Source: Amphirosellinia nigrospora
Taxonomy: Eukaryota; Ascomycota; Sordariomycetes; Xylariales; Xylariaceae
Direction of reading: 5' to 3'
Assembly (NCBI GenBank): GCA_004123355.1
Contig: SCHM01000001.1
Coordinates: forward strand, 10,302,193 to 10,366,192
Length of the DNA stretch: 64,000 bases
The position numbers and the translations under genes were made by a program. The first letter of the stretch is position 1, and each line of letters begins with the position of its first letter. This document shows, piece after piece, positions 1 to 64,000 of the stretch. The notes beneath the pieces were generated by a model. The model was not told the origin of the DNA and searched no databases. It saw only the letters and a list, made by a program, of their open reading frames with translations.

Positions 1-808
1 GTTTAAATGGCGGTAAACATAGCAATCAGCTTATGTGTGACTACAGCTAGACTTAAGAACTAGATGCATGTTTTGTTATACTGAACACCCAGATAAAACT
101 CATCATGCTGAAGACTGTCAAAGTCATTTACTGGTCTTCAGGGCTGACGTAAAGTCAAAGCCCCGCCAGGTGAAAATAATCCGTCTTCTGTGCCAAAATA
201 TCTCCGTTTTGCGTCTGCTGCTTTCAGCTCCTCGTCACGACGATTAGCCGTGGCGAAGATGTCGATGTTGATCTACCCCTCATCGGTAGAGATGAATCCA
301 TGTTTGTGGGGCCAGGGAACTGGCTTCGGTTGAAACAAGTTGCAATTGAGAAACTTTCATGAACCTCATGTCTTTTATATTGTGATAGAGTACGTAAGGT
401 AAACCTGACTCGTGGCAGATTGGAGCTTGGATTTCATGAACATTCTTGGATGGGTTTAATCGCAAATCAACATATCGGCATTTCGGGGTCTTCGGAACGG
501 ATGTAGCATTAGACAATACCAAACTCCGGAATGGTTGACACCCCTCTTCTTTCGTTCACACGGCTATATCTTTGATGTCCATATAGTCCGCAATTCAAAT
601 GGCCGCTCGGGGCCTTTTCTCCTACGTACGGGTTTCCCGCCTAGATCGCATGTGTTCCGAGGTTTGACTAACCCCAATCACGCCCGCGCCCTCGTCACTT
701 CTCCATTTCGCCTATCTAGGTACTCTTTGACCACAACTCCTTGCGCCTGGAGAACTGAACATAGCCCCTTTCCATATTCCCAACGTTCTTTCAATTCAAC
801 TTCTAAAA
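1..808. other. intergenic, no recognisable gene
   Basis: No reading frame here matches a family I recognise. The right end lies directly upstream of the thiamine-diphosphate enzyme and probably holds its promoter and 5' leader. Confidence 0.5.
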
Positions 809-2842
809 ATGCTTCCGAAGGGTAAGTACTTTTTTTTTAATTCCCATCTAGATTTGAAAGACCACAGTGCTAATGTGCCAACTAGGTACACAACTGCTTT
901 CGCTCTGTTTGAAGGACTCTGGGAGGTACGTTTCGCCTTATGTCCATGGGACGCAGTTAATGCTTACTTGCCTTGAAGGCTGGGATAACAACATGCTTTG
1001 TCAATGTTGGGTCCGATCATCCGTCCATCATCGAGGCGATTGTAAAGGGTAAGAGAGAGCGGCCGGACCGTTGGCCTAAGATGATTACTTGCCCTTCTGA
1101 AATCACCGCAATCTCCATGGCCGATGGGTATGCACGAGTAACAGGACGACCACAAGCTGTTGTCGTACACGTCGACGTAGGTACCCAGGCTCTTGGGCAG
1201 GGTATCCATAACGCAAGCATCGGCCGTGTTCCGGTCTTGATATTTGCTGGCTTGTGCCCATACACTGAGTCCGGGGAGCTTCTGGGCTCTCGCACGGAAT
1301 ACATGCACTGGCTGCAGGAAGCCCCTGATCAGAAAGCCATTGTGCGGCAATATTGTAGGTATACGGGCGAAGTTCGCACCGGACTCAATGTCAAACAAAC
1401 AATCGGACGTGCTCTGCAGTTCGCTGGTTCTGCGCCCAAAGGCCCGGTCTATATCGCAGGCGCACGAGAAGTACTTGCAGAAACGATTCAGCCGTATTCG
1501 CTTCAACAAGACCAATGGGTGCCCATCGGGCCGACTGCGCTCCCATCAGATGCTGTTCGCGATATTGCCACCGCGCTGATTCAAGCCGAGCGCCCTCTCA
1601 TCATAACGGGATACTCCGGCCGAGACCGACGAACGACTGATTTGCTCGTCGCCCTCGCAGACCTTGTCCCAGGGATACGCGTGCACGACACCGGCGAGTG
1701 ACATGTGTTTCCCCTTTTCACATATCGCGTCCGAAGGTTCTCGCTTCAGCACGCACGAGTGCACGAAAGATGCCGATGTCATTCTTCTCTTGGACTGCGA
1801 TGTCCCTTGGATCCCATCCCGCAACCCACCTCCCAAAGATGCAAAGATATACCACATAGACATCGATCCTCTTAACCAACAGATTCCGGTTTCTTTTTTC
1901 CCCGCTCACGGACGGTGGAAAGCGGACTCCCACACGGCTCTTACGCAGTTACTTGGCCACATGAAATGTGACGATTCGGTTATCGCTACGCTTCAAGATC
2001 CGAAATATGCGCTTCGCAGAGATGCGCGGGCCGCTTTGCACAAGCAGCGGTTAACTGAGATTGCTTCGGAACTTCGTCTAGATGACGAGGGAAAACTAGA
2101 CGCACATAACGTCGGCGGCCTCCTAAAAACGATGCTCCCGGATTCGACGACATTCGTCGTTCGATGCTGTGACTTCGGCCGGCCAGATACTTTTTCGACC
2201 AGCTACAACCCGACCGCCCGGGAAGCTGGATTAATTGCGGCGGCACGGGGATAGGGTGGAGTAATGGTGCGGCTTTGGGTGTAAAGATGGCATTGGCAGA
2301 TACCGAGAGAGATGAAGGTCGTAGTGAGCCGAGCCTGGTTTGCCAGGTCGTCGGCGACGGCAGTTTTATGTGTGCTGCGCCTCTACGGCATTGTGGGTTG
2401 GTAGCAAGTACGAGATTCCGATTTTGACTGTTGTGCTAAATAATGGGGGTAAGTTCGCTTTGATTATTCATCTCGCTTCGAATCCATCACGCTTGTAGAG
2501 TGTGAATAGTCATCTGAACACATAGGAATTTCGTATGTACTGATTCTTTGCTCTGCGTAGGCTGGAAGGCCCCTCGAAACTCGACCAGATCGTCTATCCA
2601 GGTTAATACATCTGCGTCGACGATGAGATCAACACGTCTTTTGCCCGACGCCCAACTATGCTGCTCTGGCAGAGGCGGCAACTGGGTCAGAAGTTGTCGG
2701 CGACAACGACCCCGGTAACTCAAGGAAGTGGATGCACGGCGTACGGGTGAAAACTGTAGGGGAATTAAAACACGCACTTCAGCTTGCGCGAGTTAGAGTG
2801 GGGGAGGTAGGAAAAGGAATGCTGATTGAGGTTTTAATGTAG
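809..2842 (+). CDS. thiamine-diphosphate-dependent enzyme, acetolactate-synthase-like, frame-broken
   Basis: The product resembles fungal acetolactate synthase/benzoylformate decarboxylase-type enzymes, which use thiamine diphosphate and Mg to make or break C-C bonds next to a carbonyl. The exact substrate cannot be read. The start encodes MLPKG, then an intron at 822-885, a short exon to 925, and an intron at 926-978. The cofactor-activating Glu lies in CPSEITAISMADGYAR. The Mg/ThDP motif begins at VVGDGSF and ends at VLNNGG, just before an intron at 2449-2560. The C-terminus ends LIEVLM. The conserved protein must change frame near 885, 1695, 2240, 2385 and 2640, each by one base. This is either a decayed gene or, given the same pattern in essential neighbours, consensus error. 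Family assignment is firm; substrate and functional state are not. Confidence 0.75.
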
Positions 2843-2887
2843 ACGACTTGACATTGATAGCCCTTTATACACGCAATCGCCCATCCA

Positions 2888-4212
2888 TTAAATCACGGCC
2901 ATATGAGCCTCCAAGGAATCCTCACTTTCTAATTTGATACTAACTCCCGGGGCAATGAAGAATATGAAGCCCGTGGATAGATCAAACTTTTTGCCATCAC
3001 CATGCAAGTTACCTTTGCCCGATGTGCATATTAGGACGCCTGGCCCTTCACTCGCGCTGATCTCCTCGCTCTCATCCCCTTTCATAACTGTCCTAAGCAT
3101 ATCAAACTCGCCAATTGGCGGCTTGTACACCACAGTTTTACCGTTCTTACTCTTCTCGCTCGGGTTGCTGGGGAGAATGACGTCCTCTTTGCTGTGCGCC
3201 TTGAATGTCAATGTGTCGGCAAATGTGTCAACATTATTCCTGTCCGCTGGGGGACAGAACCCGACATTCAGCACGTTATTTGAACGAGCCATGCATTCTA
3301 CAATGTCACCAGCAAGATACGCATGAATACCATCGGCGGGGATGAAAATGGCATCTCCAGGTTGGAACACCACTACAACACTCGGAGTCAGTTACTACTG
3401 TTCAGAACATGAATTGTGAGAGTTTCAGTGCTTTGAAGACGCCAAAATAAGGAAGGAAGATGGTTCCGAGAATTACGCACTATAGTTCATGCATAGGAGC
3501 GCGACAAGACTTCCAGCGTCTTCAGGGCCATATTGGTCCTGCAGTCGTGGTAACAGGTCCAAGATATATGCTGCGTCTCCAAGCTCGCTTGCGGGGATTT
3601 GGGAGAGGTCTGCTTGTATCGATTTCACAGTATCAAGGTCGAGCTTCAGTAGTTCACGTGTGGCGTTCCTCAATGTCTCGTTCGTCCACTTGTCTGGCCC
3701 CCCAACGTTGAATCTCTTTAGAAGCGTGAGGTCAAAGAGGGGTGCGACCTCGTCTAATGGTTTGAACCCGGCGAAGACCTCGAATTTGGACAGCGCGAGA
3801 GCGATCTCCGGCTTGTGATTGGCGTCGGTAAACCTCTCCGGGTCCTTCTCCCGCAACTTCGCTGCGAGGTCTTTGTTGGGGTGGATCTGCAGGGGTAGGG
3901 CCTTCGCTATGGACAATATCTTCGGGAGGTACGGTAATTGCGCGTCAAACTGCGCGATGACCTTCTCGCCGAGGAGTCGATCTTTGTCGCGCTGGAGAAC
4001 TTCGGCTAAGGGTTCGCCAGTATCGAGCTTGCGGGCCGGGAAATCCGGGTAGTCCCCAAACCACATCTCTGAATAGTTCTTCTCTGGGTCGATTTTGAAG
4101 CCGCCCCTGGCGTCTTCTCGCAAAGTCTGGCTGCCAATGAGTCGGATCCCTTCTTGCCCCAGGGATACTCATTGCAGGTCCCAGCTAACTGGAATACGAG
4201 CTCTGACGACAT
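2888..4212 (-). CDS. PMI40: mannose-6-phosphate isomerase, class I
   Basis: Interconverts fructose-6-phosphate and mannose-6-phosphate in the cytosol, supplying GDP-mannose for cell wall and glycosylation. The N-terminus carries NEYPWGKKGSDSLAA. The zinc/active-site segments LQIHPNKDLA and NHKPEIALAL follow, then QPGDAIFIPADGIHAY in the second exon, all diagnostic of type I isomerases. There is one intron at 3373-3480 that splits an ATG codon (exons 4212-3481 and 3372-2888). That intron is a member of the introner-like family described below. The frame must shift by one base near 4115, between LCEKTPG and GFKIDPEKNYSEMW, in a G-rich run. Total length near 430 residues fits the family. Confidence 0.92.
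3373..3480 (-). repeat. introner-like intron copy 1 (in mannose-6-phosphate isomerase)
   Basis: A 108-bp intron starting GTGCGTAATTCTCGGAACC and ending in AACTGACTCCGAGTG-TTGTAG. Both ends match the introns at 8919-9065, 6016-6170 and 37679-37820, although the host genes are unrelated. The 3' motif contains the CTGAC branch site. Phase 1 insertion. Confidence 0.85.
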
Positions 4213-5425
4213 TGAGGTGCTGATTGTTGATGTGGCGTGTCGTGTCTAGGTGGGAGATCAGGCAACTATACTGTCAATGAAACAAATTTGTGTGCGCCTG
4301 AAAAAGATGAATATATTTTCGTTATTGGTTTTGTGTTATGGCTATATGAGGAGTTATTTCCAACTAATGAATGTAAAATAGAAGTTTTGATTGCTGTTCT
4401 TGTTATTCGCCTTGGCTTCTACCACAGGTCAAAACCTCAAATGCATGATGTCTTGATGTCGTCATAGGCAAGTAGATAGAGGACAGAAGAACTGGGACTT
4501 GTGGAACTACTCTACACGGATGCTCTCCATGGCATACAGGACCGGTCGTTGTTCAATCACCTCTCCGTATATGGGGTGGAACGCGCGTTCAACACAGGAA
4601 GACATGTTTCGCCAGATGTTTGAATGTTGAGGGTCATGCTCATTTGTATATAGTAGGTAGTGGATTAGCGTCGTTGACGTAATGCCTCCAACACACAAAC
4701 TACTAGGAAATGAGTTGCAGGGAACACTTAGGTGGAGTGGAAACACCATTGAAACGAATGCTGATGATCGCGGAAAATAATATTAAGGCTTACAATAATC
4801 AATCCGAAGAAATCCTTTTGACAAGACATCGTTCTTTCATGCGACATCGTACACGACTTAAAGTACACTAAAGCCGATTCGACCCGAGGCCGCGGTTGAG
4901 ATCAGATCGATGAGATCCCCACCAGAGATCTGTGGAGCGCGCGTGTTGACTCGTGCCAAGGAAAACTATTGAGGCTTACGTATGACCCTCAGCTTTTCCT
5001 CAATAGTCCCGATCTCACAGAGTAGGTGTAATTCTCCGGGAGCGGGGGTTTTGAAGGGCGATTGATGCCGAAAAGAATTACGGAATGAGGATCGTGGTAG
5101 TTGTGAGTCAACAACAAACAAAGAGAGCCACAATGCTGCTTTGAAGGGCATTCTATTAGCGTTCTCTTTAAGTAGTACAGCTTCAAACAATCGGCCCTCG
5201 GTCAGCCTCCGACGTCATCCCCACTAGACCAACGAATGGCTCCATCGCACAAGCAGCGAAACAAGATGGCCAGCGCTGTGAAGTCTGGTTGTGACGCAGC
5301 GATGGAGCTGAGAGCTGAACCACCTTCGTAGAAAAAGTGGGAAGTATGTAAATGCTCTATACGTAAACAGGTAGACAGTCGGATAGCATTGTCTTCCCTC
5401 TTATTATGTCTTAAGGTACTGCAAG
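4213..5425. other. intergenic, no recognisable gene
   Basis: About 1.2 kb between the divergent isomerase and DUF3292 genes. Short frames on both strands show no conserved motif. It presumably contains both promoters. Confidence 0.5.
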
Positions 5426-7955
5426 ATGTCGGCATTTGAAAAGAACAAGAGGACAACGCCGCTCGGCGTATACAGCAGTTGTTAATGTGTTGCCTGTTCC
5501 CGCGACAACAGCACCCGTAACTAGCCCGGACGACCACGACCTCGCGAATAGCATGACCGAGGAGCCAACGTTATCTCATTCACTTGCCATGGCTGACCAC
5601 GATGAGAAGGGGTTCGTACAGCACCCTCGCGACGAGGAGGTGGCCGATCTCGGGTGGAATCAGAAGAAAGAGCAGATACCTGCCCCCTTGGTTGGCGGGT
5701 TGGGGAATGAGGATCTCTGGCTTCTTATCCGACGATTCAATAAGGTGTGTCCAAGGTTCTCGCCGGCAGACGAGTCCAACTGACCGGTTTCAGCAAATGT
5801 ATCACGTGAAAGAGGTTCCGTCCACAGTTCCTGGGGATCTCGACCTCAATATCTCAGATGAGGAGGAGTTTTCGCCGGATAAGCTGAGAGCTACCGTGGA
5901 AAGGTTTTACATGACGTACGCACCTTGACCTAGGTTATAGCCCTTCAGTTTAGTTGAAGAGTATCTAACATTTGGATCTCCAGGGTTGTCATCGGTTTAT
6001 TGGCAACAGTAAAGCGTAAGAACTTCGAATGCCATTTTCTTCCGGTTTTAACAACTTATGGGGTATAAGATTTCTCTCTTGGACTGGGATAGTCTCGAGA
6101 AACATCTGAAACCATTATCAATCATATAAATCAGGCTCTGAATGGCAATAGCTGACTCCGACTGTTCTAGATATTGCCAGGCTCCGATCATGGCGCGAAA
6201 CTCGAAGGACGGCTTGTTTCTGTCTCGTATGTATCTCTCCACTATGGCCCCCCAATGACCTTAATGCTGATAGACATTTACAGGCGTACTTCGTCGCGTG
6301 GCTATTCAACTTTATCACTCCACTTTTCATCGCGACCTTAATCAGTCTAATTATCTACCCGCACTCTCGCGGAGTTCTCTTCCCGCCAGCCCCTATCGCA
6401 CTTGTTGATGCGAAATCTGGCGGCGTACAGAAGCCTAAGGCAGGTGTTCTCGGTAGCCTTGAGAGCGCTACTGGGGCGCCCGAGAATCATAAGGGTGAAG
6501 CTGTTGAGCAGTACGTATTATTCTTGTTAATCTTTTCCCGCCAGGGCCGAGTCTTTTCCTCGTTCATCCGGCGTCTTTCAGTGCCTTTCTGGCTTCTTAC
6601 GCATTGACGACAAGCACAAACGCTGATACCGTTTACCAGGGAAGCATCTAATTTCTTCAACGGCTTCACAGCTGTCGTTGTCACAAGCGCCACGGGCAAA
6701 AATCCACAAGCAAACCCACAAACAGACGGAGAGAACTCGGCTGAGGCTCATGTGCCAGACCCAACAGGTCTAACCGCGTCTGCGGTCCAAGCCAAAGACG
6801 TAGCAGCGGGCGGCCAGAAAGGGTCCAAGCATGACAAGACCAAGGTACCGGTCGAGAATGCCATTTGGAGCAAGATGCGGCCGATCATGCACGGCATCAC
6901 CGATGTTGCCGATACCTGGGAGCGGTTGGGGAATGCGTTGTCGCCGACACCACCGTTCCCGCAAGACACATACCGGATCCGACTCGCGGGGCTCGTGGCA
7001 CCGTTGCTTATAGTATCGCTCTTCGTCACGTCGTATGCGTTCGTCAAGGGCGCCACCTTCGGGTTGGGATTTGCATTCTTTGGCGATCCGATCATTACGC
7101 CCGGCCTGCGCTGGCTGAACAGGCAGTACCCACAGTGGCAGAAATTGCTCGAGATGCGTAATACGGTGCTTAAGGGGGTTCCAACTAATGCGCAGCTCAC
7201 GCTCACGTTACTTCGTGTGGGCGAGGCGAACAACGCGCCCCTGCCCCCCGCACCCTTCGTCCGCGCACCGCCACCCGACCGTCCGGCCGATATCACTGAC
7301 GCGGAACTGCGCGCGACGGGTGCTGAGCCCCCCTAAATGCTACTGATGCCGAGCTGGAAGCGGCGATGGAGCACGATCCCACCACGGCGCACGAGACGGC
7401 CGGGCCTGATATCGATGCGGCGAAGAGCGGTCACCACAGGAAAGGCAGCAAGATCATTGGGGTGTTGAAGAGTGCCGTGAAAGGTACCGTCAAGGGTGTC
7501 ATCGCAAGCGACGCGGCGCGCGCCAAGGCGGGCTCTCAACCCGCTAAGAACCGTCTCGGTGTCGTCCCTCCCCCAAAGCTGAACTATTGTCGGGCCCCGT
7601 AGATTTCAAGGGACGGTATGACGGCCGGAAAGGGCGGGTATACATCGCCACGAAATCGACTATCCCTGCTGTGGGTTTTAGTACGGATGTGACAACGGAG
7701 TCCGCGGATGGGGAAGGGGAGCTGCATCCCTTGTGGAGCATCGCGATTGGTGATATCAAGGAGCTGAAGAAGATTGGGGGTTACGGATGGAAGGCGAAGC
7801 TAATAGTTGGTTGGTCCCTAGGTCGCGAGGTGCACGATGGGCTAGAAATTACGGATCGTCAAGGGAATGTTAGACGCATTACTGCACTCCCGCTGCGGGA
7901 TGAGTTGTTTAATCGGCTGGTTGCCATCGGAGGGCAGAAATGGGAGGCCTGGTGA
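5426..7955 (+). CDS. DUF3292-family membrane protein
   Basis: A fungal membrane protein of unknown function. The N-terminal part has DDHDLANSMTEEPTL and LVGGLGNEDLW. It is followed by LDLNISDEEEFSPDKL and two hydrophobic regions: FVAWLFNFITPLFIATLISL, and PLLIVSLFVTSYAFVKGATF near the middle. LKGVPTNAQLTLTLLRVGEA precedes a basic, low-complexity linker. The C-terminal domain contains KGRVYIATKSTIPAVGF and resembles a lipid- or membrane-binding fold, although I cannot prove that. Introns lie near 5744-5792, at 5916-5983, 6016-6170 (introner-like), 6227-6283 and 6511-6639; the exon at 5984-6015 is only 32 bp. Frame shifts are needed near 5470, at the C run at 7328 and at the C run near 7570. 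The start could instead be 5436. Confidence 0.8.
6016..6170 (+). repeat. introner-like intron copy 2 (in DUF3292 gene)
   Basis: A 155-bp intron starting GTAAGAACTTCGAATGCCAT and ending in AGCTGACTCCGACTGTTCTAG. It is the most diverged of the four related introns, but aligns with the 37679-37820 copy over the first ~45 and last ~25 bases. It splits a His codon (C|AT), phase 1. Confidence 0.8.
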
Positions 7956-8643
7956 GATATTAATGATATTGGAATCGATATGTTTAAGCGTTATCTGACT
8001 TTGTGTGCGTTAGTGCTCGGTCCTGGATTAGTTCCGTTGATGTTCTAATTACGTGCACCAGTGCGATGCGAGTATGGCATCTGGTTTAAGTAAGGTGTTT
8101 GGGCGTATCGTGGTTATTGCTTTGAGGTTATCAGACTTCTTGATTTTGTGCAAACGATACCCCTATTGAGCTTTTAGGCAGGAGGCGGATACACTGATTA
8201 GGTGCTTAAAAATTAAAGAATAGATGTTGAGTATAGTACTCATGATAATATGAACACACTTGACTTCTCCTCTTCTCATTCTCTCTCGACTATGATAGAA
8301 CATTACACTTGAATCCCGAATTATGAACGGAGGGAAAAATGTGCTGTAGGAGAGGGACGTCGAATTGTGCTCATAGCTCTCGGAATCAACGGATTCAATA
8401 TGATATCAGACAACTGCGAAGTTGACATTTCATAGAGTAGTTTTGCAAATCCTTGTTTTATAATTCCGGTAACTTTATCTTCGGATCTATTTTAGAAGTG
8501 CTAAATCTTTACGCCCAGGACACTTCATACTCAGCTCACCAGTTAAATAGACACCTGCCATGAGTACGCCTACGGAGTGATACATCATTCTAAAGTCTGG
8601 GAGCATCTCAAAGGCAGTCGCAATTCCTTAGGAAACTTCATAA
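7956..8643. other. intergenic between convergent genes
   Basis: 3' flanks of the DUF3292 and acetylesterase genes. AT-rich, with no coding signal seen. Confidence 0.5.
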
Positions 8644-9975
8644 CTATACAGGGATCGTGCCATTAGAAGCAATACAAGGCCCGTATGACGATGTCAGCGA
8701 AGCTGTCGAATTTGTGATTGCCGCACCTAGCGCCGAAGTGCCGCACTTGAGTCCGAGGACGAAGCTTCCTAGAAAAGAATTAGAGTCAATAATGGCTGTA
8801 TTTGAGACATCATCACGAATCTGAAGTTGAGAGATTAAGGTTCGGGTTTTGTAGTTCGAAGAGAAGCTCAGAGTAGATGGGTTTGTCTTGACCTACCAGC
8901 CATCACATTCGCCATGTACTGCATCACTCGGAGTCAGTTATCGGTGTTTAAAATGTGAATTATGAGGTTTTCAGGGGCTGCTAGATACAATCACCTCCCA
9001 AAAAGGAAATAATGTCCTTTGGAAGCTGACAAAACAGGAAGAAAAGACTCCTGGTAATTACATACCGCATCTGTATGAGTGTGATCATTCGGATAGTGGG
9101 CGTTCACCGTCGCCGTCCCGAGCTTGGTCATGGCTTGCGCGGCATATTCGCCGTGGGCCACGTGGTATACGCCTGCTTCTGTGCCTCCAAGCTGGCTTGC
9201 CGCGAGCCTATTCAGGTGATCAGTTCACGAACCAAATGGCCAAAGGGTGCGTGAACTTAGCTACCAGGCGTAGTAGTCAAATCGAGATGGGCCCCAACCA
9301 CATGTACCGCCTTCGCAAATACTGTGATGATAAGTCAGAGTGTAAGATAGAAAGGATAGTATAAATACGACGCAAGGGCGAGATCTCGAAGCGATTTTAG
9401 TCCATCAGCACGGGGATTATAGATACCGCTTACTTATTTGGCGTAGCGGAGCTAAGTATCACTTTCGCCCCTTTAGCTAGGAATAGCTTTGCGGCATTCT
9501 TGTAATAAGCCGGGTACGTTAAGACGGTCTCAGAGACGCCATTATAAACCTGATCATAAGACCAATCAATCAGCCGTCCTCATCTTGTGACCTATCCCAA
9601 CGCAAATCGACAAACCCGCATATCTTACCGTACTGCAAGTCTGGGTTCCGTCACCAAAGCAGTCTGTCCGCCCATTATCTGTGGGAGATAAACTGCCGCC
9701 GTCATTATGGCCGAACTCGACAACAACCCAGTCGCCCGACTTGACAACGTCAGCGATCGCCTGGAAACGCCCCTCTCGCGTAAACGAGCGCGCCGAACGC
9801 CCCCCGATCGCCTTGTTGGAGGCGACGTAGCTGGAGGGCAGACTATATTTCAGGAACTCCCCCAGCCTTCTGTACCGGAGCCCCCGCCGGCTTTGGCCAT
9901 TGTCGAGTCGCCGGCCAGGTACACTGTGGCCGCTGTGGCGGAGCCAAGGAATGAAATCAAGATGGTAGATAGCAT
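8644..9975 (-). CDS. rhamnogalacturonan acetylesterase (SGNH/GDSL, CE12), secreted
   Basis: Removes acetyl groups from the rhamnogalacturonan I backbone of pectin, outside the cell. The start [15 protein letters not shown] is a signal peptide. Block [10 protein letters not shown] holds the nucleophile Ser. The sequence then runs [18 protein letters not shown], then block [11 protein letters not shown], then the catalytic Asp/His pair in YPNDHTHT. It ends [14 protein letters not shown] and NGTIPV. At least five introns are needed; exon 1 runs 9975-9629 and the next begins at 9549. The intron at 8919-9065 is introner-like. A run of five G's near 9858 (minus strand) must hold six to keep GWGEFL in frame. 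Apart from that single break the gene is complete. Neighbours suggest no operon-like partner. Confidence 0.9.
8919..9065 (-). repeat. introner-like intron copy 3 (in rhamnogalacturonan acetylesterase)
   Basis: A 147-bp intron starting GTATGTAATTACC and ending in AACTGACTCCGAGTG-ATGCAG. It lies between the codons for Ala of DHTHTDA and Tyr of YMANVMAG, phase 0. The C-rich/T-rich inner 5' part (TTCTTCCTGTTTTG) matches the fucosidase copy. Confidence 0.85.
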
Positions 9976-10851
9976 GGCGAGTTATAAAGTGGACGGTGTT
10001 GTGGTTGTCAGGTCAAGTCGCAGGAGGTATACTACTGTTAGCTATGAATGATAGTAGTTGTTATATCTAACATGAACAATTGAGGGCGAGTAAGGTATGA
10101 TACGTATTTCTATAATCTGTACAGACATCGAAATCGCCACTCATGCCATTGGAGCGGCTCCGTAGCTAATCTAAGGGTTTGGAGATCTTAAGGTCGATCA
10201 CTGCAACATAATAATTCGGGCTTTCGCGATGAGATAGCCCGTTTCCCCGGCGAGGCCAGGAGGGACGTGTAACATCACTAGGCAGGTTAAATACTCTGGC
10301 TGGGCCTCGATCCTTGGTATAATAATAGGTTCCTGGTGAACTTGCATGGCGGCGGGGAGTGGGAGTGGGCTAAATGGAGGTAGCTCCTCCGGAAGAAATG
10401 AGGTAAAATAATTCAGTTACGGGAGCGTACAGCTCGTGGTAGGACGCTAGCTTCACGCCCTTTGACACGAATTGGTCGTGATATCACTGAAGGACAAAAG
10501 GGTGTTATTCAATTTTTGAGTGGGATGTCGCGTGAATAGGAGAGTCGCGTTTTCGCTGAGCCACTGGAGCTGGCTGTCTTACAAACCGACCTTCTATTAG
10601 CTAGAATATATAGGCCTGCGGGTGGGAGGCGATCTGGAGAAACGTGTGCTTTGAATATAGATCTTGTAATTTGTTATAGTACAAGCGGAGGTGGAATTGA
10701 GCAGAGAACTTGGCAGACTACTATGAGTCTCTCGTCGATCTAACTATAATAATTGATCCACCAAAGAGATTTGGTTCACAATATCAGTCACTTGTTTTAA
10801 AGTTGGAGGAATGAATTAAGAAAGGCATATCAAATTAGTGCTGGTGTGTTA
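9976..10851. other. intergenic, no recognisable gene
   Basis: Upstream region of the acetylesterase and 3' flank of the next minus-strand gene. I see no conserved motif here. Confidence 0.5.
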
Positions 10852-12237
10852 CTAAATCCTCATGCCCGTTGACTCCATATACCCAATGTCACCCTTTCTC
10901 TCCTCCACCGACAAGTCCACTTCTCTGTGCCAGTGTCGGAGGCGGTCGCGTTGTGAAGGCTCATACTCTGGCATTAGCATTAGCGCTCGTCCGAACCCAC
11001 TATTCTCAATTCCTTTGGCCAAGCCAGACAGAGCGTTGTCTACGCGATTCAAGATACTTGCGGTCCGAATGTCAAAATAGAGACCGCAATGTCGCATCTC
11101 TTCTAGCAGGCCGAGAAATCCCGAGAGATCGCCACGACGTGTCCAGTAGATAGCAAGAAGCTCATTGAAGAAGAGCGTGGAGACACCCAAGACGTAGGAC
11201 TCGAGGCCTAGTTCCTTTATACGAGGCAAGATGGAAAATGTTAGAGAGGAGGGCGCGGAGAAGGCGGAGTCAAGGCGTCGAAGTCCAAGCAGCAAGTAGG
11301 CCGGGTATAGAGGGCCGTGAACGTAGAGGCTTAGGTCATGGAGTCGTCGGGATCAGAGAGGCTATTAGATGATGTCGACGTGGTATCAATCTCATCGGCT
11401 TCGGGTCTGGGGTCTGCTTCTGCATCGTGGCTCGACTCTTCTGGTGAATCTGCAGTGTTACGGCGACCGTTTGCCTCGGTCATCGGCGAGGCCTCTGCGT
11501 CGTCATATTCAGGAGCGCTTTTGACTATGCCTAGACGAGCAGGCATGGTAAAGACCTCCTTCTCCAAAATATCCCACAGCTCGAAATCAGAAGCCGCGGA
11601 CATGATCAAGCCCTCAATGCGAGATCTCTCGGGAGCTCGCTTGGCCTCGAGCTCCAGAGTGCGGGAAAAGGTGTGTGCTGGCGACTGCCACTCGCCGTTG
11701 GCGGATTCATCCTCTTCGGGGTGTAACTATTATCTTGTTTTGGATTCGCCTGTTGCTTGATGCCATCGATGGCTCTTTCAGCGGCGCTTCGGAGTGGGGG
11801 TGGAAAACGTAGGAGCGCTTTGGCGCGGTTTTTGGCGGCGCCTGCGAGGAGAGCTGGAGAGGACAGGGTGGATGAGCGGGCTTGGCCGGCATCGTGGGCA
11901 GCTTGCTGCATGATGAGTCTTGTAGACCGAGTGACAGAAGAATCGTCAGGCTCGCCGTCGCCTTTCACAGCTGGCCTGAGGCCGCGGGCTTCGATATCGG
12001 CAAAGATGCGCTCAAAGATCTGGCGCTCGGATGGGGTGATGGTACCCCTGTTCGTGACCTCGGTGGCGGGGACATCTTCGTCGGGCTTGTCGAGCTCGAA
12101 GTCGAAGGAATTGTTCCGTCTTTGGTGCGACGGGCGGTTGCATGGAATGAGCGCGCGATGCCAGCAGATGTGCGATGCGCCGGTATGCGGAGGATGGTTC
12201 TCGTCTGGTAGAGGAAGGGTAGCAAGGTAAAGGACAT
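10852..12237 (-). CDS. Mtf2-like mitochondrial protein
   Basis: Resembles fungal proteins with an Mtf2-type C-terminal domain, which act in mitochondrial mRNA processing or translation in the matrix. The N-terminus MSFTLLPFLYQTRTILRI with RSFHATARR is Arg-rich and lacks acids, as a mitochondrial presequence should. A central region reads PSERQIFERIFADIEARGL. The conserved core is SAASDFELWDILEKEVF, then LSLYVHGPLYPAYLLLGLRR, FSILPRIKELGLESYVLG, and LLEEMRHCGLYFD. The C-terminus is acidic and basic low complexity. The frame shifts by one base near 12115, 11700 and 11330. It is divergent from CMR1 across a 682-bp spacer. Confidence 0.75.
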
Positions 12238-12919
12238 TTTGACTTGACCTCAAGACAACACGAGCACGTAGCAAACAAAATTAGTGAAAGGTGAGCAGAT
12301 ACCACCTATGGCATGGTCAAATTTACAACTTGTATAAGGTACAGGTAGATATATCAAGCAAGCAAGCTCTTGGACCTGCGGGCTCTGGGGTTTTTTTGGT
12401 GGGTCATAGGCTAGCATTTTAGTAGATATACACCTATATGCCATAATGTACTTAAGGGGGCCACTATCTACAGCGGGTGCGGCGGGGCATTACGAGGGAC
12501 TAGATAAGATAGCGCATGCATCTGCCTGGGATTCCAGGCAGCCGCCGCTAAATGTGGGGGCAAAAGTGGACGCGAGAGCGCATGACTTCGCGTTAATTGA
12601 TTTTCGCCCGTCGCGAGTCGCTCTCATTATGGTCAAACCTCCCACTTCTCCTTACGCGAAACTACAAATTTCTGATAGCAACACCAAATCGATTGCGCGA
12701 AATTTCACTCCAATCCTCATTGCAGGTACTTCAATCTTCCGTCTTTGAATCAGAGTAGCCACGGTCACCCTTCCTTCAGTGATTGATCGCATACAAAGAG
12801 CTACGCGCCGCGACTTACATCCCCAGTACCCAAAGTCAACTACGCTCCTCCTCCCAGTATCATTTCGTGCCGCTCTCTCGCTACCATATTTTGTCGCGAC
12901 CACGCCCACATTCTCCACG
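12238..12919. promoter_or_regulatory. divergent promoter region, Mtf2-like / CMR1
   Basis: 682 bp between two divergent starts. It contains several CG-rich words such as TTGCGCGAAATTTC (near 12692) and TTCGCGTTAATTG, which resemble E2F/MBF-type sites. Their use is unproven. Confidence 0.35.
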
Positions 12920-14519
12920 ATGCCGCCTGAAAAGTTGAGCGCCTTCGAGGCGCGGAGAAGGGAAAATGTAGCCAACAATGCGAAACTCCTTAAAGACACC
13001 GCTGACCTCGGCGCTAAAATGAGGAAAGCAGCTGCACCACCCCCAAGACCAGCCGCACCACGGAAACGCAAGGCTGCCGAACCTGCAGTCCGCACCCGCG
13101 TCATGCCCGTTCGACAGAGCGCCCGACTGGCAGCAGGCGCGAACTCTGACTCTAAAGACACATTGGTGAAACTGGAAGATGTACCAGTCGAGTTGAAGGA
13201 TAGAGAACCGAAGAGAGTCCGCACTAATGGAGACCTTCAGCTCTCGAACCTCCAGGTGGAGGGGAAGAGGTGGTCCAGTACGGAAGCTTTGGCTAGTTTC
13301 GTCCAGGGGGCGCAGCCTGGTGTCAGGACGTTTACTGACGAGGATATAAATGAAACGACGGATGAGAAATTGAAATCGTTGCGGCAGGACTTAAATGACC
13401 TGTCCTTGTTTGCAGGCTGGCAACCGAATGGTAAGCCTGTGATAGCAGTTGTAGTGCTCCTGCTCCGAACATTACTGATACAATCGCGCAGACATCAAAA
13501 TAACACCAGAGAGAGTATACGCCCTCACCTTCCATCCTATGTTAGACAAGCCCATTGTGCTGGCTGGAGATAAAAAGGGTACTCTGGGTTTCTTCGACGG
13601 CTCGCAAAAGACACCGGATTATCCAGAGGATGATGACGAAGACTTCGATGTTCCATTGCCCCAAATCGGTGCATTCGAGGTCCACAATCGCACCATTACA
13701 TCTATCAAAATCCCCATGTTCGATCAAAACTCTGTTATTACAAGTTCGTACGATAGTTCAATACGCTGTCTCGACCTGCCAACGCAGGTTAGCACCCAGC
13801 TATGGGCACCAGAGGAGGACGGAGACGAGCTTGGGATTTCATGCATCGATATATCTCCTGAAGCGAAGGACACCATAATATTCTCTACCCTTGAAGGCTC
13901 ACTTGGTCGAATAGACAGAAGGTCAAAATCAAAAGCCGAGATCTGGGGATTAACAGACAACAAGATCGGCGGTTTCTCCCTGAACCCGCTCCTTCCACAC
14001 CTCTTAGCCACTGCGTCCCTGGACCGCACATTAAAGATCTGGGACCTGCGCATGATAAAGGGTAAAGGCGACCTTCGCCACCCGTCACTACTCGGCGAGC
14101 ACACGTCGCGCCTTTCAGTGTCACACGCATCGTGGTCCCGTAGTGGCCATATCGCTACGTCGTCGTATGATGACACGGTTAAAATCTACGACTTTGACTC
14201 GGCCGCGAAGTGGAAGCCCGGGCATGACATCCCAGACAAGGAGATGAAGCCCGAAGTCAGCATCCGCCACAACAACCAAACGGGCCGCTGGGTCACCATC
14301 CTCAAGCCGCAGTGGCAGACCAACCCCGCTGACGGGATTAATAAGTTTGTGATTGCCAATATGAACCGTTTTGTCGATGTCTTTGATGAAAAAGGCACAC
14401 AGTTGGCACAACTCGACGGTGACGGCATAACGGCTGTTCCTGCCGTCGCAGAATTTCACCCCATAAGGAATTGGGTCGCTGGCGGCAATGGCAGCGGAAA
14501 GCTGTGTCTTTGGATGTAG
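12920..14519 (+). CDS. CMR1: WD40 DNA-damage-binding protein CMR1
   Basis: Nuclear WD-repeat protein of the CMR1/WDR76 family, which binds DNA and takes part in replication-stress and proteostasis responses. The start MPPEKLSAFEARRRENVANN is family-typical, followed by a basic linker with KRKAAEP and VRQSARLAAG. Then come the repeats: VLAGDKKGTLGFFDG, ITSSYDSSIRCLDL, STLEGSLGRIDRR, LLATASLDRTLKIWDLR, IATSSYDDTVKIYDF, and the final GNGSGKLCLWM. One 61-bp intron at 13431-13491 joins in phase to give 512 residues, near family length. No frame break is needed, which is unusual in this window. The ATG sits in the context CCACGATGCC. Confidence 0.95.
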
Positions 14520-15079
14520 ATCTGATGTGAGGAATTGAACGGGGTGTTGAGTGGCGTGTTATGAGGTTATGGTTAGATTTTTGAGAGGGATAAGTATGTT
14601 GGGATACAAGGTTATCTATCGAATGATTGATTAATAATTATACTAGCTTCAGGTATATTACTTGACCTCATTTTTTATGAGAGTTAGCTTATGTCTACTC
14701 CAACACGCGCATATCACTTGGTCCACAAAGTTAGAGTATTAGACTAAACTATCTGTCGATAACTTTACGTGATTGTTGCTCTGCTACGGTCGCATGTCGC
14801 ATGCCAGTACATGAAGTCTGAGCGAGTCCTAAAGTTGCTCATTGTTGGTTGAAGTTGTTCGTGACATGGACGCAGTCAATGGGAATATGGTCGTCGGCTA
14901 TGACGCCTCTATCTCACATGAACTAAATATACGGAAATCAGCATACCCGACGAAGGAGTTTAATATTATACGTTGTTATTTAGAGCAAGCACAGCAGTAC
15001 AGCATCTGCTTGCTTTGCTTAAGTAGTTATCGGCAGGATATTATATATACTAAAGGGTATCTCCACCAAACACATCAGA
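14520..15079. other. intergenic between convergent genes
   Basis: 3' flanks of CMR1 and CDC7. No gene is seen; a short frame at 14842-15123 overlaps the CDC7 3' end and has no motif. Confidence 0.5.
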
Positions 15080-16659
15080 TCATAACATCACAACCTCCTC
15101 AGCATCGACTTCTGGTTCATTGACCTGGAGAAAGGGATGTCGTAGTGCCTCTGCGGCACTGATTCTTCTCGTAGGGTCGAGGTCCATACAACGAGAAAGA
15201 AACTCGATAGCTTCTTTTTCTTCGGGGGTTAACACGTTAGCGGTACCGTCCCTCCCACCATCGCTACGGCAAGTGGACCACAGCATGATCTTCTCGAAGG
15301 AGAAACCCTGCTGGCTGATCGTGGGGATGGTGTGGTCGAACATGCAACCGTGCAGCTGCCCCGCTAGCTTCATGCGCTTGCTGCCGAAGATGGTGGCGAT
15401 CTCGATCATGGCCTCGATATCGTCGGTGCTGTTGAAGAAGGGGAAACGTCGGCATAAGATTGTCAGTAGAACCACACCCGCGGACCAAATGTCGATTTTT
15501 GTAGTCTGTTCTGTGCATTTGAAGAGCACTTCGGGGGCCCGAAACCCACGTGTGCCGGCTCGGTTGGCGCGCCGTGATGGACGTGTGTCTAGCTTCGGGT
15601 AGCCTGGCTGTAGGTGATGGAGTGAATTGAAGGCGACTGATCGTTGTAGCTGTTGTTTGCGGACTTGACGGTCCTCATGACAGAGACACGGCTTGCTTTC
15701 GGCCCCCTCCCGCTCAGCGAGACCGAAGTCTACGAGCACGCCGCGTTTCTTGTCTGGGTCGTAGAGGAAGTTTGTGGGCTTTATGTCGCGGTGGATAATC
15801 CCCTCACGTGTACAGCAGCGAGCGCGGTGAATAGGGACCGTAGAAAGACCCGGGTATCGTAGATATTCATCTTGGGGTAGTATCTCCGGAAGTCTTGGTG
15901 TCGGAAGTAGGGAAGGATGATGAGGACCTGATCGGACTGGCGGAATGCGGTGATCAGGGGACACACAGATGGAGAGTCGCGGAGGTCGTGGAGAAGCTCG
16001 AGCTCATTAAGAATGCGGGCAGGCGAGGAGGTGACGTAGATTTTCTTGATAGCTACGAACTTTGGCTTCCGGCGCTGGGACCTCGACGTGAGATTTGTGT
16101 GGGAGGCAGAGGACTTGACAGGCGGAGGGGTCCATTGGCGGTCGTCGGCGTCAATGTCCCAATTGTTGACGTAGTGGTTGTAGTGGATATCCTCGGCCTT
16201 GTAGACGGTCGAGAAGGTACCTGAGTGGGCAATCAGTCACAGAACTGGGTATTGGCGGCGACGGAGAGTCTGGTTACCTTCGCCAATGCGTTTGATCAAA
16301 CGGTAGCCGTCCCGAAAATGGGGGAAGGTCTGCTGGAGCTTCTCCATGTCCTGCTGAATGGTCATGTCTATGGGTTCATCCTCTTCGGACGACTCGGATG
16401 CGTCATCGTCGTCTTCTTCTACGACCCCGTCAATGTCTTCGTCGAGGTCGTCGTCGGCGCGCTGTGTCTGTGACTGCGACTCTGTCTGTGACCGCGACCG
16501 TGATCGCGACCTTGTCTGTGACCGTGCTGTATCTGTCTGTTCATGATCTTCCGACGAATGATGCACACCCGGTTCGTCCTCGTGGATATGGAAGGACCGT
16601 TTTGACGTAATATGACCTCGTAGCTCGTCAGCATCGTGTGTAGTGACATGAGTAGACAT
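15080..16659 (-). CDS. CDC7: CDC7 (DDK) protein kinase
   Basis: Catalytic subunit of the Dbf4-dependent kinase that fires replication origins by phosphorylating MCM. The N-terminus is rich in Arg-Ser/Gln repeats and acidic residues. The kinase domain starts with RIGEGTFSTVYKAED, the Lys is in FVAIKKIYV, the catalytic loop is IIHRDIKPTNFLYD and the DFG is VLVDFGLAERE. A kinase insert follows, then GTRGFRAPEVLFKCT and KIDIWSAGVVLLTIL. The kinase insert, the TRGFRAPE signature and FPFFNSTDDIEAMIEIATIFG identify CDC7. One 57-bp intron lies at 16221-16277. A one-base frame shift near 15806 separates ALAAVH from TREGIIHRD. Another in-frame ATG exists at 16695; I chose MSTHVTTHDADE. Confidence 0.92.
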
Positions 16660-17618
16660 GACTATTCGGCGATGCTGCGAGGACCGGATGAACACCCTCC
16701 CGCCCCTTGCCTACTCTTTCCCTTTTCCAGCCGGTTTGAAACGTCCATGTACTTCCACAACGCTACTCCTGGAAGAGTTTCGTCCTAATCCTGATGGTCC
16801 GGTGCGAGGAGTCGTTGATGTTGACTTTGAGCTATCGCTGCGCCGTTATACTAGTTATATGATGATATACGTATCTACGAAGAGAAAACGAAGGTATGGA
16901 ACGAGCGCTTCGAATGCCGAGTTGAATAAACACAAATTAAAAACGTGGTCGAGTGTTTTGTTGTTATTGGGATGAGGTCACATTGCCTGTTGATTATATT
17001 CCGGGCAAGTGTCGTAGAATATCGGTGACCAGGCTGATCCTTCCGAGACCCGGGCGCGTCTCGCTCATGCTGTGAGACTATGGTGGGGGGGTGTTCGTTA
17101 TTGTGAGTACACAGTTCGTATTACAGTGTGCTTCAGGCCTGTAGCGTGAAAATTGGATTAGACACACTGTAAATTTGGCGGGGAAGGTGGGCCAAGTACC
17201 ACACACATTTGGACCGCGCGTAGTAAAAGAAAACGGAAAACCATCTAAACAAAAACAAACGGTTGCCGAGGAGGGGCTCCCCACTCCATGTTGCGGTGTC
17301 ACTGCTTGTCACTGGCGCATCGCATCGCACCGCATCACCGACTTCTCTTTCCATAATCAACTCACGTGAACATAGGCGTTGCTTGACGTGGCTTGAAGCG
17401 TAGCAACTTTTTACATTTTCATCCACTCAGTTTTATTTTCATCGTATTTTTAGTTCAATCCCCGCCAGCCAACTGGACGAGGAAGTAGATAGCGCTATAC
17501 TGCACAAAATATCTTGTTATTTCGGTTCGACCCCCTCCTCCGTACAATTTGTGACATTAGCAGGCAGTGTGGGCTTGCAGGTGAGCGGCAGACACATAAC
17601 CCATAACCCCCGGCCACC
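16660..17618. promoter_or_regulatory. divergent promoter region, CDC7 / CND1
   Basis: 959 bp between two head-to-head cell-cycle genes. No clear ACGCGT box is seen. Frames inside it have no conserved motif. Confidence 0.4.
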
Positions 17619-20600
17619 ATGGAGTCGATCGACTTCGATATCAACGATGCGCTCAAGCATTACATGAGTGATCCCGCCTCGATAGCGACACCCGAGGCCG
17701 ACGGCGCCCTGCTCGACTGCGAGTCCGACCCAGAGTCGCTGTCGAACATGGCTATCATCAACCCCGTCCTCAACCCATAATCGATGCCGTCGCCGATAAC
17801 CCCGACGCATCACTCGCAGCGCCTACTTCGACTCGCTGCAGTTCCTACTCAAGTGCGCACCCACCTCCCCTCATCCCCTCGTGCAAGACCAAGAGTCGCA
17901 GCCCTCTGCGTCCAGCGCGCCGGTGCTGCTGCTGGACCGCAAGTAAGACGATACAAGAGCCCGTTTCTAAGTTATTCGTGCAATCCAGGTATACCCAGTT
18001 CCTCCCCACATGCCCTCAGCAAGATGTTCGATCTGGTCATGAGTGGTCTGTCTGCCGAGGCCGATGCCATCGCCCACGATCTCGAGAATCCCGACGAACA
18101 GGACATCCTCGCCCACCACAAGACCCTCCTCGAGATCTACGGCTTCCTCATTCAGTGGACCATGGCTTGTGTCGAGACCAAGGCTGCCGAGAAGTCATCG
18201 GCCGCCCGTATCGCGCGCCAGAGGTAAGGGCGCCAAGTCAAAAGCCGCCGCCAACAGACACGGAGACGACCACTGGGATAGTGCCGCCCAGCTCCAATCA
18301 GCACTGGATGTCATGGCCAAGGTAATGAAGTTGAAGCTGGGCAAGCTCTTCCTGACTACCAGCGAGCGTGACACCTTCGTCGGTCTCCTAACCCGCCCCG
18401 TGTACATGGTACTCGAGAGCGAGCAGAGGGTCAAGAACACTGCCATCAGGATGCATGCTTTCAAAGTCCTCTGCATTGCGGTTAAGCACCACGGTCATGG
18501 TTATGGTAGGTTGCCGGTGGGAGGCGAAGAGCAAGCGACCGTGAGACAACCGCTGACACGGACACAGCCGCCCAGATCTCCATTATTCAGAACCTTACAT
18601 ATTTTGAGCACCTGCCAGAGCCTATGGCCGAGTTCCTCCATATCTTATCGGAACAATACGACTATCCACAGCTTTCCGAAGAGATTCTGAGGGAGATTGG
18701 TAATAAAGAGTTCAATTCAAACGACACGAAAGGTCCCAAGTCTGTTTCAACCTTCATTGCCAAGCTTTCTGAGCTTGTGCCGAGATTGGTGATTAAGCAG
18801 ATGACTATGCTTGCCAAACAGTTGGACAGCGAGGTCAGCAATCCAACCCGTCGGCTCGATGACAGTGGACTAACTATGCATCCAGTCGCATACACTACGC
18901 AGCTCTCTAATTGAGGTCTGTGGCAACATGATCGCTCATCTCAGCAAGCAAGAAGAACGGAGCGACAACCACAAGTCTCAACTCAACGCCTTTTTTGATG
19001 TGCTTGAGGAGCGGTTCTTGGATATCAACCCCTACTGCCGGTGTCGAGTAATGCAAGTGTACACCAAGTTGTGCGATCTGGAGCAAAAGTTCCCCAAACG
19101 GAGGCAAAAAGCGGCTGAACTGGCTTGCCGGAGCCTGGAAGACAAGAGCAGCCATGTCAGGAGAAATGCCGTCAAATTACTAGGCACCCTGATCAAGACT
19201 CACCCATTCACTGTTTTACACGGCGCTCAGCTGTCTCGGAAAGATTGGCAGGAGCGCTTGGACAAGGTTGATGCCGAACTGAACGCACTAAAGCCTCCAG
19301 CAGGTGTACCCGGCCTGGGCGAAGATAAGGCCAACTCGACTGCCCTGGTAGATGAACCAACCCAGGTGATGGACTCGCCACAGAAACCATCAGAGCTATC
19401 CGAGGAGCAAAAGGCCGCAGCCGTCCAAAAAGCGCAAGAAGATGCCGCCACATCTGAGGCAATCGAAAAACTCACTCTCACGAAGCGGTACTACACGGAT
19501 GCTCTAAAATTCATCGAGGTGTTGCATGAGGCTACGGGTTGTTGTGCAACTCCTCGGTTCGAAGAACAAGTCCGAAGTCATCGAGGCCATGGACTATCTA
19601 GAGATTGGCAATGCGTACAATATTGAAGACAACATGGTCGGCATCCGGCGCATGATGCGTCTAATCTGGACAAAGGGGAATAGTGATGAGGGCAAAGGTG
19701 TCCAAACGCATCTGATTGATTGCTACAAACGCCTGTTCTTTGAGGCGCCTGATCACTTCAGCCCTAATGACGCGGCCATATATATCGCGAGAAACATGAT
19801 AAGCCTCACATCGGGCACCACGCCAGCTGAGTTGACCAGCTTAGAACAGTTGCTTGCCACCATGATGAAACAAGGCATGATCTCAGATCGAGTCGTCACT
19901 AAGCTATGGGACGTGTACGGGTTCCAGAAGCGCGAGATTTCACGGTCTCAGCGAAGAGGTGCCATTATCGTATTAGGTATGCTTGCGACCGCATCACCCG
20001 AGATTGTAGTAGGGGAGATGGAGACAATGCTGCGCTTTGGCCTTGGATCTCATGGCCGATCCGATCTTCAGCTCGCCAAATACACATGTATTGCGCTACG
20101 GAGACTGAACCCGACGGGCCGGCAGGCAAAGGACTCTCCGGTCACCTTTAGTCGACTCCCAAATGAGCATGCTGTATTGGCTAAACTGGCAGCCATTACC
20201 GAGGTGCCAAGTGAAAGCAAGGAGTGGTTTGGGGTGGCTGAACAAGCCATTAATGCTATCTACTCGCTCGCTAAGCATCCCGATATTTTGTGCACCGATA
20301 TCATTCGACGACGGACCAAGGTCGTTTTTGCTGCGCAGCAGAAATCCCCACCTGCCTCCCGACCGGGATCACGAGATGATGCTACGACGACAGTGGCAGG
20401 CAATCATGGTATAACACAAAACTTGAACACCATGTCTCTCGACGCCCCCACGCAGACTATTAACCAACCTCCACCAGAGCCACCAGCCGAGCCCAAAGAA
20501 AAGGCGGCCATTGCTCTATCACAACTACTCTTCGTTGTGGGACATGTGGCGATTAAGCAGATTGTGCATTTAGAACTTTGCGAACTTGACTTCAAGCGAA

Positions 20601-21619
20601 GAAAGCAGGAAAAAGAAAAGGAATCGTCCAAAGCCGACGCGCCGCGAGCCTCTATGGGCCGGAAGAGTACAGGTGCTGCTGCGGCACCGGCGCCAGAGGA
20701 CCCGGGCGATGAGCTGGACTTGATCGGCGGGACAACGGAGGATGACTTCACCGAGGCCATGGCTCATATTCGTGAGCGTGAACTCCTCTTTGGCCCCCAG
20801 TCCCTCTTATCTAATTATGGCCCCATGGTGGCTGAGATCTGCTCGCGAAGCGACATCTACAAGGACAAAAGCCTCCAAGCGGCAGCCACATTATGTCTCG
20901 CCAAGCTGATGTGCGTCAGTAGCGAATACTGTGAAGCGCACCTGCCACTGCTCATCACTATTATGGAACGCTCACCAACCCCACGGTACGGTCTAACGTA
21001 GTGATCGCCCTAGGCGATATGGCTGTGTGCTTCAACCACCTAATCGATGAAAACACCGACTTCCTGTACCGTCGGCTGGCGGACACTGACCTCTCAGTTA
21101 AACGTACCTGCCTCATGACTCTCACCTTCCTCATCCTTGCTGGTCAGGTCAAGGTGAAAGGCCAATTAGGCGAGATGGCCAAGTGCCTCGAGGATGAGGA
21201 TAAGCGCATCGCGGATCTCGCGCGCATGTTCTTCTCCGAGCTCAGCACGAAAGATAATGCCGTGTATAACCAATTCGTTGACATGTTTAGTCTGCTCTCG
21301 GCTGGGCATATGGACGAGGAACCTTTCAAGAGGATTGTAAAATTCTTGCTTGGTTTTGTTGAGAAGGTGAGCGTTTCTTCCCCTCGAATTTCCGAAAACA
21401 AAAAAATAAGTGAGTTGGATATGGTTGAGCTAACGTAATTAAATCACAGGATAAACATGCGAGACAACTCGCTGAGAAGCTAGCAGCTCGTCTCCCTCGT
21501 TGTGAGACGGAACGCCAGTGGAACGACGTTGCGTTTGCTCTCGGTTGCTGCAGCATAAGAATGAGGACATTAATAAGATCATTAGTGAGGGGTTTAAAGT
21601 CATCCAGACGACGGCTTAG
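17619..21619 (+). CDS. CND1: condensin complex subunit 1 (HEAT-repeat CND1/YCS4)
   Basis: Non-SMC condensin subunit required for mitotic chromosome condensation. The ATG lies in a CCACCATGG context and starts MESIDFDINDALKHYMSDP, typical of fungal CND1. Conserved blocks: MFDLVMSGLSAEADAIAHDL; FLTTSERDTFVGLLTRPVY; EHLPEPMAEFLHILSEQYDY; VLEERFLDINPYCRCRVMQV; SSHVRRNAVKLLGTLIKTHP; FGLGSHGRSDLQLAKYTCIA; VIALGDMAVCFNHLIDENTD; and the end NEDINKIISEGFKVIQTTA. Introns are near 17944-17989, 18505-18569 and 21367-21449. At least eight one-base frame shifts are needed (near 17778, 17812, 18012, 18222, 18880, 19535, 20980 and 21545). Because the protein is essential in yeast, these are most likely sequence errors, unless an intact copy lies elsewhere. 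Confidence 0.9.
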
Positions 21620-22033
21620 GTGATGGGCGATGGCGTGATGAAGATACGAGTGCGTGCATGAGAAAGGGACATTGATACCAGGATGGAGTTTGGCGTTTGT
21701 CCGGATTGCATGTTGAGCTCGGGAGCGTGGAATATGTAAATCAAAATCCGTTATAGAAATGGACCGTTATGATTTCAATGTGTGCATTCAACTTGTCAAC
21801 TCTGCGTGAGACCGACATGGAAAACAAGTTTACAACTCGGGTTGATGAAGAGAAAAGCATCGACTGATATGTCTAAAATTACTTACCATCTTGGGTGGTG
21901 AGTGTTACCTAGTATGAGCAACCCCACAATGGAGTCCTGGTGAGACAGAATCCGCTTATCCCCCTCCGCGCCAAGATCAACATCGACGCCCCGTGATGGG
22001 CACCAGACGGTTGGCATTCAGCAAGCTCACACG
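21620..22033. other. intergenic
   Basis: Between CND1 and the permease, both on the plus strand; presumably holds the permease promoter. No gene seen. Confidence 0.5.
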
Positions 22034-23737
22034 ATGGACCGACGCGCCTCCGCCGACAGCCGGACGCCGTTCCTGACTTCTTCTCCCGAGGTAGATACGG
22101 GGCAGACTCACGAGGAAGCAACATCTGAGGAGACGTACGTAAACGACGACAGGGCGCAACAAGTCATCGACCAGATAGACAAACGCATTATCCCCCTGCT
22201 CTTCGCTACAGCGATGGTCAACTTCATGGATAAGACCATCCTATCAAGCGCCGCCGTCTTCGGACTCCGGAAAGACACGGGACTCATCGAACCCGGCCCC
22301 GGGGACGGGAACGAGAGTAAAAATAAGTATGCCTTGGTCGCAGCCGTGTTCTACATTGGGTATGCCTTATCGAGCTATCCCGCCGCAGCCCTCCTATCTC
22401 GCCTTCCCGTGGGAAATTCCTAGGCGCGAGTCTCCTGCTCTGCGGTGTCGTCGTCGCTGCTACTGCGGGGTGTGGGGGGTTTAAGGAGCTGCTTGTCTGT
22501 AGATTTGCGCTTGGGGTCTTCGAGGCGGCTATTACGCCATCCCTGGTCTTCGTCACGGGTACGTGGTACACGCGACGAGATCCCCAGGCGCACGGGCGTC
22601 TGGTTTGCCGGCCACGCCGTCGGTGGCATCGCGGCTTCGGGCTGGCGTTTCTGGTCGGGATGCTGGTGGGCGAGAACGAGGCTGGGCATAGTCATGCGTG
22701 GCGGTGGATGTTTGCCGTCCTCGGAGCGCTCACCTTTGCCTTGGGGCTAGTCATCCTCTGCTCCCTACCGGACGGGATCCCACCGCCAGCTTCTTGAGCC
22801 ACGACGAGAGACGGTTGGCGAGAGATCGCGTCGTCCGCGCCGGGATGGGTAGCACGAACAACGCCGAGTGGAAGTGGGACCAGGCGCGCGAGTGTCTTTG
22901 CGATCCGCAGACGTGGATGATCTGTGCCATTTCCTTGTGCTGTCAGATACCCAACGGCGGAACACAGAATTTCGCGAACCTGGTTCTCACGGCGCTTGGA
23001 TTTACCCCGCTGGGGAGCACTATTGTTAATGTGCCGTATTCAATCCTTTGTATCGCCGCCATCTCAGGCTCGGGTGGTGCGCTGGGCGATTGTGAGTAAC
23101 CTCGCACCTTTTTTTCTGCGCTTTTCCTAAGATTTCGTGGCATTGGCTGCACTACTGGTTTCCATATTGAATATCGGAGGCACGTATATGACGATTAATA
23201 TGATACCAGCCGCTCCATGAGTTGTATTCTCATTGCCCTCGTCGTGATCCCGCCTATCGCGGGGTCGGCGCTCATCGCGCACCGCACCGCGGTCCCTCGC
23301 GCCGTCTCGCTACTAGCTTACTTCTTTCTCTCTTCCGGGCCGGCTGCCCTTCCGCTTCTATTATCCCTCGTACAGGCTAACGTCCGCGGCGTGACGAAGA
23401 AGAATACTACCACGGCTATGCTATTTGTCGCGTACTGTGTTGGGAATATCGTCGGCCCCCAGCTATTCGTCGAGGGTGAGGCGCCGGCATATGCGACTGC
23501 ATTCCGCGGATTGTGGTTTGTTATTCGCTAGTTGTTGGGCTGGTGCTGTTGTTGAGGAGTTACTTGAAGGCGATTAATCACCGTCGGATGATCAGCGAGG
23601 GCGTGGAGGGAGGTGCTGGAGCATCCGGTGTGGTATGTGGTAGTAGCAGTGAGAATATTCAGAGGGTAAGGCTAGAGCCTAAGGATTATGAGGATGTTAC
23701 GGATTGGAATAGTTTTGGGTTTCGGTATAGACTCTAG
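22034..23737 (+). CDS. MFS transporter, allantoate permease (DAL5/ACS) family
   Basis: Plasma-membrane anion:proton symporter of the family that takes up allantoate, carboxylates or vitamins; the substrate cannot be read. A hydrophilic N-tail leads to KRIIPLLFATAMVNFMDKTI, the family-typical first helix. It is followed by YALVAAVFYIGYALSSYPAA, LLVCRFALGVFEAAITPSLV, WRWMFAVLGALTFALGLVIL, QIPNGGTQNFANLVLTALGF, and VANVRGVTKKNTTTAM-like loop 10 (seen as QANVRGVTKKNTTTAM). The tail is LEPKDYEDVTDWNSFGFRY. One intron lies near 23090-23208. Frame shifts are needed near 22415, 22590, 22775 and 23515, several in G or C runs. Confidence 0.82.
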
Positions 23738-25340
23738 AGTATAATTATATTTGAATGATTATGCTCGGCACTCATGCTCCTCTTAGTAATAGTATCTCTT
23801 CATAATCCTATTTTAATAAATGTTAACTACTATATCTAACATTTAAGTGCCACTAGCAATAAAGAGTAATTTCACATGTATAAGGAGTTGTGTACTCCTA
23901 GGTTGAAACGACCTCACCGCACACTCTTTACCCGACTGTTTGCCTCGGCCGCCACACCAATTTTTCAAAAAAGTTCTGTCGGGGGTTTGGTTGATTTAGA
24001 AGTCCCCTAACTATCTGTGTAGATAATTTAAGTCGTTAGATGTGTATAGACCAGCTTACTTCCTTGCCATGACCTTAGGTTAAGTGCCACTGTTTTAAAG
24101 TCATGAATAATCGGTGATGTTGCCTCCTCAGAGTTTGAACAAGGTGACTCTTACCAATGGTACACCAAATCACATGTATCATCCGTGGAAAAGTGTTAGC
24201 AACAGATCAATATTTCCGTTGCTCCATTGGAGATGCTCAAAGTCAACACTGCACAGAAAGTTCAACAGGCCCAGGCTCGCAGTATGGCCCTGGGTCGCGA
24301 AATCTAGAATAGCCCCTAGGGCACATGACCAGACCCAACATCGATAATACCATTCAAGGAGTTAGTATGCTTTATCATTGGGTTTACTACATACTAAGTT
24401 ATCACAGACGTCTTGGCGAATAAATATATTATTGGCGCAGCACATGACGTGTATAACAAACTCGGCTCGACCACGCCCTCGCCTCTTCTTGTAAATGCAG
24501 CTTTGGTCTCATGACTCCAACACATTCTAGAGGAATTCCCCTGCGTATTGGCCACTCACATATCAAGGGCCGTGCCCATGATTGTCATCAAACACAGTGT
24601 CATCGCCAAGAACCGGGGTGTGTAGGGTAGCATGTTGAGGCGTCGTACAGAAAACAAAAACCACGATCGTCATCCACGTTCCAGCGAAATTGTAATTGAG
24701 AAGATCGTAATTGGCCCGCTATTCATAGAATACGTTGCAGACGGTGCCAATAAGGCACTTTGTGCCGTTTACCCTGGCCCTGGCATACACAGCCAATATA
24801 CGGCTAAATGGACGACGGGCTCACTCAACGTCACCTCCCACAGGGCCCGGCACCATCCAACGGCAATATTTCCCAAGAAATTATTCGAGTGGTCGTCTTT
24901 GGGCCTCCGTGCCCCAAGAACGGCCTTTATCTCCCACGGAGCCACCCGACAAACAGGCTAGCTCGAGAATAGAGAAATTTGTATTGCGACTCTACGGGCT
25001 TCACAGGTATAGCCGTGACTTCGTCCCCCTACGTGCGGATCGCCCGCCGATGAATTTCTCATTCTTGACGTGATGGTCTAGCCAGCTTCCGCACTTGCAG
25101 GGCCTCACGATAAGAGTCTGGCTTGTATTTAATTTTCAGTGTCCTGCCTGAATGTTTGCTCATGTGAGTGCTCGTCTTTCTCTGTTGTTTCACTGACATT
25201 CTGTACTTGGCCGCGCCTATATGTATTAGGTCTTAAGGATCAACAGTGCATTCTCCTCATTGGGACATATTGTACTTACGTCATATTAGTGAATCAACTC
25301 GGACCTACGTTGGTCTTGGTGTCGTGATTCGTGTATCAGA
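23738..25340. other. gene-poor region, no recognisable gene
   Basis: About 1.6 kb without a family I recognise. An 11-base direct repeat TAAGTGCCACT occurs at 23844 and 24081. A TCTGTCGGGGGTTT word near 23965 recurs at 61325. Frames near 24632-24961 show no motif. Confidence 0.45.
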
Positions 25341-26113
25341 ATGCGCTGGAATCACGGTCTTGCCTACGTGGCAGCGTTGTTGGGGTGTGGTAGGTGGCGC
25401 ATTGGGTGTTAACAAAGACTATAGCGGCTCGCTGACGATATCTTTAGCCTCCGAAGGCCTTGCCGCAGATACGTCTGTGGTTCGTGATGGCGAGACGGTT
25501 TTACCTTTTCGGAGTTCCAGGCTGCCTATCAAATCGGCCAGATGATCACATTTCGTGTTGCTGTTCCCAGCCCGGCCCCGGCGAACTACGATCTTGTTTT
25601 CCAAATCATCGCCCCGAATGCTGTAGGTTGGACTGGTCTTGCCTGGGGTGCATCTATGGTCAACTGTCCCCTTACTATCGGCTGGGCATCTGGAAGCACG
25701 CCCGTCGGGTCTGCCAGACGCACCAGGTAGGTTTACATCGCGCGAAGGCTCGCAAAACTTCTTGCAAGTTACAAATAACATAGCTGACGCGATGATAGTG
25801 TACGAACGCAACCGCAGGTTTATGACGGCGCAAAACTGCAGCTCCTGAAGACGGGAAGCAAGGTCAATGGCACACATTGGCAAATTACAGCCAAGTGCAG
25901 CGGTGCAGCTCCTTTACCACCACCGGCACTACTACTAAGACTCTAAACCCGACCGGCACCAATCGCCTTGCTTTCGCCTACTCCAAGACCAAGCCGCAGA
26001 GTGCGTCAAGCGCAGCGATGATCAGTGTTCACGATGTATACAACTACTGGGACCATGATTTCTCGGTAGCCGGAAACGTCGACTTCGATTCGTTAGTGCA
26101 GACAAACTCGTGA
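25341..26113 (+). CDS. stand-alone cellobiose-dehydrogenase-like cytochrome (DOMON, AA8-like), probably secreted
   Basis: Resembles the haem b cytochrome domain of cellobiose dehydrogenase, which passes electrons to lytic polysaccharide monooxygenases outside the cell. Conserved parts are YQIGQMITFRVAVPSPAPAN, NAVGWTGLAWGASMVNC (haem-ligand Met), GTHWQITAKCSG, the Cys-rich CSSFTTTG, and TNRLAFAYSKTKPQS. The end is SVHDVYNYWDHDF, carrying the candidate haem-ligand His. No flavin or cellulose-binding domain follows before the stop. An intron lies near 25728-25799. Frame breaks are needed near 25504 (T run) and 25907. The N-terminus is uncertain: MRWNHGLAYVAALLGC at 25341 could be the signal peptide, but joining it needs another one-base shift. 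Confidence 0.7.
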
Positions 26114-26722
26114 TGTGGTGGGGATGTATGCCGAATAGAAGAAAGTAGGGGAAGACTGGCCACTATGTCACCAAAAACAATATATATACAAGAGACTTCT
26201 TATTTGCTTTCTCATCTAGGGTCATTTATATAATTCTGATATCGCCCATGTGGACTACTGTTGCGGCTTCGCTGGCAATTAAAACTACCTACTTCAATAC
26301 ATTGGATAGATTATAGGCACAAAAAGGAACGGCTTGCTAAATAATGCCATATTGCAGGTCCCATCAGCGTAAGGGGGTAAACTTACTATATCGGCAATGG
26401 AATAGTTCAAAGAAACTATCCAAATTGTAGTATTCTGGTAGAACACGATGAAAACTTGTGCTTGTAAAAGAAGTGCAACAAATAATGTTAGTCCACACTT
26501 CTCCTAACTTTATACTCCCATGGGCATTCTTACAACACTCTAACTTTTTAGTTTACACTTGCAATACTCTAATCATAGTTATATACTTGAATCTTATGTC
26601 ATTGTTCGTATCTCGTGACTTACGTTCTCATACATTACAACGCAGAAACTCTTTTCTCAGCATGGTCTGTAGTAACGGAATGCAAACATGTAATGACTAC
26701 AGAAAACAGTTTCTAAATACAT
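26114..26722. other. intergenic between convergent genes
   Basis: AT-rich 3' flanks; no coding evidence seen. Confidence 0.5.
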
Positions 26723-28259
26723 TCAGATTTTGTCTGTAAGGCGAATAAGTAAAGTATGTTTCAAGCTGATCACCGGAGAAACATAGACAGCCATGCAGAC
26801 CCCACCTATGGAATACAGGGGTAATTGAAGTTTGAAGGAAAAGCTAGCGTCCATTCCAGCCCTGACTACGGATCCTTCAATCCCCTGTACCAAGTTAAGC
26901 GTGTGGATGGAAGTGAAGCCTTCGCATACGTTTGCTATGCCTTGATAGCCATCTCGCCCATGGGGTGCGGTCAACCCTAGAAGTCCAACGAGTTAATATT
27001 TGCAACGGTCTATCTAACGCAACAGAATTGAGGCAAAGTAAATGAAACCGGGCTAACTTACAGCCATCGACATCCTCGGGAGCCTGTTGTTGCATGGTGC
27101 AGGCGCTGTACGCCGACTCGGGCTGCGCGGTGATGCCGGCGCGGGGCAGTCAGTGTTGAGGTTGCATGAGTTGTCCATAGCCTTCTGGAGTGTGTCGCCT
27201 TCCAGCCGAAGACGTAGTCACCGTGGGCAGCAGAGCCTCTGTGTGATCATGTCAGTCTCACTAAATTCGCATGTATATGACGCTATAGGGTTTCCTTACC
27301 CAACGTTCATGCTGTAGATAAAGGGTTGGATCCGTCGGTAGGGAAGTCGGCAGAGTCAGCAAACTCGCGGACGTCCCACATCAGCTCGTACATGATCTGG
27401 GGAAGCTTGACGGGGTGCGTCGAGGGGCAGGCACCGCCTCCGGTGGCGCCAGATCCCGAGCTGTAAGCGACGTGGCTCTGGTGGTCCGGACTGTCAAGGT
27501 TCGTGCCATCCCAGCATCTATGCATGTGATCAGCTCAATTTATTTGGGACACAATTCACTCTTTTCGTCGTAGATTTGCGAGAAGCGCTGGAACTTACGT
27601 GGGGAAGATGATGGTTTGTCGGATCATCTTGCAAGACTTGGAGTGGGGGATATCAACGGTATCACTTCCGGTGCAAGGAGCACCGCCCACGAAAGGAGTA
27701 TCGTGTATCCAGTCCAGCAACGGTGGCAGATGTTGGCCTTTGGTGTCTTGTTGGGGTCGGTGTTGGCGGCGTTACCAGCCAGCATGCGGAAGCCCTTTAA
27801 TTTGGATTAGCCTACATGTCGTTTTCTGCTTTTCGACTCATGACCTCCTCACCTTCTTGAATGCTGTGACCTTTCCACTGGATGTAATGTAAACGTCCAG
27901 ACCACCCTTGTTGACGAGCTTGCCCTGGGGACCACCGTTGCCGGTTTGGGGCACACGCTTGTATGTACCGTTCTTTGCCTTGTAGAACATTACGGCGGTC
28001 CAGTAGTTGGACTTGTCTTGCTTGAACGAGCACGAGGTGCACGTAGAGGATGCTAGATCGTGCGTGGTCGGGTCCATGGTGACGTTGAATGAGTTTCCAC
28101 CGACAATCTGGTGCAGATGAGGCGTGTATGTCATACCCGGGTTCACTAGGGATCGACACGGTCGACGACGAGCTGAGAGCACGCGAAGCGCAGCATGTTG
28201 AACTGAGCTGCGGCATTCTGCGCTAGCAGTGCGGCGGCAGCGAGGGCTGTCAACTGCAT
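26723..28259 (-). CDS. secreted DUF1996-domain protein
   Basis: A fungal secreted protein of unknown function. MQLTALAAAALLAQNAAA is a signal peptide. The DUF1996 hallmarks follow in order: GMTYTPHLHQIVGGNSFN; CTSCSFKQDKSNYWTAVMF; FRMLAGNA; GAPCTGSDTVDIPHSKSC; FPTCWDGTNLDSPDHQSHVA; GACPSTHPVKLPQIMYEL; GDYVFGWKGDTLQKAMDN; and MQQQAPEDVDGW. Introns are near 27803-27860, 27535-27601, 27240-27303 and 26977-27051. One-base frame breaks lie near 28165 (a C run), 27700, 27325 and in the 27170s. The 3' end is unsure: the frame continues to 26723, but homologous proteins usually end soon after the EDVDGWLTAP block, so the true stop may be near 26945. Confidence 0.8.
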
Positions 28260-31200
28260 CGTGAAGCTTTTTTGTCTCTTCTAGTGGTTAGCCTTCGATG
28301 GGTGAGAGCTGATCCTGGAATGCTTGGCAACAAACAACGGTTGATCTACTCCAAGGAAGTCGAGTTCGAAGAAAAGAAAGGATATGCCCTGGGGATTAAA
28401 ATAGAAAACCTGTCGAGGCTCTCATGCTGTGGTATCCTTATGCATCGTGGCAAGGCAATTTGCAGCTAAGCGCCCCTGAACTGCCGAACCGACCGATACC
28501 GTCGAAGGCGTCGCGTTATTAGAATGATTGGATTGCATGTCCTACTTCGATGTATTAATTGATCTAATTCCCCTTTCAGACTGAGTTGCCATCCTTCCGG
28601 AACCTGATTGATCGGCTGAGCTGCTTGGCCACGTTCTGGCTGTATCATGTTTACCCGGCTATTAAACCTTCCAATGACACACTCGGGGTAAACACGCCAA
28701 GCCATCATCACTAGCCTGCCCCTTGTCCGGAAATATGGACTGCAGCCTGACTATTTACGGTCTTTTCATGATTGCCACAACGTTGTCCGTGGTTGTAGTG
28801 GGAAAGTAACCTTAGTATTGGCCACCATCACCCAGATCTGCTCTCCTGTGACCAGGGCAAGCTCATGAGGCCCAAGCAGTTTCTTTTCTTTAGCAGATAA
28901 CTATTCAGCTAGCCTTGTGGGCGTCGTTGGTGCGAAAACTGGATCCCTATTGTAGACACAATCGCAGTATTCCAATTGTATCGACATTGACGATCATGAT
29001 GTGGCCAACTCCCGAGACGATGGATATCTTGAATCGGTCCGGCGAAACGCTCGGCCGCTTTGATAGGCCTTGGCTACTAAATTGTATTCGATATATGAAG
29101 TCTTTGACCCCCATCGGAGGCGTGCGGGCAAAGCCCGCACGAATAGATATCATCTCCCAATATCAAGAACTTGCCAGGGCTTTGGCAACTTGGTCATCAG
29201 GGAATGTTGGCTGCCAGTATAATTGTGTGACGCGACTGGTGGATGACCAGGTCATTTCTCTACGTTGCTCAGCTTCGTAGAGCCCCGGTTCATTTTCATA
29301 ACCTGGCCGCCACAGTCTCGTTGCTTGTATGCTGCCACATGCCGATATCCGGTATAGTACTGATGTAATATTTTTAATAACGCTGCGTTGAGCGCTTCAC
29401 CGGCATTGCGGCCTACCTATGAAATAGTAATTAAAAGACGTTCAGTATACAACTAGTTGTACGTCATGATGCGTTGAGATTCCACCTCTGCCAATGTAGT
29501 CGAGGGCGATCGTGGCTTTCCCACCTTCCACGCCGGCCAGCTATCCGTGAATTAGCCACTGTGGTTTAAAAATAACGCAAAACGCCGAAGAGCAAAGCAT
29601 CGGCAATTCATTCGTACAGATGACTGAGGAATCATGGGATAAAACACTTCTACGAGCTGTTCGGCAAAAAGTTTTTCTCTTTCTATAAATCAAATTCACC
29701 AAGTAAAAGTTATATAACTATGTTTTATAGCCTCCCAATATTATTAGAAGAGAATTGAGTCTAACGACTAGCATTGCTAAATATAGCACACCCCAGAATA
29801 ATCTCATATCACCTCAACCAAGACGTCAGGACTTACGTAGCCTGTATATCGTCATTAGAGTGTGCAACTCTGTTTTGTGGCTGATCTTCTAGTTAATTAT
29901 ATGAAGGTAGAGAAGCAGGATGACGCGAGGCCTGGATACTTAATCAAGGCTCTCTTAACATATATAGAGCCTAGGTCTCCCATCAGGTTGAATTGCAGAC
30001 AAGGCCTTCATAGTTCCTTGAAACCCTAGAAGTTTATTACAATTCTAATTTATTTTTAGACCCAAAAACATATGCCTTGTCCTTCTTGGGGTAATTATAC
30101 CACCTACGGCGCCTTCCTAAATAGGATTTGCTACCTGCTTAGTTGAGATAGCTACAATTTAGGTCCGCTCTCCTCTACTTCCTCCCGGAGATATATCTCA
30201 TAGCAATAGGTCCCGACATACTAACAGACATGGGGCTGGTGGTTTATTACTAGCATGATGTAAAGAGAGCGTAAGTCGAGAAACTTCTAAAATTTTAATT
30301 GGAAGAGAATATCGAGAATATATTGTGGTGGTCATGAATAATTGCGACAATTTTCAAGAAGACATATTGTAACCCTTGTTGCCCGCCGCATAGCTTCTCC
30401 TAGGTGCCATTGAACATCCGGCCCAACTATCTTCCACTTCCTATAACCTTTCTGAAACAGACGTTCTTGCACTTTGCAGTGCGAAACACCCCGCATTAAT
30501 ATTCGAGCCTAGACGTGCTGGTAACATAATTTTCGCTACAGGACCCTCAACAGATTTCTCCTTCTTTTCTGGGGAATATATGCTGTACCCTGAGCTTCCA
30601 CCGCGTCCCTCACATTCAAACCATCAGTGCTGTCTTCCTCTCCAATGTATTTCTGTCTATCACAATGATATTATCTTAAATTATTTTTGAAATCTGTACA
30701 TAGTTCTTCTGAAGAGATGCTAAGCACCGGATGTTTACAGGCACCTTTGAGTGAACTCAGAATATCGCAGCAGACGAAATCCTTAAAAGAAAGTTTTAGC
30801 GCGACCGAAGTAACTAATCTGCCTTTCTTGTTATAAAATATCTTTTATTCATACGTTAGGATGAGGCATACATTAATTAAGCCCTTATATACTTGGTTTA
30901 TAATAGTTTATATATAATAGGGCAGGGCACTAGCAACCATGATTGAGCTAGGGAGGATGTATTGTCGTGGGGCAAACAGAACTAAGCGCGACTAACTCTT
31001 TCTTGATTAGTAACGCCCCTATTTGTTTTTTGAAACCTGTATTGTTTATTGGTTAGGTTTTAAGTTTTAAACGTACTTAATGCTGCAACTCTATGCCTAT
31101 CCTCTATAACTAGCTATATGTTGTGACTGAATAGCTAGAGGATGGCAGATTTGATACCTCGGTCTAACAGTTCTCCCGCTGCCACGTACCATGCCTACAA

Positions 31201-31886
31201 GGGCGATAGGCGCGACTGTAAGAAGAATATGCTACAACAATGAGCTACCTATACCATCGCACCGCTATTGGGGTTACTTAAAGGGTTCTAATAGGCACGC
31301 CCGAGCGGGACTAGGATCTGGGTGTAGTATTTGTCGCTTAATCGGTAGCGAAAAGAGGGATTATCGGTATCCGGTGTGCTACAGATCTATCGATACCTCT
31401 TTTTAGGGATAAGATGGGATGAATACTTAATTAAATGAAAAAATAACAGTGGGAAAAGCTTGCACCGCATGTTTATGGCTATCTCAAGTTTTACTGGACT
31501 GCCTACAAGTAGTCACTGTTGCTCTCTATCTCCATTAGATGGTAGATATATGTCATTGCGCACTCAATGCTGAGGTTAACACATGGATAGTCAATCGTGA
31601 GACGTTATCAGGAAATATATATACGTATATAACACAATACGTAAAGCACTAGTCTTTGTGTGACAAGATCTATGTATCATCTTGACTAACTAGCATCGTA
31701 GGGATATAAATTATGACTTGGACTCATCAACTAGTAGGTTCTCACGGTTTGGCAACTTGCCTAGGCACGGTTGCTTTACCAGGCTAGGAGAATCGATTGC
31801 CGAACATGAGGAGACAGTAGAGATAGAGCCAGCCGTCTCCAATAGACTATGCTTCCCTCGACGGAAGAGATTTGATAATTCTGTTC
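28260..31886. other. long gene-less region with AT-rich centre
   Basis: About 3.6 kb without a recognised gene. The first kilobase has ordinary composition and presumably the DUF1996 promoter. From about 29300 to 31700 the sequence is visibly AT-rich with many stops in all frames, as in repeat-induced-point-mutated or otherwise degenerate repeats. I could not assign it to an element family. Confidence 0.5.
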
Positions 31887-34800
31887 CTATGCTGTCGGGA
31901 ATCTTTGGGGGAACTTCACTATCATAGAAGACTGAGCTAGCAGGCGAGCTTGTATCGCTGTGGCGGAAATCGCTGGACTCTGACCCAACAGAAGACCTAG
32001 ACGTATCCGAATTGGGGCTGAGGTATGTTTCACCATCGATACGACCTTGGCATGGTCGCTCAGTATGCCGATGATTTTCGGCGTGCTCCTCTTCGTCAGA
32101 CGCTTCAACAGGCTGCTGGAGTCGCCAATGATCACGGCGCTCTTACCTTCGATCAAGTCTGGGGCACAGATACGTCCAAACGACGAGATAGAAACTACTT
32201 GCAGCAATTTATTGCACGAACATTGCCACTCTTGGGGGGTAGGGCACGGCTGGAACAAAGACGTGTCGCGACCATGGAGTGCCAGGTTGGTTGCCGTAAG
32301 TCGCTTCTTCGACTCGCGGCAGCCAGCTAGAGAGTAGAGCCCAAGAAGAACTTGGATTGGAACAGCCATATAGTCCTTGCCCTGCGGAAGGGTTTTCCAT
32401 TGGTGACAGAGACCTGTCTGGTTGCCAATCGGTCGTATTAGGTCTCCGAATCCATTGGCAAGTAGGACTAGCGCATTGACGTCGCGCACAAGTCTGGGCC
32501 AGCCTCCACAAGTCTTGTGAATCTCTAACTCCTTGAGCGGCATAGGTGACCAGTCCTCAACTACAGCGTTGTATTCATACCCCATCAAGCGCTCTTGCCA
32601 CGTTGCGTGGATCTCGAGCTTGCTGTTCTTTTCCGCTGAGATGCTCTGGGCCTGCAGTAGCTCAAGGACAGACCAGATCTCAGAAACAACATCGACTATG
32701 AAGAGTGGCTCATCTTCCTCAGAAGTAAGCCGCACCTTTGCGTTTTTAAGTAACGTTTCGGTGAAACTCCCTGCATATGAGATCTTGACCTTGCTCGCGG
32801 GAACTCCACCTAGCCCCGATGATAGGCGATGACGCAGAATGTGTAATAACACCCTGACGCAGGTACAAGACAGCTGCGACGCTCTCCCTGTATCGAAAAG
32901 GGCTACGAACATCCTATCTGCGGCGGAAACGATTCTGCGATATGTTGAACTGCGTTGAAAGTGACATTTTCCATCTCGTTTGCCATATGTTACGTCGATT
33001 TGGGCCAGCCCAAATTGCTGAAACCCAAGGCTTCCGCCGGGTATCTGTAAGGTCGCTTTCACTTCCGCCGCGTCCGAGAACTCAATATTGTCAAAATTAT
33101 TCGTTTCATCTCCAACTCGGACCTCCACCAGGCTATTCCAGCCGATGAAACACGGGCTGTCGTTAATGAAGCAAAGCCCAAGTCCAGTAAACGATTCGAG
33201 CACTTCTTGATCCTTCCTCATAGGAAAGTTGCATATCAGGGTCACTATTTGCCACGTAGTGCCACTGTATCCCATCTATAGTTCGAATCACTGGCACAAA
33301 CATTGATGAGAATCCTTTGATGACGATGCCGCCATCAAATGTAGCTGCGTGGCGGGCTCCTATAATACTTGCCATAAGTTTCACGGACATTTCCAACCCC
33401 ATCCCGTCTGCTCTCTCTGGGATGGGGAATCCGTATGCGATGACTGCGTTTGAAAAAAGTGATAGCCAGCATAAATTCCGTTCGCTAGCATGCAGTTTGA
33501 TGAAACAGGTTTCAAGTCTGAAGATCGGCTCAGCTGGGATTGGATCACCAATGAGTTCGATTCTCGGCGTGCAGTAACGGATGCTTTCCTCACCGGGTGG
33601 CGGGGTAGAAAATGTTGTGGTAAGCCAGCAAAGCTGCTGCACAATATCGACGGCGAAGGTCCTTGAGCCTCTAACTCGTACGTTTAGCGACCCGTCCCCA
33701 CCTAGCTCGATAGATAGTGCCCATAACTGATCGTGTTCTAATCACTTAGTTGTCAGTTATATCACTGCGACGAGGATGGTGCATTGTAGATTACATACCT
33801 TTGGAGATTTTGGCGGTCGAGTCTGGCTGATGGAGAACTTCCTGGGTTACTTCCTGCAAGATGGGAAGTAAGATCTCTCCTGTGTCAGGCCATGTGGATT
33901 TCAGGTAGTCAAGACATGTTGTGGCGTAGGCATAAAATGCAGTGCCTGTGATTGTTACCAATGTTGACATCTCAACCCGTTCATTAGAGAAGTTTTGCTG
34001 GATGTAATCGAAGAGAGTAAAGTGGGTCTCAACAACAAACTCAATCGATTCCGAGGGAACAGTGGCCGCCGTAGCATAAGACGAGTGCTTAGTGCTGAGC
34101 TTATGGGTGTCTTCCACTCGTAAGACCTCTACAGCATGGTCCATGGAGTGCCTGGGTGCTGAATAAAGCTTTTCTCTGACAAGTAGAGATAGCGACTCGA
34201 AGATCGTGTTAAAAACGATCTTGTCGCTCGTGTTCACCAAATTTAGTAGCTGATAGAGATTGTGATTTTCATCCACTGGACCACTCATTCTGCTAAATCC
34301 TCCGGAGCTCGCCTCATTTGCTTCCACGAGTGGTTCCATAGATCCGACGATGGTTGGGAGCGCTTCGAAGTTCGAATGGCCCATCTTTGCTTCCTCATAG
34401 AAATAAAAACAAATGTCTTCCTTCGTTTGGCTAATCGCGTCTTTGATAGATATACAAGAGTTATGGTCGCTCATGAGTAAATGGGATGTTAAAACAGCAT
34501 CAACTTGAGAAGCTAAGTTTTTGTACTCAAGTCTTGCCAGAACCGACTTGCCCCAGGTGTGAGCACCACTTCTAGATGCAAGACATCGAGAAAATTGCGT
34601 AGCGAATCTCCTTGCCATGGGACGATCAAGCGTCCTCGAAGATTGGTATATAAGTGACAACCCTGCATTATATCCAGGGGTGGTGAAATCCGTCGCAGGG
34701 TCGGAAATGTGTCCAGAATCATGGCTGCTCATATGATCCGATGAATCTAGACTTGAACGTAGGCTGGGATTGCCTTCCGGACCTGAAGATGCACCCTCCT

Positions 34801-35524
34801 GCCAGTTGCTTTGTGCAAGAGCGGGATATTGAGCAATCACCGAAGCTGGGAATGCGAGAACCTCGGTCCGAGGTGGATGCAACTCCAGGTTGGTCGGAGG
34901 TTTCTGCGCCCCTTCTTCCAGATTGCGTTGAGACTTATCATCATCCCACAATGGCTCGAGGCAGATATGACCAGCTTCTGATTGGAGATGGCGGCCAAGA
35001 GCATTAACTCTGTCGAACCGCCGGCCGCAACCCCATGGATTGCCATCACTCAGATTGCCGCGGCATACAAACATCTTTTCCCTCTCATGTCGCCTCTCAT
35101 GTCGCTGTTTAATGGCATCAAACGGGAAGGCCCTTCCACATATACTGCAGAGAAATGGTTTTTCTTTTATATGTGTGCGGAGGAGATCGTAAGCACCGGC
35201 AAAATTCGTTGTACTTAATATATTGACGTTGCCCAGCCCCATAACACCATCATACAAGTTGTCCTGAGATCGTTGCATTGGCGAGTGGCCATGTTCAGAA
35301 TGAGCGAATTCATCATAGGCCGTTAAATTTGTCGATACGGTATTGGAAGATAAATCACTGTAATCCGAAGGCGTCATTCGACACCCTTGGAACTGGGTTT
35401 CGGTCCACTCTACTTGACCAGGAAGCAAGGCGGCTTCTGGGTCTAATGAAGTATGTCTGGGATGGCCAGGAGGAGAAGTGGACCTCTGTTCTCGGAATGT
35501 GTCAAATATGAGAGGCTCCGGCAT
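31887..35524 (-). CDS. large C2H2 zinc-finger protein with long conserved C-terminal region
   Basis: About 1,180 residues. The first exon (35524-33807) carries a C2H2 finger CSICGRAFPFDAIKQRHERR and a second finger-like segment VCRGNLSDGNPWGCGRRFDR with NALGRHLQSEAGH, a pairing seen in fungal C2H2 proteins. The following segment is largely helical. An intron with donor GTATGT directly after the codons for KISK and acceptor TGATTAG joins in phase to EHDQLWALSIELGGDG. The second exon has RNLCWLSLFSNAVIAYGFPI, KGFSSMFVPV and CFINDSPCFIGWNS. These resemble the C-terminal region of large fungal proteins of unknown function. One frame shift is needed near 33220. If the intron is not used, these are two genes. 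The C-terminal half may have a further break near 32870. Confidence 0.65.
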
Positions 35525-36595
35525 AGCGATGGATTCACTGCTGAAATTACATTAAAGGAAAAAGAGGATGAAAAGAGGGTTGTAATCGGGAACACCAGAC
35601 GTGGAATATTGGTTCGATACCGATGCGTCATGACTAATCGTGGGAGATGATAGTCGCCTAGAAGTCTGCCTTATGATGTGTCATCATAAAATGCCTCTCT
35701 GTATTGGCTCGCTTAATTTGGGCGTAAGAATAACTACCAAGAAACAGATAGGTATTTTCACAGGGCTCACGATTTCTTGGCAAGGCAGATTAGATGAAAA
35801 TAGATTACCTATAGCTTGCGTTTTGACGGTTGATCGTAACTTTTGGACTTATTTAGTTACCATAGGACTGTGTCATACCTCTCAGGCAAGTTATGCAACC
35901 CTTTGTACTTATAGCTAAAGGACTATTACTCACGCTTGCTAATGTCTCCTTAAAAAAGAATTTCCAGGCCGCATATGCAACCTCTTATGATTTTTAAATG
36001 ATAGCGAAATCTCAAGAGTACTGCCTAGGCGCTAGTCGGGTCACGACGTCTATTTGCCCGTTAACATTGCATACTATTCTAATTAGCTACGCAGACATAC
36101 TTTCCTATTTAGAAGTTTGTAAATAATGAAGCTATCTCTAACGACGTGAGCAGTACGTAATGCTACAAAATTCGATCAATAGCTAAAAAAAAAAAAGGGA
36201 AGACATCTCGTGTGTATTATATGAGCCCTTTTATCTATCCACCATACACCGAATTCAAGAAGCAGAAAGATCTTAGGATTCTACTTCTGGGCTTATTATC
36301 AGCCTCTGTATAGGTTGTCGTCGCATTTCAGGCCTAGGTGAGATCAGTCGCCGCCAAGACCTATTAAAGTTGGAGACATAGCTAGATCATGGTTTCTTTT
36401 CGGGGTATTTTCGTACCGAGGATGGTTGATCGCATGGGACCTGCGAAGGTGATTCGGGGTCAATACGACTCTGCGGGGCGTTACATCACTGCGCTCGTCT
36501 TGCAAGGAGAAGGAGGGCATTGCAGTGATAGATATAGTTTGTTTGCGGGCTCGAGTTTTCTCTGCCAGTGAGGCTACACAATGACATAGTTCAAA
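35525..36595. other. intergenic, no recognisable gene
   Basis: Divergent spacer between the zinc-finger and fucosidase genes; partly AT-rich. Contains a 12-A run near 36186. Confidence 0.5.
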
Positions 36596-39351
36596 ATGTT
36601 GGGTTTTTATGTGCTCTGGCCTGTTTCGTCCTCGCTGCTTGTGCCGGGGTGCGTAACATGTTTACATCTCATACAAACCCACTATGATACCGAACTGATT
36701 TATACTGTACAGTCGATCCCTCTCACATATCGACTCACTTCAACAACAAAGCTTTCGGGACCTATCCGGGCGAAGCCTCCTTCGACGGCCTGGGGCAAGC
36801 CTTACCCCCGGCCACTCGCAGCTTACACGCCGACCTACACCTCCAGCAAATCAGGCATCGCGTACGCCTTCCCAGGGTACACAGGGCCAAAGGCACCAGA
36901 CAACGTGATCTGCGCAGGACAGAGGATCGATATCCTACATGATGTGTCCGAAAGATATTCTCCGTTCTCCTTTTTGTCTCCGGAGACGTAGAGTTCGCAA
37001 CGGCGACGGGAAACGTCACATTCCACTACGCGGATAACACCACCTCGAACTACGAGTTGCGCGCGCTGGACTGGTTCTCCTGGCTTACACTCAACAGAGG
37101 CGAACTCGTCTTTCCGTCTCGGTTCACGGAGACGGGCGTCAATTGGAATACAACCCATGTTTTTGAGCGTACCGCGCCCCTTGATCCTGACCGAAGGTTG
37201 ATCACTGTTACACTGCCTAATGCGGCGAAGGCGGGTGATGCACGTTGCATGTCTTTGCGGTGTCCCTTTGGGTGCGGATGAAGGGCGCGATGTAGAGATC
37301 CAACTGCACGGCCGACACAGAAGTGGTTCGACGCCGGGAGCAGATTGTCGAGGTCGTGGTTAATTAATGCTGGGCAGGACTGTGTTGCTGGATCGGGAGT
37401 CACGATTGAGATTGTTGGGGACGGATTTAAGACAACAAGGTTGGGAAATCTCAAGCGGCTTTGCCCCGGGGACCAGAAGGTTGTCAAGGTAGGGGTTAAG
37501 GGCGTTTCAGATGAGGCAGCAGACGTTGAGATCGTTGTTGATGGTGACGTTGGTGGGCAAGTAACTAGATTCTCAAATGTCAAGGTTGGCTTGACGGATT
37601 GGACTCCCGACCTGGACAATCTTGCTCGCCATGAGGCGCCCGACTGGTTTGATGATAGCAAGTTTGGTATCTTCATTCGTAAGCAATTCTCGGAACCATT
37701 TCCTTCTTGTTTTGGCAACTTTTAGAACTCCAAGGTTTCTTTTTATGACAGGAGTGTCCAGAAGTCTAAAAATCTCACGAATCAGCCCCGACTAGCAATA
37801 ACTGACTCCGAGTATTGTAGATTGGGGGGTATATGCTGTAACGGGATGGGGGAACTCGACACCGCATGAGAGTTATGCCGAGTGGTTCTGGTAAGTCCAA
37901 GTATTTGCTATTGCCCATTCAATCGAAATACATGATGTGTGATCTGACGGAACGGTGATGAGAAGGTGGTATTCTACACACCACCCACAAGCAGACCCCT
38001 CGGACTTCTACGACTACCGACTGCGCACATACGGCCCAGAATGGGCCTACGATGACACGTTTCCGTACTTTACGGCATCCAAATTCGACCCAAAAGCATG
38101 GGTTGATCTGTTCGCAGATGCAGGGGCGCAGTATTTTGTCCTCACAGTGTGTATAAAACCCTCCAGTGCCTAATCCCCTGCCTCCGTGTCTCGTATGATG
38201 AAGCAAGTTCTGCCATACAAGGTTTAGAGATCTCAACTAACATATTTCTATGTACGTAGTCAAAACATCATGACGGGTTCGCCCTATTCGACACTGGCAA
38301 GACGAGTAACCGGTCATCGCTTGCATACGGTCCTAAACGGGATCTTCTGCGAGAACTCTTCAACGCCGCCGCCACGTACCAGCCGCAGCTTCGGCGAGGA
38401 ACCTATTTTTCGCTCCCAGAGTGGTATAACCCTGACTTTGGCCCATACGGTTTTGACCAGTTGCCAGCCGACACCGTACCGGGCACGAACTCCTGGCCCG
38501 GTGTGCAGGCGCGCAACCCCTACACGGGCGCCATCGAGCCGTACACGGGCCACGTCCCCGTAGACGACTTTATCACCGACGTGATGTTGCCGCAGATGAA
38601 GATCCTAGCAAACGACTACGAAACCGACATCATGTGGTGTGATATAGGCGCCGCCAACGCGACGGCCGTGTTTGCGGCGGAGTGGTGGACCAACACGCGC
38701 GCGGCGGATAGACAGGTGGCGATCAACTCACGTTGTGGCATTGCGCAGGCCGCCGACTTTGACACGCCCGAGTATGCGACCTTCGCCTCGGCGCAGACGC
38801 GCAAGTGGGAGAGCAACATGGGCATGGACCCCTACAGCTACGGATACAATGCCGCGACGCCCGACGAGGCATACATGAACGCCAGCACGCTCGTGCTCAC
38901 GCTCGTTGACGTCGTGGCGAAGAATGGGAATCTGCTCCTTGATATCGGGCCCCGTGCCGATGGTACGATTGTCCAGGCTGAGGTAGATAGTCTGCGCGAG
39001 GCGGGACGATGGATTCGGTCTCACGGCGAGGCCATTTTCAATACGACGTACTGGTTTGTACAGAGCGAGGTTCTTGGGGAAGGGCTTGACGCGCGCTTTA
39101 CGCAGACGAATGACGCGTTTTATATTTTATTTTTGGAAAAGCCTGTCCCGGTCAACGGAGCTGTCAGAGTACCAGCGCCGTTACCAATCCTAGCAGGCGA
39201 CGAGGTAAGTTTGCTAGCTATTGATGACGGTCATGACTTAGCATGGAATGTAGGTGGTAACGGGGATCAGAAAGTGTTGAATATCGAGGTCGAGGATGAG
39301 CTGTTGGATGCAGACAAGTTTTGCTGGGTATTCAAGATTAAATACGCTTGA
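36596..39351 (+). CDS. alpha-L-fucosidase, GH29, secreted
   Basis: Releases L-fucose from plant or glycoprotein glycans outside the cell. The N-terminus is a signal peptide if one T is removed from the run after MLGF, giving CALACFVLAACAG. The N-terminal fungal domain has SSKSGIAYAFPGYTGPKAPD, ELRALDWFSWLTLNRGELVF and RLCPGDQKVVKVGVKG. The GH29 barrel has LARHEAPDWFDDSKFGIFIH, WGVYAVTGWGN, TASKFDPKAWVDLFADAGAQ, KHHDGFALFDTG, the nucleophile Asp in TDIMWCDIGAAN, and NGNLLLDIGPRADG. The end is CWVFKIKYA. Introns: 36652-36713 region, 37679-37820 (introner-like), and two short ones near 37891-37965 and 38148-38259. Frame breaks lie near 36610, 36740, 36810, 36950, 37250 and 37365. From 37365 on, the barrel is continuous. 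Confidence 0.92.
37679..37820 (+). repeat. introner-like intron copy 4 (in alpha-L-fucosidase)
   Basis: A 142-bp intron starting GTAAGCAATTCTCGGAACC and ending in AACTGACTCCGAGTATTGTAG. It splits the conserved His codon (C|AT) of the FIHWG active-site block, phase 1. It aligns with the copies at 3373-3480, 8919-9065 and 6016-6170. Confidence 0.88.
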
Positions 39352-39596
39352 AATCAATCGAGACCTATATAATAAGATATGAAAAAACAAAACACAAGAC
39401 TACCAGAATGCGGGTATCAACTGCTTGTCTTGAAACGTTTCGAGAATCTGCTTGGAAAGACAAATGCCACCATGCCCTGTGCTCCAAGTCTAATATGCAA
39501 GTGATTACATCGTCACTCCCCTGACCAAGCCCCGTGGAATATCGGGTGGGCTACGCCCATTCCTATACTGCCACAGCCGACTAAGATGTTTGACTC

Positions 39597-41199
39597 TCAC
39601 GGTCCCATCAATAAGTCCTCATCATCACTATGGATGCTTCCACGAAGGCTCCCATGTAGACTCCCGTAAAAGCTCCCGTGCACTGCTACCTGTGATGGGA
39701 TTGCGCTGTCTGGATCCCCTGCAAGTTCAATCATAGCCCAGCTGTTGTCGAAGCCTTCACGCACATCCTCTTTCTCGGTGCCCTTTTTAGCGATCTCAAC
39801 GATACTCTCCATGAAGTCGTTGTGGTCTGCACAACCCATGAGCTCCCCTTCGTCATTTCGAGACAGCGGAAACATTCCATTCAGGTAGTGCTGGGAGAAT
39901 TGATGGCCGCCTCGGGTAGACACGCGACTAAACACTCGGCCGATGAAGCGGGGCATTTCTGGCGATGCCCGCTCGTTGGTGACGAAGTGCAGCAAGCCCC
40001 AAAGTGCCACGAAATCAGTTGTGTGAGCGTAATGTTCGACGTGCCCTATAGCCCTATCATTAGCAGCAACCGTATATGTCCGTCGTAGCGGCGTTCTCGT
40101 GCCGTTGATGGCAGTAGTCAGAGGTTGTGGATGATCGATATTCCTAGAAGATAAATCCGAGGTGTTTGACCATCGCCTTTGCAGTGACGAGACCCTTATC
40201 TCGGTGGGCGAATCGGTGATGGGGACGCCAGCGACACCCTCAGGCACCTCTGTCCTGACGTTGGGGTGCTTTTGCTCTTCCTCCTGAGACTGCACATGCG
40301 GTGGGGGTTATTAAAGTGGTTAGCTGCATTGCCGAAGGTATAAACTTCGAGTTTTGCTAGCAAGTCTTGCGGCAGTTCCTGTAAAAGCCAGTCCAGGACG
40401 AGGCCTCCTTCGATACCACCCTGAGAGTGAAGAATAAATACAACTTTGGAGTACTGCGGATTGTAGAGCGTCTCTTTGAGGACCTTATAAGCCATGCGCA
40501 CATCGCCCGTTGCATAGCCAAAATTTCGCTGAATGAGGCATTCTAACACGTCAAAAATAATGCCTGTAGTGCGATTGTGTATGCCAAGCACGGGCCGCTT
40601 AAAAGTGAGGGCCAAACGATTGATGTTGCTCTTCAGCCAAGCCTCGCTGGTGCATTCATGTCAGCTTACAGCGCGGCTATGGTAGTGTAACCTGGAGAGT
40701 CGAAAATATCAACATACCCTACGGCTACACCATTCAAGAATATCCATCGCTCATGTTGATGTTCCAGCACAGCCGGAGCATATTTTGGATCTGACTCATA
40801 AGTCGTAGTCTTTCCGTTCAAGCTGAGGCAGAGTAGCCAGTTGAGGAAGAGGAATATGCTAAGTGCAGCTATAAATAGATACACAGGAAGTAGAAAGGCT
40901 ATAGGCAAGGTGATGAGGAACAATAGCTGTAGGATGAAGAGAACAATGTGTATGCAAATACACCAAACGTTATCGGCAGTATAAGATAACTCGTCGAAGT
41001 GGCCGCCATCGCAGGGCCGCACAGGCCAAACTATCCAAGGAAGTGCCCATGCGAATGTGAAAAAGTACTTGATATCGTAGGCCACGAGCTTCCACGGCAG
41101 ATCGGTGTAGCTGTAGTTGATAACAGACTTGCCGCCGACTTGAGAGCCGAAGAACTTGGTATGGTCACCAGCATCTTTGCGAGTATTGCTGCCACCCAT
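39597..41199 (-). CDS. membrane-associated serine hydrolase (alpha/beta-hydrolase, lipase-like)
   Basis: A fungal alpha/beta-hydrolase-like protein. The N-terminal half has KLVAYDIKYFFTFAWALPWI and two hydrophobic stretches, IHIVLFILQLLFLITLPIAF and LPVYLFIAALSIFLFLNWLL, so it is probably membrane-anchored. An intron at 40647-40717 leads to the hydrolase part: PVLGIHNRTTGIIFD, then the nucleophile elbow KVVFILHSQGGIEGGLVLDW (Ser in HSQGG) and LEVYTFGNAANHF. The candidate catalytic His is in GHVEHYAHTTDF. The C-tail has an unusual Gly-Ser/Leu-His repeat (HGSFYGSLHGSLRGSIHS). A one-base shift is needed at the C run near 40300. An in-frame ATG further upstream (41310 region) is less likely than MGGSNTRKDAG. 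Confidence 0.75.
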
Positions 41200-41858
41200 A
41201 TCGCTAGGATGGCCAGCGGCCACTTCATGGGTGAATATAAGGAGATGAAAGAGACAACGCGAAGACAGCAGACATGATGATACCCTGTGATGGTATAAAT
41301 ACTCAGGCATTTTCTACAATGGTGTGGCGCCGATCTTGGTGCGTCTTGGCATTACTAGGACTTATATGTGAGCCTACATACTACGGGAACTAAAATTAAG
41401 TACTAAGGTATGAAAAAGCCTTGATATCTTGTTGGATGAAATGCGTTCAGCTGACCAGCATCATTGGGGCATTTAAGAGGCACTCATGTGCAACAACACG
41501 GAAGCACGGCACCAGGTAGCGCTATTTCAAGAGCCTGGGCAGGACTTTGGGGGTGTGCTGGCAATGCGCCACTATAGGACCTACTAGCGGCTGTGGCACA
41601 GCAGTAACCAATGCCCCTCCTACCTACCGCGCCTCTAGTACAGAAGAGGCAGTACCGAGGTATGGGCCTTAGTCGATGATGTAGTGCGACAGCGCTGTAT
41701 GCGTACATCTTTTAGATAAGCTGCCCAACGACAACAACACAACGCCCACTCGCGCCGTCAATAGCATTGTATAATTCCCTTTCTGTTACAGCCGCTCAGG
41801 AATTTCCGAAACTATCACCGATTCAACTTGCTTGCGCCAGGGTCCACCATTATTGAGT
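41200..41858. other. divergent intergenic region
   Basis: 659 bp between the hydrolase and the amidotransferase-like gene; no gene seen. Confidence 0.45.
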
Positions 41859-42881
41859 ATGGAGGAACCACAGATCATCAATCCTGGGACAACGACTGTG
41901 AGACCCAAAGTCATCTTCATCATGGCCGACTATGGCCACGATCCCACAGGTGCGCGCACATTCATCTATCCACTGCAGGCTAAGAAGCACATACTTACTG
42001 GTAGTTTGGACTATAGAAACCGCTGTTCCCTGGGACGCATTCAAGACGGCCGACTACGACATCAGTTTTGCGACGGAGAGTGGGAAAGTTCCCCGATGCG
42101 ACAAAAAGATGCTCGAGGGTGTTACCCAGAAGCTGCTCGGCGCAACGAAGGAGGTCGTCTCAAAATACAAGAAGATGCAGCGAAGCAACGAGATGCTCCA
42201 TCCTCTCTCGTGGACCGCACCCGATTTCTCCCTCGACCCCTTCGACCTCGTCGTCCTGCCCGGTGGACACGAGAAGGGCGTTCGACAGGTCATTGAATCG
42301 TCCGTCGTCCACAACCTCATGCTCGACTACTTCCCCAAGACCAAGAAACCCAGCCGGAAGGTTGTCGCTGCGGTGTGCCATGGTGTCATGGTTCTGTCCG
42401 AGTCTAAAGATGCGAATGGCCGCAGCTAATACACGATTGTGTGACCACTGCACTACCTACACGATTTGAGCAGACCGCCTACTGGGGCACACGAGCTTTC
42501 CTAGGCGACTATTACAAGACTTTCGGTCACGGCAGTGAGAATGTGCAAGAATCGGTAAGATGACACGACCGCAATGTGTATTGCTATTTGATTTATGGCA
42601 GCGGCCGGTTCTGACAATGTTCTTTATGCTAGGTGACCAAAGCTCTTGCCAGCCCGGACCAATTCAAGTCAACCTGAATCCTGGCCCGTAAGTATTCGCC
42701 CCATTTCATAGTAATTTTAGCACAACTTGATGGGGTAAGATTGCTCATTATGCCCAATAGTTTCGTGGTAGAGGACGAGAATTACAACTATATCAGTGCT
42801 CGGTACCCCGCCGACGCAGAGCTCTTTGCTGAAGAGATCATCAAGCTTTTTGAGAGTTTCAACCAGCTTGTATGGTCTTAG
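41859..42881 (+). CDS. class I glutamine-amidotransferase-like (DJ-1/PfpI) protein
   Basis: DJ-1/PfpI superfamily; members act as glyoxalases, deglycases or chaperones, and the exact activity here is unknown. The order is KVIFIMADYGHDP; WDAFKTADYDISFATESGK; FDLVVLPGGHEKGVRQV; the nucleophile elbow VAAVCHGVMVLSES with the catalytic Cys; FEQTAYWGTRAFLGDYYKTF; and FVVEDENYNYISARYP. Introns lie at 41950-42016, 42555-42632 and about 42689-42760. Frame shifts are needed near 42427 (after GRS) and 42672. Length near 255 residues fits. The gene is convergent with the dehalogenase, with 128 bp between stops. Confidence 0.85.
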
Positions 42882-43009
42882 GGAAAGCTTAATTAGAAGG
42901 GCTTGGAAAATCGGCGTGGGACCTACGATGTTACGAAAATCACGGACATGTTATGAAGATACCAGTCGTTTCATTATTCGCCTGCCTACCCACATATCAT
43001 AGGAGGCAA

Positions 43010-43786
43010 CTAATAATTCAAGATTGACTTGATTGCTTTATCGACACCGGTAGCAATCAATGAAGGCTTGTGCGTTTCATCCAGCCGGTCAATCCAACCC
43101 TTGCCTGACCGATCAATGAAGGCAACTTGTAAACCGGCCGCTTTGGCACCAACAATGTCGAAGGGGTTCGCGCTCACAACCCAAACATCTGCCTCGTTTC
43201 CTTTCTTGCTAGCTTGATCTACTAGGTGCGCGTATGTTCTGGGATCTGGCTTAAAACATCTTAAGCTGTCAACTGTAACAAGAGACCGAAACATATCCAC
43301 ATGCGGTCCTAGTTCGGGCGAAGTCCGGATAGAGTTGCCCACCATCTCGTCCGTGCCATTTGAGAATACATACGCATCGACACTTCCGCTATTTTCTTGC
43401 AGTAGTTTCATTGCGGCCGGGATCTCGGGAAAGACATGCAGTGCGTCATATGCACGCATCAGCGTCTTGGCATCGTCGGCTATGAGCGTCAAGCCGTGCT
43501 CGGCAACTGCATGTGCAAGTGCGCCACGGGTAACTTCGCTAAATGTCTTGTATTGTCCTGTAACTCGATCAGACCTAGTTATTGTTTGAAGTCATGTGCC
43601 AGGGCAAGTCCAACCCATGCTATTAATCCGCCAGGTATACTCAAGCTGATACCGGCGCCATACTGCAGCCAAGGACTGAGCTTTGTCCTCTCCGTATACT
43701 TTAGCTAGGTCATCGGCTATTGACTCGGTGGACAGCAACGTTCCGTAGAGGTCGAAGGCGACAACAACCTTCTTCAAAGATGCCAT
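43010..43786 (-). CDS. haloacid dehalogenase type II (HAD superfamily hydrolase)
   Basis: HAD-fold hydrolase related to L-2-haloacid dehalogenases; the true substrate is unknown. The nucleophile Asp is in VVVAFDLYGTLLS. Motif II is AYVFSNGTDEMV, motif III/IV Lys/Asp residues are in LRCFKPDPRTYAHL, and the Asn-rich acid motif is WVVSANPFDIVGAKAAGL. One intron of about 60 bp, near 43551-43607, joins INSMG to QYKTFSEVTRGAL in phase. No frame break is needed. Length near 238 residues fits the family. Confidence 0.88.
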
Positions 43787-44419
43787 GATAACTAGGTACT
43801 TTAGCGCTGTAGTGGCTGAGTTGACCCGCTCGGTAGGGTGACTCAGTCGGAGAAACGAAGCGAGAAGTCGCACATGGAATTACAGACCATTTAGAGAGTG
43901 AGCATAGTTATATATGTGGTACAAAAGACGGACTACTGCTGCCCTCGTGGAGTCATGCTTACAGATCATATGTACCATTTGTACCATTTTAGGACGTCGA
44001 TACAACCTTTCAACAGCCTTCGAGTTATAATAGTAACCTCTACCCTGCGTCGTTACAACAAGCTATCACCGTGGGACCCTTGTTCCCGGGATTGCGGGAT
44101 TGCGGGGTAGCTGCATGGTACCCTTCCTGGAAAAGCGGGTCACTTTATTGCCAACCGCGGGGATCGCCAGCAAATATAACGACCTCACGTCTTGCAATAT
44201 TCATAGAGACTTTCGCAAGTAAAAGGCCTGGATTTTAAACAAAAGCATTTAATTTTATAGTAAGTCTTGATGAGATTCTTTTAGTGAGATTTTAAACTAA
44301 CCTCATATCTTCCTATTCTAGAGTCAAATGAAACTTGTTAGTTTAGAGTTGGGATATCAAATACCTAAGTCACGTGTACACTTACACCCAATCTTCAACC
44401 AAACACCTAAACGTTCACA
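43787..44419. promoter_or_regulatory. divergent promoter region, dehalogenase / HNH protein
   Basis: 633 bp between two divergent starts. No strong motif recognised. Confidence 0.35.
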
Positions 44420-45295
44420 ATGTCAACGGTAATACCAGAAGATGAGCAAAGGAATTATGAGTTGTTTCGGGACTGCCTAGCTACTTCGCTTCTTGAAAAG
44501 ATCTCGGAACCGCAAACTAAACCGCGTCGTCGAATTAAGACCAAGTCAAAAAAGAAGGCAACTTCACCAGTATCTCATGATACCCTAATATCAAACGAGG
44601 AAAGGTATGATGAGAATGGTCCAAATTTTGACTTCCAAGATAAACCGGTGGGATTGCACACAAAGCCCGTGAAGGATGATAAGGACAAAAACACGATGCA
44701 AGACGATGATCTCGCCGACTTCACAGATTACATCGCCACCGAAACCTTCGCCTGTCTACCCCCTGAGCTCAAATCAATCGACTACCATGATTATATTACC
44801 TCACCAAGGCTCCAAAGCCAGTACACGCTACCACTAACCGGCGCAGACATGGGTACACACCTGCCCAACCTCGACCCAGGGATCTCGGATTCGCTGACAG
44901 CGTACGGGATCACGCGCGAAGAGAAGCAAGGCATCGAAGAATTTCTCGCGCCCGTGCTAACGGCCTTCCTACAAGCCCTGTCGACCCCGCCCCCGCCGCC
45001 TAGCTCCACGCGCGCCGACGCGTGCGAGATCTGTGGCCGTGGTTGGATTAATCTCACCTATCATCACCTTATCCCCCGCTTTGTACACGCGAAGGCCGTA
45101 AAGCGCGGCTGGCATCGTGAGGCGGATCTGCAGAATGTGGCGTGGCTCTGCGGTGCTTGTCATCGATTCGTACATCGCTTTGCAAACCATGAGGAGCTTG
45201 CGAGGAGATTTTATACTGTGGACTTGCTTCTGGAAGAGGAGGAGGTTAGGCGGTGGGCAGAGTGGGTTAGGCGGTTGAGGTGGAAGGCTAGGTAA
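44420..45295 (+). CDS. HNH-domain protein
   Basis: Single-exon gene of 291 residues with no frame break. The N-terminal ~95 residues are basic and low complexity (PRRRIKTKSKKK) and may include a nuclear localisation signal. FTDYIATETFACLPPELKSI begins a conserved helical region. The C-terminal domain is an HNH/zinc fold: Cys202 and Cys205 in CEICGRGW, the His pair His215-His216 in YHHLIPR, then Cys244, Cys247, His248 and His252 in CGACHRFVH. Fungal relatives are widespread and uncharacterised. The HNH fold predicts nucleic-acid binding or cleavage, but activity is inferred. Confidence 0.85.
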   Translation: MSTVIPEDEQRNYELFRDCLATSLLEKISEPQTKPRRRIKTKSKKKATSPVSHDTLISNEERYDENGPNFDFQDKPVGLHTKPVKDDKDKNTMQDDDLADFTDYIATETFACLPPELKSIDYHDYITSPRLQSQYTLPLTGADMGTHLPNLDPGISDSLTAYGITREEKQGIEEFLAPVLTAFLQALSTPPPPPSSTRADACEICGRGWINLTYHHLIPRFVHAKAVKRGWHREADLQNVAWLCGACHRFVHRFANHEELARRFYTVDLLLEEEEVRRWAEWVRRLRWKAR

Positions 45296-45978
45296 CGGAA
45301 GTTTCGGGATCACAGGTTAGAGTTAAAAGTCAGATCACGTAGAGAATATATTGGAAAGTACACAGCTTATGCACAGTCCTCCTATCGTCCACATTTTCTG
45401 ATCTTATTTCGGCATCACCACCCCATATCGGGTCCGTTCCCAGCACACCTAGTGTTCCGTCCAGTCCTGTCCCATTTTATCCATCTCTGTGTGCTGCCAA
45501 GATATCAGAGTTAGCATTCCGCTACTATTCTTTATTGACGACTCCTCCTCCTCTCAACACACGACCACGTGTAATCTATAGTTATTAGGGCCAACCCTCC
45601 CACTTAGCCCTGCTATCTAGCTCTATCCAGAGCGACAAAAAATGAAAAGAAAGAAAAAAACCAGTGGGTATCTTGCTTGCTCCGTCTCGCTATTATAAGC
45701 TCGTGAAGTCGTAATTCTCGTAAAATCATAGGCGTCAAATGGCCGAATCGACAACCGTATACATAGCGCTCTAGCTCTGTATTTATAGGTGAAGCGATGA
45801 ACAGGTAATTCCAACAAGTACTTCCAATGAGTACTTCAAAACTCCATTACGAGACTTCCAGCATGTCTTGCAAAATCCAACATGATTTCAAGTGCCCAAG
45901 CACTCATCTTCTTAGTCCCGACACGATGCTCCTGAATACGCAATAGACATTGATGTGTCTACCGCAGTTCGGAGGGCC
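45296..45978. other. intergenic between convergent genes
   Basis: Pyrimidine/purine-biased 3' flanks; no gene seen. Confidence 0.45.
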
Positions 45979-46827
45979 TTAGTTTTGGTACTGCTGCCTC
46001 TCTTTGAGCAAGCTATCGAGCGTAACCGCGAGCTCATCTCTTTCTGTCTGTAACTTGTTGTACTTTTCAAGGAGCTCCTCATACATAGAGGCTTGGTAAT
46101 CGACGGCTCGGAGCAGATCCCGAACGTCGTCGGGAATATGTCCGGGGGAAACAGCACGGGGTACGGGCACATCGCTATGGCGGAAAAATGGCTGCGATCG
46201 TCCACCGTACATCGTGTAGTCTGGTTCGTAGACGGGGCGTAGTTGAAAATCCTCGGGTAAGATATAATTTCCGGCCTGCGAGGCAACGCGAGGACCAGCT
46301 TGAGGATTGACTCGTAGATTTGCGTGAGGGGCTGCTACAGGTGCAAGCTGGGGAGTAACCTGGGCAATAGGCTGGGAATCTTCGTGAATAGACTGACGAG
46401 AAGCCTGATGGGGGTTTTGAGAGATATTTTGAGTAACAGTGTGATGCAAGGCTTGAGTTACAACTTGAGGCTCGTTTTCACGGGCGGCTCGATGGTTCTC
46501 GCGAAGGGTTTTCTGAGAGGCTACATCGTCGGCCGAGACGATCTTGTTATGGGCAACTCTCATATGTTTTGAAAGTCGCGAAAGCGCCGGTAGCCCTTCC
46601 TAGCCTCAATGCAGCCGTGTTCTTGGCACCAGAAGTGCTCCCCAGACTGATGCGCGGTTCTGGTGTGTCTGAGCAAGGCGTCACGGCGTGATAGGATCTT
46701 GCCGCATTTGTGGCAGGGAAACTCGCCCGATCTAGAGTTGTAGAGTATTAGTTTGCATCGGAGATCGCAGGATCTGTGGCAGTTAGCTGAGCTTACCTTG
46801 GTTGGTTCTGTGCCGCTTGGAAGCCAT
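45979..46827 (-). CDS. two-finger C2H2 protein with C-terminal coiled coil (paralogue A)
   Basis: Short first exon MASKRHRTNQ, then an intron of about 60 bp starting near 46796. Finger 1 is CHKCGKILSRRDALLRHTRTAH (C-x2-C, H-x4-H; 22 residues, read at 46660-46730). Finger 2 starts FWCQEHGCIEARKGYRRFRD and ends HMRVAH. A Gln/Ala/Pro-rich middle (THQ-type repeats) follows, then a C-terminal coiled coil with MYEELLEKYNKLQTERDELA. It is a paralogue of the gene at 48293-49328 in the same order and orientation. A one-base frame shift is needed at the A run before HMRVAH, and the exon 1/2 junction is one base out. Probably a DNA-binding regulator; targets unknown. Confidence 0.7.
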
Positions 46828-48292
46828 CGTGATGGGGGAAGACGTGAGGGAGTCCTGAGCGTGATCCTACATAAGCGTAAGTACTCCTACAAGTATTCAG
46901 GCATCATAGATAGGAGATACGAACTATAAAAAAATGCAGGCAATTGAGTACAGCGAGAGACACAGCAATCGAGCAAGCACTATAGAGTGCGTGGATGATG
47001 GATGGAGGTGACTTTTGATGATTCAGGACAGTTGGTGTTAGTCTGCGTGGTTTAGGGTAGTTGCAGAAGGGATGGTTTTGTTTTTGTAATGAAGGAAAAT
47101 ATTTTTATGATGTAGAGGAGAGAGATGAGTGGTGAAAATAAACGGTGCTCGAGATATAAGTAAGTGTAACTACTATCACCCAGGAGATATTATGGAGCTA
47201 GCAGAAGATTAGACCAGCCAGTTGCTTACCACTGGGGCACGGTGGGATAATCACACCGTACTTGACGTACGAGGAGTCCTTCCTTATCATGCCCTCTCGT
47301 GCACAGAGAAACCGTGCAGGTCGGGAACAGACAACCTCAATTATCGAACCTCGGCGACTTCTCCGTTTCTAGGGTGACTGGGAGTTAGGAGCCATATACA
47401 CACACGGAGGCCTAGAATTTGTATTTGCTAACATGCCAGAGAGTTGCACAATATGATCCCTTGGCCCTGGCCATGTTGCTTAGAATATCTACCTGATGGA
47501 AAGTGACGCTGTTCTACTATTACCAAAACGAAGAGACGAAACGAGGGTGATACCAATGAAAAGGGCATTTGAAAGCTTTAAAGCGAACAACGGCTAAAAT
47601 GCAAAGTGATTCTAGGATACCAGGAATAGAATAGTAGACCCTGAAGTTTTTGACAAGTCGGAAGTAAAACTTTGATGAGAGGTAGCGGTGTCATGGGCTT
47701 GACCCATTAATTTAGATATGGATGTTGGGTCACACGGATGATACACATGAAATCGTAGCATTTATGGACAACTGCCCCAGTCGCCCCATCTCACACATGC
47801 CATTTCAGCCATATTGAATAGCTCAAAGAGGGCAACCCGATCCTCTATCTATCGCTCAAGCGATGATAATCTCCGAATCTTCTTCGTCAATTAATAGCCA
47901 CGGGTCATCTCTGGGTCATAAGCTGTGCTTTTTGCATTGGTTCAACCTATGAACCATCCATGATATTCCCTCACAAGTCGACAAAACCCCGAAAAAGAAA
48001 AAAGAAAAAAAAATCAAAGGGTATATAGTCCACTGAAACTCCGTCATGATTTCGTGAGCTCGTCATTGTTGTTCCCATCTTAAGAGGTATTCGCAAAACC
48101 CTCCACGAAACAGGCCAATTCGCGTATAGCTCCTCTTGCCTATACAAAGCGAAACACATGTCGATTATCGGTATCCTCCGATGCAAAACTCTCGATAGCT
48201 CCCCCGAAGTTCGTGCTGTGGTTTGCTGTTCAGAATCCACGAACTCTTTCGCCAAGGCAGAATTCTCTTGTTGATATCCATATACAGCTGAT
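46828..48292. other. intergenic between tandem paralogues
   Basis: Promoter of paralogue A and 3' flank of paralogue B. Part of it (about 47540-47670) resembles 50020-50140 upstream of B, suggesting that the duplication included flanking DNA. No other gene is seen. Confidence 0.45.
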
Positions 48293-49328
48293 TCAGTAGT
48301 ATCTGTTCTGCAGCCTATCACCCAACGCTCTGACCAAAGACGTCAAATTATCTCTCTCTTCTCGTACTTTGTTGTAGTTCTGTTCAAGCTCCTGGTACAT
48401 GCGCCTCTGGGCGCCTACCATCTCGCGCAGTTCTTTGGACTCATCGTTTTCGTATCCAACACGGGACTCAACCTCGTTTTGAGCGTAATGATTATCCTCC
48501 CTCTCTGCTTTGTGTTTTATTGGGGGCTGCTTGTTGTGGTTAGTAGGTAATTTGAATACAGCGGCGTCATAGTGACTTACGAAAGACTGCTTCATGTAGC
48601 CGCTCCGAAACATATTACGAGGCAATTCGCCATATTCAACAAAGTCGGGAATGTAGGTTAGAACGGCGGTAGGGGTACCGCTCTGGCAAGACATGATTTC
48701 TGGCTGTCCATCGTACGTCCAATGATCCGGAACGCGCTGGGGGAATTGTTGTAGTTGTAAATGCATTGGTGGGCTTCGAGGTTCAGAGACGGGTAGCAGA
48801 GTAGCTTGGGGAACGGCTTGCGTCCCAACGCGAGGAACAGCCTGTAGATTGGGTTGAGAAGGTGGATGAGGCTGAGCAGAAGCCTGTGTTCTAGCTTCTG
48901 AGATGTTCCGGGATACAGCAAGGTTATTGGGCTCTTCGAATTCGTCCTCACGAGAATTATGACGTGTATTGCGACGACCACTATGAATAGCCTGCTGGGA
49001 ACGTGCTTGATCGGCTGTGATTGTCATGTTGTGAACAGTCAACATATGATTTTTGTAATCGCGGAACCGTCGATAGCCCTTCCTTGCTTGAACACACTCG
49101 TCTTCCTGGCACCAGAAGTGTCGTCCGGAGAGGTGAGCCGTTCTACTGTGCCTAAGGAGAGCATCACGGCGCGAGAATGACTTGCCGCACTCTCCGCAAG
49201 GGAAATTTCCCCATCTAGAGCTAAAACGCGTCAGTAGTGTCCTAAAGTCATTGCTGCTACGATAGTTAGCTTTACCTAGCTTGGATTGCGTTCTGCTGGG
49301 GAGCTACAGTGGCCTGAGAAGGCATCAT
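48293..49328 (-). CDS. two-finger C2H2 protein with C-terminal coiled coil (paralogue B)
   Basis: Exon 1 starts MMPSQATVAPQQNAIQA, and an intron of about 60 bp (ending near 49213) joins in phase to RWGNFPCGECGKSFSRRDAL. Finger 1 is C-x2-C-x12-H-x4-H. Finger 2 (FWCQEDECVQARKGYRRFRD to HMLTVH) is C-x4-C-x15-H-x4-H. A Gln/Pro-rich middle with SQPNLQAVPRVGTQAVPQAT precedes a highly charged stretch. The coiled coil is MYQELEQNYNKVREERDNLT. No frame break is needed. Fingers and coiled coil match paralogue A closely, while the middle is much diverged and longer. Confidence 0.8.
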
Positions 49329-52300
49329 AGGGTACTGTATATGATCCTGCACAGGCATCAGTACATCGCTACAGCGGTTTGAAACTAAAGGTGTGGGATA
49401 CGAACTATCCTACGACGACGGAGATGGGTGATGATATCTGCAACGATGGCAGCGGCGACGATGACAAAAGCGATGATGATGAAGATGATGAAGTGCAGTG
49501 GCAGGAGAGTAGCGTGCAACGAGGATTTCCAGAGATAACTGCGAAGCGTGATGAATGGTTGTTGGTGGAAGGGTGGAAGGGAGGAAGGAAGGAGAAAGGG
49601 TTTTTATGGTCTGCACATGAGAAGGTTGATTTCGAAGAGCAGTATTTTTTAATTTGCAGTTTTGTGTGTTCACATGTTACCCGGAGATATCACGAAGATA
49701 CAATGAGAGGTCGGCGACCAGTTGATTATTGCTGAGATCCGCTGCAATTATGACACTTTCCTTTGCGTGCAGCGAGTCCTTCTCATGCCATGCCCCCCAG
49801 CACCTAGAAAAAGCGGGCACGTTAGGAACAAGTAGCTTCAGTCGGGGCTTTTCAGTCAATGATCCGTCTGCGAGACGACTGAAAGCAATGGCCAGATACA
49901 CGCCGAGGGATATGTAGCATACCTTGGCTAACATGCCACCAACAGATTATGATCACTTATATAGTATACCTCTACGTAGCCGAAATTACGGCCATTCAAC
50001 TATTGCAAATGAATAGGAGTGATCCTAATGAATATTGTATCTGAAGACTTTGGAGAGATGCCCTACTAGTAGTGTGCCAGGATGTTCTAGAATACTGATA
50101 ATAGAATAGCAGATGGCGAGGTGTTTCGCCGTTTGAAAATAAGACTGGGATGACGAATCGCAACACTTGAAGTAAAACGGCACAAGACAAGAAATAATGT
50201 ATGCAATAAAGCTATCAAAGCTTCGTATGGGTAGGTAAACTATATGGAAAGCTGACCCAATTTCAAATCCACTGGCCCCACGGCAACACCCTGAGTCGCT
50301 CTCCAGAAACTACCAGCTGAGCTCATGACTCTCAATATTGTGTTCTTCGAAGTGTGATGATTGAAGTTGAGTATTATCCGTCTATGGAGCTGAGATATGA
50401 TGTCCGCCAGCGGCATGATAGTTGTCACGGGAGATAGTCAACACTAAAAGCATTGTTCCTGTTAACGTAAGGACGCTATTTCCCGAGCAACCTGTTCATT
50501 TGTTGCGTTTACCAAATAGTCCATAAGATGAGTTATGTTGCAGGATCAGAAACCATGCTATCAATTAAGTGATACCACGTGAGTGCAATTTCACAGATGA
50601 AAGTTGATACTGAGGAATTCAATATCACAAGGTGGGATGATTGTGGTTGCGGCAGTGAGCTGGGATTTAATGTAGTGGAATCAAAACTGTCTTCGAGAAT
50701 TCGTAGAAAAATATTTGTGTATCATGACAGAATCGGGCACGATATGATAATATTTAATAATAATGTGCGGATTCTCGACCGGTTGTCAGGGACCTCGCAG
50801 GGTTCGAGTGCATCTGTTGTTGCACGGAGAAGCAGCGAAGCCATCTCTGTGGGCTCTATGTGACTATACGACTATACACAGAGGGTCTCTTTAGTCTGAT
50901 CCTCCATGCCTAAATCTCTGTTACTGGCACGGGTGTATAAGGAGATACTGAATAGATTATTTTCACAACTAGGTATATCGCAGAAATATATGACAACAAA
51001 TTTATTTAGAAGTTTCACAACTAAGTAAGGTAAATTTATAAAAGTAGATTGAAATGCTTACAAAGTTCCAGAACCATTTCAAGTGAGAGCTTATTCAAGT
51101 TAGACGTTATAACGGTCAGACCTCGAATGGCGAGACACGTTATTAATGTGAGCGGAGAACAGAGCCTGATTCTTCATTTCAATATCATCTTATAACGCAA
51201 CTGAATTATTTTACGTCGAGTATAGAGAAGGGACTACAAGTCAAAATATATCCAACTTTTTTGCCAAAGGTCAGATACGATCGCAACATGTGTTATAGCG
51301 CTTGGTTATGGCTCGAGTGTACCGCATCTGGAAATGTCAACATAGGGCTCAGTTACACGACTCAGGACACACACCAAAAATATAGATGTAAGCACTCACA
51401 TTAAAGCTTCGTACTAGAATGTTCTACGGGAATATGCAAGTACGCTTCAAACTAAGATTGTAGTGCGGTATAAGAACAGCTCCGAATGCAATTCATGTAC
51501 CAAAATTTGGAAAAATCTTTGTGATTATATACGTGCCAAATAATGATGATCTAGTCCTAACTTTTAAAGAAGAGCTCCTAATTGGAGATTTGGATGGTCT
51601 GGGTAGCGACATGCGTATGAGTATATATATCTCCTGGAATGTTGTCAAGAAACAAATATAATTGTTAGCTTCCTCGGGAGCTTGATTTCCTTACTGGAAA
51701 TTGACTAGCCTGAGAAATTGGCTGGTAACAAATTGTACTCCGATAAATTTGTTTTTTAGTTCGGCCGTTTTCACGAGCTAAATCATGTTTTCGTCTGATT
51801 GCACCATGCATAGGATTTGAGAGCTCACAAGCTATTATTGATAGTGTGCTCTGATTGTATTTATGTTTTATGTTTAGATAGATGTTTACAAAACACGTCT
51901 GTAGGTACCAACTTAGGCGGGTTCTAGTGCTAGGGCTCTAGCAAGGGTTTTGTAGGGCGTCAGGGCTAGCCCTTATTTGTAACGGCTGGAACTGAAACTT
52001 GATGCCTGCTTACATTAAAATCTGGGTCATTTTGAAAGGTGTAGAAATATTTTTTAGTCTTTTACAAGGATCAACAGATATGAGGCTCATCTCTTTAATA
52101 GGGTTGATCTGGGTGGTAGACAATCATAGAAGTTGTCTGTCACAAATTCAAGGCGTATGAGGCGCTTCGGGCCGCAGTGGACACAGTCATATTGCGAGGT
52201 CAGGATCCAGCGACAGAGCACCATTGTTTATACCTTATAGATAGATAGATACTATACTTCGAATATTATGGAAGAAGACGTAACGATGAGAAGACTGGTG

Positions 52301-53106
52301 CCGTCGGGCCTGGAGTTGTCTTTAGACACCGATAGCGGTCGCTATTTTAATGTAATCGGCACTGCCATACATTTAGTCCGCCAACAGTTACTAGCGCCTT
52401 GGGTGAACAAGGCGCTGCTTGAGACGTATTGAAGGCGGGGAGCCTACAAGCGTAACTGCTGGGTATCGGTTGAATACAATTATGTCCTAGGAGGGAAAGA
52501 CAAAGCTGTGGATTGATAGATCAAGCATCACCTGTACACTACAACTTTACTACGGATAGTCAATGGCGATGCTGCAGGGACCCAGAGATACGCAGTGATA
52601 TCAAGAACATTGTTGTCCATGTGGTATTTGCCAAAGTCAATTTACGCGCGCTGCGTCTTGGAAGAATACGAGTTAATCTACTAGAATTGAATAGCGTGCA
52701 ATCAAGAACAATCAATCGCCAACTACACGACAACTGTGCCATTTGCTAGGCAATGTGTCGTGATCAGTTGGTCCGCATTCGCAAAAGTTCGCGTGTTTAT
52801 GATGTTAGGCGTTCTCTTGCCCACCAACAAGCTAGTTCGGTGAAGAGACGTCAATCCACATTGGTTTTATGCTGCATTGGGCTGTGAGGACGACTCATGT
52901 GGCCGATCAAAGCACTCTAGTGGCCCATCCACAGAACCCTGGAGTGTTTGGGGGAGCAGCCATGGCCACGCCACGGCCTGGTACGGCCAGCTTTAAATGA
53001 GGTAAGATCCCCCCACCCACTGAGAAGAGTCAGCCCAGCCTATTTACAACAGTTTCCGCACTTCATAACATGTAATTCGATATCCCAGGCGTCATATGAG
53101 CACGGC
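49329..53106. other. gene-poor region, no recognisable gene
   Basis: About 3.8 kb. Frames at 49379-49735, 50579-50863 and 52513-52749 carry no motif I recognise, and some begin with a non-ATG codon. Composition is AT-rich at 50900-52000. Confidence 0.4.
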
Positions 53107-53472
53107 ATGAACATGACAAGCTGGTTTCAAAAGGCTAGGGCTCAGACCCTCAGGACCAACAAGCAACCGCAGGAAAATAGACCCAGCAGCGACAAAGGCA
53201 ATGCAACCAGCGATGCGGGACACTCAGATGACCATGATGGACAAAGTGACCTAACTACGGCTCCTGCTGTGGAAAAGACCATGACCGAATTCCTCTACAA
53301 GTCGGCGACAGTTCGGGGCCTTCCAGCCATGATCCCCGAAGTCGTGAATGCCTACAACCTGGACTGGTGGGAACTAGAGCCTTTCTTGAAACAAATTTAT
53401 CCTGGCGTTACCTTCAAAGATAATGTCAGTGTAGACGGGGTCCGAATCCTCTGGATCTTCCCAACATACTAA
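53107..53472 (+). CDS. small orphan protein, unrecognised
   Basis: 121 residues from MNMTSWFQKARAQ to WIFPTY. The N-terminal ~50 residues are polar and low complexity. From about residue 58 a compact region reads MTEFLYKSATVRGLPAMIPE then VVNAYNLDWWELEPFLKQIY and GVTFKDNVSVDGVRILWIF, which looks folded. No signal peptide. I do not recognise the family. It is followed after 0.7 kb by the CorA-like gene on the same strand. It could be the 5' exon of a longer gene or a gene relic. Confidence 0.4.
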   Translation: MNMTSWFQKARAQTLRTNKQPQENRPSSDKGNATSDAGHSDDHDGQSDLTTAPAVEKTMTEFLYKSATVRGLPAMIPEVVNAYNLDWWELEPFLKQIYPGVTFKDNVSVDGVRILWIFPTY

Positions 53473-54198
53473 CAAGTGGTGCGGTTCTAGTTGGGCGTGG
53501 AAGATCATTATTTTGATATATGTGCCACGTACATTAACAACCGTGAGTCCTTGGCAGGGAGATTACTTTCTTTTGCCACAGTCGGAAGCCAATTGACTGA
53601 TAAATGTATGTTGATAGGACGAGCGAGGCCAAATTCACGAAATTCGGAAGCGACATAGGGCTCGAGAGAAGAGTGTGGCAGGCGGAGGCCAGATACGAAC
53701 CCGGGTAGAACACAGTCCAGATGCGCCCCGGCGCTTAATGGATGATGATGACTGAATGTGCATAATTGGTTTCGTTTGAGGATCTTTAGCTAGGGCTGAT
53801 GAAATCTAGCATGCGTGGTCCTGTCCCTAACCAGAAACATGTTACATCTAGATAGACCGGGGTGGCACGAAATACAATACGGTTAGTAACCTTGTAGGCT
53901 TTTAGTTACAGTATGCACATTTCGGTGTGAATGTGGCTATGATAGGCCACACAACAACGCCTACTTATGCGACATGGCAGTGAACACGATCACGGCGGAT
54001 CGGCAGGCTGTTTGGGGTCAATTAGGCGTCCTAAGATGCCCGGTGATTTTGGTTAAAACCCCTCTCGCAAGGGATGCTTTCTTCCTTGTTCAAGAGACTT
54101 GCGTTCGGCGCGCTATTTGCATATTATTTCCACTATCCAGTTGATGTTTCATAAATTTCGTTCCATTACTTGAGCGCATTCCGAAACAGCGGAGACTT
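53473..54198. other. intergenic with tRNA-like relic
   Basis: Contains the tRNA-like segment noted separately at 53670-53745, and presumably the promoter of the CorA-like gene. Confidence 0.4.
53670..53745 (-). repeat. tRNA-derived relic or SINE-like segment
   Basis: On the minus strand a box-B-like GGTTCGTATC follows CCC and precedes CTGGCC, with an upstream CTGGACTGTGTTC arm-like segment. This looks like part of a tRNA-derived sequence, but no full cloverleaf closes. It is too degenerate for a functional tRNA. Confidence 0.3.
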
Positions 54199-55986
54199 AT
54201 GGCGATGGCGATTCATTTGCCAACAGATTTCTCTGAATCTTATTTGATATTCCAGAAATACCCTCAATTTATAGTCGATAGCGCCTCCTACGGCCCTGCA
54301 ATATGGGGTTTGCGCGATAGGCTCAATCGCAAAAAAAGTATACTCTTTACTGAAAACCCCAGCGACGTGGTAATACCTGTCCGAGAAATCGAGAAAAATG
54401 TCCAAGGACGCTTTGAGATCTCAAAGCGCAACCTCCTCAGCGAGCAGAAGTTGAAGGAATGGCTAGGCGACACCTACGAGCGCGATATTAATAACCCCGT
54501 CAAATTTGTAGGCGCGTTGGCCACCAGGCCAGATCCGCAATGTCGCTTTATGTAAGTCGCAAAGAATCACCAAACAAGCACCGGGAAATCCAGGCACACA
54601 ACATAAAGTTACCTGTACTGATGAGTGTCATCGTAGTTTTCTAATCACCGACAGCGCCTTAGCCCCGCTCGAGATGACCCGCGATTGTCTTCTTCGAATT
54701 TTAACTTATCACCAAGTCATGCCGACCTACATTGACTTCTTGTTAGTATATGGGGCAGAAGAAGAGGATCGAGAGCTTCGATACAATGCTTTCCGAACTC
54801 GAACAACATTTGTCAACCCTGAACCCGGGAGCATCATTCCAGACCTGAATAGGTCCGGTAGGCAGCACGAAATCTGCTACAATCTCAAAGCCGTTACGTC
54901 AAAGGAGCCCACCAACAGCCAGTTCGTCAGGAATCGCTGGCGAATACGTCAAGCTGCCGTCTATCACCGACTTGATCTCGGTACGGGTTCGGCCTTGTGG
55001 ATCATAGCAGACCCGAGAAGCCGTTAAAAAATTGATGGGCGAGATCCTACCCAAGGGCCTAGTACCTAAGGGCTTTCAATTCGATAGTCTTCACGAGTCG
55101 TTCAATTCTAGTCTTGAAATACATCTGGCTCTAGCACAATGGGCATCGGACGAGTGGCGGTGGCATCTACAGTCTCTCGAGGCAACAATTGACAATTTGA
55201 CACGCCCTGCTCTTCTCTTCGACGACACAAATCCGCTACAGCCCAGAATCCGCCCGCGCGCCGTCACTCGGGTTCAAGAATATGAGGACAAGGTTAACGA
55301 AGCGGTGATGGTAATGGAATCTAACATCAAAATAATGGAATCCCTTTTGTCCTCGTATGGAATACTTGTCGAAGACCCTGATTTCCCAGCCGCAGATTTT
55401 GCTACATGCCAAAAGGCACTAAAAAGGTTCTCGGCGCGGATAAATGAATTTATGTACGACCTCCAGACGCAGGTTGAGCGCGGTAAGATTCTTTCAAAGA
55501 TTGCTAGAGATCGCAAGAACATCGTTCTCCAGCAAGCCCAGCTGCATACTGCTGCAAGACAAGAAAGACTCGCGGACAGCATGTGGTTTGCCGAGCGAGG
55601 TCAGAAAGAGGCCATCGCAATGCGTACAATCACGATAATCACACTTGTCTACCTGCTCCAACATTCGTCTCAACCTTCTTTAGCACAGATGTCGTAAAGT
55701 ATCAGGGCGACGGGAAAGATCAAGTATATTTTTCTAGAAACGCCTTGAATAGCTTCCTCTACGTTACTATCCCACTTTGGCCATTACACTGCTTGTAGTC
55801 TTATTTTATTACAAGTGGGAGTCGTGGAGAAGAGAGCAGCGAGCGCGGGGTCTTCTATCACATGATCCGTATATCGCTGAATATTGGGAGAAGCATTCTG
55901 GAAGTCGGACGAATACTGATGATCAGACTGTACCACGCTCCTTCGTACAACATTTACTTGGCAAGGAACCCAAGTCAGCTTCTTAA
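54199..55986 (+). CDS. CorA-like membrane protein
   Basis: Related to fungal CorA-like proteins, a divergent branch of the CorA Mg transporter fold; transport itself is not shown. A soluble N-terminal domain starts MAMAIHLPTDFSESYLIFQK. A short intron near 54553-54635 follows, then FLITDSALAPLEMTRDCLLR and RQHEICYNLKAVTS. A long helical region includes LALAQWASDEWRWHLQSLEA and QVERGKILSKIARDRKNIVL. The end has the typical MRTITIITLVYLPATFVSTF (TM1) and FFSTDVVKYQ, then LYVTIPL...AITLLVVLFYYKWES (TM2). The GMN motif of true CorA is absent. Frame shifts are needed at the A run near 55026, near 55650 and near 55785. Confidence 0.8.
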
Positions 55987-56789
55987 GCTAACTATGTTCG
56001 GCGCTCAGACGATTACATTTACATGTCGTCTTGTAATTCTGGGCTCTCTTTTCTCCTAAAATTAAACAAGACGTATAATCATTGTACATATGAGGGGATT
56101 TCCCCCTAGTTGGACGAACATTAGTTTCCAAAGCAGTCGATCTGCTGCGAAACCGTATAGACTATGTAAATCATAGCTTCTCATAGTTCGCGTCATGTAG
56201 TCTCTGTCTTGTTTAATGCAGGTTTAGATGCCTTTTTGCTTTTTTCCACATCCGTTTCCGGATTCGCTTATAGTGGTGAAGATACCCAATCATCGTTTAC
56301 ACGCGCAGCACTTAAAGCTCAGGCTGTGTCAGCTTCGCCCCAAGGTGCCCAGGTGTTTCCTGCAAGTTTCCCCACGCCTGAACCCTGGATGCGGGCAAGA
56401 CGAACCTCTGGCCCAACGCCAATGCAACCATTTCCTACCATGAGCTAGTCAGCTGGTGTCAACTAAAGCAGCTGTGTCTGTAGAGTAGCTAGTCTCCAAC
56501 ATAGTAGACCCCCCAGCTCTATTCATATCGGTCAATGGAGACTCTAGGGGAGGTTTCTTAGCGAAGTCTATGTAGCCTCGTTACAACTTGCTTCCCTCTT
56601 GTCTGTCCAACATTTCGCTTTTCTTCCCCCTTGCACTATTACATCTCATATATACAGAAATCCAACTATATACTATCGCTGTTGTTTTGAATTAGCGCCG
56701 CATTGCATGTCTCAGTGAGCATCCCACTCGAACGTTTTGATTGTCTTTGGTACTCGTTTACACCCGCTCACCTTTATTTCCACCCCACA
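55987..56789. other. intergenic
   Basis: Between the CorA-like and kinase-vWA genes on the same strand; no gene seen. Confidence 0.45.
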
Positions 56790-59700
56790 ATGGAGCCCTG
56801 TCTTATTCCCCGTTCTCCCCTTCACCGACACAGAGCGAGTATCAGTCGGCGATCCAGTTCTATTCTACCGTGCGAGACAATAATACCCTAAATGAAGCCG
56901 AGGATCTAGGCGGTCGCCCCTTCGTCGTCGTCGAGATTGTCACACATATACTGTTAGGTCATAAAACCGACAATCACCCAGAGCACGGCCAGATCTCACG
57001 ACTACTAGAAGCCGCTTATCGACGCTTTCAATACCGCCCGCCTTTACAGAAATCATACCAAATTCTTGACCGCCTACCGATATTCTACACACTATTAGAC
57101 CTAGATCTTGGGCACAAGATACACAAGTTCGTCGAAGATGGAATCAGCGACTTGCCTGTCGAGCTTCCAAAGTTGAAGAAGTTGCTTCCCGCGAAAAAAC
57201 ATAAGGAAAATGCAGAGAGTTTCTATAGGCAACAATGGCGATGGTGCGCTATGAAGTTCGGATGGAGGATGAGCAGAAAGGCCCCCTCCTATGAACATAT
57301 TATACCGATAACAGCAAGGACCAAGATAGAACCTACCAGGGATGGTCTTCCTAAGACTGATCGAAAAGCCTCATTATGGGTCGTGGAAGTTCCGACAGGT
57401 TTCGTTGACAAGGAAATCCAAGAGAAAATGGGTTCGCCAGACGATGAAGACAACATTGAGGACATTCCTGGTCGAAATGCAGGTTCGGTATGTTGCTTCG
57501 CCCAGCCACCAACTTGTAACATACTGATCCTGTATCTAAGCAATACCGATTCGTTATCAAACGTTTCAGCGAGAAGCGGAAAGACGAATTTGAAGACGAG
57601 AAGAATATATACAATACCATCGGCGAAAAAGAGGGGATCGTTCAATGCATCGGATGGTACTCACATTGTGAAAAGGACCTCAATCTGAATACAGAGACTA
57701 TTTACTATAACCTCGTTCTCGAATTAGGCGCTCAAGATCTCTACAGCGCATTTCAGAAAGAAAACCCGCCCATCACATTCTCGGAAATCCAGATATTTTG
57801 GAAGTCTATGTTCAATGTCGCCGACGCCCTAGCATCTATCCAAGTCATGCAGCATGGTATACCGGTATATACCACTTACTTGTACTATCCCCAATCTCCC
57901 TTGCCGACTTCTACTTGACTGACTACATACAATTATAGATGGCACGGTGATATCAAACCTGAGAATATCTTAGATGTTAGGGGTCGCTTTAAACTAGCGG
58001 ACCCCGGCGAAGCTCGAGTGAAGACCGTTTCAGGGCTCCCTGACGGAAATATACCCAAAATATCAGTGCCTGGAGGTACTCGAAGTTTTGGTAGGCGCTC
58101 CGATGGATTTCCTGAAAAGTCTAAGGCAAAAAATGGGTTCTTATTTGTTTGTGACAGCGGCCCCAGAAAAGTTCACATATCGTCCTGAGCGTCTCGTAGA
58201 ACCCGAAGTAACCCAAGGGAGCGACGTCTGGTCTCTAGGATGCGTCTTCTCCATTGCGGCGACATATGTTGTTCTAGGCAAAGAAGGCGTGAAGCAATAT
58301 CGGCTGCTTCGCCAAAGAGAAATCGAGTCTATGGGGATCGGCATCGGGGACCCCTTCCACAATAAAGAGAAAGTTCTATCAGTCGTCACTGATTGGCACA
58401 AGTATCTCAGAAACACCATCAGAAGAGACGACTGTTATACTTCCAAGGTATTAGACCTCGTCGACAGTAAAATGCTGATAACGCCTGGTGAATATAGAAT
58501 CAGCGGCGCTAGCCTTAGTCGACAACTGAAAGGCATCGATGAAGAAGCAACACAGTCGACCGACGGATTCCCAGATTATATTGCCGAGTTCATCGACAGA
58601 GTAACTCATATATCTAAATCCGGGATATCAGAGCTAGAGGATGTCCCCCGAACGATCTCAAAAAGCGGAAGAGAACTTTTCTCAGAGTCTCTTCTCTATC
58701 CCTCACGGCGTTCAGAGGGGCCCTATGGCTCGTCTCATGCAACCCCGTCCAGAAGACCCTCTACGAGGTATCGGGACGGGGTTAGATCCTAATCCAGTAT
58801 TGACCGTCCCAGAAAGGGTCTCTGGGTTCTTCACGCAAGCCCAACGCGGCGCATTGACATCCTTTGATCGTACCCCCCAAGACACCCCGCTGAAGCCGCC
58901 AGACCCCCTACCACGTTCTGGGAGGTTGAAGACCACATCTTGGAGTATCAAGCCAACCACAAAGACAATTTCAGTTTGAGCTATTACTTGAAAAAGTATA
59001 TTTCCGTGTATGGGAAGCGGCTAGGCGGTAAAGAGGACCAATTGCAGAATCATTTCATAAATAGAGACCTAGTAAGAATAACCCTACCCTCTCGGCTCAT
59101 TGTATTGGGAGCTTGGGTCACCGCACCTGCTAACTGATTTTTCAGGTATATCTCGTCGACAACGCATCATCTATGAAAACGTTTCTGGCGACACGCCACT
59201 TACTTACTCAGAGTGCTTGTGTTGCGATCACTAGGTTACGACGACAACGGAATGGAGCTTCGGTTCACGAACGATGTAGACGAGAAGTGGAGGCTTACTC
59301 CCAAAAAGAATCAGAAGAAAGAAGATTTTTTGGACAGAATGGGCGATGAGATCCTAATAAGCGGAAAACTACTATCTCTGAAACTGATATGGTCGCGAGT
59401 TTGAGCTTGATCCTGGAGGACCACTTGAGGAAGAATAGTGATGGGAGGAAACTAAAGAGACACCTCACTATTCTGGTACTTACGGATGGCCTGTGGGAAA
59501 TCAACAAAGAACTCGACGTTGATAATTACCTCGTCACTTTCATCAAACGGATTCCAGAGGAAAACTGGGAGCCAGAAACACCACTTGGGACCTCCACGAG
59601 TAATAAGTCACCTTCGCGCCCCCGGCCCATCTCTATCCAGTTCGTGCGTTTTGGCTACCACCCCAACGCCATTGCCCGTCTTAATCGACTAGACAACGAC

Positions 59701-60342
59701 CTTAAAGATCGGCCCGAGCTCCTTAGAACGTCCATCCCGTATGTACCCCAAAATCATACTCATATGTGATTACACTGACGCCCCAATAGCGACATAATTG
59801 ACACTGAGGATGCCAATATGGACGTGTACAAAATGTTCTTAGGTAGCTTTATCGAGGACTTTGACAACAAAGCCATCCAGGGGGCTCCGGTCGTCAGTAG
59901 CACGAGCGGCCATAGCGTTACATCACCTATCAGCGGTCAAGAGATAAGCACTCTGTCGCTAGGAGAGTTTGATATGCCGCAGACTCCAGCCCAAGCTACT
60001 GCCACTCGCACGAGCCCCGGGACTTTCCCTTCCCCCGAAATTCGTCGTCAATCATCAATATCAGGAAGATCGCAGTTCCCATGGACTAGTCCACCACAGG
60101 TATACACCTCATCTCGAGGACCTTGGACGCCTGGCGGGTCTCGCTTAATCATCTCTGAACCGGGCCAAATGCAGCTTACACATCACCATCGCCATGGATC
60201 TGGCGAATACCCGGCTAGCTCTCCAATGAGCGGTGCGTATAGTCATTACACGAGACCACGCAGAGAGTCGCAAGGACAATACAGCAAGGCCTCTTCGCCT
60301 CTTACACAGGGTCCTCCATTGGATCCTTTCAACCAACGATAG
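56790..60342 (+). CDS. protein kinase fused to a vWA domain
   Basis: A roughly 1,050-residue fungal fusion. An N-terminal helical region has LNEAEDLGGRPFVVVEIVTH and DRLPIFYTLLDLDLGHKIHK. The kinase domain runs from FVIKRFSEKRKDEFEDEKNI, through the catalytic loop WHGDIKPENILDV (Asp and Asn present; His-Arg-Asp replaced by His-Gly-Asp) and LADPGEARV, where Asp-Pro-Gly replaces DFG. Then come AAPEKFTYRPERLVEP and SDVWSLGCVFSIAATYVVLG. The vWA part starts VYLVDNASSM, a MIDAS-like DxSxS variant, and has HLTILVLTDGLWEINKELDV. A Pro/Ser-rich tail follows. Introns lie near 57490-57541, 57867-57942, 58096-58160, 59070-59145 and 59741-59789, all in phase. Frame shifts are needed near 56800, 58690, 58905, 59180 and 59360. 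The start is uncertain. Confidence 0.8.
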
Positions 60343-62037
60343 GAGCTATTTGTCATACTGTATAACTATACGATGAGATGGATCATACAGCGTCAACGTT
60401 GAGTGCCCCAGCTCTATTAACTACTAAGTTATCAATCTACTTGATGCCGGGGTAGACGCCGGGGCCATAGAGAAGGCCCCATTCATGTCTTGCCCGCTCC
60501 TACCATCATCCCACAGCCGACTCATTTGATCAACGTCGCCCGAACTCTACGAGTATTTTGATTGGTGACTCGACTTGACACTATGCATGACAGGAACTTC
60601 CTCATCAGTGGAGGCAAACCCCTTCTATTAGCCGCGGATTAAGTTGAGGAGATTATGAGGATGACATCGCATCCACACGTATTTCAGTAGACGAGCTCTA
60701 TCTCGTCCGCACAACACGATAAAACCAGCTGAAAGAGCCAAGCCGACCAGAAATATTTGTTCGCAACTAAGCGAGGGGTCGCCACCGACCCCTCCCGAAT
60801 TTGAAAACGCGAACTGTTGCCAACCTCCAACCGGGACGAAGCGGTATTTTCATATATATATAACATAGATAATATGCTCTCTGTACAAGCTGACTCTCCC
60901 CGTCGAATCGCCTTACCATGCGAAGTACTTGAACTCTTAAACTTAATTCCATGATGAGGAACGCTTGCGATGGCGTAACCCCCTATGCGAGAATCAAGAG
61001 CGATCAGACGATATTGGACTTCGCAGCTAGTCTCTGGCACGATTGACACTCGGACACCACTAGGACCGCGCCAAACACACATCGTACCTACTTCTCAGCA
61101 CCAAGAATAGTCTGGCGACGGAAATCGGCATAGTCGGAAAATATATCCAAGCAAAACGAAAGACGGTGACCAGCAAAGCCCAGACAGGGCGAGCACCCCA
61201 TGCTCCAAAGGAGCCCAGGACCTATGCCCCTATGGTTCCGGATCTTTACACGAAATATGAAACTCAATCTCTCGAATAAGCGGTACCCTCATCAGACTTA
61301 ATACCGACCTGATTACCCAATGCAAAGTCTGTCGGGGGTTTCGAGAACCGGCAAACCTCTGGAGCTACCATTACGACCACAGTCGTAATGTAGCTAGTTA
61401 ATAGTAATTAGTTAGACACCGCGTCTCCCTAAACAATGATCATTGAATAAGCTGTTCAAGATTCGAATAGACCGTTGCCTACAATCTATGCGTCGCTTTC
61501 CTTTTCTATTTCGCTCTGCTAAACCAATGATTAACAAAACACAAACTTATCCAAACTTGAAGTTTTATTAGATCTTTAATCCCATTGCTAATCAAACACA
61601 CGATAGCTACTCATTACTTCGACGCGTGTATCGCAACGCGATTAACTTGTTCTATGTCTCTGTATCTCTTCATCATATATCCCAATATTGAAGTGGTTAG
61701 AATAATTAGAAACCTCGGCTAAAGGCATCGATCATTCAGCCACTAGGTCGAAACACGAGGGTGATATAGATAATGATAATTGAGACTCGGGCGCGTAGTA
61801 CACTTGCTTGCTTTGTTGGAGCATAAGGAACTAATGATTTTATTTGACAAAGGCTCACCCGTGGATATCAAGATGAAGTGATAATGACCAATTGTGTTCC
61901 CTAAAGCAATCGTAGTCTCAATCTTGGCACTACCAAGCAGTCAGAAACATATAGATCAAGCTACACGCACTTACCTATCTACAAAGAAAGACTATTACCA
62001 GAGTACTAGTTATTACGAGATTTAAGCTGTGATATAT
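60343..62037. other. gene-poor region with LTR-like sequence
   Basis: About 1.7 kb between convergent genes. No coding signal is seen; a candidate LTR relic at about 61325 is listed separately. A TATATATATAT tract lies near 60855. Confidence 0.4.
61325..61560 (+). mobile_element. candidate solo-LTR fossil (family uncertain, LTR retrotransposon)
   Basis: Begins TGTCGGGGGTTTCGAGAACC, like the TG start of fungal LTRs, and holds a 9-bp inverted repeat CATTACGAC/GTCGTAATG around 61370-61392. The right end and target duplications were not found and no internal coding part is present. Age cannot be judged. Confidence 0.25.
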
Positions 62038-63263
62038 TCACCATCTACGAGGCGCTGCGGCGCCTCCTGACGTAAATGATCGAGAGGTTGTAGCAGATTT
62101 TGCTCTCTCCTTTTCCAGCTTAGCCAAACCCGTCCTATCCGTTATAGGAGTCGCATCAATGATGTTATCGAATGCGTCGTCGGCATCGGCATCTGAGTCA
62201 CCGTTGTCGGAGTCTGGCTCCATTTCTAAATCGACTTGGTAGCTCTGGGGTTGTGGGGGTGGGATGGCCTGCGGTTTTGGTTTCTTGTCCATGCCCTCGG
62301 ACTCGGCGAAAGGTTTAGATGCCAGAATCTTGCGTCTAATCTCCTCCATCTCTGCTTCGTCATCTTCGTCGTCTGTTATGTCAAAGGGTCCCTTCTTCTT
62401 TTGTGGCTTCCTCGGGTCTTCTATCAAGTCGCCTGGTTTAGGCCATTGAACAGGCTTTTTGCCAAGATAAATGCCGTCTATACTTTCGTGGTCATCATCT
62501 TCGTTGCTGCCGCCCTCTCCGTCTTCCTTGTCCTCTTCCTCATCGCCGTCTGAGTCCGAGTCTATTATAGCCCTACGATTGACGTTTCCTCCCTTCCACA
62601 GATCGTCATCGTCCTCATTTTCCCTGCTCTCGGCATGTTCGCGCTCTAGGCGCTCTAGCCATTCTTTCTCTGTCGTCTTAACGGCATCCTCATCCTCACA
62701 GGCAGCATACTTTTTAAGCAGCTTCGAGTTAATGGCGAGAAAGGACTCGCCGTAATTGAAAGGCCGCAGAACCTGCTCGGCCCAGTCGGGGTGGCCGCAG
62801 ATGTAAAAAGAAGCAGCCAAGGCCTCGACGCAGTTCAGGCGATATGGTTTGCCGTAGTTGACAGTGTTGGCGGCAACTAGGTAAGGTAGCAGGCGCTCAC
62901 ACTTTCCACCCACCTTGTTCCACTGAATCTCGCCAGTGCGCGCCCAGGAGCACTCGACGACGGCGGCGCCATACTGGTCCATCAGCTCGCGATCGGCGGG
63001 CGACAGGGTGTGTTTGCCGTTTGGGTGATGATGACGCCGTTATGGCGCTGGCCGAGGTGTAGGTCGCGCATGAGGCCGAGGCGGATGAGCTTCTTGCCGG
63101 AGCAGCGCTTCGGATCGCAGTGGTTCAGGTCCCAGCATGCGGCCTTGAAAGGAGGCTTTGCGTCATCGCCCTCATCGGAGTCGTCGACATTCCGGGCTGG
63201 GCGCGGTCGCGAGCGCGGGCCATTTTTCCCTCCTCGATAGTTATCCTTCTTGTGGCGCACCAT
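62038..63263 (-). CDS. TSR3: 18S rRNA aminocarboxypropyltransferase TSR3
   Basis: Adds the aminocarboxypropyl group to the hypermodified pseudouridine of 18S rRNA during late small-subunit maturation. The N-terminus is basic (MVRHKKDNYRGGKNG). ACWDLNHCDPKRCSGKKLIR is the family signature. It is followed by QWNKVGGKCERLLPYLVAAN and NYGKPYRLNCVEALAASFYI, the SPOUT-like SAM-binding core, and FNYGESFLAINSKLLKKYAA. A long acidic tail (repeated Glu/Asp/Ser) is typical of fungal members. A single missing C near 63018 separates NGVIIT from SPADRELMDQYGAAVVE. There is no intron. The acidic tail produces long antisense open frames. Confidence 0.92.
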
Positions 63264-64000
63264 CGTTTGTTGGAATTTAGGTGTGGGATCATAGAGGGGG
63301 GAAAGGGAAGAAACGGGTTTTTTATTTCAAGGTTTGGAGGTATAGTAGGCATTCCAGTATCTAAACTGGAGGGGTCCAAGAGGTCCACTTGGTCCTGTCA
63401 GGTCGTGGCGGGCATCACGCCCCGATTATAAAATAACCTATTATACATACATTTACACAAATCTACACCGCCCAAGCCCTAGCTTTAGGTGGATGAGGTA
63501 CCTAAAGGAAGTGCCGCCGGTGCTACCTACCTGTCTCACCCCCACGCAACGAGCGACTAATGATGGAAGTGGGATGGAATGGTTAACCTACTTAGCTGCC
63601 TGCCTCTAGCCAATACATACATCACATCAACTCCTTTCCCGCTACCTTACACGAGTGTCGATGCATTATCGTTGTCGACGTCGTCGTCGTCATCCTCCTC
63701 CAAAAACAAAGGTCGACATTCGTTAATTCAAGCTGTCCCGATCGCCAGAGTATACAAGGACATCGACCAACCCAAGCACCCTCACAAGCAAGCATTGGGC
63801 AATCACACAGTAGCCCTCTATTATCTTGCCTTCTGCTGTTTCATCATCGCTCGTTTTTTCCGAACCTGTATTGAATTATCTGCGGCAACAAACCAGCCGC
63901 CAATAGCGACCTCGCTAGCGACAGTAACAAGATAACGATCACGTCAACTCTCACCACGCCCACCGCGCCCACCGCCACGACGAGGAGAGTAGAGACGACA
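63264..64000. other. upstream region of TSR3 and window edge
   Basis: Presumably the TSR3 promoter and the 5' leader of a gene beyond the window. The frame at 63579-63935 has a Ser run and no recognised domain. Confidence 0.4.

Follow-up and report, generated by a model that had tools for sequence, protein, structure and literature searches.

Where new spliceosomal introns come from is a long-standing question, and introners of fungi offer one of the rare settings in which intron gain is frequent enough for study. Within the window analysed here, a stretch of 64,000 nucleotides from Amphirosellinia nigrospora (contig SCHM01000001.1, positions 10,302,193 to 10,366,192), four introns resemble each other, and the question is what multiplied them and how their insertion sites were chosen. 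Near-copies in unrelated genes show intron multiplication, and a site bias is a clue to insertion choice. We put the probability at about 93% that the four are members of a canonical GT-AG spliceosomal introner family, spread as sense units without target-site duplication and then spliced out.

Four related introns in unrelated genes

The first copy (3373-3480, minus strand) is 108 bp long, internally shortened, and interrupts a mannose-6-phosphate isomerase gene in phase 1 at the site A|TG, where the bar marks the intron position. The second (6016-6170, plus strand, 155 bp) lies in phase 1 at C|AT in a DUF3292 membrane-protein gene, the third (8919-9065, minus strand, 147 bp) in phase 0 at G|TA in a putative esterase gene, and the fourth (37679-37820, plus strand, 142 bp) in phase 1 at C|AT in an alpha-L-fucosidase gene. 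The sequences were found at the positions given in the preliminary description, and all four start with GT and end with AG. They align over their whole length with 70% mean column identity, sharing, as had been described, the 5' end, a TTCTTCC..TTTTG segment and the CTGACTCCGA 3' end. The phases 1, 1, 0 and 1 are consistent with the joined frames of the four host genes, phase 0 of the third copy being read solely from its open joined frame.

At the first copy, the spliced peptide is gapless at the join against the Candida albicans phosphomannose isomerase 1pmi. Removal of the second copy together with one ordinary intron gives a peptide of 105 residues that matches columns 104-208 of PF11696 (DUF3292, Pfam) across the join. 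The joined frame at the fourth copy reads FGIFIHWGVY, and the Pfam fucosidase match (PF01120) likewise crosses the join. Protein alignment or Pfam thus bears out the host names isomerase, DUF3292 and fucosidase proposed earlier and, with them, the claim that the hosts are unrelated. The name acetylesterase did not find such backing, the 44-residue piece of that gene having no Pfam match.

A large family bounded by its splice sites

With up to 3 mismatches allowed, a scan of the 48.1 Mb genome for the 21-base 3' end gave 251 occurrences, whereas the reversed control had a single one; with at most 1 mismatch, AACTGACTCCGAGT was found 180 times genome-wide and its reversed form 15 times. The genome search that had been proposed thus returned a large dispersed family and not an absence of further copies. 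Because the 21-mer was carried by 13 of 23 copies met incidentally, its 251 occurrences lead to an estimated family size of about 440 copies (binomial range about 330-730); four of the ten copies without the 21-mer have ends out of register. With the window introns as queries (E <= 0.001, self counted), the fourth copy gave at least 41 genome matches, a lower bound with 40 of 69 candidates scored, and the third gave 32. At the same threshold, and again with itself counted, the 108-base first copy matched 13 places. Two other places match this form over its entire length at similar size, and the shortened form may itself have been copied.

Sixty-eight distinct full-length copies were read, and the median copy length is 146 bases. 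Every full-length copy that matches from model column 1 starts with GT (66/66), every one that matches to model column 146 ends with AG (64/64), and homology among copies stops at these splice sites. The best conserved block includes the branch point CTGAC and the acceptor, as would be seen if unrelated introns merely had strong branch-point and splice motifs in common. Against this, similarity extends along the whole length, well beyond what random introns would give, reversed decoy sequences had zero matches, and the pattern control stood at 1 against 251. That explanation is refuted by these results and we give it practically no weight.

Exact scans for the 3' end in viral and prokaryotic collections gave 0 matches, as expected for a fungal element. 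Repeat-induced mutation was considered as a cause of divergence among the copies and rejected, C>T changes showing no concentration at CpA: the figure there is 15%, in comparison with 9% at CpT and 20% at CpC. After T, G>A changes are somewhat more frequent (25%) than after A or G (14%), without a matching rise in the complementary change.

Dispersal and gain

Copies are clustered, and among 14 copies in five multi-copy loci compared, three have their nearest relative within the same locus (two with 81% identity in locus L027, one with 80% in L002). This is what would be seen had the intron travelled with duplicated segments or genes, or been copied locally in tandem. However, the nearest relative lies elsewhere for the other 11, the hosts belong to unrelated protein families, and highly similar copies have unrelated flanks: in pairs up to 95% identical, the flanks are at the background of unrelated pairs. 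We therefore consider duplication a very improbable source of the family as a whole.

Paralogues without the intron at the tested site are present, although those compared are distant. In the aldehyde dehydrogenase gene L028 the gene's own match is split by the introner, while all 17 other matches, paralogues at 28-53% identity and thus distant relatives, span the site without an intron. At locus L058, 7 of 10 matches span the introner position (one of them with two internal stop codons) and 3 begin at or after it. An estimated several hundred copies, homology that runs the full length from GT to AG, hosts and flanks that are unrelated, and paralogues lacking the aldehyde dehydrogenase intron support the reading of the four introns as introner-like that was first made from the window.

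Coding context

When the exons are joined over +-60 bases, 54 of the 62 copies give an open frame, compared with 43 when one base is skipped, 40 when two are skipped and 39 in antisense; random genomic joins of this size are open in 44% of cases. Over +-45 bases, 60 of the 62 joins are open, against 62% of random ones, and from these shorter joins we estimate that about nine tenths of the copies look coding and sense-oriented. Joins are gapless residue by residue in the cases compared, namely the aldehyde dehydrogenase, an adenylation domain, a LYS2 join and the isomerase. The LYS2 gene contains three copies, and on their removal 535 residues match columns 484-1020 of TIGR03443 at 679 bits, a fragment match that lies below the whole-protein cut-off of 1030. 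At L027, which has five hits, the joined frame covers every junction but one, that of a diverged copy, the fifth, which was cut one base off, and at L014 an open frame covers two of four junctions. With split copies left out, neighbouring hits separated by less than 1 kb share a strand in 29 of 29 cases, and those at 1-3 kb lie on opposite strands in 3 of 3. From the GT-AG ends, open joins and protein matches, the copies are predicted to be spliced.

Insertion-site preference

The most informative feature of the family, and one absent from the preliminary description, is its preference for particular insertion sites. Among 99 listed 3' ends, the intron is followed by T in 74 and by TG in 45. 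In the 62-copy set, A stands at -1 in 32 and T at +1 in 46, with exact A|T sites in 26, whereas among 39 ordinary intron candidates A at -1 and T at +1 were found in 10% and 23%, respectively. The preference for A is weaker among 28 exact matches to the 5' motif, counted irrespective of whole-copy status, where GT is preceded by A in 11 cases, by T in 9, by G in 6 and by C in 2. A at -1 is more frequent in the better-scoring half of the copies (22/31) than in the other half (10/31; Fisher p 0.005). We nonetheless do not claim an age trend in this base, since 5 of the top ten copies have it.

Helitron-like elements insert between A and T. Such an origin was considered and rejected, since inspection revealed neither TC/CTRR ends nor a 3' hairpin, and no more than 26 of the 62 sites are A|T.

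A search over a grid of offsets, with word lengths of 2-6 and 8 bases, detected no target-site duplication; for each of the six lengths, the four best offsets were compared with swapped partners. The largest excess (33 versus 26.9 expected) falls inside the intron on both sides.

Inverted repeat and RNA structure

The copies carry a near-terminal inverted repeat of 11 bases with one central mismatch, whose consensus score was reached by 26 of 5000 shuffles. Within the 9-pair stem, 87% of 407 cells are paired and covariation is 0.201 versus 0.173 (7/500 shuffles), while two-sided changes are ordinary (221/500) and the two arms of one copy do not pair better than arms exchanged between copies (44/500). 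Conservation of the stem as RNA is thus weak. A consensus structure for the whole element was rejected: RNAalifold predicted no pair for the family, and of 12 copies folded singly two had z below -2, the other ten being ordinary.

This short repeat, together with a biased and roughly palindromic CA|TG site that could suggest a DNA-cutting enzyme, is compatible with a non-autonomous, transposase-mobilised DNA transposon that has inverted ends and, by chance, splice sites. According to the portion of PMC9860276 used here, such elements account for most introners outside the ascomycetes. Yet the target-site duplication is absent, homology stops at the splice sites, and about nine tenths of the copies are apparently coding and sense-oriented. 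A long terminal inverted repeat is lacking too, since the consensus score against its own reverse complement was matched by 118 of 1000 shuffles and z exceeded 2 in only 9 of 62 copies. We consider a DNA transposon unlikely, if less so than duplication, and favour the introner spread as a sense unit without target-site duplication.

Comparison with other introners

Introners of this kind are already known in fungi, Xylariales included, and it is the insertion site that is unusual. The suggestion that the family is possibly new is thus fair in that no published description of this particular family was found in the literature searched, but does not extend to its kind.

Close counterparts have been published for Hypoxylaceae and Xylariaceae as sister stwintrons and cropped sister introns (PMC8469720, PMC12403724), from which we set the family apart by published descriptions rather than by sequence. 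In the parts of these reports drawn on here, as in our family, sequence-similar introns occupy new positions in unrelated genes, seamlessly and without target-site duplication, are functional on the coding strand only (here by predicted splicing), have inverted repeat elements near both ends and sometimes occur twice in one gene. Another shared feature is a near-terminal inverted repeat, of 9-10 bases in the published introns, whose 3' arm falls between the branch element and the acceptor; its sequence here is different. Unlike stwintrons, our copies are single canonical introns of about 146 bases without a nested intron. They number several hundred by estimate as opposed to tens per genome, the branch element lies 11 bases from the acceptor (by inspection) instead of 14 or 19, the long terminal repeats of 45-55 bases described in Hypoxylon are missing, and the bordering exon bases show a strong T(G) bias where the same parts report none (PMC8469720, PMC12403724).

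A stwintron [D1,2] structure (GGT start, internal AG|T) was not indicated, G preceding GT in 15 of 62 copies, near background, and inspection of the consensus found no internal donor-acceptor overlap. A search of this genome for amplified relatives of the 5' NTIRE-10 end published for stwintrons revealed no large family either, with 13 matches versus 4 in the control (up to 1 mismatch).

The introner-like elements of Capnodiales (Fulvia, Dothistroma) are likewise canonical U2 introns that have spread within a filamentous ascomycete (PMC4457414, and van der Burgt et al. 2012 as summarised in PMC8469720), seamless and high in copy number (PMC8469720). By the description excerpted from the latter they are said to prefer AG/GY, in contrast to A|TG here. 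DNA-transposon introners of algae and protists are, in the portion of PMC9860276 cited above, also dispersed and splice-site-bounded, some with inverted ends; unlike them, our family has no target-site duplication and no co-opted splice site was seen. The same portion treats the families of ascomycetes as outliers that have neither target duplications nor terminal inverted repeats. Judged by these published descriptions, the preferred T(G) after the intron is unusual among fungal introners.

A possible mechanism of intron gain

The unit of the family would be a single canonical GT-AG spliceosomal intron, about 146 bases long, whose multiplication has given rise to several hundred copies by estimate. 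A newly made copy would enter a coding exon in sense orientation as a splice-site-bounded unit, preferentially between the A and T of A|TG-like sites and without target-site duplication. Where compared, insertion seems neither to add nor to remove exon sequence, and the spliceosome would remove the inserted copies, leaving the protein unchanged. We favour RNA-mediated copying, which is unproven. The excised intron RNA may be reverse spliced into DNA or mRNA, or debranched intron RNA may be used at a DNA break, and pairing of the 11-base repeat could perhaps join both ends and so aid copying.

A several-hundred-copy family with a clear site preference and no duplication sets a constraint on the mechanism that is not available from the fungal families described so far, which prefer AG/GY or have no preference. 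The site statistics make reverse splicing, repair of breaks with intron RNA and DNA transposition testable against each other, and the family supplies numerous natural insertions in well-known genes, LYS2 among them. More speculatively, a palindromic CA|TG site without duplication might mean that a specific activity, either a blunt-cutting endonuclease or an exon-reading spliceosome or intron RNP, directs intron gain, and that some A|TG sites were imposed by the insertion, turning a codon into Met; we hold this to be rather doubtful. Candidates for such an imposed Met are found in LYS2 (AE|M|YLG), at a position occupied by G in distant gramicidin synthetase domains, and in the isomerase (NY|M|V), where Candida has V.

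Identity and size of the family

The related introns of the window and their relatives elsewhere in the genome are an introner-like family, as the preliminary description had proposed: copies are numerous, they are bounded by GT and AG, and those that resemble each other most (up to 95%) have flanks that match no better than the flanks of random pairs. A search of the 48.1 Mb genome (11 contigs) for further copies, which that description had suggested, returned 251 matches to the 21-base 3' end when up to three mismatches were allowed; the reversed control gave 1. A 14-base 3' motif with at most one mismatch gave 180 matches versus 15 for the reversed pattern, and at E <= 0.001 introns 4 and 3 retrieved at least 41 and 32 genome matches, respectively, themselves included.

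A first profile, built from 46 copies and run on 81 fetched loci and the window, produced 109 hits, 93 of them near full length and 68 distinct. When the profile was rebuilt from 62 of the distinct copies and run on 61 loci and the window, 88 distinct genomic hits were obtained, including 3 second halves of split copies, while a reversed decoy searched with this second profile yielded none. Because the 21-mer was present in 13 of 23 full copies met incidentally, the genome is estimated to hold roughly 440 introners (330-730 as a rough range); among the ten incidental copies lacking the 21-mer, four had ends out of register, so its true share may be slightly higher. One copy was found in an unselected set of ten 5 kb stretches (one all N), which agrees with this estimate, although so small a sample is no test of it. 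One of these stretches, C4:4116004-4121003, had 20.8% G+C, the other readable ones having 42-49%. In this it resembles the AT-rich isochores seen where fungal genomes undergo repeat-induced mutation.

Structure of the element

The majority consensus is 146 bases long. Among the 68 distinct copies, GT stood at the start of all 66 aligned from column 1 and AG at the end of all 64 aligned to column 146; by inspection, a branch element, CTGAC, lies 11 bases upstream of TAG. Past the donor is YAATTCTCGGA and ahead of the acceptor TCCGAGTRTTG; together they make up a near-terminal inverted repeat that is mismatched at one central base, and 26 of 5000 shuffles reached its consensus score. Its stem was paired in 87% of 407 cells, with a covariation score of 0.201 versus 0.173 (7 of 500 shuffles). 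Two-sided changes in the stem were ordinary (221 of 500), a copy's own arms paired no better than swapped arms (44 of 500), and RNAalifold predicted no structure from the aligned copies. The repeat is therefore not established as a maintained RNA stem. Internally shortened copies occur, such as the 108-base copy in the window and a 93-base copy (L071:1429-1521) that lacks the middle third, retains a perfect 3' motif and lies 55 bases past a full copy.

Host genes and reading frames

All four window introns, when read, aligned and framed, begin with GT and end with AG, and their earlier placement is confirmed: 3373-3480 (minus strand), 6016-6170 (plus), 8919-9065 (minus) and 37679-37820 (plus), with lengths of 108, 155, 147 and 142 bases and phases 1, 1, 0 and 1. 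The isomerase peptide joined over intron 1 is gapless at the join against Candida albicans phosphomannose isomerase. For the DUF3292 piece, from which an ordinary intron was likewise taken out, 105 residues fall on 105 profile columns, and the Pfam match of the fucosidase piece runs across the intron 4 join. These three hosts stand as first assigned; the acetylesterase named for intron 3 was not confirmed, its joined piece giving no match in a Pfam scan.

Across the family, 54 of the 62 copies had joined exons that stayed open for 60 bases to either side, compared with 43 and 40 when one or two bases were skipped and 39 in antisense; random genomic joins were open in 44%. Just one open frame was present in 51 copies (28 in phase 1, 13 in phase 0 and 10 in phase 2); the remainder were ambiguous (3) or without a frame (8). 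Nine of ten joined peptides matched Pfam families, the matched stretch spanning the join in eight. In an aldehyde dehydrogenase, an adenylation domain and LYS2, residue-by-residue alignments showed no gap at the join.

Several loci hold more than one copy. LYS2 (L-aminoadipate-semialdehyde dehydrogenase; C1:608512-611525) carries three introners in 1.0 kb; once they and an ordinary intron are taken out, a stretch of 535 residues matches TIGR03443 columns 484-1020 at 679 bits, a fragment under the whole-protein cut-off. One of two gramicidin synthetase domains has a gap of two residues a short way upstream of the third LYS2 join. Another locus (C6:5889741-5892887) has five hits on one strand in 1.1 kb, one of them strongly diverged and weak (18.7 bits), with exon-sized intervals (27-152 bases) between them; the joined frame runs through four junctions, and at the fifth the boundary had been placed one base out. 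Neighbouring hits less than 1 kb apart shared a strand in 29 of 29 cases, and those 1-3 kb apart were on opposite strands in 3 of 3.

Matches elsewhere in the genome suggest intron gain. The aldehyde dehydrogenase introner divides the gene's own genome match into two, and every one of the 17 further genome matches (28-53% identical) continues unbroken across its position. The position of a permease introner is spanned by seven of ten other matches, one with two internal stop codons; the other three begin at or past it.

Insertion site and mode of spread

The exon base following the intron was T in 46 of 62 copies, with TG in 29, and the base preceding it was A in 32. In a genome-wide set overlapping these copies (99 used of 100 matches listed, from 224), T followed in 74 and TG in 45. 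Ordinary intron candidates (n = 39), identified from sequence pattern and reading frame and not from transcripts, had A before in 10% and T after in 23%. The T bias recurs in the three larger 5'-end groups (14/23, 15/17 and 13/16). The preference for a preceding A is less firm: before 28 exact 5'-motif matches genome-wide, their status as whole copies unchecked, the counts were 11 A, 9 T, 6 G and 2 C. T before the motif is scarcer in the copies read than among these matches, and the T-preceded matches could represent incomplete copies or a subfamily that has diverged. The window alone does not show the site preference, since only one of its four introns lies at A|TG (the bar marking the intron), and the others interrupt C|AT (two) or G|TA (one). 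Two of the three LYS2 introners split a Met codon (A|TG); at one LYS2 site distant gramicidin synthetase domains have Gly, and at the isomerase site, also Met, Candida has Val. A|TG may be either chosen at insertion or imposed by it.

No target-site duplication was found at the copies. Together with the splice-site boundaries, sense orientation and coding location, this leads us to favour spread by copying through excised intron RNA. The same features weigh against a DNA route, a less likely explanation suggested by the roughly palindromic insertion site and the inverted ends of the element. In the open literature, the part covered by our search, we found neither this family nor a preference for A|TG described.

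Judged by their published descriptions, the closest known elements are two groups from Xylariales (PMC8469720, PMC12403724), the order to which this genome probably belongs by its ITS sequence; they likewise insert seamlessly, lack target duplications and carry inverted repeats near their ends. Unlike the present family, they are described as stwintrons or stwintron-derived, and compared by description they differ in copy number and repeat sequence. PMC8469720 describes Capnodiales elements as preferring AG/GY. Exon bias is reported as absent for the Xylariales groups (PMC8469720, PMC12403724), whereas the present family has a T(G) bias.
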